Positions 1 to 64,000 of a DNA stretch of 64,000 nt are shown here, in pieces. Below the pieces are notes generated by a model, which worked only from the letters and a program-made list of their open reading frames with translations, did not search any database and was not told the DNA's origin. Each line of letters opens with the position of its first letter. The first letter of the stretch is position 1. The stretch is from Panopea generosa (taxonomy: Eukaryota; Mollusca; Bivalvia; Adapedonta; Hiatellidae): the NCBI GenBank assembly GCA_029582155.1, contig CM055895.1:21741171-21805170 (forward strand). Direction: 5' to 3'. The position numbers and the translations under genes were made by a program.

Positions 1-70
1 CATACCAGGTATGCCATTTTCCAAGTGAGAGTTGTAAGTGGAAGTAAAAGGTCAGGAAAAGCCCAGAACC

Positions 71-314
71 AGTGCTCCAGATAAACCTTTTTTTTCAAAT
101 GAGTGTTTTACCCCTTAATTTAGCATGCATTGCTTATTTTCAAAATGTTAAGCGTAAAAATGAACATTTTTGTCAAATTCCCACTTAAAACAAACTAATC
201 AACACTGAAATTAAGAATAACCAATGCTTATTTTACCCCTTAATTTAAAATTCAATGCTTTATTCCGAAATTTCAATGCTTATATACCCCCAAATAGTGC
301 TTACGTGGAGCACT
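71..314. mobile_element. MITE-like element with short terminal inverted repeats
   Basis: The stretch starts with AGTGCTCCA and ends with its exact complement TGGAGCACT, and the similarity extends a few bases further in (AGATAA against ACGTAA). The interior repeats a short AT-rich phrase (ACCCCTTAATTTA, twice). At 244 bp and with no open frame, it fits a non-autonomous DNA transposon. I saw no convincing target-site duplication. Confidence 0.5.
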
Positions 315-791
315 ACAGAACAGCAGCAAAATTGTGTCTTTTGAAATTTTAATGAAGTTAATGACATAATTTATTAGACAACATTATATTACTGCAGGCC
401 AAACAGTTTTTGAAAAATAGAACTAAACTTTATTTTAAATTTAACTTCTTCAGGCTTTCGCGCATTTTTAAATGATTAAGCCCGGAAATTTGAGAACATC
501 AACGGATATACGTTTACTAGAAATAGATCTAGACTAAACCTTTGACATTATACCACAGGTCAGGTTTAATTCAAAATTAATTTGCAATAATAGTTTAAAT
601 ACATATTTTTTATGTGTATTCTATTGTTGTACAATATTGCTACTTGTTTGCCATATGTGTGATGCTAGATGCTTGTATAAGAATATTATAAAACAATCAG
701 AAAACCTTATGTTTTATTTGTCTGTTTTATGTTTTTTACCTTCAACAGAATGTAAGTTATTAAACAGCAATCAGTGCACCTAATGTGCGTA

Positions 792-1291
792 NNNNNNNNN
801 NNNNNNNNNNNNNNNNNNNNNNNNNNNNNNNNNNNNNNNNNNNNNNNNNNNNNNNNNNNNNNNNNNNNNNNNNNNNNNNNNNNNNNNNNNNNNNNNNNNN
901 NNNNNNNNNNNNNNNNNNNNNNNNNNNNNNNNNNNNNNNNNNNNNNNNNNNNNNNNNNNNNNNNNNNNNNNNNNNNNNNNNNNNNNNNNNNNNNNNNNNN
1001 NNNNNNNNNNNNNNNNNNNNNNNNNNNNNNNNNNNNNNNNNNNNNNNNNNNNNNNNNNNNNNNNNNNNNNNNNNNNNNNNNNNNNNNNNNNNNNNNNNNN
1101 NNNNNNNNNNNNNNNNNNNNNNNNNNNNNNNNNNNNNNNNNNNNNNNNNNNNNNNNNNNNNNNNNNNNNNNNNNNNNNNNNNNNNNNNNNNNNNNNNNNN
1201 NNNNNNNNNNNNNNNNNNNNNNNNNNNNNNNNNNNNNNNNNNNNNNNNNNNNNNNNNNNNNNNNNNNNNNNNNNNNNNNNNNNNNNNNNNN
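792..1291. other. Assembly gap (500 N)
   Basis: Exactly 500 unknown bases. The round number suggests a scaffold gap of arbitrary size. All open frames crossing it are artefacts. Confidence 0.99.
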
Positions 1292-1663
1292 CCTGAACCA
1301 ATGTTCATATTAAAAAGGAATTTACTGCCAAGGAACAGTATGAAATCTAGTTGTGCACATCCCCTTTGCTTTCTGGTTTGATGATTTCTGCCAAGTTACA
1401 TCCTATTTCAATGTTGGAATGAAGAATCTCTGACATGCTTCTCTTGAACCATTTGTTGAAACTCGCTGAAACTTGCTTGGAAGTATCAGCCAAAAGCCTT
1501 GATTTTCATTCCTGTTCTGCGATTTTTGGACGACATTGAATTTTCTGAATGAAAAATTTAACTGTAGTCCTTATCCACCATTATGACAAAATTTACTGTT
1601 ATTGTTGATATGAAGCCTTGCTTTGCATATTCTCTTTGCAAATAGGTGTCATTTAAGGTTTTT

Positions 1664-3366
1664 AGCTCTACTGGCCAAAGGCCAGAAGTGCTTATGCGAT
1701 GGTGCGTTGTCTGTCGTCCGTCGTCTGTCGTCCGACGTCTATCGTCTGTCAGCAGCACTTTCTCTGAAACCACTATGCCAATTAAACTGAAACTTCACAT
1801 GGGTATCTCTATTGCATAGGAGACTATACAGAAGATTTTTTTTTTTTATCTGAAATTCAAAATGGCCACCGTTACTAAAAATAGTCCAAAACTAAAATTC
1901 TTCTTCTCATGAACGGCCCAACAGATTTTCAAAAAGTTTATGTAGTAATGATGACCAAATATAGTTTTATTAGATTTGTTCAAATGGTGTCCCTAGGGTT
2001 AAATATGACCCCGCCCCGAGGGTTCAATTAGGGGATACATGTCATTATAATATTTTTTTTTTTTTTTTTTTTTTTTAAAATGGAAATGATTTTGCCTATA
2101 TCTTCACAGAAGCATTGTTTGGTGAAGGAGGTTCAGATTTGTAAAAATGACTGGGTTCCACTGTCTTAAGGGGTCAGGAGGGGCTCCAAAAGGGTACAAA
2201 TTGGGAATTACTAAATGTGTTTTCTTAACAACCAGCATGTCAGATATGTTCATATTTTGCATAAAGTATCCCTATGTGTAGGGGTTTGATTGCAGATAAC
2301 AATTTTGGGGCTAAAATTTATAGGGGCCCTGTAAGGGGACTTAGAATTTTACATAGGGATACTATGGGAAAACAAAAAATTCTCTTTCTTTCATCTGTTC
2401 TTAAACCACTAGGACAATTAAATTGAAACTTCAAATGGGTGTTACTGTTGCATAGGAGACTATACAGAAGATTTTTTTTTCGATCTGAAATTCAAGATGG
2501 CCGCCGTTACTAAAAATTGTCCAAAACTTAAAAAATCTTCTTCTCATGAACGGCCCGACAGATTTTCAAAATGTTTATGTAGTAATGATGACCAACTATA
2601 GTTCTGAAAGATTTTTTCAAATAGTGTCCCTAGGGTTAAAAATGACCCTGCCCAGAGAGCTCAATTAGGGGACACATGTCAACATAATATTTTTTATTTT
2701 TTTTAAAATGGAAATAATTTTGCCTATATCTTCACTAAAGCATTGTTAGGTAAAGGAGGTTAAGATTTGTAAAAATGACAGGGTTCCTATGTTTTAAGGG
2801 GTCAGGAGGGGCCCCAAAAGGGTACAAATTGGGAATTAGTAAAATTGTTTTCTTAAGAACCGGTATGTCAGATTTGTACATATCTGATATAAATTATCCC
2901 TAAGTGTAGTGGTTTGATTGCAGATAAGAATTTAGGGGCTAAAATATATAGGGGCCCTGTAAGGGGACTTAGAATTTTACATAGGGATACTGTGGGAAAA
3001 CAGAAAATTCTCTCTTTTTTTTTTCATTTATTCTGAAACCACTAGGCCAATTAAACTGAAACTTCACATGGTTGTTTCTATTGCATAGGAGACTATACAA
3101 AAGATTTATTTTTTCTATCTAAAATTCAAGATGGCCACCATTACTAAAAATATTCCAAAACTTAAAAAATCTTCCTTCTCATGAACTGTCTGACAGATTT
3201 TCAAAATGTTTATGTAGTAATGATGACCAACTATAGTTTTGTTAGATTTGTTCAAATGGTGTCCCTAGAGTTAAAAATGACCCGCCCCGATGTTTCTACT
3301 GCATAGTAGAATTTCAAAAAGTGCTATGGCCACTCTGAGTCAGTAGAGCGTCCTCAGGCCCTCTTG
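1664..3366. mobile_element. Non-autonomous element with about 636-bp internal tandem repeats
   Basis: The left end reads AGCTCTACTGG and the right end carries the complementary CAGTAGAGC (3341-3349), so the borders look like inverted repeats. Between them a unit of about 636 bp occurs about 2.5 times. The phrase AACCACTA followed by CAATTAAA recurs near 1768, 2404 and 3042. Each unit also repeats CATAGGAGACTATACA, a phrase close to AAGATGGCCGCCGTTAC, and TTACATAGGGATACT. There is no coding capacity. Related, more decayed text recurs at 32690-33110. Confidence 0.55.
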
Positions 3367-5369
3367 TTTTGGTGTCCCATCACCAGTCTCAGATCTAGCC
3401 AGTTTTGAATATTAACATTTAACATGATTCTCACAATCAAATTATAGAGAGACTATAGTTTTTCTAATACCTAAATGTATTTCAAACGACGGTCCGGAGG
3501 TGTAATACTCGTCCAACCCTGAATGAATAAAGTATACTTAAACATTTGATCTAGTCCCATTAAATATGTATTGTGTATATAATCTTCAGTGGTATATCCT
3601 TGTTTTGTTGTCGCAGGTCATCCAAGATGGCCACATTTACCAATATATATATATTGTAAAGTATCTCATACTAAGATACATTAATATATTTCTTTTTTAT
3701 GATAATGGAATTATATTTTTAACACAGATTCAATAGAGATGATTTTAAATACATGTACCAGTTATTGATATGAACAGAAACACAGAACAGCTGAAATCAT
3801 CTGCCATCTTGAAGAAAAATTATTTAGTCCCTGTATATTTGAGCACAATGTACTGGAAAAAAATATTGTTTGAAAAAACAAAAACGAGTTACAAATTGAT
3901 GAAAATAAATGTTCAGTGTTTATTTTAAAGTAAAGTATAGTTTAAAGGACAAATTGAACAAAAATACTAATAAAAACTTGAGTGTATCTAAATCAAATAC
4001 AATGATTCCAAAATTATTTTATAATTCAAGTGGATTTTTTTAAAACAGCAAGAAATTTTAAAAATTAGGGGGAAATATATAATAGCTTCAGATGTTGTTA
4101 TTTTATGTTCACTTCTTTTATGCAGCACTTTCTGCCTAGGGCGAGTAGGGAACTTTATTACCCTTGTTGTTTTGTATTGATGTGTTTTTATACGTATTAA
4201 AGAATGAAAAACTTAATATCTTGTTATTTATTTTTATTTCAAATCTCAGCTGAAAATTACACATAAATAAAATATACAATGTTCATCAGGTGTTATGATT
4301 ATACAGATTTACACAAAATCCAAATTATCCTTGTGAACAAGGTAATACAACGTAATACTTTTATATACGATCCCAATGACAAGGTAACCCTTTATTTATT
4401 CTTCATGTGGACAAGGTTATGTATATATATGAACAACATTATTCAATGTTACCTTGTCCATGTCATATATATTTAGTGTTGCCTTGATCATGACACCTAT
4501 ATCTAGTTTTACTCACAACTTAATAGGCATTTTCTTACCACCTGGACAAGGTAATATGAAGGGGTTATGGACACGGCTACAAAAGATGAAACATGGAAGG
4601 CAACACTGAATGAACACATGGTAATCACAAAGCAGGGCTGGAAAATTCCACTCGTCCGCTCACCATGATGAGTGAACATTTGGTCAGAAGGAGAAATATT
4701 TAATATTTCTTTGATCTTAAGCATTGAATTAAAAATGTTGGAAAGTGGAGGACGAGTAGCTTTTATAAGAAATTTCTAGCCCTGCAAAGCTTGCCTTGAA
4801 TCGTCTCACTACGAGCTGATATTACTGTCATGCGGAGTTATATAAAACAAGTAAGAACACCTATTAAAATATTTCTGAATCATTGGTTTTATTTACACAG
4901 TAATGACTACTTTTCAATGTTCCATCAGACAGGAGAACAATGGGACGGTATAGATGGACATATACATGTATAATTGTCATTGCCATTTCCCACAACCACT
5001 TGACAAGCCCAGGTGTTGCAGGCAACACTTTGTTGTGTGGATTAGTCGCCCAAAATAATCTACCAAACTTATTGACTGTATGCAGGAATTACAGAGCAGA
5101 TGCAAAATAAACCATTTAAATGAACCTTAAAAGATGCAAATTTATGGTTTTACACATTGCCTTAATGTTACAACTTGTGCCAATTTTTTTTAATTCATGC
5201 ATGCATGCCAGAATGATCTTCAGTGTGACCTTGACCGTGACCCAAATGTAGAGTTCTCTGAACATTGCCTCCATGTGATGAGTAAGTAAGGCCAAATGAC
5301 ATTCATTATGTGACCTTAACAAATGTTGAGTTCGACACGTCGAGCTGATATGAAGAGAAAACGTGCCAA

Positions 5370-5375
5370 TTTATT
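5370..5375 (-). promoter_or_regulatory. Candidate poly(A) signal of ERI2
   Basis: On the minus strand this reads AATAAA, about 530 bases after the ERI2 stop codon. It is the first canonical hexamer I found downstream of that stop. In AT-rich DNA it could be chance. Confidence 0.3.
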
Positions 5376-5902
5376 TTGAAATCCATCAATGCCACATAAT
5401 ACAGCTAGAATTTGCAAAATGACATTCAGAGCAACCGCGACCTTGAAGAAGACATGTTGGGTTCAGAATATTGCTTCAATGTGATGAGTAAAATTAAGGT
5501 GAAATCCATCTTTGTATACCAGAGTTGTGGAAAAGATGCACAAACGAACGAAAAATGGGGAGGGGGTGGGGGAGACATAATACCATACATTCCAGCAACA
5601 CTGCTGGTACCTTGTTTCTTTTTTACATGGAATGTCATCATGCTTAAATAAAAAACAAGAGTTGTCAGAAGACAACAAAGCTCGTCTGTGGGATAAAACT
5701 CGCCACTCATGCAAAGATTGAGATTGGAGGCAAACACCAAAACTTAACGCAACTATGCAAAAGTTTAACCTGGGTCTCTACAGAAGACGCTGGGGTTGGG
5801 GCAATAGCTCTCCTGGACATTCGTCCCGGCGAGCTAATAAACCTTATCACCATAGCATTTCATTAAAACACAAAAACAAAAAATGAAAGCAAAATGAGTC
5901 AG

Positions 5903-7177
5903 TTATCTCGTATAGACTCTCTGACTTAATCCAGATCTGACACCTAGACTTTTCTTTTGAGAATTTTGTGGCCACTGCTTCACACAATTAACAACAGGTG
6001 TGAACTGCTTGGAGATGATGGAAGTGTTCTTATTCACTGAACTGTTGCCACAAGGGCCGGTCTCCCACTTGAAAAACTCACAACCATCTTTAGAACCCAT
6101 GCCCTTTCTAACTGAACAGCTGAAGAAGAATCTTCCCATATTCTGACCAGGCGATTGGGCCATTCTTCTCTTTGAACGACGCCCACATTTACAAAGAGGT
6201 GGAGTTATTTTCATGCTAGAGCCTGAAGACAGATTGATTGATGTCCTGGAGTTTGATGGAGTTTGATAGTTCATTGTTGATGTTTGTCCTGAACAAATAT
6301 CAACACTAGTACTACTCTGGACTACAGGTCTTGGCGTGATGAATAATTTTGGTTGTGAAATTACACTGGTGGATGCTGAGGCATTTGCTGGCTTATTTTT
6401 GGATAGATTAGTCTCATTTAAAGATAACACCGGACTTTGATTGGTTGACTGATTAAATGATTTGGGCATTGGATGTGAATGTAATGGTGTTGATGCACAA
6501 AATGATCTTTTATCTAATATGAGTGTATCTCCAGATTTATCAACTGAATGTGGTACTTTGAAAACTGAACCTGTCCGCATCTTCAGTGGAATGTTATTAC
6601 TGATAGACTTCTCCACAACGGGGCTTGGCTTCTTAAATACGTTAATTGAACTGGTAGAATCTACGTTAGTGTCATGAACCTTTAACCCTGTCTGAGGTCT
6701 TATATCATTATCTGTTTTGATATTTGTGCTTGACTTTGGATCTACAAATATGTTACTAGGCGAAAATTTCTTTGGGGAAATTTTTCTCTGAATTTTGTGA
6801 CACGGTGAATTTGTACCTATATCTGAAAATATTTTCACAGGTGTTATTTGTTTTCTCTTCTTTGTGTTTGTGTTATTTTGCTTTTCTTTATATGGTGTCT
6901 CTTTGCCAACAGGAATAGATCCATTATCTTGCGGTGTATTTTTCTCTCTAGTTTTCATTACAGGACTATTACCAACTCTTAATTTCCTTGGAGTTATTTT
7001 TTGTTGCTGTTTAGCTGGTGTCCTTTTGTTTATAACACATTTGCTAGGTGTCTGCTTCTTGCTGGAAGATTTTGGTGACTTGTGAGATTGTTTGGGCTTT
7101 CCTTGGATTTTTGGCTCTGTTCTGGTGGGGAAGTAGGATTCAATGTTAGGGTTACAACTACTTGACCTCTCATGACC
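5903..7177 (-). CDS. ERI2: ERI2 exon 9 (last): disordered region and GRF zinc finger
   Basis: Residues 246-669. The acceptor is TTTTTCCAG before GGTCATGAG, and the frame ends at TAA. The first 300 residues are rich in Lys, Ser, Pro and Thr with many TP/SP pairs, and look unstructured. The zinc finger starts at PPLCKCGRR and ends near CEFFKWE, with spacing C-x-C-x22-C-x11-C. The short motif NPNIESYF just after the exon start faintly resembles a degenerate PCNA-interacting box, which is only a guess. Open frames on the other strand here are shadows. Confidence 0.92.
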   Translation of the reverse strand, partial: GHERSSSCNPNIESYFPTRTEPKIQGKPKQSHKSPKSSSKKQTPSKCVINKRTPAKQQQKITPRKLRVGNSPVMKTREKNTPQDNGSIPVGKETPYKEKQNNTNTKKRKQITPVKIFSDIGTNSPCHKIQRKISPKKFSPSNIFVDPKSSTNIKTDNDIRPQTGLKVHDTNVDSTSSINVFKKPSPVVEKSISNNIPLKMRTGSVFKVPHSVDKSGDTLILDKRSFCASTPLHSHPMPKSFNQSTNQSPVLSLNETNLSKNKPANASASTSVISQPKLFITPRPVVQSSTSVDICSGQTSTMNYQTPSNSRTSINLSSGSSMKITPPLCKCGRRSKRRMAQSPGQNMGRFFFSCSVRKGMGSKDGCEFFKWETGPCGNSSVNKNTSIISKQFTPVVNCVKQWPQNSQKKSLGVRSGLSQRVYTR

Positions 7178-10100
7178 CTGGAAAAACAACAAGACACTGA
7201 GAATTGTAACAAATGTTTATTAAACTAAATTATCACTGACAACTCAATGACATGTACATATTGTAATAAAAGAAAATATATACAGATAAAGCAAATCATA
7301 TAAAACAAAACAAGCATGAAAATTCTATAATTGGTTTCCCTGAAAAGCCTTATATCTTGTCAAATGGTTGGGCAAACAGAAAGGTCGTTCATGAGATTGT
7401 ACACGAAAAATTATCCCAGTCAGTGTTAACAATTCTTCAGATATTTCATTTACTGTGCAAAATTAAATATAAAATTGCACTCCCTACCCCTATTTTGAAA
7501 TACACAAGGATAAAAATCAAAGAATTAATTAATTATAGCCTAATATGATGAAATTGATAAAAAATTGTGAAAATTGTTTACTTGATTACCGGCATGATCA
7601 TCATATTCATTTTAAGTTAATAACATACATCAGAGTAAAACAAGCTTCCCATAATAGTTGGCTTCTAGTCAAAGTTTTAAATATTTTAGAGAGTTTGTAA
7701 ATGGTACCAAAATGCCACACACACACGTCTGTACTATTACTGTTCGGCCAGAAAAAAACCTAATGTTAAGTGTTACCTGACCAACCCTAACATTGAGTCT
7801 GGACCATTATTTTTTTTTTTCATCAAGGAAACAAAAAGTAATAAGGTATGAAAAACTTCAGAACAATTATGCTTCATGTGTCAAGAATTTATTTTTTTTA
7901 TTGATTTACTATTATAATTATTTTTTTTTATAGAATAGAAAAAACAAGTAAAAATAATTATTACGACATTTTCTCCATGAAATAAAAATTAGAAAAAAAA
8001 ATAGAAAAGAAAAAAAATTGCCTACCTATCTACCCTATTATTTTTTGGTTAAGTAACCCTAAACATAGGTTGTTTTTTTGCCTTATAACATTCTCAATTT
8101 TAAAAAGTCTAGTTATTATCAATGTCAGATCTGTGACCTTGTTTCCACACATTATCTGTGTAGGTTGCATTAGGGTGGTTCATTATTCTATAAATAATTT
8201 CATCTAGTAACCTTCAGTGTCTTTGTAACCTTGAGGATACATCCATCTTTTATCATCCTGTAGGCCAGTTTCGCAGTGTTCCTTGCATCATCCACTCCTG
8301 AAATTTGAGCAAAATATAGAGATGTAGTGATGACAAAAGTAACAAATCTATCATTTTTGCTATTAATCAAATTATAGAATAATCATAGTCCATTCATGTT
8401 TTAACTTATGATATGTGCAACTTTGGTACAGCATTATAAGACAATAATTTATGCAAAATTTCAAAGGTTTCTGAATTCAAGTGATTGAGTTTTCATTATT
8501 GAAATTAACAGTGTGAGGCCATTTATGTCATGGTAATGCTTTAAAGTAACATACTCCAATACCAGGTGCTCTTGAAATAGTGGATTTTACTGTCAGTTCA
8601 GGGACATTCCAGAAAATATTTTGAAAAGTCTGAAAAAATTTTGAAAAGGTTGAACTTTAGTTAAATTTGCATTGTGTATTTCTATTAATCAAAGGGTCTT
8701 TGAAATGACATGACAATGAAACTACTACAACCAGGTATTGATATAATTTTCACCCAAATTTATTTGCACTATGCATACAAATTGATAACAGTTTACCAGC
8801 TTAAATATGTTTCTTAAGTTGTGTTGTTTTTTTTTGGTCAATGGTTTCATCAATGAAGATGCATAAATGCTTGTTCTAGTTGAAGGGCCCATGATTAATT
8901 ATGTAAAAAAAGAGTGGGGCAATAGTGCAGTAGATGGACAAAGAGTGAGGCGATAGTGTAGTAGATGGACAAAGAGTGGGGCAATAGTGCAGTAGATAGA
9001 CAAAGAGTCGGGCAATAGTGCAGTAGATGGACAAAGAGTGGGGCAATAGTGCAGTAGATGGACAAAGAGTGGGGCAATAGTGCAGTAGATGGGCAAAGAG
9101 TGAGGCAATAGTGCAGTAGATGGACAAAGAGTGAGGCGATAGTGTAGTAGATGGACAAAGAGTGGGGCGATAGTGCAGTAGATGGACAAAGAGTGGGGCG
9201 ATAGTGTAGTAAATGGACAAAGAGTTGGGCAATAGTGCAGTAGATGGACAAAGAGTGGGGCAATAGTGCAGTAGATTGACAAAGAGTGGGGCAATAGTGC
9301 AGTAGATGGACAAAGAGTGAGGCGATAGTGTAGTAGATGGACAAAGAGTGGGGCAATAGTGTAGTAGATGAACAAAGAGTGAGGCGATAGTGCAGTAGAT
9401 GGACAAACAGTGGGGCGAAAGTGCAGTAGATGGACAAAAATGGGGCAATAGTGCAGTAGATAGACAAAGAGTCGGGCAATAGTGCAGTAGATGGGCAAAG
9501 AGTGGGGCAATAGTGCAGTAGATGGACAAAAAGTGGGGCAATAGTGCAGTAGATGGGCAAAGAGTGAGGCAATAGTGCAGTAGATGGACAAAGAGTGAGG
9601 CGATAGTGTAGTAGATGGACAAAGAGTGGGGCGATAGTGCAGTAGATGGACAAAGAGTGGGGCGATAGTGTAGTAAATGGACAAAGAGTTGGGCAATAGT
9701 GCAGTAGATGGACAAAGAGTGGGGCAATAGTGCAGTAGATGGGCAAAGAGTGAGGCAATAGTGCAGTAGATGGACAAAGAGTGGGGCGATAGTGCAGTAG
9801 ATGGACAAAGAGTGGGGCGATAGTGTAGTAAATGGACAAAGAGTTGGGCAATAGTGCAGTAGATGGACAAAGAGTGGGGCAATAGTGCAGTAGATGGACA
9901 AAGAGTGAGGCAATAGTGCAGTAGATGGACAAAGAGTGAGGCGATAGTGTAGTAGATGGACAAAGAGTGGGGCAATAGTGTAGTAGATGAACAAAGAGGG
10001 GGCGATAGTGCAGTAGATGGACAAAGAGTGAGGCGATAGTGCAGTAGATGGACAAACAGTGGGGCGAAAGTGCAGTAGATGGACAAAAATGGGGCGATAG

Positions 10101-13100
10101 TGCAGTAGATGGACAAAGAGTGGGGCAATAGTGCAGTAGATGGACAAAGAGTGGGGCAATAGTGCAGTAGATAGTGTGTTGGCCTCTCGTGCTAGAGGTT
10201 GTGGGTTCAATCTCCATCTTGACCAGACCACCTCTCAAAAACAACTCTCAATACCCATGGCATACTTAGGAGCAGCTCTTGGCTCTGAACTACTTTGCAA
10301 TCAATCTTAAATAAATTGGTATAAACTAAATTAGCAGCAGTATAAAATATAAAAAAAAAAAAATAGAAATGTTGTAAGTTAAGTGCTCAGACAAACTGCT
10401 AAGACAAATGTTTACCGGAATGTTCTCTGCCCTCAAACTGTATACACAAATCTTGTAACGCACCATTTAAACCATTCGGCTTTCGGTCATAAAATTTCTG
10501 AAAATGAATTATAAAGATTGGTGATAGTTGCTGTAAATGTAACCATACAAGATTGTAAATGCTTATTATACAAGAAGTTATCTGCTGGAAAATACTTCAA
10601 TACTATAAATAATCAAAAACAATTTAAAACAACTGTACAATTTACACACACACAATCTATTGCTTTATACATATGTAATTATGTTAGCAGATTTCGGCTT
10701 TATCTTTAATATAAACCTGATAAAAAATAACTTAACTGACAGATGTATAAATTCTTCCAGATGAGTATTAAGGAGTCCTCTGTAAATGAGTGACCTCCGG
10801 TGCTGCCTTAAGCTAAGCTTTTTATTCAAACATGATATCGTTGGAACCGACAGATGCTTCCTGAACAAGTGCTTGATGGAGAAGTAGCTTCATTGTAAAG
10901 GGAAAGGGGTGGAAAAGGGGAGATAACTTATGGAACAGACAATTGGTTCATCACTTTCCACACATTGAACTCTATCTTTATCCCAAGTCTCACTGGATTT
11001 CCCTTCATATTCTTGCAGACATGGATTTCATAATGGACGAAATTAAAGGACCATGTAAAAAATAATAAAACCAAAGCACAAAAACAATATAAAATTATGC
11101 ACATCTCCACTTAGTAGTGATGCATCCTGGCAAGTTTCATAAAATTCCAAACAGAGGCTGTACAGAAATAGCACAGATGGGCAAACATAAGCAAAAACAG
11201 AGCAAACTCTGTATTTTGGTGGGGTACAACAAGGGATTACTTGACGTGCAATATGTTTGTACTTACCCTGTACGTGGCTCGTAGGTCAATCCAGCTGTTC
11301 AGCTGCGGAGGCTTCAACAACTGTTTACGTTTACATTCATACTGAAGACATACACCTAGATCCCAGTCTGTAACCAATCCAGAAACAGGCTCTTAATGTC
11401 ACAATGATTACATAACATAGTATCACAGAATATGGAAATTTGTCGCAGGAGTTATTGTAAAATCTAGTCACAGTTGACATCTTCTTATATGAAAGTTTAA
11501 CTTGTATTATAAAGTCTAAAAAATCCACAAAACAAATTATTTGACGAAATCTATAAGTTCATTTTCAGTGTTGATATTTCTGTCCGATGTTTATCCTTTA
11601 TTTGAGGATGTGGGATGTTTTGCACTTTTTTCAATTAAAAATATACTTTTTAAATGAGGACCACCAGCAATGTTACCTTAAGTACACCAGAAAACAATGA
11701 GACAAACAACTGGGATTAAATCAGATCAAAATTCAAATACCCCGTTAAACATTCATTGCAAGTTGTCATTACTACATGTAGTACATAAATAACTATGACT
11801 GTTCTGTCAAAAGACAAATAACACAACCCCTCATTTAACAATTAATTTTTGGATTGGACAACGTTTTATACCTGGTTATGGCTACATACGTGTATATCTA
11901 GTGATACTAATGTCAGAATTATCCCAGTTTGTGGAGCACATGGTCCAATGGTAGAGCATCGGCCCCAGGATGGGGGTTCGATCCTCTGTCATGGCTATTC
12001 ATGTTGTTCTTGAACAACACATTTTTTTGCACATGTTTAATGCTGGTTCTGCCCAGGAAGACTTCTGAGTGATTTGTTTAAGTTGTAATAACTTGTTTCA
12101 CAATTGAAGTAAAATAAATAAGTTTGAAATAAAAAAAAATCTGAGGAACTTCCTAAACATTCACTCAGCACATACAAGGCACATCTTCTTCATTAAGAAA
12201 ATCTTGTATCAGAACTGTTATGTAATAAAACCAAATATTCATTTTTATCTTTAGCTTTATAGAACTTATTTAAGTCAGCATCAGAGACAATTTTCAAAAC
12301 TTATTTGATTATGAGAAGATAAGTTTTCTTATACCTGACCATGTCACACAAGTTGTGTTTACTGGGACAGTATGATCTGTTGTGGTGCCGCTACAAACAA
12401 CACCCTTCTCTCTGTGTAACTTATCTAGCCAATGGGTGAACTTTCTCAAGCACAAGTTAACTGGAATACCATCGTCCACTCGATCCTGAAATCAACAAGG
12501 TACAAATTAATACATTAATATATGTTAGAAATATTTTAAACAAAACAATCAGGACCCACATGGTTATTTTAGAACACAACCCTGCTCACCTAATGACAGC
12601 ATAGCAATGATAAAAGTAGTCCACTTTCAGCATCCCAAGCTACGATAAATCTATTTTGGTTGCTATTAATGATTTTCGGGGGTAAAATGCAGGGGAAAAT
12701 TGAAACTTAGATCTCAATACCATAATATCAGTTTGACGCTTGATTCATAAATATTTATGTTATCAAAAGAAATGCTGGAATACTTTAATATGTTATGTTT
12801 TGGTATAAATGTACAAATATTAGTATTCCAAATTAATATTCGGATTTGAAACTAGACTTTCAAACAGGACCAAGATCTTTTTATTTCCTTAATGCATCAC
12901 TTCTGAACAGTTTCAGAGAAATAGAGCTAAATAAGAAAACAATAATGTTGAAATTTCAATGCTGCCAAATGAAAATTAATACACATCTTTCTTTACTTTA
13001 AAATTTAAGTAAGACAAAACCAATGTTTCGGTAAAATTTTTACTAAAAAGTATATGTGGATTTAGTGCTTCGCTCAAAGATAAAACACATGACTATTAAT

Positions 13101-16100
13101 TGATTAAATATTTAGTGTCATTTTTATGTTAACCTAGCCACTGTTTCCCGGGATCCTGAAGGGTTAACCAGAACTCGAGCACACCCCATTTTCCGCAAGT
13201 AACTGATAACTTTCTTACTTGAATCAACAGTGACAGACGAATAATTATTAGACACAATGTTGTATATTAATCATCACGGAGACTGTTGCGAGGCGGTGAT
13301 TCAAACTCATGACCCCTGGATTGATAGTCAGACGCGTAACCAACTGAGCTAATCGGGCCCCGACTCCCGAGTATGAAGTTCTACAATTAACATAATGCTC
13401 TATATAGGATATTATATGATGAGTAATTATACTTGTATAAATCATACCTGTGTGATGCCTGTCAGTTCTGTACAGAATCTACTGAGAATAGGCTGTTCTT
13501 GTGGCTGAACATAATAGTGGAATTCACTGATTACCTCACCTGTTAAAGTGTGCAATAGTACTGCTGGAAACTCAACTGAAAAATAGTTGACCGCGTTATT
13601 CTACCTCAAACGGTATATACTGCATAACTAACACTTTTAAAACATTTTATGGCGCCGGCACAAAATCTTCATTAATGAAGGAGTGTTGTATTTTGAAGAA
13701 GAAGAAGATTAATGTCCTATCCGCTACATTAATGATTTTATAAGGAGTTGTGGTGGTCTAGTGGCTAGCATGTGTATTTCAAGATCCAGAGATCCATGGT
13801 TCGATTGCTGGTGGGACTGCATACAGGTTTTTCAAAAGCACTCCAACAGTGCCCATTTGGGCATTGCCACAAGGTACTGTAAAAGCATGAAATCCTTCGG
13901 AGTGGATTTAAAACAGCTGGTCCTGTGTACAGGGAGTGTCATAACCAGTGTACATAAAATATCTCTCTTGACTTCTATGTCAACTAGAAATATCACTGAA
14001 AGTTATGAATAACCCCAGATGGTGCCTTGACAAAGTTGTTGCACCCTTTTGCTTCCTGCTTTTACATAATGAATCAATTAGAGTAACCAATCACTTTTGT
14101 GAAGTGTCACTGAATTCCAGCCAATGGTTGCCGAGAAACAGTGATTTCAAAAATATGTTTGAAAAATACAAAGGGCCATAACTCATTGAAAAATTATTAA
14201 GACGCAACATGCAGATGATATACATAACTAGGCTTGGTACCAATCTCTCTTATGAAGTTCACTGAATTCCAGCCCACGGTTGCCGAGAAATAGCAATCAC
14301 AAAAAAAATGTCTGAAAAATTCAAAGTGGTCATATTTGTATCTGGGGGTATAATGAGTGATTCAAATGTCACTAAACCTCCCTCGGAAACGAGGCCTGTT
14401 AAGATATCCAAAAGGTGGTATAACAGTTATCACAGATAGATATGCTTTTTATTATGCTAATATGCTTTCATAAAAACTGGTTTTATATACCATTAGGTCA
14501 CACTACACCGCTGAGTTTTGAGTATGTTCTATTTGTGCTTCCACTCACTGTAAAAAAGAAAATTCACATGGAAAAGTTTGTTTTTTTCTGTAGCAGGAAT
14601 ATGTCCACTCATACGTAAATTGCTCTTAAATACATATCCATCTGTTAAAATGAAATGGAAGTCACTCTTATAACATCAGTGATGTCTAATTGCAGTATAT
14701 TGTATGCTAGTCTTTGCTCTATTCATCTGCAGTTAAAAAATCACAAAATCCATACACCATTTTGAAAATATTTTAAACCAAATCACATAGGACACAAAAA
14801 AAGGGATGCAACTCTGTAGTGAGACGTTAAATAGAGGTACAATCAACAGACAGGGTGATAAGTTTTTTTTTATTAACACATATACCGGTATGCATCAACA
14901 ACAAATCTACAAAAGATAGTATGTTTAGGAATGATAAATTGATATAGACAGTAAACAAAAGTTCTCCCAAAGTTGAACTATTGAAATTCTTATAGACTTT
15001 GAAATGATTATGGTTTAATGCCATTTCAACATATAACAGGTCATATTATGACATCCAGTTGTATGGGTGGAGGAACAACTCAATGCCTAATGCACAACTA
15101 CTGTCTTTCTGTGAGTAACTGGAGAAGTCTCACATAAAGTGTTTGGACTAACTGAGCTCAAACCGACAACCTCAGCAGTGCCAGGTAAATGATCTTGAGA
15201 CAGCACCTTGTGCCCTAACAGAATCAAAGGAACAGTAGATTGGACCAATGCAGGTCACATTACTGATGTTCATCTAGTATAGGTAGCAAGCACTAGGGTA
15301 AGAGCACCTTCAACACATTTTCAAGTGCTGTGTAAGGCACTCATTGAAATATATTTTACTAGTAAAACTTGTATTAATCAGTTGAAGTAATTGTATTTAG
15401 TTTGTTTCATTTTAGACATTAAAATGAGAAAAGACATGCAAAGAAATATAATGATTTAGAGGAAAGTAAGCTTTTGCAAAGTGGAATACCATTTCTGATA
15501 GTCAAGTGCTGGGGTGCCCCTGTGCTTAAATGACCTGTGGAGAAGTCAGGTCAGGAGTTTAATAGTACTTCCATCGGTTATATGTTGATGTCTTCTTGAA
15601 ACAGTAATCTTTATTACTTACTTACTGTCACACTGTAAAATAACCTCCTAACCTAATATACCTTAAACTTATATTACCAGATTTGAATAAGCATGGTAAA
15701 GGTCAACAATCCAAATGTATATATCCTGTATAAAATAAAAATATTACGAAATGGCTACATACTAACATAATAAGGTCAGAAAAAAAAACACACCTGTGTT
15801 TAGGGTTACCCACCCGACCCTAACATGTTTATTATGCAACTTCAAAATATAAAAATACGAAAAACTGTGAAATGAATCTGCTTAATGGGTCAACAAAATT
15901 ATATTTTAATTGTTCCTTGTTGATTAACTATAATCTTTTTTTTTCATTGAATAACAAAACAAGTTAAAATCAATTATTACGACATATTCTCCATGAAATA
16001 AAAATTAGAAAAGTTCCTACCTATCTACCATATTTGTTTTTGGTCAAGTAATCCTGAACACAGGTATTCTTTTTTCTGGCCTAATGATACCTAATATCTA

Positions 16101-19100
16101 TCTTGTTGTGGCCTCTAGAGACTAACCACTTGCTTTGCAAAACAGTGATAATTAAACCTGTCTTAAGCAGCCAGTAAAGCGAAGGAGCAAAATTAACATT
16201 TTAAGGCAGGTTGTTGCTTAATACTGGTTAATAAGCTCTGAAAGCATATACAGTCAAACCTGTCTAAAGCAGCCAGTCAAGGGAAGGAGCAAAATTGGCC
16301 TTTGAAGTCAGGTAATTGCTCAATACAGGTTATTTTGCTCTGAAAGCATAGAAATGGGAAATTGAAAATGTGGCTGCTTAACAGAGGTGAGCTCTTACAT
16401 AAGTTTGACTGTAAATGGGAAATAGCAAATATGACTGCTTAAGACAATTGGCTGAATAATAGAGGTGGCCGCTTATACAGGTTTAACTGTAATTAAAGTC
16501 AAAGTTAACCAATTTAACACCATGACTATTGAATGATTGATTGAATATTTAGTATCCTTTTTATGCCATGGAGGGATAACAGAAGATCAGTTAACCTAAC
16601 CACTGTTTCCGAGGATCCTTACTAATGATTATGTATATTATATCAACTGTCACTCACTGATTTCTTGAGTTCTAAACTTTCCATCTTGCCAACATGTGGA
16701 CTCAAAATCGATTACTATCAGGTATTTGAAAGGCTGGTCTGCAAATAAAACACGATGTTACGCAAATATAACAATGATGCTACTGATGATTTCATTTAAA
16801 ACTAACTTATTTTAGCTTGATTATGAAAATAAATACACAGCTTTTGCAAATCACACTAAATAGTGGAAGTGTTTTCTTGAGAGACCATTATGTCAACTTT
16901 GGGATCAAGTCTGCAACCTCTGACATGAGCAGCAAACACCTGCATCACACCCAGCTTACCATTCTTTGTACTCTGACATTCGTCTCCATCAATCAAAATA
17001 CTAATACATGATATTTTACCTTTTTTCAAAATTCCCCGTATCACAACTAATGTTTGAAAATAATGCTTTTATACCTCTCTGAAACAACTTGTAAAATGTA
17101 AGGCCATTATAAATTAATTGCTACATTATCATCCAAATTTTTCTTAAAAACGGGGAGGGCGTGAGGATTTTATTTTTTATTTTTAGAACTTTTGATGTTT
17201 AATAATTAAAAAAAAATATTTTTTTTATGAGATTAAAAATGGTCAGAGCAGCATGAAAATTAGGTGGCGGGCGGGGATGATAATCTAGCAATTAATTTTA
17301 TTTTGACCTTATCACAAGTGTATTATATAACTAAAATAAATACACACACACACAAATTACTAATAATAGTGCATGTTACAGTTGTTTTGTTATAATATAT
17401 GAATATAATAACTGATTACTGTGTGTGTGTACACGTTTATTTACCAGGTATCCAAAATACTATAAAAAGGCCCTGGAAGTTATACACCATGCTGGTATAA
17501 CAAGCACAGATAAGGCATGTAATACAGATTAAGCAAAGAAGAAATTATTCCAAATTACTGTGATCACATTTAGTGAAAATATACCAACACATACCTGAGG
17601 AACATTTTATTCTTCCGTTGTTTGAAGCACCTGAACAAGAGAGCGTTCTCTTTCTTAATAAACCAAGTTCCCTGTAGAAATAAATGTAATTGATAATACA
17701 TAAAACATACAGCCAAATACTGTTGTGTAAAAATTACAACGTCTAATCTAAATATAGTCTATCAGCATTTCCAGAACTGCATGTTGTACAATCAGAAATT
17801 ATAAAAATAAAGTAAATTGTATATTGTATCTGTATAAATTCAGAGCTTTTTTCCTGGAAATTGGGAAGAGTCACAAGCCATGAAAATTGAGAAAAAACAG
17901 TGGGATCAAGGGGAATTTTTTAATTTTTTTTAAAGCCCCAACTGCATAAAAGCCGCAAGACAGCTCTGAAGCAGTTTTTATATAATTCAATATGTACATG
18001 ATTCAAATCAGAGAACTCCTTTTACAAAAGTTCACAGTCATCAGTGCATTGTTTGTGTTATAATGTTGCATACTACTAAATTATTGTTAATACTTTTAAA
18101 TGGCAAATAAAATAATTTGTTTGTTATAATTATACAGTTTGAAAAAAAATCTATCTCCAACTGCCAAAATTTTGAAATGCGAGGGAGATGCACTCTATAC
18201 ACATGGATCTGTGTTAATTCACCATCATTAGATAGCCTAGTGTAGTGGTAATATTTGAGTCTCCTCTTACAAATATTTACTACCCTGGCAGTAAAAGTTG
18301 GAGGTTTAGGCTGTGGCAAACTGGAAAATAAAGTGCAACACTGTTAAGTTTATGTTCCAACCATTAACTATCAGACATAACAGTAAAACTTCATAGTCAA
18401 TGGGTTTTTATCCCCTAAATGTAAGAAAAATATCATTTTTGTATTTCTCTGCCTTAAATGGGGAAAAACATAATTTTCAACTGGGAATAGCTGAATACTG
18501 ACCTTTCTAATAAGGTAAAAAAAGTTGTAAAAATAAAAAGCTATACAATTAATATTTAATTATTTTTCTCCACGGATACATTAAAAATGTATGCTGCATG
18601 TTACTGGTATGCTGAGTGAAAATTCATACAATAATTTTGTATTATATGTATTCAAACAACTGTAAATTAAAATTAAATTTGTGTTATGGGCAATCCGGCC
18701 CCACGCAAATCCAGCCCCGCTACCAATACGGCCCCTAGACAAAACGTCCTTGGTTAATCCGGCCCCATTTAACATGGTCAATCCGGCCCCACTTTTGTTT
18801 TATAAATTATAGCATTTATTTTTTGGTATTTCTAATTAAAAAAGTAATATACTGAATAGTTATTATATAATTTGAAATGCACATAATAATTACTGTGGGA
18901 TTGTTATTGAAAAAATGACTGGTAACGGGAATTACATAGTACACATATTAGTACTCGCTACATATCCATTGTATAGACATGTTAATTTGTTTACATGATG
19001 AGCGACCAAAGTATTAGGTCTACCTTTAATTAACGAAAAGCGGTACATTTTTAATTTACAGTTTTTAAATATCAAAAGAGATGTTTTACTAAATGCAAAT

Positions 19101-20264
19101 TGATTTACATTGTGTCTATTTATTTGTTTGCATATTGCCCGACATAAATAATCAAGATTAGTTTTAAATCAAACGGAAATTGATTCCATTATTCTAATAA
19201 CTGGGATGTATGAAAAACATGTTTATTTGTTTGCACAATGTGCGACGTCTGTATTGGCATTTAGATATTTGTAATCAAACACAAACTGATTTTCATTGTT
19301 ACGTTTTCGGTTTAATCGTTTAAACAATACGCTTTCAATCAAACGTAAATTGTTTTCCTTGTTCAAATAATTGTTGTAATTGTTTGCACAATGTACGACC
19401 CGAGTAATCAAGTTTACCTTTAATTTTTAAAAACCATTAACTTAATTTTTTAAACATTAAAAAACCCGTATACTTGTTATTACAATGTGCGACACAAATA
19501 TCAAGTTTAACGCTACCATGTTTATTTCATGAATATTTTAATGATTAATAATTGCATCATATACTTTATGTATCTAATAATTGTTATGTATGTAATAATA
19601 TAATAATTAACACTGATATTGCTATATAAAATAGAAATAAAAAGTGGGGCCGGATTGACCATGCTAAATGGGGCCAGATTGTCCAGGGGCCGGATTCTCC
19701 ATTGGCTGTTTTGGAGTGGGGCCGGATTGTCCAGGTTCCTTAAATATCATATTATCTTGTATCTTGTACCGGAGTGAAAAATTAGAATGAGCGTTGATAT
19801 GGACGTAGCCTTACTATACATACTTCGAAAATTACATTGTTTGTGTCAATATTCAAATTACAATTGGAAAATGTAAATATTATTTTAAGTTGGCTAGACC
19901 AAGGACCTAAAGGGAACTGATAGGAAACTTCTCTCTTCTAAATTAATGATTATAAAAATACCATGCGAAAAATATATAATTTGGAAAATTAATCGTTAAA
20001 ATTTCACAGGCAAAGAGACATATAATATATATAAATACGTCACTGATTATACCTTGCAAGTTGCTTAGTACTGTAGTTTCCATCCTCTGAAAATATCTAA
20101 AAACAGCACAATACCTAGACTTGATCTATATTTTTGGTTTTACTTTTTAGGGATAAATACTGATAGGTCAGTGTTCTTCTAATTATCTATTATACAAGAG
20201 ACATATAATATATATAAATACATCACTAATTGTACCTTGCAAGTTGCTTAGTAGTTTTCATCAT
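5903..20264 (-). CDS. ERI2: ERI2-like 3'-5' exonuclease with GRF zinc finger (whole gene, 9 coding exons)
   Basis: The spliced product is 669 residues. Residues 40-245 form a DEDDh exonuclease domain of the ERI1/3'hExo type: Exo I D46-F-E48-S-T, Exo II D158 in WDLG, Exo III H215 and D220 in REHSGVDDARN. All four acidic residues and the histidine are present. A long Lys/Ser/Pro-rich, probably disordered region follows. A GRF zinc finger (C574, C576, C599, C611) lies near the C-terminus; this finger class binds nucleic acid in several repair and RNA proteins. Domain order, the short N-terminus and phrases such as YECKRKQLLKP and TPPLCKCGRRSKR match vertebrate ERI2 (EXOD1) closely. ERI-family enzymes trim 3' ends of structured or small RNAs, but the substrate here is not visible. 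Coding exons lie at 20264-20236, 17671-17595, 16738-16658, 13575-13448, 12485-12335, 11367-11267, 10497-10416, 8297-8212 and 7177-5903. All have AG/GT borders and matching phases. Confidence 0.92.
7178..8211 (-). other. ERI2: ERI2 intron 8
   Basis: The donor is AAG then GTTACT, phase 0. The intron is AT-rich and holds one MITE (7746-8082). I see no further exon. Confidence 0.75.
7746..8082. mobile_element. MITE, family 1 copy 1
   Basis: The inverted ends begin GGCCAGAAAAAA with ACCTAATGTTAAGTG and close with AAACATAGGT then TTTTTTTGCC. The core contains AATTATTACGACATTTTC and TCCATGAAATAAAAATTAG. The same core and ends recur at 15774-16081, also inside an ERI2 intron. There is no coding capacity. 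Confidence 0.6.
8212..8297 (-). CDS. ERI2: ERI2 exon 8 (end of Exo III)
   Basis: Encodes GVDDARNTAKLAYRMIKDGC and the following ILKVTKTLK. It contains catalytic D220 and the helix that closes the exonuclease fold. The acceptor is AATTTCAG. A split glycine codon joins it to exon 7. Confidence 0.93.
8911..10173. repeat. 31-bp minisatellite in ERI2 intron 7 (about 40 units)
   Basis: The unit is about 31 bp: GTGCAGTAGATGGACAAAGA followed by GTGGGGCAATA. Because 31 is not a multiple of three, the protein period is 31 codons, and three minus-strand frames stay open for over 400 codons; these are not genes. Variation between units (GGGG/GAGG, CAATA/CGATA, GCAG/GTAG) forms higher-order blocks, for example a block around 9100-9240 that recurs around 9580-9700. 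The right end runs directly into a SINE-like sequence. Confidence 0.95.
10171..10365 (+). mobile_element. tRNA-derived SINE remnant (family A)
   Basis: The B-box-like text GGTTGTGGGTTCAATCTCC is followed by GACCAGACCACCTCTCAAAA, a CTTGGCTCTGAACT region and an A-rich tail near 10351-10363. Better copies of the family lie at 43510-43700, 60440-60600 and 63061-63250. The expected SINE head is replaced by the 31-bp array, whose last unit leads straight into AGTGTGTTGGCC. Confidence 0.6.
10416..10497 (-). CDS. ERI2: ERI2 exon 7 (Exo III histidine)
   Basis: Encodes KFYDRKPNGLNGALQDLCIQ then FEGREHS. H215 is the general-base position of DEDDh enzymes. The NGLNGALQ stretch corresponds to the conserved GLSGAL of the family. 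Borders are TTTTCAG and GTAAAC. Confidence 0.93.
11267..11367 (-). CDS. ERI2: ERI2 exon 6 (Exo II)
   Basis: Encodes WDLGVCLQYECKRKQLLKPP and the following QLNSWIDLRATYR. D158 in WDLG is the Exo II metal ligand. The donor is a perfect GTAAGT. The match to vertebrate ERI2 is nearly continuous. Confidence 0.94.
11930..12125 (+). mobile_element. tRNA-derived SINE (family B)
   Basis: The A-box-like text TGGTCCAATGGTAGAGCATC and B-box-like GGGGGTTCGATCCTCTG are followed by a tRNA-unrelated body (AATGCTGGTTCTGCCCAGGA) and the tail GAAGTAAAATAAATAAG. Related copies are at 46490-46680 and 47200-47370. It has no clean acceptor stem, so it is not a functional tRNA gene. Confidence 0.65.
12335..12485 (-). 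CDS. ERI2: ERI2 exon 5
   Basis: Encodes DRVDDGIPVNLCLRKFTHWL followed by DKLHREKGVV and ending TWS, between Exo I and Exo II. The exon is longer in loops than in structure and is the least conserved part of the domain. Acceptor TTTCAG, donor GTATAA. Confidence 0.9.
13093..13364 (-). mobile_element. tRNA-derived SINE (family C)
   Basis: On the minus strand the head reads GGCCCGATTAGCTCAGTTGG, then a B box GGGTCATGAGTTTGAATCAC. The body includes AGTTACTTGCGGAAAATGG and GGGTTAACCTTCAGG, and it ends in the tail AATATTTAATCAATTAAT. A better copy sits at 50951-51251 and a fragment at 16520-16620. Confidence 0.7.
13448..13575 (-). CDS. ERI2: ERI2 exon 4
   Basis: Encodes EFPAVLLHTLTGEVISEFHY followed by YVQPQEQPIL and ending ELTGITQ. 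This is the strand after Exo I and the YVQP-E-P-LS signature of the ERI family. The split isoleucine codon and all borders fit. Confidence 0.94.
13740..14030 (+). mobile_element. tRNA-derived SINE (family D)
   Basis: The head is GTGGTGGTCTAGTGGCTAGC with a B box CATGGTTCGATTGCTGG. The body contains CACTCCAACAGTGCCCAT, AAGGTACTGTAAAAGCATG and GTGTCATAACCAGTGTACAT. A second copy with the same body lies at 43218-43460. Confidence 0.6.
15774..16081. mobile_element. MITE, family 1 copy 2
   Basis: The inverted ends are GGTCAGAAAAAAAAACACAC with CTGTGTTTAGGGTTAC on the left, and GTAATCCTGAACACAGGT then TTTTTTCTGGCC on the right. It is flanked by TAA on both sides, compatible with a 3-bp TWA target duplication as made by PIF/Harbinger-type transposases. 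That family placement is inference. Confidence 0.65.
16150..16495. mobile_element. MITE with ACAGTCAAACCTGT-type inverted ends
   Basis: From 16251 the left end reads ACAGTCAAACCTGTCTAAAG then CAGCCA. The right end reads TGGCCGCTTATACAGGTTTA then ACTGTA, its imperfect complement. A partial extra left end lies at 16155. The interior repeats GAAGGAGCAAAATT and GCTCTGAAAGCATA. Confidence 0.6.
16520..16620 (-). mobile_element. SINE family C fragment
   Basis: Shares GATTGAATATTTAGTATC and AGTTAACCTAACCACTGTTT with the tail half of the copy at 50951-51251. The tRNA head is missing, consistent with a 5'-truncated retroposed copy lying close to ERI2 exon 3. Confidence 0.55.
16658..16738 (-). CDS. ERI2: ERI2 exon 3 (Exo I, DFES)
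   Basis: Encodes QPFKYLIVIDFESTCWQDGK then FRTQEI. D46 and E48 bind the catalytic metal ions. The exon begins within a split codon (G|AC) and ends within another (A|TT), both agreeing with the neighbouring exons. Confidence 0.95.
16810..16960 (-). mobile_element. SINE family A, decayed copy
   Basis: The left end ATTTTAGCTTGATTATGA and the right part GATCAAGTCTGCAACCTCTG match the minus-strand copy at 63061-63250, with the middle diverged. Confidence 0.45.
17100..17310. mobile_element. MITE, family 2 copy 1
   Basis: The left end (AAGGCCATTATAAATTAATT, GCTACATTATCATCC) and right end (GGATGATAATCTAGCAATTA, ATTTTATTTTGACCTT) are about 35-bp imperfect complements. The core has GAGCAGCATGAAAATTAGG. 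A second copy lies at 56690-56945 in REXO5 intron 11. Confidence 0.6.
17595..17671 (-). CDS. ERI2: ERI2 exon 2 (N-terminal linker)
   Basis: In the frame imposed by exon 3 it encodes ELGLLRKRTLSCSGASNNGR then IKCSS. It corresponds to the basic QLGLIRRK segment near the start of vertebrate ERI2. Acceptor TTTCTACAG, donor GTATGT. Confidence 0.85.
18080..18310 (-). repeat. Dispersed AT-rich repeat related to 34400-34650
   Basis: CAGTTTGAAAAA, ACTGCCAAAATTTTGAAAT and CGAGG followed by GGTAATATT have counterparts in the same order at 34460-34620. Both copies can be read as short minus-strand frames, but neither has a start context or a known motif. It may be an old transposon fragment. Confidence 0.35.
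18688..19735. mobile_element. Inverted-repeat element with GGGGCCGGATT ends and internal subrepeats
   Basis: About 110 bp at each end are complementary. A 24-bp block starting CATGGTCAATCCGGCC at 18773 has an exact inverted partner ending at 19664. The motif ATCCGGCCCC recurs three or more times on the left, and its complement three times on the right. The AT-rich interior has about five degenerate subrepeats around GCACAATGTGCGAC (near 19000, 19136, 19234, 19386, 19484). There is no transposase frame, so it would be non-autonomous. It lies in ERI2 intron 1. Confidence 0.7.
20053..20086 (-). pseudogene. Duplicated relic of ERI2 first coding exon
   Basis: This is a diverged copy of the start exon, 183 bp away, inside a tandem duplication. 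Both copies share ACTAAGCAACTTGCAAG and a GT donor. This copy has five extra bases, which put its ATG out of frame with exon 2, and it has an upstream AG preceded by a T-rich stretch. It could be an alternative 5' exon, but a decayed duplicate is simpler. Confidence 0.55.
20236..20264 (-). CDS. ERI2: ERI2 exon 1 (start)
   Basis: Encodes MMKTTKQLA plus two bases of an arginine codon, and joins in frame to ELGLLRK in exon 2. The resulting start resembles the ATKRLARQLG start of human ERI2. The donor is AAG then GTACAA. The choice over the relic copy rests on the in-frame ATG and phase. Confidence 0.75.
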
Positions 20265-20535
20265 CTTAAAATACTGCAAATATCTAAAATCAACACTACA
20301 TCCCTGACTACATCTTTTTCATAAAAATTAAATTTACCGCTCGCTGAATAAAACAAAGATCTTCCAAATGGTCTGCAATCACTGTCGTACAGAAGGAATA
20401 TATTACTTGTTCATTGATTTTCTTATATGAAGTCAAGCGTTCAATAAGCACGATATATCAAAAATGGCTGCGCCCATGAAAGTAATATGTTATCAGAATA
20501 AAAAGCGTGAATAGTATGTTTATTTAAACTAAAGC
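20265..20535. promoter_or_regulatory. Shared bidirectional promoter of ERI2 and REXO5
   Basis: Only 271 bp separate the two divergent start codons, so both transcripts must start in or next to this interval. The sequence AAAATGGCTGCGCCC at 20461 is close to the YY1 consensus (AAGATGGCGGC), which is common in TATA-less promoters of housekeeping genes. No TATA box at a fixed position is evident. Start sites are not visible from sequence alone. Confidence 0.7.
20464..20514 (+). other. Possible upstream ORF in the REXO5 leader
   Basis: ATG GCT GCG CCC opens a 16-codon frame ending in TAG 21 bases before the REXO5 start. If transcription starts upstream of it, it could lower REXO5 translation. 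It overlaps the YY1-like motif, so the ATG may be a DNA-binding site instead. Confidence 0.35.
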
Positions 20536-20628
20536 ATGTCGTCAAAAAGTGATCGTAGGTTGGAAGCTAAAAAGAGGAAAGCTGTTGCATTTCTTGAATT
20601 AATCAAATCGGAACAGTCGTTGAAAAAG
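20536..20628 (+). CDS. REXO5: REXO5 exon 1 (start)
   Basis: Encodes MSSKSDRRLEAKKRKAVAFL then ELIKSEQSLKK. It is basic and helical in character, like a nuclear-targeting N-terminus. The donor is AAG then GTAAAA, phase 0, and the next exon also starts in phase 0. It is assigned by position in the shared promoter and by phase, not by homology. Confidence 0.72.
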
Positions 20629-23600
20629 GTAAAATGATAAAACAATTATTTGTCATGTGGCTGAAATTTCACATTCACATGCAGTTCAGTAACTTTAGAA
20701 CTTTACATTACATTAAGATTTTGGATAAGTTAGTGAACACAGGATGAGCTTCTGTGTTCACTTACAATTATGTTCAGATTAGTTGGCTAAGTCTAGTACT
20801 CAAAATGTTTATACTGTATTGCATTTGACCTAATTGTTCAAAACTTACTGAGTGAATTATTGTAGAGTCGAAGTCATTCGCCGATTTGAGACAGACCTAA
20901 GTTCACAGTCATTGTTATTTTCTTGCGACATTGCATAATAGTTTCGAGATTACATCTTTAAACACTGTTACGATAACAGCACCGGTGGTCTATGATTAGT
21001 AGTGCATCCGCCTCACATGCGGAAGGTTGAAGTTCATTCTCCGGGAAGGTCATACCATAGATTTGAAAAATTATATTAGAAGTTTGGCTCAGCATTTAAA
21101 GGATAGTTCTGGTCAGGTCGACCTGGTGTCAGTATAATGTGACTGGGTGAGATATCATACTATGTGTCTACAGCATGACATTTCAGTGTGATAGTGCTTA
21201 AAATACTGTCTCATGTAGACACTGTTGCGATGTGAATGAAAATCTGTTGAAAGCGATGCTTAACACCATACAACAACAATCTTATGGGTCCTCTGCGGCC
21301 AAATGATTTAAGGTGCTGTCGTCTAACGTCCACTTACCATTTTATGCTCAGGTCTTGGGTTTGGGTCTAGCTCAGTCCAAAAACTTAATGAGAGAAAGTT
21401 TGCCAGCTACTTGCGAAAAAACAAGGTTCTACTCAGAATTGTTCTGAGTTTTTTCCCATTACTAGATCAAACCCTCTATTATTAATAAAAATCTTGTAAG
21501 TAGGTAAGCTTATTCTTTTTTATTCATTTTATTATCCCCACCCCAACTCTTATTAACCCATTTACCTAACATACACCATCAAACTGCTAAAATGTGTGTT
21601 ATCATGAATGTGCACAAATTTCTATAAAGTTTGGTTAAATTATTCTTGCTTTATGATTAATTTTTTCAAGAAAAATATTGAATCAGTTTTTTTTCCTGTT
21701 TTTAAGAACATGCTTCTCAGCAGAGAAGTAAATACAATGTTAAATGATTTGAAAGAGTTTGAAAGAGTTTAGACCCTGGTTTGCATCAGCATGGTGTGAA
21801 AAGTAGGACAGTTCAGTCAGTGTAATATTATACTTATCAATTCCTCTTGAAAAATTTAGTTTGACTGCATGTACCAATGAGAAGGAATTTCTCGCATATA
21901 GACGAAATATAGTCCATGTCCAATATCTACTACTATATGAACATACTCCTTTAATGAGTGTTAAGTCAAGTATTCGTGTTGGAATAAGTACTTTAAGTAT
22001 TTCAACACTGCATTTCATGACAGAACATTTCACATTGAGAAAAAACACATAAAAACATCCCACACAAAGGTTCATAACTTAAAAAAAACACACACTTTAA
22101 AAAAAACATTCAACCATTTCTATAATGTTTCTTTCGATAAAGGGAATAAATCAGTATTTTTCTAAATCTAAAATTGGTAAAAAGCATTTTTCCCCCAATA
22201 TATCAGGTCTAAATATACTCACTGACCCTGTATTGCAAAAGGATATCTATTTAAACAAGCCAAAAATTTTATATTGAAAAGGGTTTCCTAACTTAGACCA
22301 ACTGCCTAGGTTAGACTAAAACAAAATACCCGCTTAAAATTGCATTGTATTTTGTGACATATAAGTTGAGTGACATGATAACATTTTGATTTCAGTTTGA
22401 TTCATCATGCAGGTTTACACTTAGTAAAAAAAGTTTCATGTTAGAAAGAGTCTGAATGACGATGTAATGGTTGTCAAGCAGTATTAAACACTGTCTATTT
22501 TTGGAATGGATATATGTTTCAAGAATACCATTCCAATCTAAATATCAATTTTAGAGCTGTTCCGATATACTGGTATATTGGTTTATTGTGGTTTGTTTAT
22601 GAGCAATATGCATATTCTATCAGCAAGGTCCGTATCAGCCATACCACAATACAGTCATAGGTTATGTATAATTCAATATTCTTTGAAATAAAACAATATT
22701 AAATCCATTCAAATAAGAGAGGTTTCGATCTGATACTTGTGTACTGGTATGTGTAGCCACATAAATTGTGTTAACGTCATTGATGACGTCAGCAGTTTTT
22801 GCCTTCTCGCACTCTTATCTACCAGTATACAACTTGTAGCAAGTGTTTTACACGTAAGTAGAGAATTTGTTACTTTAAACATATTTTATTACTCAAATAC
22901 ATCCTTGCATGGAGATTCTAATATATGTATACGGAAGTTAAATTATTTATAACTCTGAGACACTGTTTCAATGGCGCTTTGACTAATTTATATATAAGAT
23001 ATAACAAGTTTACTACACGTCAAAAATCAGTTGACTCACCTTGAATTTTCAGCGTAGAAAATAATAGAAATAGCACCTGCCAAATATATAATAGGCAGTT
23101 AAGTGCCGTAATGAAGTGTGTAGATCAAGTTGAAAGTGGCACCGTCGTTGATCATAGAACCATAATGGTGATACAAGAGTATAATGCCAGAATGTGAACC
23201 CAAAGGTCCCAGGTTCAAACCCTGCACCATCCAGCTATCTAGGGGCGGATTTGTGGTGCAGTGGTAGAACGCCGGACTACTGACCTGAAGGTCCTGAGTT
23301 CGAATCCTGTCAGAGACGGATGTTTGTTTCGGGTCATACATAAATAATGACGTTGACATTTACCCGTAAAAGTACACGTAGATATATTTCAAACCAAAAA
23401 AATTTAAATACTTTTACTTGTACGCCTACTTGTAGCCACATATACCAGTACACTTACAAATATCAAATTGAAACCTCTCTATTATCAAATATCGAGATAT
23501 CAGACAAACAGCCTTTTTTTTCATATTTTATTTCTGCAGAGCTCACACTGTCGTCGATTTGCGATAAAAGATAAGATATATCAACGACATTTACAAGTAA

Positions 23601-26600
23601 ATGAAACAAAGATTTCGGATAAAAGGTTGTCTCAATATCTTGTAAATAAGAAAACATCATTGAATAAATGATTGAACAGTTAAAATAGTTTATTTACATT
23701 TATAAAACAATTTCCTCCTTTGTTTGTTACATTGAATTGCCAGGACGTTGATCTTCTTAATTGGTTGCACTAAAAGCTCCATTTATGTTTCTGGCAATGC
23801 TGGGATATTTTAGATTTTTTTTTAACCCTGCATGTAGAGCTAGTATCTGTTCAAGAGGCCTGACTTCTGCATTTCAAATGTTAAATAATTATGTTTCTAC
23901 GAATACTAAATCTAAGTAAATAAAAACCCGTTTGAAATTCAAACTTTAATTTTAATTTGCATTTAAAAATAAAAAAATAAAGAAAATTGGAAAAAATAAA
24001 AACAAACAATAAACTGTTTTGCAGTAACATAGTCTATTTATAAACACCAGGTAGAGCTAGTATCAGTTCTAGTCTCTAGAGCTCCGACTTCGCATTTCAA
24101 TATGTGTATATGAATTCTAAATGCATTAATAAAACTCCATTTGGCATTCAAGCTTTAATTCTAATTTGCATATGAAAATAAAAGGAAATTGAAAACAAAT
24201 AAAAAAACATTTAAAACAAACAATAAACTTTTATGCGTTACCGACAAAATACAAAACTATTTGCCATTGGATATTGTGTATTTTAAATCAATGAGATTTA
24301 CAAGGTAAGATTGATTTCTAGTGTTAAACAGCATATCATATCATATCGTATTGCGTATCAGCCTACCCATATTGAGGTACATATTGTATTGGAAGTGTCC
24401 TGGCAATCGATTTTGTCACGTTTTGGTGGATTTGACATACCAAACCATTCTAGTTTTATTTATTTATGGTACTGATATGCTTTTAATCCATTTAAAAATA
24501 TATTTAATTTTTAAGGCATTTATAGCATTTTTTCCCTGATATACTCCCTTTAAAATCTAAAAATTAATTTGACTTAACTCAGAACTCGTCATATATAACC
24601 AATGCTTATCGGTACCATACACAATTAAAGAACATAGAATTGTCATACAGTGTCTGTATTTTATTTAACTTGAACAGATCAGCACAGTGCATCAATTACA
24701 TTCACAATTTGAAGGCAACTTTTGCTGTTCAACATGGTGAGGACTTATTTGAAATACTCGGTATCAGATATATTTAATGATGGCAGATAATACACATTCA
24801 TGTGAAAATGAGTGTTCTCACGTTTGAGATCAATTTATCATGCAATACATATGATTTTATCATCAATCAGTGTATGCAACATAAAAATAATTGTCTTAGG
24901 GCTCCTTAGAGACATGCACTATGTCACACTAATGACCTGTGTGTTGAAAATGGTGTTGAATCCCATTGAAAACAACACTACAAAGTTACTCGTCCATGCC
25001 AAGCTGTCACATTATAATGTATTTTAAAGAGGCCAGTGACCTGACTGTTTATGAATTGTGGTCATTAACACACATCTGAAATTTATTTGTTTGCTAGTCA
25101 CATTGAGGAAGTTGAAATATTTATAAAATAGAAATTTTTCTCTCACACAATAACCTTTGGTCAAATTTTCATTTGTTTCATTTCGAGCAAAGACTCACAT
25201 GTGAGCTTTTGTGATTGTCCTGTATCCGTCCATCCATAGTTAACTTTTGTTTCAAATGACTTGTTCTCTGAAACTGCATGACATATTTTGTATGAAGCAT
25301 TCTTATATGAAATTCTCTCAAGTTAGTTTAAATCATGACCGGGGTCAAACTTTTTTTTTTATTTCAGTCACCAAAAATATGGTGACCCATTTAATCACCC
25401 CGTAATAGGTCTGTGGGGGTCGGGGTGGGCCATCCCCCACCAAACCGTACAAATAATTTACATGCATGTTTTTAAATATATTTTGTAAGTATGTATAACA
25501 TGGAGCATATAAAAACCACAAAAAAACAATGCATATTATACAAGCTATATAAATGGGGAGTTTTTCTATGTCATTACAATTATATAGAGGATCTCCACCA
25601 AAAAGATTGATTTTAACATTATTTTTAACATGATATAGTTCTAAATTAATCAAAGACAAAAGTAGTTAGAAGAATAAGATATAATTATATTAAGAATAAA
25701 TGATCAAGACAAACAAAAATTATTACAGAGATCTTTTCAATTCATACATTTGACTTTTCAACATGCAAAAGTAACGACATTTTTTCCCCGAAAACCCAGC
25801 CTTTAATATCACAAATAAAAGAATTATTATACCAAGTTTTATTTCTACCAGGTATTCCAAACGGTTTAACAATACAAATTATATAATAAAAAATTACAGT
25901 ACAAAAAATAGCAATAAAAAAAAAAAGGCAAAATATTTCTTTTGGAGATGTGACTTTGCTTTTTCAGGTGAGAACCAAAAAAAGGAAAAGAGAAACAACA
26001 GGGAACACATTTGGCAGTTTGTTTAAACATATTTCATTTAAATAATGATTGGTCTAGGCAACAGTTACGAGTAACAGTTGACCCTGTTAATTTTATTTTT
26101 TTTTTAAAAACCAAAACAAAACAAGCAAAAGGAATTCAATTAAGTAACAATATTACTACAATAAAGATTCATATGCATTCCAGTATTTTTCAAATTTGAC
26201 TAATGTATCTTTTTTTTTTGCATTTAATTTTTCAATTTGGTATAAATATTTTATTTGTGGTTTGTAATTGTTGAAAACTGGTTGTCTTCCATCTAACTTG
26301 CACTTATAAATGTAATATTTTGCATGTAGTATTAATTTATTTAGAACACTGTCATATTTAATTGACCCAAAGATAATATCTTGCACAGACCATTTTGGTT
26401 GAACGTTTATATTTTTGTCAGTGCATAGAGTTTCAAAATTAGCCCAAAATGTTTTTGTATATTTACACTCCCAAAAAAGATGCGTAATATTTTCTATATG
26501 CTGTTTACAAAAAGTGCAAGAACTATCGTCTTTTATCTTCATTTTTGTCAATAAATAATTTGTAGCAGTAATTCCATTGTAGCTTGGTGTCTTTAGTGCA

Positions 26601-29600
26601 ACTAAATGGTATTTTAAATAATTTATTCCATTCCTTATCTATATTTAGTCCGTATTGATTCCATTTAGAAATGGATGTTGGTAATACACTGGACCTATTA
26701 AGTACATCATAGATAACTCGACAACCTTTCTTTGTACTTGTTATAACAGAAACTATAAGTGGGCTGACAGGATTTTCTAGTTTTATTGCTAGGTGAGTAA
26801 ACTTAAGAGTTTTAAGGTAAGTACGTACTGCGGCAATCATGCCTTCATATTCTATAAAATTTGAATTAACAGGAAATTTTTCTTTAAATGATCTAAAGGA
26901 CAGAAGATTACTGTTTTCATTTATCAGATCATTGATCATTATTATGCCTTTATCATACCATCTTTTGTAAAAAACACTTGACCTTCCTATCTTAAGGTTA
27001 TTGTTGTACCATAAAGGTTGAGTTAAAAATTGTTTCCATGACAATGGTTTTGTAACAGATATTAATAAATTAAGACTTTCATAAACATCTTTCCAGAACA
27101 GATTGCCTATTTTATGTAAATTATTGTTCATAAAATCATTACCAAAGATTAACATCTTTGTGGTAAAGGGATACATTTGTTCATGGATTTTCATACATTT
27201 TTTTCCATCAAATAAAAGTCGTCTTATCCAAGTTAGTTTCAAAGAACATATGAACTGTTTAATATTAATCATTCTAAGTCCCCCATATTCATAACTTTGA
27301 GTAACAACATTTCTTTTTTTTTTGTCTGGGTAATTGTTCCATAGAAAATTAAAACACATATTTTGTAACAGTTTAACTTGATCTTCAGGCGGATTTGGTA
27401 ATGAAGAAAATAGATGATTAAGTTTCGGTAAAGCTAAACTTTTTAAAACCGTTATCTTTCCAAAAGGAGTGAGTATTCTTTTGGACCATGAACGTAACAA
27501 TAATTTAATTTCATTAATTTTTTTTTCATAATTTAATTTGATCATACTGTCTAAATTAGTAGACATAGTAATTCCAAGGACTATAAAATCTCCCTGATCC
27601 CAATTTAGTTCTACTTCCGTACATAATTTAACATCTGAACCTGTCTTTTTCCCAAACCATATAATTCTAGTTTTTTCAACATTAACCTTAATACCTGAGA
27701 TTTCAGCATAAAATTTTAAAACTTTAAGAGCATGTTTAAGTGACTGTTCTGTACCATCTAATATAAGTGAGGTGTCATCTGCATATTGTGAAATAATGTA
27801 TTCAGTGTCGCCTACTTGAACTCCTTTTGTGTTTTTATTTGTCCTGACCAGTACAGCCAATATTTCCACACACAAGAGAAAGATATATGGGGAGAGTGGA
27901 TCACCTTGGTCGGCAGCCTCTGTAAATAGAGAACCAATCTGACAGATGACCATTTACTGTTAAGCATGATTTAATATCAGTATAAAATAATTTAATCCAT
28001 TTTTTAAAACTATGGCCAAAATTAAAAAACGTTAAAACCTCCTCAATAAACGACCATGAGATAGTATCAAATGCTTTTTCAAAATCAGCAATAACCAATA
28101 ACCCTGGTATATCATTTTTTTCTGTGTAATAAAAGATATCATAGATAGTGCGAGTGTTTTTCGCCAATATATCTTCCTTCCAAAAATCCTGTCTGATCAT
28201 TTATAACACTTGGTAGTACCTTTTTTAGATGCTGTGCAATACAGGCAGAAACTAATTTATAAGAACAATTTAATAAAGAAATAGGCCTCCAATTTTTTAA
28301 AAACTGTCTGTCTTTATTAGCTTTGGGAATACATGTAATATTAATACCTTCTTTTTGTGTAATTGAAAGTTCTCCTTTCAATAAAACGTAGTTTATGGAC
28401 CTCAAGAGAAAAACACCTATATCAATCCAAAAGAATTTATAAAATTCCATTGTAAAACCACCAGAGCCAGGACTTTTAAGATTTTTTGCCCTTTTTAAAC
28501 AAAGCAATAGTTCTGGTAATTCAAGAGGGCCTTCTAATGTGAATTGTGGTTCTTGGGTAAGTTTAGGTATGTGAAAATCTTTAAACAATGTATTCAGATT
28601 GCTATTTGTAACTCACTGCCCGGTTTGTGGGCATATAATGATTGATAAAAAATCCTTGCTTCTTTCAAAATTAATTCAAAACTTTGCCTTCATTTGATAT
28701 TAGCGAAGGTATACATTTACTTACAAAGTTTCTATTTTCTAGATTACAAAAACAATTTGTAACCTTTTCCCCTTCATCTAACCATTTAGCTTTTGATCTT
28801 ATCTTAATGCCCTCTAATTTTTTTTGTCTTAATTCAAACAGACTTTTTTTTTTTATTTTCTAAACTAACTAAATTATTATCTAATTGTTTTTCAAGTCTT
28901 TCAATTTCTTTTAGAAGTTTAGACTCAGTTTGATTTTCTTGTTTTTTAAGAAAAGATGAATATGATATTGTTTTACCCCGGATTTCCAATAGTTACATTT
29001 CAAAAAAAAGTTGATCGTTAATATCTAGCATCAAATCTTTACAAGGTATGTCACAAATTTGTACATTTAAATTTTGATCTCTTGTTGCGTATTGAAGTTT
29101 TGTATTATCAATTACTTTTTTAATTTCGTCTACATAGGTTTTATCTTTTAAAAGCGAGTTATTAAATTTCCAATATGAACGTCCTTTTTTAAATTTCCCA
29201 AAAGTAAATGTTAAAGTAATTATTGAATGATCTGTTCGGTACCCCGGTAAAATATTGCTATCCTCAATGTCAGTAAGTAAATGCTTCGAAATCAGAAAAA
29301 AATCTAATCTGGCCATTTTATTTGTATTTAGACGTCTCCAAGTAAACTCTCTCTTATTAAGTTCTCTCCAGCAGTCTGTCAAATTACATTCATTAATAAT
29401 ACTTAAAACATTTTCCCTAGCTTTAGGATTATTGATATTTACATAATTATGTGTATCTATTTGGGGATTGAGAACTAGGTTAAAGTCTCCTGCTAAGATT
29501 GTATCATTTCCATATCTATCAATGTCTTGTTTAACCCCTGTATAAAACTCGGGTTTATCTTTGTTTGGTCCATAAATATTTATTAAAGTCATCCTTTTCT

Positions 29601-31030
29601 TATTAATTGTTATATCTAAAATCAGTTTATTACCATCTATATCACCTTCAGTTTTATGTATTTGTATTCAAAATTATTATTAAATAGAATTGCAACCCCC
29701 CTAGATTGACTGTTAAAATTATTAAAAAAACATTCATGACCCCACTGCGCTCGTATATAATTTTCATCTTTGTTGACAAAATGTGTATCTTGTAAAAAAT
29801 AGACAGAATATGATTTTTGCTTCAAAAAATGGAAAACATCTATACGTTTGTTTCTATCACCAAGGCCTTGGACGTTAACTGAAATAAAGGTTACCTTATC
29901 AGTCATTATTTATAAAACTGTATCTATACATTGGCTGTCTGGTCAGACGTAAACTGTATATTCTGTATAACTGTTTTTTATCCATACCGGCACAGTATAT
30001 GGTTTGAAACCTACTAGACATTGTTCCCTGCAACCTGTTCCCACAGAAAAAGCATAAAGTACAAAATAAAAAATACATGAAAATAATAGGGGTTGGGGGC
30101 AGATATTTACATACATAAAAAAGGAGATATTCAAGAATCATTATTTTTTTGTTGTCTCTCCATTACCAAAAAGGGTACTGGAGTATATACAGTATATACA
30201 CGAACCTAACTAAATCTAGTTGTCATTATCTAATAATAGATTAAACATAGTTACAATAATAGATTAAACATAGTTACAATAACAGATTAAACATAGTTAC
30301 AATAGTAGATTAAACATAGTTACAATAATAGATTAAACATAGTTACAATAATAGATTAAACATAGTTACAATAACATGTACAGAAGATCAACATCAATGT
30401 GCATGAGCTATTTTTACACTCCTTCCGAAACATAAAAACAACAACACACTAATGATAATGACTGTATTTAAGGAGAAAAAAAAAAAATTAAAACAAAGGT
30501 TATCATCGACGTTTTATAAAAAAACAAAATTGAGGTCTTATATTAATATCTCAACATATATCGAGTTTATAACTTACTTTTATAGTTACAATGTCAAAGT
30601 ACACTCGAATAAATAACTAATATAGTATTTACATTCACATTTTAGTTAAGAGAAAAAAACAAAACATACACAAAAAAACAAAACATGAAAGTACCGGGTT
30701 CTTTGTACATGCATTTGATCCACCAGAAATATATTTCTGACATCTGTTTCATTTAATCACAGCTGGTTGTCTATAAAAATAAATTGGCAGAGTTTTAATA
30801 TAAAGCTAAGAATACATACTGTACTTCCTATCTGATATTCAATATATGTTTATACACACACATACATACACATATATATTAAAGGGCACTTGGTCCCTTT
30901 TTGCACCAATGGGGCAACATATACATACGTATACACATATACACCCACATATATTTACATATACATCCACATATATATATATACCTATACACACATACAC
31001 ATATGTACATTTACACATATATATGTACAT

Positions 31031-31063
<33 letters not shown>

Positions 31064-31885
31064 ACATACATATACATACATACCCACACATGCATATATC
31101 AATACACAAAAAGGAGGCAACTAATTTCTCAACAACGAAGTTTCCCATTTTTGGGATCTTTCATATATACATACATATAATATATACATTCCTACAGCCG
31201 TCAAAATACGGGCTTACAACATGTAATATTTATCCATAATATCTAATCATAATTATGATCTATTTATAGAAGTCTTTAATATGAGGGCTGCTCTTTAAAG
31301 TTTTAATATGAGCAGCTGACTAAACAAATATTTATATGCTTAATTTATTTTTTATCGGTTTGTTTGAATATATACCAGAGAGTATGAGGTTAAATTAGTT
31401 ATTACTGATTAGGTATTACTAATACATAAATGTTAAACATTTAGACAAAAGAATAAACTTTAATGACAATATCTGGCATAATTTATTATACCCTATATAA
31501 CTAAACATTGAACTATATCCCTGTTAATGTCAATTTATTTTACAAATGCATCAAAACTTATGTTTATATTTGGTCACTGTGCTTATGTATCATAATTGAA
31601 TTCATACTGTGACACAGCTATTTACATGCTGGTTGGTATTTGTATATTAAATCACAGTTAAGGTAGATATACAAACTAGCTTTTACCAGCTAAGACTACT
31701 CGGTAAGTTGCCATGATGCCATTCAACACTAAAGTTCTTGATACCAGTTATATCTGCAAAATATAAACACTGGGCTAAAAAAACTACGTTAAAAACTATA
31801 TCAAAATGACAGCACATTTTTATACATCAATAAAAGTTTACACAGTTTGTCTCAGTCTAATATGATATTAATAAAAAATACATAT

Positions 31886-31925
<40 letters not shown>

Positions 31926-34900
31926 TGTTTGCCAGTAAATAGTTTGATCTAGGTTCCAAAAGTAATTTGTATATTACTACGACTGTTAATAAATGTGTTA
32001 AGTAACAGATGTAACGAATAGACATTACCTTGTCAGCTACAGAAAGGTATATTTTATGAAGGCTAGTAGTTTGTATCACTAACCTTGCTATACGTTGCTT
32101 AAGTTATACATTGCTGGAAAAGCAATGACTTATAATATGGAAGAGTCCCTATAAAAAGTCAACAATTTATTTCTGAGTTGTTCAGTAAAAAATATAAAAA
32201 TAAAGTTTTTAATTTGTATCTTATAGAATTTATAAAACATATCAAAATATACTACCAATCCCTTCCAATAAACATACGGTTGTTTGTCAACTATATTTCT
32301 AATCTTCACACTCACTCACTCCTGGAGCTTATTTAAAAAAAAAATTTAAAATTTTAAAAATCTTCTTCTCCGAAAGTACAAGACCTGGAGTTTTGTTATT
32401 ATGCATGTAACAATATCAACTTATCATTGTCTTTGTTTAAGTGGCGGGTCCTCTGTGGCTGAGTGGTCTAAGGTGCTATCTCATGATCACTTAACTCTTA
32501 CCACTAAGGTTGTAGGTTTGAGTCCCGCTTGCTCCAAAAACTTTATGTGAGAAAGTTTCCAGTTACTTGCGAAAGGGCGGTGGTTCTACTCTGTCTGAGG
32601 TCTTCCTCCACCAATAAAACCATTACCTGAAATGTGTTGAAAATGTAGTTAAACCCCATTCAAAAACAAATAAATTGTTTAAGCCATGACCCTAGGTTCA
32701 AAATTGGCCCTGCCCAGGGACTTATCAGTTTAACATTGGGAAATTTTAATTCAATAATCTTTTCAAGAAGTGACCAGCTAAATTTATTCATATTTAGTAT
32801 AAATGGTTCCTATGAGTGGGGGTTTCGAGTTTGTTCATAGGAAGGGGCTATAAGGATCTATTTGGAAGCAGTAAGGGAACTTTGATTTTTACATAAGAAT
32901 ACTCTGGGAAAACAGGATATTGTGTTTTTCTCATCCATTTTGGTATAATTAATAGTGAAAAAATGTTCTTTTCTTGTTGGCTTCTGAAAAATAATATGCT
33001 AAGTCCCCTTGGCAGAGTCAGTTTGTTAAGTGAAAGGGCTAAAATCTATTGGGTACAGTCAGGGGACTTTGATTTTTATATAGGAATACAATTGGAAAAC
33101 AGTTTGTTTTTTGTCCAGCCTGTTTGTTGTTAAGTGTCACTTTCTTAGTTATATCGCTACCTGAGAGACAGCATTCTGAGCGTTGCAACCCTGGAGTATC
33201 ACGCCGCAGACACCTAGTATGATATCCCGCCCAGTAACATTTTACTGAAAGCAGGCTGACCAGACGTAGAATTATCCTCTTAATGCTGAGCACCAAGTAA
33301 TGACAAATTTTCTTTGGTATGACCAAGCCGGGGATCGAACCCATAGCTACCATATGCAAGGTTTCTGCTCTACTATTAAATCACTGTTGCAGTGACCCAT
33401 CTAATAATTGAAATTCTCTTATGTCTATTGCATAATAATTAACTATGTTTCGGCGAGGATATATTATACTCTTTCATAAAATTGCTATGATCAATACAAC
33501 AGCTGATAAATTAGACTAAATGTCACTCATTGCAGTTAACATTATGTACAATACTATAAACTTAGCTGTTTAACTGATTAAGATTTTATGAACACTAGTA
33601 TATTCGCAAATCTCATTTTCTTTTATCTCAGGAATACAAATCAAAGTTGTTACTCTGCACAATGAAATTCTCTACAAAATAATAATATTTCCAGCAAATT
33701 GTGTTTAAAATTGTTGAGTTATGGTTACACAATTTGTACACTGCAACAATGACAAACTGTATTGAAATTTTACTTTAAACTGCAATGTTTTAATTGAAGA
33801 TCATTTTACATTATACAACATAAGGTAACATACATTTTATTTATAGGAAATCAATCTTTGTCAACTAATTAATCTTTTGTGTGCTATTTTGTCATTACTT
33901 AGTCAGGAGATACAAGAATCCTATCTTTCTATATAAGTCCTAAGTGTTTTGTGGAAGCAGTTGACAGATGAGTCCAACCATAAACTAGTGTAAGGCATGG
34001 AAATCAATCACTAAAATAGGAAAAAGATTCCAAATTCGGGATTGTTCTTGCAAAATAAAAAGTAGTTTGTTTACATCTCTGAGTGTGATGGTTTTGATAC
34101 AATCGCTGTTTTTTTTTTCAATCGCTGTTCTTTAGATTAATGCATACATTTATTGTAGCTAGATCTGGCAAAAAAGTTGTCAATATTGCCAGATGTAAAG
34201 TTGTCAATATTGCCAGATGTAAGGTTGATACTGGAGTGACTGCTAGCCAAGGTCCTACTTCAGCCCAGGGGGAAAAGGCTTTTATATAATTACATGCAAG
34301 ATTAAAAAAATGGAAATGTTTGTTTTTTTAAATTTCACAGTCAACACTGCACTGTTGTTGTTGTAATTTGGCACACTACCTGATTAATGTTAATGCTTTC
34401 AATTGACAAAAAAAAAAATCCAAAAATTTGACATGTGATATATATTAATGGAAGTAAATGCAGTTTGAAAAATAGATGTTAAACTGCAATTGCCAAATAT
34501 TTGAAATTCCGAGGAGGAGCTTGTGAAGTCATTTGCTAGAAATTGTAAACATACGCCCACAAATCTTTTTTCATGATCCAAATAAGATATTACAAAATTA
34601 TAATATCTTGCGGTAGAACAATCTGCACTATCTGTAAAGTTAAAACATATCAGCACACAGACAAGTGAAACAGCTAAAAAGATTTGTATTTAGATATTAA
34701 CATTCACCATCAAAACATTGATATGTACGTTCAATGTATCATTTCAGGAGGTTGACGACCTCTCAAATGTAGGCTGCGGAGAACCAGTTAACAAGAAAGG
34801 AAAATATGCTTCACCATCGACATCTGTTCCAAGTACATTGACTGCTGATGGGGATGATAATCATTTAAACACAGGTGCTTTAAAATCAGATGGAAACAAT

Positions 34901-37900
34901 ATAACGTCATTTGCATCAGGTGTAATTACCTCAGGACTGACTGGCAGCGATGTGTCTGCACACACAGCTGAGATGGGAAGCAGTGAAGAGCCTACTAAGT
35001 GGTCAGACGTTAAGTCCGGTGATGTTTTAATTGCATATAAAAAAGAGTTGAGGGAAAGACAGAAAGCTGCTATGGTAAATGTTTTGTCATGTAGACCATG
35101 TTTTACATTATGTTTTACATTATGTTTTACATTATGATTCATTTAGTTATGTACTTACTTGCATTAATCTGAGAGTGCTTAATAAAGTTGAAAAATTATA
35201 AAGGAAAACTTATCATAACAGGAATTATGTTATATGAGGTATTTATAAGTCGTAAAGATAATGTTAGGTAGACTTGTTCAGCAAAGATGACATTTTAATA
35301 AATTTATGGAGGGAAGCAAAAAATTTCAGTGTTGTAAATACCTAAATAATGCATCAGTTACAAATATGTTATTGTATAAAAAAGGGTACTGGGTATATTT
35401 TTGAAAAACTTGGCATGTATGCAGAGAGAAATACGATTATGCACATCATTTGTTTTATTTACATAACAAAAGTGTGGTTGCTATGACAATAAAAATAATA
35501 AACTGATTTATATATCACTATTCTGAGATTTAAGTTTTTAAGTATTTTAATATTCATTATTTTTTTTACTCTGGTTAATTAGTTGTGGAACATATTCAAA
35601 TAAGGCTCGAAGTATTCCTGGTTAGAACCAGTTTTATTCTAAGCTCAGTTTTAAGATTATGTATATAAAGTGCCTTCCATAAGGACACTACACATAACCA
35701 CATCCCCTGTTTTCCCACCAATTATAAACTTAAATGAGGGGTAAGTGTGCATGTGATCATGATGTTAGATTGATCCCTGTACAATTGCATTTAGATTTAC
35801 TGACATTGATTGAATGATAAATAAATAACCAGTCAGAATGCAGTTTAAGTATTTAAGTAAATATGCTGGTAAAACTGAAGCCAGGTGCCTTTAAACAATT
35901 GGTACAGACTATTTTGCTGAGGTTTTCAAACATAAACCCTGTAACAAAAATAAATGGACTAAGACATATAGTTGTCAATAAAAAATGACACAGATAACTG
36001 GTCATATGGAGAAGCAATGCATCACAGAAATAATGACTATCAGTTATAATGTACAGTACCTGAAGATGGTGATTGGTACTTACATTTTGAAAACTGGTCA
36101 TCTTTGTTATTTTTTCTTGACTAATATATTCTTTGATCTATTTCAATTTTGCGGAATATCATTGTATAAATATTTAAAAAATATTATCACTTGTTACCAG
36201 CAAAGACCCAAAATATTTCTGACTTTGGATGAACTAGCCCGTGACAACCCAGTTGAAGCAGAACCTGATGAGGTCAAGCAAGTGCCTCCGCTCTTCATCA
36301 CAGACGTACAGCATCTATTGTTATATTCCTTACAAGGATTAAATTCAAGTATTAAACCAAGGTAAGCTACACTTATTAGCAGGTGCCCCCTCTCTTCATC
36401 ACAGACATGCAACATCTATTGTTATATTCCTTACAAGTATTGTATTCAAGTATTAAACCAAGGTACGTTACACTTATTAGCAGGTGCCCCCTCTCTTCAT
36501 CACAGGTGTACAGCATCTATTGTTATATTCCCTACACGGATTGTATTCAAGTATAAAACCAAGGTAAGCTAAACTTATAAGCAGGTGCCGTCTCTCTTCA
36601 TCACAGACATACAACATTTATTGTTATATTCCTTACAAGGATTATATTCAAGTATTAAACCAAGGTAAGCTACACTTATAAGCAGGTGCCTTCTCTCTTC
36701 ATCACAGACATACAACATCTTTTGTTATATTCCTTACAAGGATTGTATTTAAGTATTAAACCTTGGTAAGCTACACTTATTAGCAGGTGCCCCCTCTCTT
36801 CATCACAGACATGCAACATCTATTGTTATATTCCTTACAAGGATTGTATTCAAGTACTAAACCAAGGTATGTTACACTTATTAGCAGGTGCCCCCTCTTT
36901 TCATCACAGATGTACAGCATCTATTGTTATATTCCCTACAAGGATTGTATTCAAGTATTAAACCAAGGTAAGCTACACTTATAAGCAGGTGCCTTCTCTC
37001 TTCATCACAGACATACAACATCTATTGTTCTATTCCTTACAAGGATTATATTCAAGTATTAAACCAAGGTAAACTAAACTTATAAGCAGGTGCCTTCTGT
37101 CTTCATCACAGATGTACAACATCTATTGTTATATCCCTTACAAGGATCATATTCAAGTATTAAACCAAGGTAAGCTACACTTATTAGCAGGTACCCCCTC
37201 TCTTCATCACAGATGTACAGCATCTATTGTTATATTCCCTACAAGTATTATATTCAAGTATTAAACCAAGGTAAGTTACACTTATAAGCAGGTGCCCCCT
37301 CTCTTCATCACAGACGTACAACATCTACTGTCATATTCCCTACAAGGATTATATTCAAGTATAAAACATTTTCATCTCAGATGTACAGCTTATAAACAGG
37401 TTCCTACATTTTCATCACAGATATATAGCTTATAAACAGGTTCCTACATTTTCATCACAGATGTACAGCTTATTAACAGGTTCTTCCCTTTTTCATCTCA
37501 GATGTACAGCTTATAAATAGGTTTTTCCCTTTTTCATCACAGATGTACAGCTTATAAATGGGTTCTTACCTTTTTCATCACAGATGTACAGCTTATAAAC
37601 AGGTTCTTCCCTTTTTCATCACAGATGTACAGCTTATAAAAAGATTCTTCCCTTTTTTTTCATCACAGATGTACAGCTTATAAACAGGTTCTTCTCTTTT
37701 TATCACAGATGTACAGTTTATAAACAGGTTCCTACATTTTCATAACAGATGTACAGCTTATAAACAGGTTCTTCCCTTTTCTATCACAGATGTACAGCTT
37801 ATAAACAGGTTCTTCCCCCTTTTTTTTTTATCACAGATGTACAGCTTATAAACAGGTTCTTCTCTTTTTATCACAGATGTACAGTTTATAAACAGGTTCC

Positions 37901-40900
37901 TACATTTTCATAACAGATGTACAGCTTATAAACAGGTTCTTCCCTTTTCTAACACAGATGTACAGCTTATAAACTGGTTTCTACATTTTCATCACAGATG
38001 TACAGCTTATAAACAGGTTCTGCCCTTTTTCATCACAGATGTACAGCTTATAAACAGGTTCTTCCCTTTTTCATCACAGATGTACAGCTTATAAAAAGAT
38101 TCTTCCCTTTTTTTTCATCACAGATGTACAGCTTATAAACAGGTTCTTCTCTTTTTATCACAGATGTACAGTTTATAAACAGGTTCCTACATTTTCATAA
38201 CAGATGTACAGCTTATAAACAGGTTCTTCCCTTTTTTCATCACAGATGCACAGCTTATAAACAGGTTCCTACATTTTCAGCACAGATTTACAGTTTATAT
38301 ACAGGTTCTGCCCTTTTCCATCACTGTATACTGTGTTATACTTATTCAAAGATTGCAATACTATACAAAACTAAGTTAAACTACACTTGTGAGCATGTGC
38401 CTCCTGACTTTTATCAAGGGTGTACAGTATTTTTTACAGGAATTTTATTCTAGTATTAAACAAAGGTAAGCATCATTTAGAAGCATTCACCGAATGTAAG
38501 AAGACTTTATTGTCATATACATACTGATGTGGAGTCATACATTGCAACTTAATAACTGGTTCAGCACTGTCCAACCAGGCATTATGTATGTGGCAAACTT
38601 TCTCACTTACAAATATTTTGACCAAACTTGCTTTCATCAGTCTTACCCATCAATGAAAAGTAAGTGATTTTGTCATAATATTTCAGACAACGTAGCCAGG
38701 GAAAACATGAAATGTTATAAGGAATTCATCTAACACATCTGCTTATATTCTAATTGTTGTGATAATCTAATGTTTTGAAGCATCATGTTTCATTGTAGCG
38801 TTTTTTGCAACATATTTACGTATGTTCTTGGTTTTGTATTATAGATGGTGTCGGTTATTACGGGTTGGTAAAGTTTCCAAGGTCGTGGCCGTCGTCTTGG
38901 AATCGGTCAGTGCTGATGACTTTCACAAGTATGCAGACTCATTGCCAACTCTTAAGTCAGCATTTGATGTGGTAAGCAGCATTTACTTTTGCAATGATAC
39001 CCAACAGCGTTATTTTTGTTGACTTAATGTAAGAGACTGAATGATAACTGGTGGAAACATCTAATCAAGGGTCAGGGAGGGTCATATGTTCTATTTTGTT
39101 GCAACCACCATGGGAATATGTTGTGTCCTTGAGCACTTTATCTGCATATGCTTAGTATTTGTTCTACGAAGAATGAACTAAAAATTGATTTGATGTGTGT
39201 GAACTTAAGATTATTTTGATGTATGAACTAAAGTTTGATTTTATGTATGAACAAAAGATTGACTCTATGTGTGAACTAAAGATTGATTTGGTGTGTGAAT
39301 TAAAGATTGATTTGATGTATGAACTCAAGATTGATTTGGTGTGTGAATTAAAGATTGATTTGATTTATGAACTAAAGATTGATTTGATGTATGAATTGAA
39401 GATTGATTGTGTGAACTTAAGATTGATTTTATTTGTAAATTAAAGATCAATTTGATGTGTGAACTAAAGATTGATTTGATGTATAAACTAAAGATTGTTT
39501 TGGTTTATAAACTAAAGATTGATTGTTTGAACTAAAGATTGATTTGATGTGTGAACTAAAGATTGATTTGATGTGTAAATTAAATATTGATTGTGAACTA
39601 AAGATTGATTTGATGTATGAACTAAAGGTTGATTTGGTGTATGAACTAAATATTGATTTGATGTGTAAATTCAAGATTGATTGTGTGAACTTAAGATTGA
39701 TTTGATGTTTAAACTAAAGAATGATTTGGTTTGTGATCTAAAAAATGATTTGATGTGTGAACTAAAGGTTGATTTGATTGGTTTATGAACTAAAGATTGA
39801 TTTGATGTGTGAACTAAAGATTGATTTGATGTGTGAACTAAAGATTGATTTGATGTGTAAATTAAAATTGACTGTGTGAACTTAAGATTGATTTGGTGTG
39901 TGAACTAAAGATTGATTTGATGTATAACTCTGTGTGTGAACTAAAGATTGATTTTATGTGTAAATTAAATATTGATTTGGTGTGTGAAATAAAGATTGAT
40001 TTGATGTTTGAACTTAAGATTGATTTGATGTGTAAACTAAATATTGATTTGGTTTGTGAACTAAAAAATGATTTGATGTGTGAACTAAACATTGATTTGA
40101 TGTGTGAACTAAACATTGATTGTGTGATCTAAAGATTGATTTGGTGTATTAACTAAAGATTGATTTAGTGTGTAAACTAAAGATGATTTGGTGTATGAAT
40201 TAAAGATTGATTTGGTGTGTAAAATAAAGATTGATTTGGTGTATGAACTAAAGATTGATTTGATGTGTGAACTAAAGATTGATAAGGTGTGTAAACTAAA
40301 GATTAATTTTGTGTATGAACTAAAGATTGATTTGATGTATAAACTAAAGATTAATTTGGTGTATGAACTTAAGACTGATTTGATGTGTGAACTAAAGATT
40401 GATTTGATGTGTAAACTAAAGATTGATTTGATGTGTGAACAAAAGATTGATTTGATGTGTAAATTAAAGATTGATTTGATGTTTGAACTTAACATTAATT
40501 TGATGTGTGGACTAAAGATTGATTTGATGTGTTAACTAAAGATTGATTTGATGTGTGAATTAAATATTGATTTTATGTGTAAACTAAAGATTGATTTGAT
40601 GTGTGAACTAAATATTGATTTGATGTGTAAACTAAAGATTGATTTGATGTGTAAACTAAGATTGATTTGATGTGTGGACTAAAGATTGATTTGATGTATA
40701 AACTAAAGACTGATGTGTTGTGTGAACAAAAGATTTATTTTATAAATTCGGTAAATTATTTTAAACACCCCTTCTGAATGAAAATAAAATTGTTCACAAA
40801 GATGAGAAGAATCTATTGTAAATTTTTCAAAATAAAGTGCTATCTTTTTTGCTTCTGTAAGAAATCTTAATAATTAACCTTTTCAGGTTAACCACCTTTT

Positions 40901-43900
40901 TGCCATCAGCTTGAGAATGATTCGTTTTTGTCATCACCATACACTGTATTGTTTTATACATGTACTTAATGTATACACGTTCAGTAATGGAAATCATTAA
41001 GACCAGTACAATAAACTGTGTATGTACATGTACCCCCTATACATCAGGTAATGATAGAATTATGGAAATATAGGTTGCATGGTTTAATGACCTGTTTATT
41101 ACAATGGTAACATCAGTTACGATCTAAGTGAATGACTTATCATGTATTTTATCATCATTGTTTCATTGTTTCATTAGACATTTTAGCTATATATCAATTT
41201 GAAATCTACATACCTGTAATGTCATATATATAAATAAAACAAAACAGGCAATGCTTAAAATATATAGTAGTGGTGACTGGACATGGCAGTTAAAGTAACA
41301 CCTGTGTTATATGCGCTAGTACACTCAATAGTACCATTAGTTTGGTAGTATAGTTATGAGGTCAGTTGCATACAACAGTTTGTATTTAACTCAGCAGTGT
41401 ATAAAACAGTTTGTGTTTAACTCAACAGCATTTAAACAGTTTGTGTTTAACTCAACAATGTATAATACAGTTTGTGTATAACTCAACAGTGTATAAACAG
41501 TTTGTGTTTAACTCAACAGTGTATAATGCAGTTTGTGTTTAACTCTGCAGTATAAATTACAGTTTGTGTATAACTCAACAGTTTATAATATGGTTTGTGT
41601 TCTCAACAACGTATAATACAGTTTGTGTTTAACTCAACAGATTATAATATGGCTTGTGTTCTCAACAGTGTATAATACAGTTTGTGTATAACTCAACAGT
41701 TTATAATATGGTTTGTGTTCTCAACAACGTATAATACAGTTTGTGTTTAACTCAACAGATTATAATATGGTTTGTGTTCTCAACAGTGTATAATACAGTT
41801 TGTGTATAACTCAACAGTTTATAATATGGTTTGTGTTCTCAACAGTGTATAATACAGTTTGTGTATAACTCAACAGTTTATAATATGGCTTGTGTTCTCA
41901 ACAGTGTATAAAAAGTTTGTGTATAACTCAACAGTTTATAATATGGTTTGTGTTCTCAACAATGTATAATACAGTTTGTGTATAACTCAACAGTTTATAA
42001 TATGGTTTGTGTTCTCAACAATGTATAATACAGTTTGTGTATAACTCAACAGTTTATAATATGGTTTGTGTTCTCAACAGTGTATAAAAAGTTTGTGTAT
42101 AACTCAACAGTTTATAATATGGTTTGTGTTCTCAACAATGTATAATACAGTTTGTGTATAACTCAATAGTTTATAATATGGTTTGTGTTCTCAACAGTGT
42201 ATAATTCAGTTTGTGTATAACTCAGCAGTGTATAATACAGTTTGTGATTAACTCAACCGTGTATTATACAGTTTGTGTTTAACTCAAAAGTGTTTGATAC
42301 AGTTTGTATATAACTCAATAGTGTATAATACAGTTTGTGTATAATACAGTTTGTGTTTAACTCAGCAGTGTTTGATACAGTTTGTGTATAACTCAACAGT
42401 GTTTGATACAGTTTGTATATAACTCAACAGTGTATAATACAGTTTGTGTTTAACTCAGCAGTGTATAATACAGTTTGTGTTTAACTCAGCAGTGTATAAT
42501 ACAGTTTGTGTTTAACTCAACAGTGTATAATACAGTTTGTGTTTAACTCAGCAGTGTATAATACAGTTTGTGTTTAACTTAACAGTGTATAATGCAGTTT
42601 GTGTTTAACTCAACAGTATAAAATACAGTTTGTGTTCAACTCAGGAGTGTATAATACAGTTTGTGTTTAACTCAACAGTGTATAATACAGTTTGTGTATA
42701 ACTTAACAGTGTTTGATACAGTTTGTATGTAACTCAACTGTGTATAATACAGTTTGTGTTTAACTCAACAGTGTTTGATACAGTTTGTATGTAACTCAAC
42801 TGTGTATAATACAGTTTGTGTTTAACTCAGCAGTATATGATACAGTTTGTGTTTAACTTAACAGTGTATAATGCAGTTTGTGCAATTTGTGTTTAACCTG
42901 ACAGTGTATAATATGGTTTGTGTTTAACTCGACAGTGTATAATATAGTTTGTGTTAAACTCAACAGTGTATAATACAGTTTGTTTTTAACTCAACAGTGG
43001 AAGTACAGTTAGAGAAGACATTTTGAATGTCCCTTTAAATCTTCATTTCAGCAAGTTGAGATGGTATCCCCACTGCAGTATGGAAGCACAGTTAGAGAAG
43101 ATATTTTGAATGTCCCTTTAAGCATGTCACAGATGAGGAAGACAAAGACATACAGTATGTAATATGTTTTAATAATCACGTATTGTCCACCAGAATTATT
43201 TACTAGACTGTTCAATGAGTTACGGTGGTGAAGTGATTGCTTCAGACTCGGAGGTCCCAGATTGATTCCTGATGCAGTCACATCCAGGTTTTTTTCGACA
43301 CACCTCCACAGTGCCATATATTATGTTGACAAGGTACTGTGAAAGTATGCTTTCCTTCAGTGTAGATGTATAGCCAATTGTCCAATGTGTGGGGAGAGTA
43401 ATAACCAGTGCATGCTAATCTGTGCATGTCACATAAATCAGTGATCAGAATACTTGTAAACCTCCCTTAAAAAACAGTGCTTGCTTAAATGATAAAAAAG
43501 AGGAATGGTAGAGTTGTAAATAGTGTTGGTCGCTCATGCCAGAGGTGTGGGTTCAATCCTCAGCTTGACACTATGACTCTCAAAAAGCAACACTCATTAC
43601 TGGTTCTATCAGGAAGTGAACTCGAGAGCAGTTCATGAATTACTAGTATAAGCTTTGAGCTTTCATTAAGCTAAAATGAATTAGTGTAAGCTTATGTTGG
43701 AAATATAAGTAGAAAACATTTTATACTTGATCAATAGTTTTGTCGTAGGGAACTGTGTTAAAATCGCTCCCTATGACAACTCGGGTGATGGGTTCAAGCC
43801 TAGCATGGTTTAAAAGTTTAAATGAGGAAATTGATGAGTGACTTGGAGAAGGTCAGTGATTCCACTCAGATACATGAACCTTTGTACATATGGATAAGAG

Positions 43901-46900
43901 GTTGGCCTCCACCAATAAAATTAAATGCAATATCATATAGCCTCTAATGTGTGCATTTTTTTCTCTAATGTGTATTTCTTATTGATTTGTTTAATTAACA
44001 GTATCAACTTCATTTTCAACAATATCTATATAATGTATAGATCATATTGTTTGTACGTTTATATGTAAAGGCAATTCTTCGTCCTTCATTTATACATTCA
44101 AACATTCATTTATTAATTTCCTATTTGCTTGTTTGTTAGTACATGCAGACATTCATTTCCAGTTTGTTTGTTAGTTCATGTAGTCATTCATTTCTAGTTT
44201 GTTTGTTAGTTCATACAGTCATTCATTCCCAGTTTGTTTGTTAGTTCATGCAGTCATTCATTTCTAGTTTGTTTGTTTGTTAGTTCATGCAGTCATTCAT
44301 TTCCAGTTTGTTTGTTAGTTCATGCAGACATTCATTTCCAGTTTGTTTGTTAGTTCATGCAGACATTCATTTCCAGTTTGTTTATTAGTTCATGCAGTCA
44401 TTCATTTCTAGTTTGTTTGTTTGTTAGTTCATACAGTCATTCATTCCCAGTTTGTTTGTTAGTTCATGCAGTCATTCATTTCTAGTTTGTTTGTTTGTTA
44501 GTTCATGCAGTCATTCATTTCCATTTGTTTGTTAGTTCATGCAGACATTCATTTCCAGTTTGTTTGTTAGTTCATGCAGACATTCATTTCCAGTTTGTTT
44601 GTTAGTACATGCAGACATTCATTTCCAGTTTGTTTGTTAGTTCATGCAGTCATTCATTTTCAGTTTGTTTGTTAGTACATGTACATGCAGACATTCATTT
44701 CCAGTTTGTTTGTTAGTTCTTGCAGACATTCATTTCCGGTTTGTTTGTTTGTTAGTACATGCAGGCATTCATTTCCAGTTTATTTGTTATTAAATGCAGG
44801 CATTCATTTCCAGTTTGTTTGTTAGTACATGCAGGCATTCATTTCCAGTTTGTTTGTTAGTTCATGTACATGCAGACATTCATTTCCAGTTTGTTTGTTA
44901 GTACATGCAGACATTCATTTCCAGTTTGTTTGTTAGTTCATGCAGTCATTCATTTCTAGTTTGTTTGTTTGTTAGTACATGCAGACATTCATTTCCATTT
45001 ATTTGTTAGTATATGCAGGCATTCATTCTGAGTTTGTTTGTTAGTTCATGCAGACATTCATTTCCAGTTTGTTTGTTAGTTCATGCAGTCATTCATTTCC
45101 AGTTTGTTTGTTAGTACATGCAGTCATTCATTTCCAGTTTGTTTGTTAGTTCATGCAATCTTTCATTTCCAGTTTGTTTGTTAGTACATGCAGACATTCA
45201 TTTCCAGTTTGTTTGTTAGTACATGCAGACATTCATTTCCAGTTTGTTTGTTAGTACATGCAGATATTCATTTTCAATTTGTTTGTTAGTACATGCAGAC
45301 ATTCATTTCCAGTTTGTTTGTTAGTACATGCAGACATTCATTTCCAGTTTGTTTGTTAGTACATGCAGATATTCATTTTCAATTTGTTTGTTAGTACATG
45401 CAGATATTCATTTCCAGTTTGTTTGTTAGTACGTGCAGATATTCATTTTCAATTTGTTTGTTAGTACATGCAGACATTCATTTCCAGTTTGTTTGTTAGT
45501 ACATGCAGATATTCATTTTCAATTTGTTTGTTAGTACATGCAGATATTCATTTCCAGTTTGTTTGTTAGTACATGCAGATATTCATTTTCAATTTGTTTG
45601 TTAGTTCATGCAGTCATTCATTTCCAGTTTGTTTGTTAGTACATGCAGATATTCATTTTCAATTTGTTTGTTAGTACATGCAGACATTCATTTCCAGTTT
45701 GTTTGTTAGTACATGCAGATATTCATTTTCAATTTGTTTGTTAGTACATGCAGATATTCATTTCCAGTTTGTTTGTTAGTACATGCAGATATTCATTTCC
45801 AGTTTGTTTGTTAGTACATGCAGATATTCATTTTCAGTTTGTTTGTTAGTACATGCAGACAATTATTTTCAGTTTGTTTGTTAGTTCATACAGACAATTA
45901 TTTTTAATTTGTTTGTTAGTACATGCAGATATTCATTTCCAGTTTGTTTGTTAGACATGCAGACAATTATTTCCAGTTTGTTTGTTAGTACATGCAGATA
46001 TTCATTTTCAATTTGTTAGTTAGTACATGCAGATATTCATTTCCAGTTTGTTTATTAGTTCATGCAGTCATTCATTTCCAGTTTGTTTGTTAGTTCATGC
46101 AGTCATTCATTTCCAGTTTGTTTGTTAGTTCATGCAGTCATTCATTTCCGGTTTGTTTGTTAGTTCATGCAGTCATTCATTTCCAGTTTGTTTGTTAGTT
46201 CATGCAGAAATTCCTTTGCAGTGAAGTCAGTTAGGAAGCAGAAAGATGTTGCAGCTCAGCTGTCCAATGACTGCAAAGTGACCAATGTAATACTGGAAAA
46301 TCCTCTCCAGTACTTTAAAGATCAGCAGATGCAGAGAAAGAAACAGAAAACACTCCCAGATGAACCAGTATATGCACATGTGTCTACCTATACACGTGAC
46401 GTGTTTGACCGAACCTCATTGTTACTAAATACTGCACAACTGATCCATGAAGGAATACCTATGCCTGTCAACCTCAATAGTAAGTCTGTAAGCAGACCAC
46501 ATGGTCTCATGGTAGAGCATCAGTTCCCGAAGCAAGGGTTATGATTTTAATCCATTGCCATAACCAGGCATGGTGTTTGTGATTTTGTGTATGCCGAGTA
46601 CTGCTTCTACCCTGGAAGACTTTGAGCATTATTTTTAAAATGAAGAAGTTTAAATTGAATTTAAAGCAAAATCTAGTTAATTCTTGTTGAATACATAAAC
46701 TTTTTAAGAACACATAAATATTATTATAGTTTCTAATAAAATGTAGAACAGTTTCACATTCATCCACCATTTTTATTACGCTCAGTGCAGTTGGTATCAC
46801 AAGTGACGATTTATTTTCAATTGTAACATAAATACCAAATAAAACTGGTATGATAATGCATTACTTAGATATCTTAAAACTTTAAAAAATCAAAATATTA

Positions 46901-49900
46901 CTTTCTTGATTAAACAAACATGAATAAGACACCTTCCCCATAAATACTTGTTCATGGAAATTATTGAAAAATTGGTAATCTATAATAGTACCAAGGATGT
47001 ACCGGCATAACTAAAAACCATAGTATACCAGTTTTACTGCACAATTGTACCTGTATGTATGATTTTGAGTGACAGATAAATGAAAATGACCAGAAACCAT
47101 ATGCTTTATATAAAATGTATACGCTTGCATCTTCATTTGTGCAATAAGTTCTAATTATAATTATATTCTTAATGATAATAAGTTCTCTCAAAAACTCCAA
47201 AAGGTTGTGAGTCTGATCCCCAACCACAGCTATGTGACTTTATCCTTGAGTAAGACAATTTCTCTACATAATTAATGTTTAGTACTGGCTCTACCAGGAA
47301 GACAGCATTGTAGATTTGTATATTCAAAGTTGTATGAACTTATTTCACAATTGATGTAAAATGAATAAGTACATTTTTTTTTATCATTTTCAGAGCAGCA
47401 TCGGTACTTCCAGTTTACGAAAGACGAGTATAAGCCTGTCACAAGTACAAGTCCCATTTTCGCTGTCGATTGTGAAATGGTAAGTAGCTAGTATCTGAAA
47501 GTCTCACTACAGAGTTGTGCCCCTTTTTTGCCATGGTAACATGATTCTTGCGTTTAAAAAAAAGACCTATGTAATTTGACGTGAAACATTTTCAAAATGG
47601 TTCATAATGGTTGTGATATCTTGATTTCGTAACATTTACTGCAATAAGACACATGTACTTATGAGCATTTAAGGACTTTTTAATAAAAATCTTTGGGTGT
47701 CACTTCACTGTCTTTAAAAAAATCAAAGCTATGTAACCTATCAGTTTTCACAACACAACTCACAACACAACACAACTCAACACACTGACTTATGTTTTAT
47801 TAAGAGGAAAATATTTTTAAAAAGATATTAATGGTGGTTTTATATTTAATTTTAATATTAGATAATTTAATGATGTGACAGTAACTGTTATAGGATTGGG
47901 TTCATAAAAATATTATTAATTCTGTTTATGTTTGATTTGATATCTTTAAAGGGATTATATTACCGTCAATTCCCTGTCTAAATACACACGCCCAGCATGA
48001 AGATATACTTATAACTTATAGAGATATACGCGTTCAAAGTGTTTAATTGCATAACCTCTTTATTACAAACATCGGGTTTCTGAAGCCACTTTTTTGTTTT
48101 TGTTTACATTTGCCATTTTAAAAGAACCGCTTTCGGGTTTTTGATCAATCGGATAACATCATTAAGACTAGTGCCCGGTCTCGTTTTCGAGGCTTTGTCC
48201 GGGAAGTTTACGGAGTTCAATGTAAACAGTGTGCAATACTTATTGCGGGACGTATTAAAGTTTTGACCAATATTCAATTACTGTTTATTTGTAACTTTCA
48301 AGTAAATAATGGTTATATGTCAATACATAAGCATTTTTTTGTGCACACTGCATACAGAAAAAGTCTTGATTAGCAGCGTGTTTGTGTTACTTGCCAATAT
48401 AATCCCTTTAAGTTCATTTATGTTCGATTTTGTTATTGCTTAACTTTACCTTCAATGTCAATTTTGATATTACTTGCTCCAAAGTGCAGTTTTGGAATAA
48501 TTTTGATGTTACATACATTATATCAAGTTTATTTAAAGTTTGATTTTGATGTTGCGTAACTTCAAGGTCATTACAAGTTTGATTTTGATGTTGCGAAACT
48601 TCAGCGTCATTACAAGTTTGATTTTGATGCTGCGTAACTTCAGGGTCATTACAAGTTTGATTTTGATGCTGCGTAGCTTCAAGGTCATTACAAGTTTGAT
48701 TTTGATGCTGCTTAGCTTCAGGGTCATTACGAGTTTGATTTTGATGCTGCGTAGCTTCAAGGTCATTACAAGTTTGATTTTGATGTTGCATAGCTTCAAG
48801 GTCATTACAAGTTTGATTTTGATGTTGTGTAGCTCCAATGTCATTATGCTGTGTAGATTCAAGGTCATTACAAGTTTGATTTTGATGCTGCAAAACTTCA
48901 AGGTCATTACAAGTTGATGCTGCGTCGATTCAAGATCATTGCAAGTTTGATTTTGATGTTGCGTAACTTCAAGGTCATTACAATTTTGATTTTGATGTTA
49001 CGTAGATTCAAGGTCATTACAAGTTTGATTTTGATGTTGCGTAACTTCAAGGTCATTACAATTTTGATTTTGATGTTACGTAGATTCAAGGTCATTACAA
49101 GTTTGATTTTGATGCTACATAACTTCAAGGTCATTACAAGTTTGATTTTGATGCTGCATAGATTCAAGGTCATTACAAGTTTGATTTTAAGGCTGCGTAG
49201 CTTCAAGGTCATTACAAGTTTGATTTTGATACTGTGTAACTTCAGGGTCATTACAAGTTTGATGTTGCTCAGTGTTCAAAGTTTCTTTTATTTCTTGTAG
49301 GTGCAGACAAAGCAATGTTACATGGACTTGGCAAGAGTCTCCATTGTCAATGAAAACCTGGAAACTGTCTATGACACATTTGTGAAACCTTGGTCTCCAG
49401 TTGTCAACTATGTTACGAGGTATTTTAGTTTAAAAATTTGCCTATAAGTTCCTAACATATTGTTTGCAACTTACCTATTCATGGTCCATATTGTTGTCAG
49501 TGTCGTCTCCACTATGATTTTTTCCCTGGAACATATTTTATTGAAACTTGGTCACAATTTTCCTTGGGTGTTCTACTGTGTATTTATGGTTTTTTTTGTG
49601 GCAACCCAAAATCCAATATGGTGGCCATTACTAGACTAAAATGGAGAAAATTTCAATGACATTTTCCTAGAACCCCTTTTTCAATACTGATTAAATTTCA
49701 TGTGCATCATACTTGGATCAACCTTAATCAAGATTGTGTGCTTTTGTCTTCGTAGACGATTCAAGATTGCCATAACCACAACACTGCCGGAAGTCTAATC
49801 AATATGTTACAAAGTTTGTTTGATCAGACATTGGATTTAGTGTGTTAGGTGTTGATGCTGCAGGGTTGGTGGGTTCAAATCCTGATACAGACAATCAACA

Positions 49901-52900
49901 ATTCTGAAATGGATCACTGTCACGTTATTTTGTTACCATTGTAGGTGAAAAATTAGAATTGAAATATAGTTGTGTTAAAATGTTTGCTATGTTGCCTTAT
50001 ACTTAAGTATGCATCGATTTGTTGGACTACAGGTTCAGTGGTATAACGAAGGAAATATTGGACCCTGTGAAGACTCGTATCAGCGATGTGCAGCGACAGA
50101 TACGGGAGATTCTACCCCCAGATGCCATACTGTGCGGACAGTCTCTAAGCGGAGATCTCCTGAGTATGAAGGTTCGTCACAAACTGTCAGGTTTCTGTTT
50201 CACCAACATTTTTGTATAAACTACGTTTCGACTGGTTACTTATCTATTCTACTATCCTTTCAATAATATATTATGTACAGCAGCTGTATTGGTGCCAGTC
50301 TGAAAACATAGTCTAGAATCTTTCCCTAGATTTAGTTTTTTTTATGTTGTTTGCATATACTTTAAATGTAGGTGAAACCGAAGACATATAGTTACCCTGT
50401 CTACGTTTGGTAACATATTAAAATGTTGACTTTCAGCACTTTAACAGGTTTGATTAAATATGGTTACCACTTTTGAAGAAAGAACTCATTTTTGTTTATC
50501 AGTTACATAGTATTACATGGTTGATTGGCTTAAGGTACTGTGCCAAGATCACTTACCTCTCACTGTTGAAGTCCTGGGTTCAAACCCAGATCATTACGGT
50601 ACTTAAACTTAGAAAGTTTGCCAGTTACTAACGTAAGGACAGTGGTGCTCTATTTTCATCTTGATGTCTTTCTTTTACAAGAAAACCATCTGCCATATAT
50701 AACCTGTCATATTTGAAATGTCATTAAATCGTATTGAAAAAATTGGTTACATTTTTATACACATCGCTGTATCGCTGGTTTCCTGCCTGAACCAATCACT
50801 ATTTCAGATTGTTTTCATCCCTACTACTTATGAACTGTTGCTGGTTCTCTCTACCAACAGCTACAATATATTTGTGATGTTTCATGTATATGTATTTATG
50901 AAATGCTGCTTGTCCCCTTCTTATACCAATAATTACTACGTGTTTCAGATTGATTGAATGATTGATTGATTGATTGAATATTTAGCGTCATTTTTTTGCC
51001 ATCGAGGGCTAACAGACTATCAGTTAACCTAACCACTGTTTCCAGGGATTAACCAGTACTCGAGCACACCTCATCTCCGCAAGTAACTGATAACTTTCCC
51101 ACTTGAATCAGCGGTGAGAGAAGAATGAAAGTGAGACACAATGTCGTATATCAAATCATCACAGAGACTGTTTCCGGGCGGGGATTCAAACTCACGACCC
51201 CTGGATTGATAGTCAGACGCGTAACCGACTGAGCTAATCGGGCCCGGCCATGTGTTTCAGATATTTACCCTGTATGTATTTATTTGACCTGTATTTATGA
51301 AATGTTGCTGGTCCCCTGCTTATACCAATAACTACAATATGTTTCTGATGTTTCACCTGTATGTATTTATGAAATGCTGCTGGTCCTCTGCTTATACCAA
51401 TACCTACTATACGTTTCAATTAGTTCACCTGTATGTATTTATGAAATGTTGCTGGTCCCCTGCTTTTACCAATAACTACCATATGTTCCTCATGTTTTAC
51501 CTGTATGTTGCTGGTCCCCTGCTTATACCAATAACTACAATATGTTTCAGATATTTCACCTGCATGTATTTATGAAATGTTGCTGGTCCCCTGATTATAC
51601 GCATAACTACAATAGGTTCCGATGTTTCACCTGTATTTATGAAATGTTGCTGGTCCCCTACTTATATCAATGACTACACTGTGTCTCCGATGTTTCACCT
51701 GTATTTATTTATGAAATTTTGCAAAGCCCCTGCTTATACCAATACTTACTATATGTTTCAGATATTTCACCTTTATGTATTTATGAATTGCTGCTGGTCC
51801 TCTACTTATACCAATAATTACCATATGTTTCACCTGTATGAATTTATGAAATACTGCTGGTCCCTTGCTTATACCAACAATTACAATATGTTTCTTATGT
51901 TTCACCTGCATGTATTTATGAATTGCATCTGGTCCCCTGCTAATACCAATAACTACAATATGTTTCACCTGTATGTATTTATAAAATGCTGCTGGTCCTC
52001 TGCTTATACCAATAACTACCATATGTTTTACCGTATGAATTTATGAAATACTGCTGGTCCCTTGCTTATACCAACAACTACAATATGTTTTATGAAATGT
52101 TGCTGGTCCCCTGCTTATACCAATAACTACAATATGTTTCACCTGCATGTATTTATGAAATGGTGCTGGTCCCCTGCTTATACCAATTACAACAATATGT
52201 TTCTTTTGTTTCACCTGTATGTATTTATGAAATGCTGCTGGTCCCTTGCTTATAACAATAACTACAATATGTTTCACCTGTATGTATTTATGAAATGTTG
52301 CTGGTCCCCTGCTTATACCAATAACTACAATATGTTTCTTATGTTTCATGTATTTATGAAATGCTGCTGGTCCCCTGCTTATACAAATAACTACAATAAA
52401 ATTATGTTTAACCTGTATGTATTTATGAAATGCTGCTGGTCCCCTGCTTATACCAATAACTACAATATGCTTCACCTGTATGTATTTATGAAATGTTGCT
52501 GGTCCCCTGCTTATACCAGTAACTACAATATGTTTCTTATCTTTCACCTACATGTACATGTATTTATGAAATGTCGTGGTCCCCAGTTTATACACATTAC
52601 TACAATGTTTTTGATTTATCATCTGTATTTTTGAAATGCTGCTGGTCCCCTGCTTATACCAATAACTCCTATATGTTTAAGATATTTCCCCTATATGTAT
52701 TTATGAAATGTTGCTGGTCCCCTGCTTATATGCATAACTGAAATATGTTTCCGATGTTTCACCTGTATGTATTTATGATATGCTGCTGGTCCCCTGCTTA
52801 TACTTGATTACCAATAACTACAAAATGTTTCCGGTGTTTCACCTCTATATATTTATGAAATATTACTGGTCCCCTGCTTATACCAATGACTACTACATGT

Positions 52901-55900
52901 ATATGTTTCAGATGTTTCACCTGTATGTTGCTGGTCCCCTGCTTATAGCAATAACTACTATATGTTTCAGATGTTTCACCCCTATGTGATAGATACCAGT
53001 GTAATCTACAACCTGACTGGTAACAGAAGAATGAAGACTGGTCTGAAAAGACTTACAGCTCACTTTCTATGGTAATGTAATAATTATTTGTAATCATATT
53101 TGATTGAATAAGTCACCGATTTCTTTTTGTCTCTGTAACTGAAAATTATATTTTTCTTTTAATATATTTGAGCGTAGAGGTGAATATTGACACTTTAAGA
53201 CATGGTATTCATTATAAACAAAAGCTTTGAATGGCTTTAAGTCGCTCATTTCAAAGTCAAGATAGATGTTGTAGCTGGAAATGGGAAAATGATTTCTGCT
53301 CATAAACTGAAAAAAATTGTTTCCTCTAAAATAGTGAGACAAGAATTTATGGGTGGACACTTATGACTGGAAGCTTGAGTCTGCTTTTCAGATCTTTCAC
53401 GTCAAGGTCACTATTGCTAAAACTGATAAAATGTTTTTATTTCACCTTTTATTATCTTTCTTAGTGTTGTGTTAGTGAAAATATAAAATTTAATAATGAC
53501 AATGATTTATGTTTTCAAACTCCTAGCAAAGATCAGGTGCATTTCTGTTTTATAATATAATAACTCAATGTCGTTTACTTTGAATGACCTCCATCCATTT
53601 ACTTTACTTTGTTTATACCCTATCTTTAACACTTTTTGTTGAATCTTGACCAAACTTCAACAATTATATAACCAATACACCTTTAGCAAATTCTTTACAG
53701 GTTTTTATTGGTAATTAATGTCTGAGTTGTGACTCTTGAATCACAACTTCTGTTATGCCACAGATTAACAATTAAGGGCTAATGCAGGTTTGCTTCTTAA
53801 ATGTTACTGTTGATAATTTGTATTTTGTAGCCGTTCAATCCAGGACAGCCAGGATGGTCACAGTTCTGTAGAAGATGCACAGGCTACCATTGAGCTAGTG
53901 CTTCTTAAACTCAGAAATGGTATGATATAACTGTCAGGTAGTTCTGCTGTAATACATGTAACTCTGGTATTGTTTGGAATATCATCACTCTGCTGTGATC
54001 CGATACAGGCCACCATTGAGCTAGTGCTTCTTAAACTCAGAAATGGTATGATAAAACTGTCAGGTAGTTCTACTGTAACATATGTAACTCTGGTATTGTT
54101 TGGTATATCATCACTCTGCTGTGATCCGATACAGTCTACCATTGAGCTAGTGCTTCTTAAACTCAGAAATGGTATGATATAACTGTCAGGTAGTTCTACT
54201 GTAACACATGTAACTCTGGTATTGTTTGGTATATCATCACTCTGCTGTGATCCGATACAGGCTACCATTGAGCTAGTGCTTCTTAAACTCAGAAATGGTA
54301 TGATATAACTGTCAGGTAGTTCTACTGTAATACATGTAACTCTGGTATTGTTTGGTACATGTATATCATCACTCTGCTGTGATCCGATACAGGCTACCAT
54401 TGAGCTAGTGCTTCTTAAACTCAGAAATGGTATGATATAACTGTCAGGTAGTTCTACTGTAATACATGTAACTCTGGTATTGTTTGGTATATCATCACTC
54501 TGCTGTGATCCGATACAGGCTATCATGGAGCTAGTGCTTCTTAAACTCAGAAATGGTATGATATAACTGTCAGGTAGTTCTACTGTAACACAGGTAACTC
54601 TGGTATTGTTTGGTATATCATCACACTGCTGTGGTACTAAACAGGCTACCATGGAGCTAGTGCTTCTTAAACTCAGAAATGGTATGATATAACTGTCAGG
54701 TAGTTCTACTGTAACACATGTAACTGTGGTATTGTTTGGTATATCATCACACTGCTGTGATCCTATACAGGCTACCATGGAGCTAGTGCTTCTTAAACTC
54801 AGAAATGGTATGATATAACTGTCAGGTAGTTCTATTGTAACATATGTAACTCTGGTATTGTTTGGTATATCATCACTCTGCTGTGATCCGATACAGGCTA
54901 CCATTGAGCTAGTGCTTCTTAATCTCAGAAATGGTATGATATAACTGTCAGGTAGTTCTACTGTAACACATGTAACTCTGGTATTGTTTGGTATATTATC
55001 ACTTTGCTGTGATCTGATACAGGCTACCATTGAGCTAGTGCTTCTTAAACTCAGAAATGGTATGATATAACTGTCAGGTAGTTCTACTGTAATACATGTA
55101 ACTCTGGTATTGTTTGGTACATGTATATCATCACTCTGCTGTGATCCGATACAGGCTACCATTGAGCTAGTGCTTCTTAAACTCAGAAATGGTATGATAT
55201 AACTGTCAGGTAGTTCTACTGTAATACATGTAACTCTGGTATTGTTTGGTATATCATCACTCTGCTGTGATCCGATACAGGCTATCATGGAGCTAGTGCT
55301 TCTTAAACTCAGAAATGGTATGATATAACTGTCAGGTAGTTCTACTGTAACACATGTAACTATGGTATTGTTTGGTATATCATCACACTGCTGTGATCCT
55401 ATACAGGCTACCGTGGAGCTAGTGCTTCTTAAACTCAGAAATGGTATGATATAACTGTCAGGTAGTTCTACTGTAACACATGTAACTGTGGTATTGTTTG
55501 GTATATCATCACACTGCTGTGATCCTATACAGGCTATCATGGAGCTAGTGCTTCTTAAACTCAGAAATGGTATGATATAACTGTCAGGTAGTTCTACTGT
55601 AACACGTGTAACTCTGATACTGTTTGGTTTATCATCACACTGCTGTGATCCTATACAGGCTATCATGGAGCTAGTGCTTCTTAAACTCAGAAATGGTATG
55701 ATATAACTGTCAGGTAGTTCTACTGTAACACATGTAACTATGGTATTGTTTGGTATATCATCATACTGCTGTGATCCGATACAGGCTACCATGGAGCTAG
55801 TGCTTCTTAAACTCAGAAATGGTATGATATAACTGTCAGGTAGTTCTACTGTAACACGTGTAACTCTGATACTGTTTGGTTTATCATCACACTGCTGTGA

Positions 55901-58900
55901 TCCTATACAGGCTATCATGGAGCTAGTGCTTCTTAAACTCAGAAATGGTATGATATAACTGTCAGGTAGTTCTACTGTAACACATGTAACTCTGGTATTG
56001 TTTGGTTTATCATCACGCTGCTGTGATCCTATAATTCTGAAAAACTTTAATGTCTGTATTCTTTCATCGTAATGCATTACCAACTATTACAAAATACTGC
56101 CATTTTTAACAACCACTGTATCAATTGATCATTCTTACAGTTCGTTCTTTTGGTAAAAATAAACCTGGTTAATTATTTTACAATAAAGTCATTTTATTTG
56201 CAAATACAATTTTAAAGGTTTGCACAGAGACACTTTCTATTTTTAAACTACAGCTGGTTTCCTGCTTGGACCAATCACTATTACAATGTATATTTATGTA
56301 TATATGTCTCCCTCTCTCAGGGAGTAATTTTGTTTTTGTGTTTTCCATCAATCCGCACAAAATTTCATCTGGATAGCTTCTGCTACATTGGTGGTCAGAT
56401 TTAAATTTTGACTATGATGCCTCACCATTGTGCCAAATTTATCGCAAAATACTGCCATTTTTAACACCCTCTTTACAAATTGATTGATTTGCTCATCTTT
56501 TAAGTTTCAAGATACAAACACCTCATACTTTTCAATAACCGCATGCCTATATTCATTATTGAGTATGCCATTACTATTGACTAAAATTCTAAGTATGTAG
56601 GGTTTGGTTGCAGTTTCTTAGATTTAAAGGAAGACATCCAAGTAAGCTGAATGAAAATTTACTATGTTACCTGCCAAACCAACTAAATGTTATTAGGTCA
56701 CCCCTTTATTGTGTAAAATAATACATTATGGTAGGATAAAATAGGGTAAATGATGACATGACAAATGAATAGATAGCTTATCATCTAAATTTTTCTTTAA
56801 AAGGGTGAGTTGGGGTTGTGGGGGAGTATTTTTTATTTTATAATTTTTTTTTTTTTTATGAAAATAAAAAGGGCTAGGGCAGCATGAAAATTAGGGAGCA
56901 GATGGGGATGATAATCTAGCTATTGATTTCTTATGGCCTTAACCACAAAATTTAACATTGGTTCACTGAAGTAGTTGCATCATGAATGTAAATTTGCTCA
57001 ATGTTTTTATTTTGTTCAGGTGCAGAGTTTGGAGACATGTCAGTTGCTGCTCCATCTATGTACACTAATGTTGGCTCATCAACTGCATCATCAGAGGAAA
57101 GCCAACCACAGACAAAGGAGGAACATTTAGTTACAAAGGATGAAGAGGATAAGGTTGATGCTAAAAACAATAGTAGTGAAGAATGTACGTCAAAGACTGA
57201 TGACAGTCACAATAAGAATAGTTGTGAAATAGACAATATTACAGATCAGAATTGTGTAACTAATGATATAAAGGCTGAAAAAAGTAATAATAACCTGTCA
57301 GAATCAGATGAAGAAAAGCTTGATAATAGCTCAAACATCACCAGAAGCTCCATGGCAATACAGCAGAGGAGTAACACTAGTGATATCATTCAGAGACGAC
57401 TGTTCTTTCAACGTGAAGGAAATCGTTTCATTGAAACTTTTATTCACAGAATAAGTCAACAAAAGAAAACAGGTAATTTGATTTATCAACATTCTTGTTT
57501 ATTCATTTGACATAAATTCTGTGTAACCATAGTAATACCGGTTTTAAGAATACCAACTTGTTTAAAAGTTTGATGCGGGGTCCTCTGGGCCAAATGGTCT
57601 AAGACACTGACATCTAATGATCACTTACCCCTCATCACTACGGTCATCGGTTTAAGCGTAGCTTGTACCAAAAACTTAATAAATGTGCCAGTTCATATTT
57701 GCAGAAGGACAGTGGTTCTACTCAGATTCATACTGTGGTCTTCCTCCACCAATAAACTTGATATGCCATATATAACATACCATGTATTGAAAATGGAGTT
57801 AACCCCCATTTAAGTAAAAAAAATGTTGATAACTGCACAAAATAAGATATATACCTTATCCTTTTTGGCCATTCATATTTTATTTGATCCCCATACATTT
57901 TCTATTTGAACATATTACAGTCCTGTATTCACAAGTACCAACAGAACATAACAAACAACTGACAATGTTTATGAACGAGAGATGCCAGCAGCTGAACTAT
58001 CATTACACCTTTAAAAAATTACTTTTGTAACAGTTGCCTGTGCAAGCTTTTGTTTAGACCGTTATCGGTATAGAACTAGTTACAGGGCTGTCATAAGAAG
58101 CTAGAGGTCGGGACTTTCCCCCAGCTATTCTTATTTAAACATCCGGCTATTTTCAGCTGAGTTTCTTACATTTTTTTTGTGGAGAACCCCAAGACCCTGT
58201 TGTACTTTTTCTTTTCACCTTCCTTCTTCAAAACTTAATGAAAGCCCTGAGTTATGTTTATTAGATAACTGAAACGTGTCATTGTCAGGGCAGGAAAATT
58301 CTACTTTTCCCCTTGAGTAAACATTTAGCCACGGAAAAGCAAGAATTAAGAAACTTACCTTAATATTTCTTCAATTTTATTCCTTAAAAATATTTGGACA
58401 AGGAGGACCAGTAGCTTTGATAACAAATTTCAAGCCCTGATTATGTACAATACATGTAATGTACATTGTACTATGTATAATGTACAGTACATATATAAAC
58501 ATGCATATATAATAATATACATTACATAATTACAGACATATCATACAGTGTACAGTGCATATCATAGTTATAATGTATAGAACACACCATATACAATACA
58601 TATAATATAATGTACATGATTGTATGTGTTATCTAATATGCAGTACATATCATATAATGTACATGACTGTTTGTGTCATATAATATACAAAGCATATAAT
58701 AATTATAATTTATTGTATATATTTTATAATGTACAATACATCACATTATGTACGTGATTGTATGTGTAATTCGATATACAGTACATATCATATAATATAA
58801 AGTACATATCATATAATGTACAGTACATTTCATAATTATGATTTATAGTACACATGTATAATGTACACTACATATATAATGTACCTAACAGTATGTGTTG

Positions 58901-60807
58901 TATAATGTACAGTACAGATATAATGTACCTGACAGTATGTGTTGTATAATGTACAGTACAGATATAATGCACCTAACAGTATGTGTTGTATAATGTCAGT
59001 ACAGTACAGATATAATGCACATGACAGTATGTGTCGTAGAATATACAGTACAGATATAATGCACCTGACAGTATGTGTTGTATAATGTACAGTACAGATA
59101 TAATGCACCTGATAGTATGTGTTGTATAGTGAACAGTACAGATATAATGTACCTGACAGTATGTGTCGTATAATGTACAGTACAGATATAATGTACCTGA
59201 TAGCATGTGTCGTATAATGTACAGTAATGTACCTGACAGTATGTGTCGTATAATGCACAGTACAGATATAATGCACCTGACAGTATGTGTCGTATAATGT
59301 ACAGTACAGATATAATGCACCTGACAGTATGTGTTGTATAATGTACAGTACATATATAATGCACCTGACATTATGTGTTGTATAATGTACAGTACATATA
59401 TAATGCACATGACAGTATGTGTTGTATAATGCACAGTACAGATATAATGTACCTGACAGTATGTGTCGTATAATGTACAGTACATATATAATGCACCTGA
59501 CAGTATGTGTCGTATAATGTACAGTACATATATAATGCACCTGACAGTATGTGTCGTATAATGTACAGTACAGATATAATGCACCTGACAGTATGTGTCG
59601 TATAATGTACAGTACAGATATAATGTACCTGACAGTATGTGTCGTATAATGTACAGTACATATATTATGTACCTGACAGTATGTGTCGTATAATGTACAG
59701 TACAAATATAATGTACCTGACAGTATGTGTTGTATAATGCACAATACATATAATATTTTATTAGTTATAATGTATAGCACATATCATATAATGTACAGCA
59801 CTTATAATGTAGTGTACATTACTATATATCTAGATCATATAATGTTCAGTATATATTTTATAATTACAGGTAAAATTATTGATGTTCCCACACATGTGAC
59901 ACTGTATCCAGCCGCACTTCCAGTGATTTCATGCAGCACAGACAAGGACAGTGAGAAACAGACAACAACTGTGTTACAAGACAATGACTTCTGTCTCACA
60001 CACCTAAATGGCTTCAGTGATTTGCTTAAACAAAACAAGGGAAACAAACAAATAGATGAAGAGGAGATAAAGGTAGATAATCCTGTTTGGGATGTGTGAT
60101 TAATTTTATCATCAGCATGCACATATTCTCATGGCATTTTGGTGTGAATATTATTCAAATTGCTAATTTTATATAATTAGACCAGGCATTCAGACTTTGG
60201 TAGCATTTGACTTCATTTGAAAAGATGAAATAAAAGTTTAATTAGAACAAGAATAGCTATGGGTAATGCATAGTTTATTAGAACAAGAATAGTTACGGGT
60301 ATTGCACAGTTTATTAGAACAAGAATAATTACAGGTTATGCATAATTTATAAGTGTTTGGAAACAGCAAAGAATTTGCCATATTGTTAAAACTGAGGATA
60401 AATGGAGTTGCGCTGTAGTGAATTATAAATATCTTACATGGGTTTTAAGTGTTGGGTGCTCACATCAGAAGATTCGATCGAAACCTTGACCTGATAGCCT
60501 CTTGAAAACAACACCCAGTGTCGGTTCAAGCGTTAAACAGACTTGAGAGTGATACATACAGGTTATGAGATAAAATAAAGTGGTATAAATGAAACTGAGG
60601 ATTAGATAGCAGCTATATTATGAAGATTTGTTTTAACCCTTCTTTTTTACCTCATATTTTCAGAAGTGCATGTGGAAACTGGACAGAAGGTTATGGAAGA
60701 TCATGTGTAAACTTGAAGATCGATCCCTGATTGTTGTAGTTCTGGCTGGCCGCCAGCACAACATGACTGTATATCCTGCTATGACTTTTGCCAAGATTGC
60801 CAGCTGA
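20536..60807 (+). CDS. REXO5: REXO5-like RNA exonuclease (whole gene, 14 coding exons)
   Basis: The spliced product is 800 residues. The exonuclease domain (about 375-535) is of the REX1/REXO DEDDh type: Exo I D382-C-E384-M, Exo II D466 in GQSLSGDL, Exo III H515 and D520 in GHSSVEDA. The central phrases FSGITKEILDPV, VQRQI, LPPDAIL and HPYVIDTS are family hallmarks and match vertebrate REXO5 (NEF-sp). The N-terminal part (residues 175-270) also matches, including the WC-L block in exon 4. Animal REXO5 works in the nucleus/nucleolus and trims 3' ends of snoRNA and rRNA; I infer the same here. The two RRMs of vertebrate REXO5 are not seen. In their place is a Ser/Asn/Glu/Asp-rich region (535-685), then a short C-terminal block (754-785) resembling the vertebrate end. 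Exons: 20536-20628, 34748-35074, 36201-36361, 38845-38971, 43052-43154, 46222-46479, 47394-47479, 49301-49419, 50033-50171, 52971-53071, 53831-53919, 57020-57472, 59870-60072, 60664-60807. All phases agree. Confidence 0.9.
20985..21275 (+). mobile_element. tRNA-derived SINE (family E)
   Basis: The head CACCGGTGGTCTATGATTAG then TAGTGCATCCGCCTCACATG and a degenerate B box (GGTTGAAGTTCATTCTCC) is followed by a long body that includes TCTGGTCAGGTCGACCTGGT and ATACTGTCTCATGTAGACAC. A minus-strand element of similar organisation is at 33115-33390. Confidence 0.55.
21285..21500 (+). mobile_element. tRNA-Leu/Ser-like SINE (family F)
   Basis: GGGTCCTCTGCGGCCAAATG, AAGGTGCTGTCGTCTAA, then GGTTTGGGTCTAGCTCAGTC and AACTTAATGAGAGAAAGTTT. 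The shared order of head, CCAAAAACTTAATG, GAGAAAGTTTGCCAG and a final ACTCAGA part defines a family with copies at 32444, 50515, 57585 and 60875. Confidence 0.65.
22717..23486. mobile_element. Inverted-repeat element with nested SINE
   Basis: The left end GAGAGGTTTCGATCTGATAC then TTGTGTACTGGTATGTGTAG has a right-hand complement of about 50 bp ending GAAACCTCTC at 23483. The interior has no long frame. A tRNA-like sequence sits inside it near the right end. Confidence 0.55.
23235..23340 (+). mobile_element. tRNA-like SINE head
   Basis: TTGTGGTGCAGTGGTAGAAC and the B box GAGTTCGAATCCTGTCAG are well kept, but the flanks do not pair into an acceptor stem. A second degenerate B box (AGGTTCAAACCCTGC) precedes it. 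Probably a SINE head, not a tRNA gene. Confidence 0.5.
23832..24240. repeat. Tandem duplication of about 217 bp
   Basis: Two neighbouring blocks begin GGTAGAGCTAGTATC or TGTAGAGCTAGTATC, continue with GACTTC then GCATTTCAA, TTTAATTTTAATTTGCAT or TTTAATTCTAATTTGCAT, and end with AAACAAACAATAAAC. Divergence is considerable, so the duplication is old. Confidence 0.6.
26156..28588 (-). pseudogene. LINE ORF2 reverse transcriptase part, frame-broken
   Basis: Motifs in order: KNWRPISLLN, QTGFLEGR, the catalytic-palm FEKAFDTISW, QGDPLSPYIF, and QYADDTSLIL with the YADD active site. The distal part ends with CTFCKQHIENITHLFWEC (C-x2-C-x7-H-x4-C), as in many L1-clade ORF2 proteins. Frame changes occur near 28140-28200, 27901-27953 and 26523-26551. 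The long central frame is 476 codons. Product: non-functional. Confidence 0.88.
28993..29906 (-). pseudogene. LINE ORF2 endonuclease part, frame-broken
   Basis: Begins with FISVNVQGLG, LQDTH (the usual Glu position is Asp), then LAGDFNLVLN, RLDFFLISK and RTDHSIITL. These are the conserved steps of the APE-type endonuclease that nicks target DNA. A frameshift lies near 29640. The segment between 28600 and 28990, which should link it to the reverse transcriptase, is riddled with stops. Confidence 0.85.
30225..30372. repeat. 23-bp minisatellite (about 6 units)
   Basis: The unit is close to ATAGATTAAACATAGTTACA plus ATA. It is very homogeneous, so a recent expansion. Confidence 0.9.
30840..31100. 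repeat. AC/AT-type compound microsatellite
   Basis: Alternating CATACA, CACATA and TATATA tracts. Open frames of Tyr/Ile/His-rich text here are artefacts. Confidence 0.9.
31891..31920. repeat. Poly(A) run of about 30
   Basis: Could be a microsatellite or the tail of a plus-strand retroposed copy. No recognisable element precedes it. Confidence 0.8.
32444..32685 (+). mobile_element. tRNA-Leu/Ser-like SINE (family F)
   Basis: GGGTCCTCTGTGGCTGAGTG then GTCTAAGGTGC is the tRNA head. GGTTTGAGTCCCGCTTGCTC is the B-box region, and the body includes ATGTGAGAAAGTTTCCAGTT, GGTTCTACTCTGTCTGAGG and TGTGTTGAAAATGTAG. This is one of the best copies of the family in the window. Confidence 0.7.
32690..33110. 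mobile_element. Decayed copy of the 1664-3366 element
   Basis: CCCTAGGTTCAAAATTGGCC, CCTGCCCAG and ATAAGAATACTCTGGGAAAA correspond to text in the 636-bp units near the left end of the window. Two internal subrepeats (GGGACTTTGATTTTTA at 33063, and a similar phrase at 32877) suggest it also contained tandem units. Confidence 0.4.
33115..33390 (-). mobile_element. tRNA-like SINE, minus strand
   Basis: The right end reads, on the minus strand, GTAGAGCAGAAACCTTGCAT with B box GGTTCGATCCCCGGCTTG. The body contains TCAGCCTGCTTTCAGTAAA and the left part CGATATAACTAAGAAAGTG. Confidence 0.55.
34400..34650 (-). repeat. Dispersed AT-rich repeat related to 18080-18310
   Basis: CAGTTTGAAAAATAGATGTT, GCCAAATATTTGAAATTCCG and ATAATATCTTGCGGTAG line up with the other copy. 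The minus-strand frame of 85 codons is not convincing as a gene. Confidence 0.35.
34748..35074 (+). CDS. REXO5: REXO5 exon 2
   Basis: Residues 32-140, from EVDDLSNVGCGEPVNKKGKY to KKELRERQKAAM. Ser/Thr/Gly/Asp-rich and probably disordered, ending in a charged helix. Acceptor ATCATTTCAG, donor ATG then GTAAAT. A 14-bp triplicate (TTACATTATGTTTT) follows the donor at 35100. Confidence 0.8.
35075..36200 (+). other. REXO5: REXO5 intron 2
   Basis: AT-rich; apart from the small triplicate near the donor I see no element or exon. Confidence 0.6.
36201..36361 (+). CDS. REXO5: REXO5 exon 3
   Basis: Residues 141-194. Encodes QRPKIFLTLDELARDNPVEA, then EVKQVPPLFITDVQHLLLYS and LQGLNSSIKPR. The latter half corresponds to the helical segment before the WC-L block of vertebrate REXO5. 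The last 80 bases with the GTAAGC donor have been amplified downstream. Confidence 0.88.
36362..37365 (+). repeat. 101-bp array built from the exon 3 end and donor (about 10 copies)
   Basis: Each unit holds about 80 bases of exon 3 (from GTGCC through TTCATCACAG to AAACCAAG) plus about 21 intron bases (GTAAGCTACACTTATTAGCA). Donor variants are GTAAGC, GTACGT, GTATGT, GTAAAC and GTAAGT. Most copies also have CCCCTCTCTTCATCACAG, an excellent 3' splice-site look-alike, so each unit resembles a complete small exon. Units differ by a few percent. Confidence 0.92.
37366..38330 (+). repeat. Second-generation 40-bp array from the exon 3 unit (about 23 copies)
   Basis: The unit is TTATAAACAGGTTCTTCCCT then TTTTCATCACAGATGTACAG C. 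It equals the preceding 101-bp unit with its middle (about 61 bases from ATCTATTG to CTACAC) deleted, then amplified again. Nearly every unit keeps a T-rich tract and ATCACAG. Confidence 0.9.
38845..38971 (+). CDS. REXO5: REXO5 exon 4
   Basis: Residues 194-236: WCRLLRVGKVSKVVAVVLES then VSADDFHKYADSLPTLKSAF DV. It corresponds to the WCQL-VVVFVLQG block upstream of the exonuclease domain in vertebrate REXO5. Acceptor TTGTATTATAG, donor GTAAGC. Confidence 0.9.
39171..40736 (+). repeat. 24-bp minisatellite in REXO5 intron 4 (over 60 units)
   Basis: The unit is GATTTGATGTGTGAACTAAA GATT. Because 24 is divisible by three, frames such as (CELKIDLM)n stay open; they are not genes. The unit core TTTGATGTG is identical to the last nine bases of exon 4, 200 bp upstream, which may or may not be coincidence. 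Confidence 0.93.
40737..41370 (+). other. REXO5: REXO5 intron 4, unique stretch between arrays
   Basis: About 630 bp with no exon or element that I recognise. Confidence 0.55.
41371..42998 (+). repeat. 31-bp minisatellite with 59-bp dimers in REXO5 intron 4
   Basis: The basic unit is close to ACAGTGTATAATACAGTTTG plus TGTTTAACTCA. Between 41570 and 42190 it is organised as a higher-order dimer alternating TATAATACAGTTTGTG and TATAATATGGTTTGTG. The array stops where a copy of exon 5 sequence begins. Confidence 0.93.
42999..43038 (+). repeat. Extra partial copy of exon 5 just upstream of exon 5
   Basis: Forty bases starting GGAAGTACAGTTAGAGAAGA match exon 5 at 43082-43121 with two mismatches. 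The 83-bp spacing covers the exon 5 acceptor and its first codons, so this is a two-copy, junction-spanning duplication. Confidence 0.88.
43052..43154 (+). CDS. REXO5: REXO5 exon 5
   Basis: Residues 237-270: QVEMVSPLQYGSTVREDILN then VPLSMSQMRKTKTY. Acceptor CTTCATTTCAG, donor GTATGT. It ends in a split ATG codon with exon 6. Confidence 0.85.
43218..43460 (+). mobile_element. tRNA-derived SINE (family D)
   Basis: Shares CCTCCACAGTGCCATAT, ACAAGGTACTGTGAAAGTAT and GTAATAACCAGTG with the copy at 13740-14030. The tRNA-like head is more decayed. Confidence 0.55.
43510..43700 (+). mobile_element. tRNA-derived SINE (family A)
   Basis: TAGTGTTGGTCGCTCATGCC then GTGGGTTCAATCCTCAGC, CTCAAAAAGCAACACTCATT, ACTGGTTCTATCAGGAAGTG and AGCTTTCATTAAGCTAAAAT match the complement of 63061-63250. 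Confidence 0.65.
43745..43960 (+). mobile_element. SINE-like repeat (family F, diverged)
   Basis: GGTGATGGGTTCAAGCCTAG resembles a B box, and GATTCCACTCAGATACATGA with CCTCCACCAATAAAA matches the family F tail. The head is unrecognisable. Confidence 0.45.
44101..46221 (+). repeat. 35-bp minisatellite in REXO5 intron 5 running into the exon 6 acceptor (about 60 units)
   Basis: The unit is ACATGCAGACATTCATTTCC then AGTTTGTTTGTTAGT. The last, diverged unit reads CATGCAGAAATTCCTTTGCA G and provides the acceptor AG of exon 6, so every unit carries a related TTCATTTCCAG decoy. Subfamilies alternate (TTTCCAG/TTTTCAA, ACATGC/TCATGC), giving a higher-order 70-bp pattern around 45240-45740. Confidence 0.95.
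46222..46479 (+). CDS. REXO5: REXO5 exon 6
   Basis: Residues 271-356. From MKSVRKQKDVAAQLSNDCKV through NPLQYFKDQQMQRKKQKTLP to LIHEGIPMPVNLN. It is the linker just before the nuclease domain and is rich in charged residues. The donor is AAT A then GTAAGT. Confidence 0.88.
46490..46680 (+). mobile_element. tRNA-derived SINE (family B)
   Basis: ACATGGTCTCATGGTAGAGC is the A-box part. GTACTGCTTCTACCCTGGAA and GACTTTGAGCATT match the body of the 11930 copy. It starts about 15 bases after the exon 6 donor. Confidence 0.6.
47200..47370 (+). mobile_element. SINE family B, head-decayed
   Basis: GGTTGTGAGTCTGATCCCCA, TAGTACTGGCTCTACCAGGA and CACAATTGATGTAAAATGAA match the family. It lies immediately upstream of exon 7; its tail reaches the T-rich acceptor tract. 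Confidence 0.55.
47394..47479 (+). CDS. REXO5: REXO5 exon 7 (Exo I, DCEM)
   Basis: Residues 357-385: KQHRYFQFTKDEYKPVTSTS then PIFAVDCEM. D382 and E384 are metal ligands. The phase-0 donor after DCEM is GTAAGT. Confidence 0.95.
47946..48411. mobile_element. MITE with TTAA ends (piggyBac-like)
   Basis: A perfect 16-bp inverted repeat: TTAAAGGGATTATATT on the left and AATATAATCCCTTTAA on the right. The outer TTAA on both sides fits the TTAA target preference of piggyBac-type transposases. There is no coding frame. It is inserted in REXO5 intron 7. Confidence 0.75.
48538..49264 (+). repeat. 39-bp minisatellite in REXO5 intron 7 (about 19 units)
   Basis: The unit is ATTACAAGTTTGATTTTGAT then GTTGCGTAACTTCAAGGTC. 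The 13-codon period keeps frames open on both strands (for example QHQNQTCNDLEAT), which are shadows. It ends 36 bases before exon 8, and I see no exon 8 sequence in the unit. Confidence 0.93.
49301..49419 (+). CDS. REXO5: REXO5 exon 8
   Basis: Residues 386-425: VQTKQCYMDLARVSIVNENL then ETVYDTFVKPWSPVVNYVTR. This is the strand after Exo I with the LARVS and VKP signatures of the family. Acceptor TTTCTTGTAG. Confidence 0.94.
49420..50032 (+). other. REXO5: REXO5 intron 8
   Basis: Contains CCAATATGGTGGCCATTACT, which resembles the AAAATGGCCACCGTTACT phrase of the 1664-3366 element, and a tRNA-B-box-like GTGGGTTCAAATCCTGATAC near 49867. No exon seen. Confidence 0.5.
50033..50171 (+). CDS. REXO5: REXO5 exon 9 (Exo II)
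   Basis: Residues 425-471: FSGITKEILDPVKTRISDVQ then RQIREILPPDAILCGQSLSG and DLLSMK. D466 is the Exo II acid. The usual GHSL reads GQSL here; that His is not a metal ligand. The donor is the weak GTTCGT. Confidence 0.94.
50515..50745 (+). mobile_element. tRNA-Leu/Ser-like SINE (family F)
   Basis: CTTAAGGTACTGTGCCAAGA, CCTGGGTTCAAACCCAGATC and AGAAAGTTTGCCAGTTACTA are family text; the tail is CATATATAACCTGTCATATT. Confidence 0.6.
50780..52987 (+). repeat. 63-75-bp array in REXO5 intron 9, spanning the exon 10 acceptor (about 28 units)
   Basis: The unit reads CACCTGTATGTATTTATGAA, ATGCTGCTGGTCCCCTGCTT, ATACCAATAACTACAATATG, TTTCAGATGTTT. The final copy crosses into exon 10, whose first 17 bases (ATGTTTCACCCCTATGT) match the unit at 15 positions. 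A SINE splits the array at 50951-51251. Many inner copies have lost the AG (TTTCTGATG, TTTCTTATG, TTTCACC), while a few keep TTTCAG. Confidence 0.92.
50951..51251 (-). mobile_element. SINE family C, full copy inside the intron 9 array
   Basis: On the minus strand: GGCCCGATTAGCTCAGTCGG, B box GGGTCGTGAGTTTGAATCCC, body to the tail AATATTCAATCAATCAATCA. It is flanked by an 11-bp target duplication, GTGTTTCAGAT, at 50940-50950 and 51252-51262, and the duplicated site is itself array sequence. Confidence 0.82.
52971..53071 (+). CDS. REXO5: REXO5 exon 10
   Basis: Residues 472-505: MFHPYVIDTSVIYNLTGNRR then MKTGLKRLTAHFL. The HPYVIDTS motif is typical of the REX1/REXO group. The acceptor TATATGTTTCAG belongs to the array unit. 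Confidence 0.93.
53072..53830 (+). other. REXO5: REXO5 intron 10
   Basis: Donor GTAATG, acceptor ATTTTGTAG. AT-rich with no array, SINE or exon that I recognise. Confidence 0.7.
53831..53919 (+). CDS. REXO5: REXO5 exon 11 (Exo III)
   Basis: Residues 505-534: CRSIQDSQDGHSSVEDAQAT then IELVLLKLRNG. H515 and D520 complete the DEDDh active site. The donor GTATGA follows AATG. The last 37-44 bases are amplified downstream. Confidence 0.95.
53881..56033 (+). repeat. 126-bp array built from the exon 11 end and donor (real end plus 16 copies)
   Basis: Each unit holds about 44 bases of exon 11 (from ACAGGCTACCATTGAGCTAG to AAACTCAGAAATG), the donor GTATGATATAAC, and about 70 more intron bases (CAGGTAGTTCTACTGTAACA and so on). 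Nearly all copies keep the AATG-GTATGA junction and an upstream GATACAG. Two units are 6 bp longer (ACATGT insert). The period is a multiple of three, so a 741-codon minus-strand frame stays open; it is a shadow. Confidence 0.95.
56034..57019 (+). other. REXO5: REXO5 intron 11, distal part
   Basis: Unique AT-rich DNA plus one MITE (56690-56945). CAGCTGGTTTCCTGCTTGGA CCAATCACTATT at 56251 resembles text near 50777 in intron 9, so a small dispersed repeat is shared. Confidence 0.55.
56690..56945. mobile_element. MITE, family 2 copy 2
   Basis: GCTTATCATCTAAATTTTTC, GGGCAGCATGAAAATTAGG and GGGGATGATAATCTAGCTAT match the copy at 17100-17310. The right end is CTTATGGCCTTA. Confidence 0.6.
57020..57472 (+). 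CDS. REXO5: REXO5 exon 12 (acidic low-complexity region)
   Basis: Residues 535-685, starting AEFGDMSVAAPSMYTNVGSS. Very rich in Ser, Asn, Glu, Asp and Lys, probably disordered. It ends with a basic, possibly helical part (RRLFFQREGNRFIETFIHRI). Vertebrate REXO5 has RNA-recognition domains after the nuclease; no RNP-like motif is visible here. Confidence 0.88.
57585..57830 (+). mobile_element. tRNA-Leu/Ser-like SINE (family F)
   Basis: GGGGTCCTCTGGGCCAAATG, TGATCACTTACCCCTCATCA, ACAGTGGTTCTACTCAGATT, CTTCCTCCACCAATAAAC and TGGAGTTAACCCCCATTTAA define a nearly full copy. Confidence 0.68.
58440..58860. repeat. AT-rich degenerate repeats (TATAATGTACAGTACAT)
   Basis: Irregular copies of ATAATGTACAGTACATATCA precede the regular 44-bp array and look like its older, diverged edge. 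Confidence 0.7.
58861..59750 (+). repeat. 44-bp minisatellite in REXO5 intron 12 (about 20 units)
   Basis: The unit is GTACAGTACAGATATAATGC, ACCTGACAGTATGTGTCGTA, TAAT. The 44-codon period keeps minus-strand frames open for up to 314 codons; these are shadows. The array ends 120 bases before exon 13, and the intervening text (ATAATGTTCAGTATATATTT then TATAATTACAG) looks like further decayed units leading to the acceptor. Confidence 0.93.
59870..60072 (+). CDS. REXO5: REXO5 exon 13
   Basis: Residues 686-753: GKIIDVPTHVTLYPAALPVI then the charged tail to QIDEEEIK. Joined by a split glycine codon to exon 12. Donor AAG then GTAGAT. Confidence 0.85.
60240..60350. repeat. Three copies of a 36-bp repeat
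   Basis: TTAGAACAAGAATAGCTATG, TTAGAACAAGAATAGTTACG and TTAGAACAAGAATAATTACA head three tandem units in intron 13. Confidence 0.85.
60440..60600 (+). mobile_element. SINE family A, decayed
   Basis: GTGTTGGGTGCTCACATCAG, GATTCGATCGAAACCTTGAC and CTGATAGCCTCTTGAAAACA follow the family A order. Confidence 0.55.
60664..60807 (+). CDS. REXO5: REXO5 exon 14 (last)
   Basis: Residues 754-800: KCMWKLDRRLWKIMCKLEDR, SLIVVVLAGRQHNMTVYPAM, TFAKIAS, then TGA. The W-L-KI-L-L pattern resembles the last conserved block of vertebrate REXO5. Acceptor CATATTTTCAG, phase 0. Confidence 0.87.
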   Translation, partial: KCMWKLDRRLWKIMCKLEDRSLIVVVLAGRQHNMTVYPAMTFAKIAS

Positions 60808-60874
60808 CCACAGTGATTTGGTCACATGGTTAAGATGATGTTGTTACCAGACTGTCAGACTTTTATTGTCATGG

Positions 60875-61105
60875 GGTCCTCCATGGCTCAGTGGTCTAAG
60901 GTGTTGTATCAGAATTACTTAACTCTCATTACTGAGGCCATAGGTATGAGCCCAGCTCCTTCCAAAACCTCCACGAGAGAAAGTTTGCCAGTTGCCTGCA
61001 TAAGGACAGAGGCTCTTTTTCACCAACAAAAATTGGATGCCATATATAACCTGTAATGTGTTGACACTGACATTGAACCCCATTCCAAAGTTAATTTATG
61101 TCAGG
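60875..61105 (+). mobile_element. tRNA-Leu/Ser-like SINE in the REXO5 3' UTR (family F)
   Basis: GGGGTCCTCCATGGCTCAGT, GGTCTAAGGTGTTGTATCAG, then AGAGAAAGTTTGCCAGTTGC and GCCATATATAACCTGTAATG. It lies between the stop codon and the first AATAAA, so it is probably transcribed in the REXO5 mRNA. Confidence 0.68.
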
Positions 61106-61165
61106 ACTGTTGACCATGATCTGATCACATGGATTAGATGTAGGATTCACGTGAATGGGGAGTTG

Positions 61166-61171
61166 AATAAA
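61166..61171 (+). promoter_or_regulatory. Candidate poly(A) signal of REXO5
   Basis: AATAAA, about 360 bases after the stop codon and the first canonical hexamer downstream. Confidence 0.4.
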
Positions 61172-61621
61172 CTTTCATACTGCAACATCAGATTTGCGAA
61201 AACTACCTTTGACCTCAAGGTATCTGTCGCATGGTAGAGAAGGTGAACACATGCCAATGTGGAAATGACATGTGCATCAATTTGATGTGTATCCATTACT
61301 ATTAAGTAAAAGTGATGGATATTATCAGCAATGTGCTGTACACTATATGTGATGTCTTACAGTTGTTAAGGTATGGAAACAATGCTGTTAAATTGGATAT
61401 GTTAATTTGATTTTATTAAATTAAAGAGATGCATAACAAATACTTGTGTTTCATTTTCTGTTCAGTTTTGGATATAAGCCTTAACAATACCCACATATAA
61501 AAACTTTTATGTAATAATACAAGGAAAGAGAGTCATATTTACATGTTTCGCGGAAGTGTAGATGTGTATTAAAATGCAATTATGGTAGGCTAGTAGAATA
61601 TATGAGAGTAAGATAGGTGTG

Positions 61622-64000
61622 AACAAAGTAGGCTGAAACTTGTCAAAGTAGGCTAGAAGCGATTAAAGTAGGTAAAAACGATCAAAGTAAACTAGAAGTG
61701 ATCAAAGTAGACTAGAAATGATCAAGTAGGCTACAACTGGTCAAAGTAGACTAGAACTGGTCAAAGTAGACTAGAACTGGTCAAAGTAGGCTACAACTGA
61801 TCAAAGTAGGCTAGAACTGGTCAAAGTAGGCTGGAACTGATCAAAGTAGGCTACAACTGATCAAAGTAGGCTACAACTGGTCAAAGTAGACTAGAACTGG
61901 TCAAAGTAGACTAGAACTGGTCAAAGTAGGCTGGAACTGATCAAAGTAGGCTGGAACTGATTGAAGTATGCTGAAACTGGTCAAAGTGTGCTAGAACTGG
62001 TCAAAGTATGCTAGAAGTGTTCAAAGAAGGCTAGAAGTGATCAAATAATGCAACAAGTGATCAAAGTATGCTAGAAGTGACCAAAGTATGCTACAAGTGA
62101 TCAAAGTAGGCTAGAAGTGATCAAAGTATGCTAGAAGTGATCAAAGTAGGCTAGAAGTGATCAAATAACGCTACAAGTGATCAAAGTATGCTAGAAGTGT
62201 TCAAAGTATGCTAGAAGTGATCAAAGTAGGCTAGAAGTAATCAAAGTAGGCTAGAAGTGATCAAATAACGCTACAAGTGATCAAAGTATGCTAGAAGTGA
62301 CCAAAGTATGCTAGAAGTGTTCAGAGTAGGCTAGAAGTGATCAAATAACGCTACAAGTGATCAAAGTATGCTAGAAGTGTTCAAAGTATGCTACAAGTGA
62401 TCGAAGTATGCTAGAAGTGTTCAAAGTAGGCTAGAAGTAATCAAAGTAGACTAGAAGTGACCAAAGTATGCTAGAAGTGTTCAAAGTAGGCTAGAAGTGT
62501 TCAAAGTACGCTAAAAGTGATCAAAGTATGCTAGAAGTGTTCAAAGTATGCTAGAAGTGTTCAAAGTACGCTACAAGTGAACAAAATATGCTAGAATTGT
62601 TCAAAGTACGTTACAAGTGATCAAAGTATGCTAGTGTTCAAAGTAGGCAAGAAGTGATCAAAGTAGACTAGAAGTGACCAAAGTACGCTACAAGTGTTCA
62701 AAGTAGGCTAGAAGTGATTAAAGTAGACTACAAGTGACCAAAGTACGCTTCAAGTGATCAAAGTATGCTAGAAGTGTTCAAAGTAGGCAAGAAGTGATCA
62801 AAGTATGCTAGAACTGGTCAAAGTAGACTAGAAGTGACCAAAGTAGGCTACAACAGGTCAAAGTAGACCAAGTGATCAAAGTAGTCTGGAATTGGTCAAA
62901 GTAGACTAGAAGTGACCAAAGTAGGCTTCAAGTGATCAAAGTATGCTAGAAGTGGGCAAAAGCTATAACTGATAAAAAAAGACTAGAAGTGACCAAAGTA
63001 CGCTAAAAGTGATCAAAATAAGACTAGAACTGATCAAAGTAGGTTAGAAGTGATTTTAGTTGATATTAATTTATTTTAGCTTGATTGTGATGAAAGCTTA
63101 GAGCTTATATGAACCGCTTTCTAGTCCACTTCCTGGGTAGAACCAGTACTGAGTATTGTTTTATGAGAGGCATCAGGTCAGCCGAGGATCAAACCCGCAA
63201 CCTCTGGTGTGAGCAGCCAACACTCTGTTCATTAAACTACCACCCCGCATAAGTGATTTTAGTCGACTAGAAGTGATCAAAATAGGCTAGAAATTATCAA
63301 AGTTATCCAAGTAGGCTAGAACTGGTCAAAGTAGACTATAAGTGATCAGAGTAGGCTAGAGGTGCTAAAAGTAGGGCAGAAGTGCTCAAAGTAGGCTAGA
63401 GGTGCTCAAAGTAGGACAGAAGTGCTCAAAGTAGGCTAGTGGTGCTCAAGTGTTAAACGTAGGGTAGAGGTGCTCAAAGTAGGGTAGAAGTGCTTAAAGA
63501 AGTCTAGATGTGCTCAAAGTAGGCTAAAGGTGCTCAAGTGCTCAAAGTAGGGTAGAAGTGCTCAAAGTAGGGTAGAAGTGATCAAGTAGGGTAGAAGTGC
63601 TAAAAGTAGGGTAGAAGTGCTCAAAGTAGGATAGAAGTGCTCAAAGTACGCTAGATGTGCTCAAACTAGGCTAAAGGTGCTCAAAGTAGCAAAGTAGGCT
63701 TGAGGTACTCAAAGTAGGCTAGAAGTGATCAAAGTAGGCTAGAGTTGCTCAAGTGCTTAAAGTAGGGTAGAAGTGCTCAAAGTAGGCTAGAGGTGCTCAA
63801 GTGCTTAAAGTAGGGTAGAATTGCTCAAAGTAGGGTAGAAGTGCTCAAGTGCTTAAAGTAGGGTAGAAGTGCTCAAAGTAGGGTAGTAGTGCTCAAAGTA
63901 GTGTAGAAGTGCTCAAAGTAGGCTAGAGGTGCTCAAGTGCTTAAAGTAGGGTAGAATTGCTCAAAGTAGGGTAGAAGTGCTCAAGTGATTAAAGTAGGGT
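61622..64000 (+). repeat. 20-bp tandem array in the 3' flank, runs off the window
   Basis: The unit is TCAAAGTAGGCTAGAAGTGA with variants (GACTAGAACTGG, TGCTAGAAGTGT, CGCTACAAGTGA). Past 63350 it changes to TCAAAGTAGGGTAGAAGTGC, often fused with CTCAAGTGCTTAAAG. There are more than 100 units, interrupted once by a SINE. Confidence 0.95.
63061..63250 (-). mobile_element. SINE family A, best copy, inserted in the 20-bp array
   Basis: On the minus strand it begins ATGCGGGGTGGTAGTTTAAT, then B box GGTTGCGGGTTTGATCCTCG, body GCCTCTCATAAAACAATACT and CAGTACTGGTTCTACCCAGG, and tail AAGCTAAAATAAATT. A 13-bp target duplication, AAGTGATTTTAGT, flanks it at 63048-63060 and 63251-63263. Confidence 0.85.

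Follow-up and report, generated by a model that had tools for sequence, protein, structure and literature searches.

The DNA analysed here, a stretch of 64,000 nucleotides (the window), holds two exonuclease genes arranged head to head, ERI2 on the minus strand and REXO5 on the plus strand, with 274 bp between their first coding exons. Fourteen REXO5 exons join through introns that are all of the GT-AG type to give an uninterrupted frame of 800 amino acids from 20536 to 60807, and similarly the nine coding exons of ERI2, running from 20261 down to 5903, join through GT-AG introns into an uninterrupted frame. An RNase_T domain (PF00929) is found at residues 380-527 of the REXO5 protein and also in the ERI2 protein, of which the first 266 amino acids made up the query. 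The domain match itself gives only the exonuclease family, and the gene names are those of a human pair to which the two genes presumably correspond. The GC content of the window is 33%, and an Rfam scan and a tRNA scan of the window gave no matches. The window contains 500 N, all outside REXO5, which by eye form one run at 792-1291 that is probably a scaffold gap.

The unusual feature of the locus is density, in that at least four exon borders of a single gene carry arrays beside a neighbouring gene and a long intron without such an array. Arrays were called with TRF and the repeat content was summed over merged TRF rows, giving 13417 of 26060 bp for the stretch with REXO5 exons 2-14 (34748-60807), 449 of 14119 bp for the 14.1 kb intron 1 and 1536 of 14359 bp for ERI2. 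A first-pass annotation of this DNA had put about 13 kb of these 26 kb in arrays, with a large array in each of introns 3, 4, 5, 7, 9, 11 and 12, and TRF agrees on both counts, placing two of the arrays in intron 4. Its opinion that the effect is not simply regional, ERI2 having one array only, is also borne out by the low repeat content of ERI2 and of intron 1. That half of the REXO5 gene body is minisatellite holds for exons 2-14 but not for the whole gene, which measures about 40 kb once exon 1 is counted in. Introns 2, 6, 8, 10 and 13 contain 0 to 116 bp of TRF repeat each, and with the arrays subtracted the array-bearing introns come to 0.5-1.2 kb, similar to the 0.5-1.1 kb of those five. 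Coordinates are collected in Table 1.

Table 1. REXO5 exons, tandem arrays and related copies, in coordinates of the window
Feature	Position	Strand	Basis or remark
REXO5 exon 1 (coding part)	20536..20628	+	in-frame join to exon 2
REXO5 exons 2-14, coding end 60807	34748..60807	+	14-exon GT-AG join, 800-aa frame
Intron 3 array a (3a), 101-bp unit (86 bp from the exon 3 end, donor, 15 intronic bp)	36276..37367	+	TRF, border alignment
Intron 3 array b (3b), 41-bp unit, without donor, with acceptor-like ...TTTTTCATCACAG	37369..38324	+	border alignment
Diverged outermost copy of the 101-bp unit, intron 3	38368..38485	+	two overlapping matches, 69% and 81% identity
Intron 4 array a (4a), 24-bp unit, exact 10-mer in common with exon 4 end (weak)	39174..40740	+	TRF, border alignment
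Intron 4 array b (4b), 31/62-bp unit, end 41 bp short of exon 5	41375..43010	+	TRF
Copy of exon 5 interior (43081-43121), upstream of exon 5 acceptor	42998..43038	+	39/41 identical, offset 83 bp
Intron 5 array, 35-bp unit, last unit = exon 6 acceptor	44129..46222	+	TRF, border alignment
Intron 7 array, 39-bp unit, end 33 bp short of exon 8	48536..49267	+	TRF
Intron 9 array, about 72-bp unit (exon 10 acceptor and the 17 exonic bp that follow it)	50774..52987	+	TRF, border alignment
Intron 11 array, 17 units of 126 bp (41 bp from the exon 11 end, donor, 85 intronic bp)	53879..56033	+	TRF, border alignment
Intron 12 array, 44-bp unit	58589..59818	+	TRF, border alignment
ERI2's only large array, control; 244 bp to nearest exon	8909..10172	-	TRF, border alignment
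20-bp-unit array, about 0.8 kb past REXO5 coding end, 3' flank	61619-64000		one break, 2166 bp total, reaches window end

Four of the arrays contain a splice junction or end directly at one, namely the exon 3 donor, the exon 6 acceptor, the exon 10 acceptor and the exon 11 donor, with up to about 59 copies per array. The intron 3, 9 and 11 arrays had been said to hold exon sequence together with a splice site, and they do, with 86, 17 and 41 bp of exon respectively; the intron 5 array indeed supplies the exon 6 acceptor, its end at 46222 being that acceptor with one exon base taken in. At intron 3 the first unit of array a is the functional end of exon 3, and GGTA is kept at the donor place in all 10 full units. 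Compared with a consensus built from units 2-10, this exon-bearing unit has 8 differences in 101 sites, those units themselves having 4 to 9, and array b is, judged from its likeness, probably a shortened derivative of array a. At intron 11 the donor ATG/GTATGA is identical in 17 of 17 units. The intron 9 array starts at 51290 by TRF with older copies standing apart at 50774-50950, and its 25 units were counted from 51250 on. An open extension of exon 10 into this array was considered and dropped, the frame meeting a stop 81 bp upstream.

The arrays of introns 4 (both), 7 and 12 may be ordinary minisatellites. The REXO5 arrays resemble ordinary intronic minisatellites in unit size, in the near-identity of their units and in repeated unit pairs, although the units of introns 3, 9 and 11 add junctions and coding sequence. 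Array 4a is 202 bp from an exon, and the intron 12 array is 51 bp from exon 13 if a row of 21-bp units at 59766-59818 is merged with it and otherwise about 118 bp. The edges of arrays 4b, 7 and 12 that face exons were unmoved by a lenient wraparound alignment. The junction-spanning duplicate previously remarked at exon 5 is present too (Table 1).

The derivation of units from their own borders was approached by aligning 11 unit consensus sequences, nine from REXO5 and two controls, to the 42 splice borders of both genes at 90 bp each, with 1444 non-array 90-bp windows of the same sequence (overlapping at a step of 30, plus strand only) as background; among them are the diverged outer copies of certain arrays, and this biases the comparison against a match. 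For eight of the nine REXO5 units the best of the 42 borders belongs to the unit's own intron, five of these matches only being strong. The exon 3 donor is matched by array 3a at a score of 170 (next best border 25) and by array 3b at 34 (next 19, with 0 of 1444 windows as high), the exon 6 acceptor by array 5 at 72 (next 22), the exon 10 acceptor by array 9 at 94 (next 23) and the exon 11 donor by array 11 at 157 (next 31). The own border comes barely first for array 4a (20, next 18; 31 of 1444 windows as high), for array 12 with the exon 13 acceptor (25, next 24; 7 of 1444 windows as high) and for array 7 (23, next 21, the array tail being included). With array 4b the own border is not top among the 42, the exon 5 border scoring 12 and 1142 of 1444 windows matching that. 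Origins of array 7 from the exon 8 acceptor and of array 4b from the exon 5 acceptor were rejected, as without the tails called by TRF each border scores 12, equalled by 1076 and 1142 of the 1444 windows respectively. The ERI2 control array, in gene orientation, scores 12 with its own donor 7 and 16 with its own acceptor 8, the best border being acceptor 7 at 20, and the 3' flank control belongs to no intron. Shuffling the best border by dinucleotides is not specific here, the 3' flank control giving 3 in 1000 and array 4a 4 in 1000; arrays 12, 4b and 7 give 14, 11 and 24 in 1000. Five arrays are certainly seeded at four borders, whilst the evidence of a border origin is weak for two (4a and 12), and for arrays 4b and 7 these alignments lend it no support. 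The statement that expansion started repeatedly at exon edges stands for four arrays physically, and for a fifth, array 3b, by likeness to array 3a.

Minisatellite-like tandem duplications of exon/intron boundaries are already in print, as the "mirages" of lancelets (PMC3087553, PMC3902484), and so the novelty implied by the first-pass annotation for exon-border minisatellites is not supported. According to the portions of these papers available, mirages occur in Adh3 (an earlier report), globin, troponin C and PGBD5 genes, regular splicing being apparently unaffected (PMC3087553, PMC3902484), and are found at donors and at acceptors with copy number differing between haplotypes; their description is traced to a 2002 paper and their mechanism is called unclear by the literature itself (PMC3087553). 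In PGBD5 imperfect 60- and 108-bp repeats lie over splice sites, troponin C being named there too (PMC3902484). Like lancelet mirages, as far as those portions describe them, the REXO5 tandem units span a donor or an acceptor, the AG or GT is kept in many units and not in all, and boundary copies are less homogenised than inner ones. Units made of a part of an exon with the adjoining intron end are found in introns 3, 9 and 11, the intron 5 unit having just 1 bp of exon, and the donor is kept in every unit of intron 11 (17/17) and every full unit of intron 3 (10/10), contrary to the AG in intron 9 (5/25). Unlike the lancelet cases REXO5 has eight large arrays in one gene, four of them at junctions and with up to about 59 copies, the lancelet unit numbers, where given, being 6 and 3 in the BflGb6 haplotypes and three in PGBD5. 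The phenomenon is known but rarely reported, and is here unusually dense in a single gene.

The arrays of introns 3, 5, 9 and 11 are probably minisatellites of this mirage type, with a functional terminal copy and passengers for the rest, and REXO5 would then be an extreme, multi-border case grown by tandem duplication and unequal exchange. A short segment that spans a splice junction by chance, for example the last 41 bp of exon 11 with 85 bp of intron, would be duplicated in tandem, after which slippage and unequal exchange would multiply the duplicate into the intron. On the exon side the terminal copy would remain functional, in that use of the first donor or the last acceptor leaves the protein frame unharmed, and purifying selection would keep that copy, the remaining ones being passengers with decoy splice sites. 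We infer the duplication and exchange steps, and by analogy with the lancelet mirages also normal splicing. The coding frame is intact provided that the terminal splice sites are used; by eye an in-frame stop occurs within four codons past the true donor in introns 3 and 11, and therefore a transcript that retained the array would give a protein truncated at that point.

Most likely the exon came first and the array derives from it, because residues at the exon 10 start and the exon 11 end align with the solved nucleases ISG20, ISG20-like 2 and Small RNA degrading nuclease 1 (SDN1), as for instance GHSSVEDAQATIEL in REXO5 with GHSSVEDARATMEL in the ISG20 chain. The exon-bearing unit shares 88-92% identity with the others in intron 3 and 90-98% in intron 11. 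Variation among units is similar in their exonic and intronic portions, pi being 0.040 and 0.053 respectively in intron 11 (the split set one base early) and 0.101 and 0.093 over units 1-10 of intron 3. Diverged copies at the outer edges of the arrays and the resemblance of array 3b to array 3a also count for the mirage reading. Within the intron 11 array, unit 4 is identical to unit 10 (no other unit is 132 bp long) and unit 5 to unit 11, the members of each pair being six units apart, and there are 5 differences between units 6 and 12 and likewise between units 3 and 9; the identical pairs point to segmental exchange or duplication inside the array. Such pairs, and the 500 N in the window, though outside the gene, could speak for artefacts of assembly with repeats collapsed or expanded, but most units carry point differences and the frame is intact across all 14 exons, which leaves an assembly origin highly improbable.

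Some observations do not sit easily with the mirage reading. Intron 11 has at 56238-56280 a sequence similar (77% identity) to 43 bp of the intron 9 unit, because of which a part of that unit may be dispersed sequence rather than exon border. Arrays 4b and 7 are near exons and yet not of border sequence, and pure chance does not explain the proximity of arrays to exons. For that proximity the eight merged arrays of at least 500 bp were reinserted at random into the residual intron; neither shorter arrays nor those of ERI2 and the 3' flank entered this test. At the limit of 50 bp proposed in the first-pass annotation an excess is indeed seen in this gene, with six of eight arrays within that distance of an exon and 0.91 expected (P 4.3e-5, for a window picked as striking). 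Limits of 20, 35 and 100 bp take in 4, 5 and 7 arrays (P 2.7e-4, 1.4e-4 and 1.6e-4), the seventh at 100 bp being that of intron 12, counted only via its merged short adjoining row. Junction-containing seeds are expected at 0.9-1.0, with P of 0.047-0.063 for at least three and 0.006-0.009 for at least four, the fourth being that of intron 5 with its one exon base; junction overlap is about 3-4 times expectation. All of these P values overstate the case by an unknown factor because the window was chosen for looking unusual.

How the surplus at borders arises allows more than one answer. A mutational process could target exon borders in this gene and make array birth more frequent there, for example by stalling of replication or transcription where composition shifts from exon to intron, and the proximity of six of eight arrays over an expectation of 0.91, the involvement of both donor and acceptor sides, the repeat-poor 14-kb intron 1 and the own-intron best border of eight of nine units would all suit it, as would a coding strand richer in T than in A for 8 of 9 array rows, if slightly so in some (skew -0.04 to 0.38). 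However the G-C skew varies between arrays from -0.29 to 0.67, both large control arrays are away from exons and unlike their own borders, junction overlap alone gives P 0.006-0.06, and it is a matter of one gene in a window selected by eye, and so such targeting seems rather unlikely. Doubtful to much the same degree is the proposal that borders are true hot spots of minisatellite birth in this lineage through a border-tied process, with at least four and perhaps seven independent events in REXO5. The first-pass view of border targeting, which 64 kb of sequence can at most suggest, keeps the proximity excess on its side but must contend with units in 4b and 7 unlike the border, with the 202 bp that separate array 4a from an exon and with the modest junction overlap.

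Survivorship needs no new mechanism: arrays would arise at random, those in mid-intron would be lost by deletion, and those holding a needed splice site could not be wholly deleted. This has a little less than an even chance of being right, and is a neutral cause of the border surplus inside the mirage reading, not an alternative to it. The junction overlap of only about 3-4 times expectation and the arrays away from exons (4a, ERI2 and the 3' flank) are in keeping with survivorship, although on its own it leaves unexplained arrays 4b and 7, which are 41 and 33 bp from exons and without a functional site. Most simply the border surplus as such would be a mix of chance, of tolerance of arrays in introns only and of border-anchored arrays that deletion cannot remove, a border-specific mutational bias being possible.

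The putative passenger copies amount to decoy splice sites in part of the gene. Position weights came from a small set, the 21 donors and 21 acceptors of this same window, and the control introns (REXO5 1, 2, 6, 8, 10 and 13) were scored without leaving sites out. GT sites that score at least as high as the real donor number 8 in intron 3 and 17 in intron 11, and those reaching the median donor number 10 in the 2.5 kb of intron 3 and 39 in the 3.1 kb of intron 11, the controls having 0 to 1.8 per kb. Acceptor-like sites at or above the median number 14 in intron 3 (5.6 per kb; control range 0 to 3.3 per kb), and introns 4, 5, 7, 9, 11 and 12 have 1 to 5 such sites each, inside the control range. 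Thus the many decoys of the first-pass annotation are confirmed as extra donor-like sites in introns 3 and 11, but for acceptors there is an excess over controls in intron 3 only. Intron 5 has 45 AG sites at least equal to its real acceptor, which is itself weak (4.0 against a median of 7.2). In intron 9 the acceptor segment is present in 16 of 25 units and the AG is kept in 5 of 25 with the real acceptor included; as decoys, 4 of 24 units have the AG whereas all donor copies are intact in introns 3 and 11, and this AG loss in intron 9 (51250-52990) could reflect selection or array history.

Conservation of donor and AG in 17 of 17 intron 11 units, and the GT sites that equal or outscore the real donor (8 in intron 3, 17 in intron 11), might suggest that arrays are functional, as cryptic mini-exons or as decoys regulating REXO5 splicing. 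Yet the internal mini-exons of 37 and 58 nt are not multiples of three (by eye), the exonic unit parts are not clearly more conserved than the intronic ones, and the acceptor-like sites of introns 5, 9, 11 and 12 are inside the range of control introns, so a functional role is very unlikely. Border-spanning repeats lend themselves to asking how, out of dozens of near-identical sites, the spliceosome selects a single one, and a gene in which four certain cases stand next to some possible ones would be a good test bed. Such repeats have also been proposed, in the portion of the lancelet work available, as raw material for intron gain (PMC3087553). The potato RdRp gene is alike in that a tandem duplication across an intron-exon boundary copied splicing signals, and differs, as far as the available text goes, in that one duplication gave a new intron whereas REXO5 has many copies (PMC4974935). 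A search of the openly licensed literature with mollusc and bivalve terms returned no title on exon-border repeats in molluscs.

Several dispersed elements were also noticed by eye. REXO5 intron 1 contains a LINE-like reverse transcriptase element on the minus strand (26100-29900) with frames apparently broken, and between ERI2 exons 1 and 2 (18680-19780) about 1 kb is bounded by oppositely oriented copies of a AATCCGGCCCC-type motif, in the manner of a MITE or DNA transposon. Related tRNA-like (SINE-like) stretches, none of them called by the tRNA scan, are at about 13130-13360 and at 50951-51250, the latter separating the intron 9 array from its older copies.
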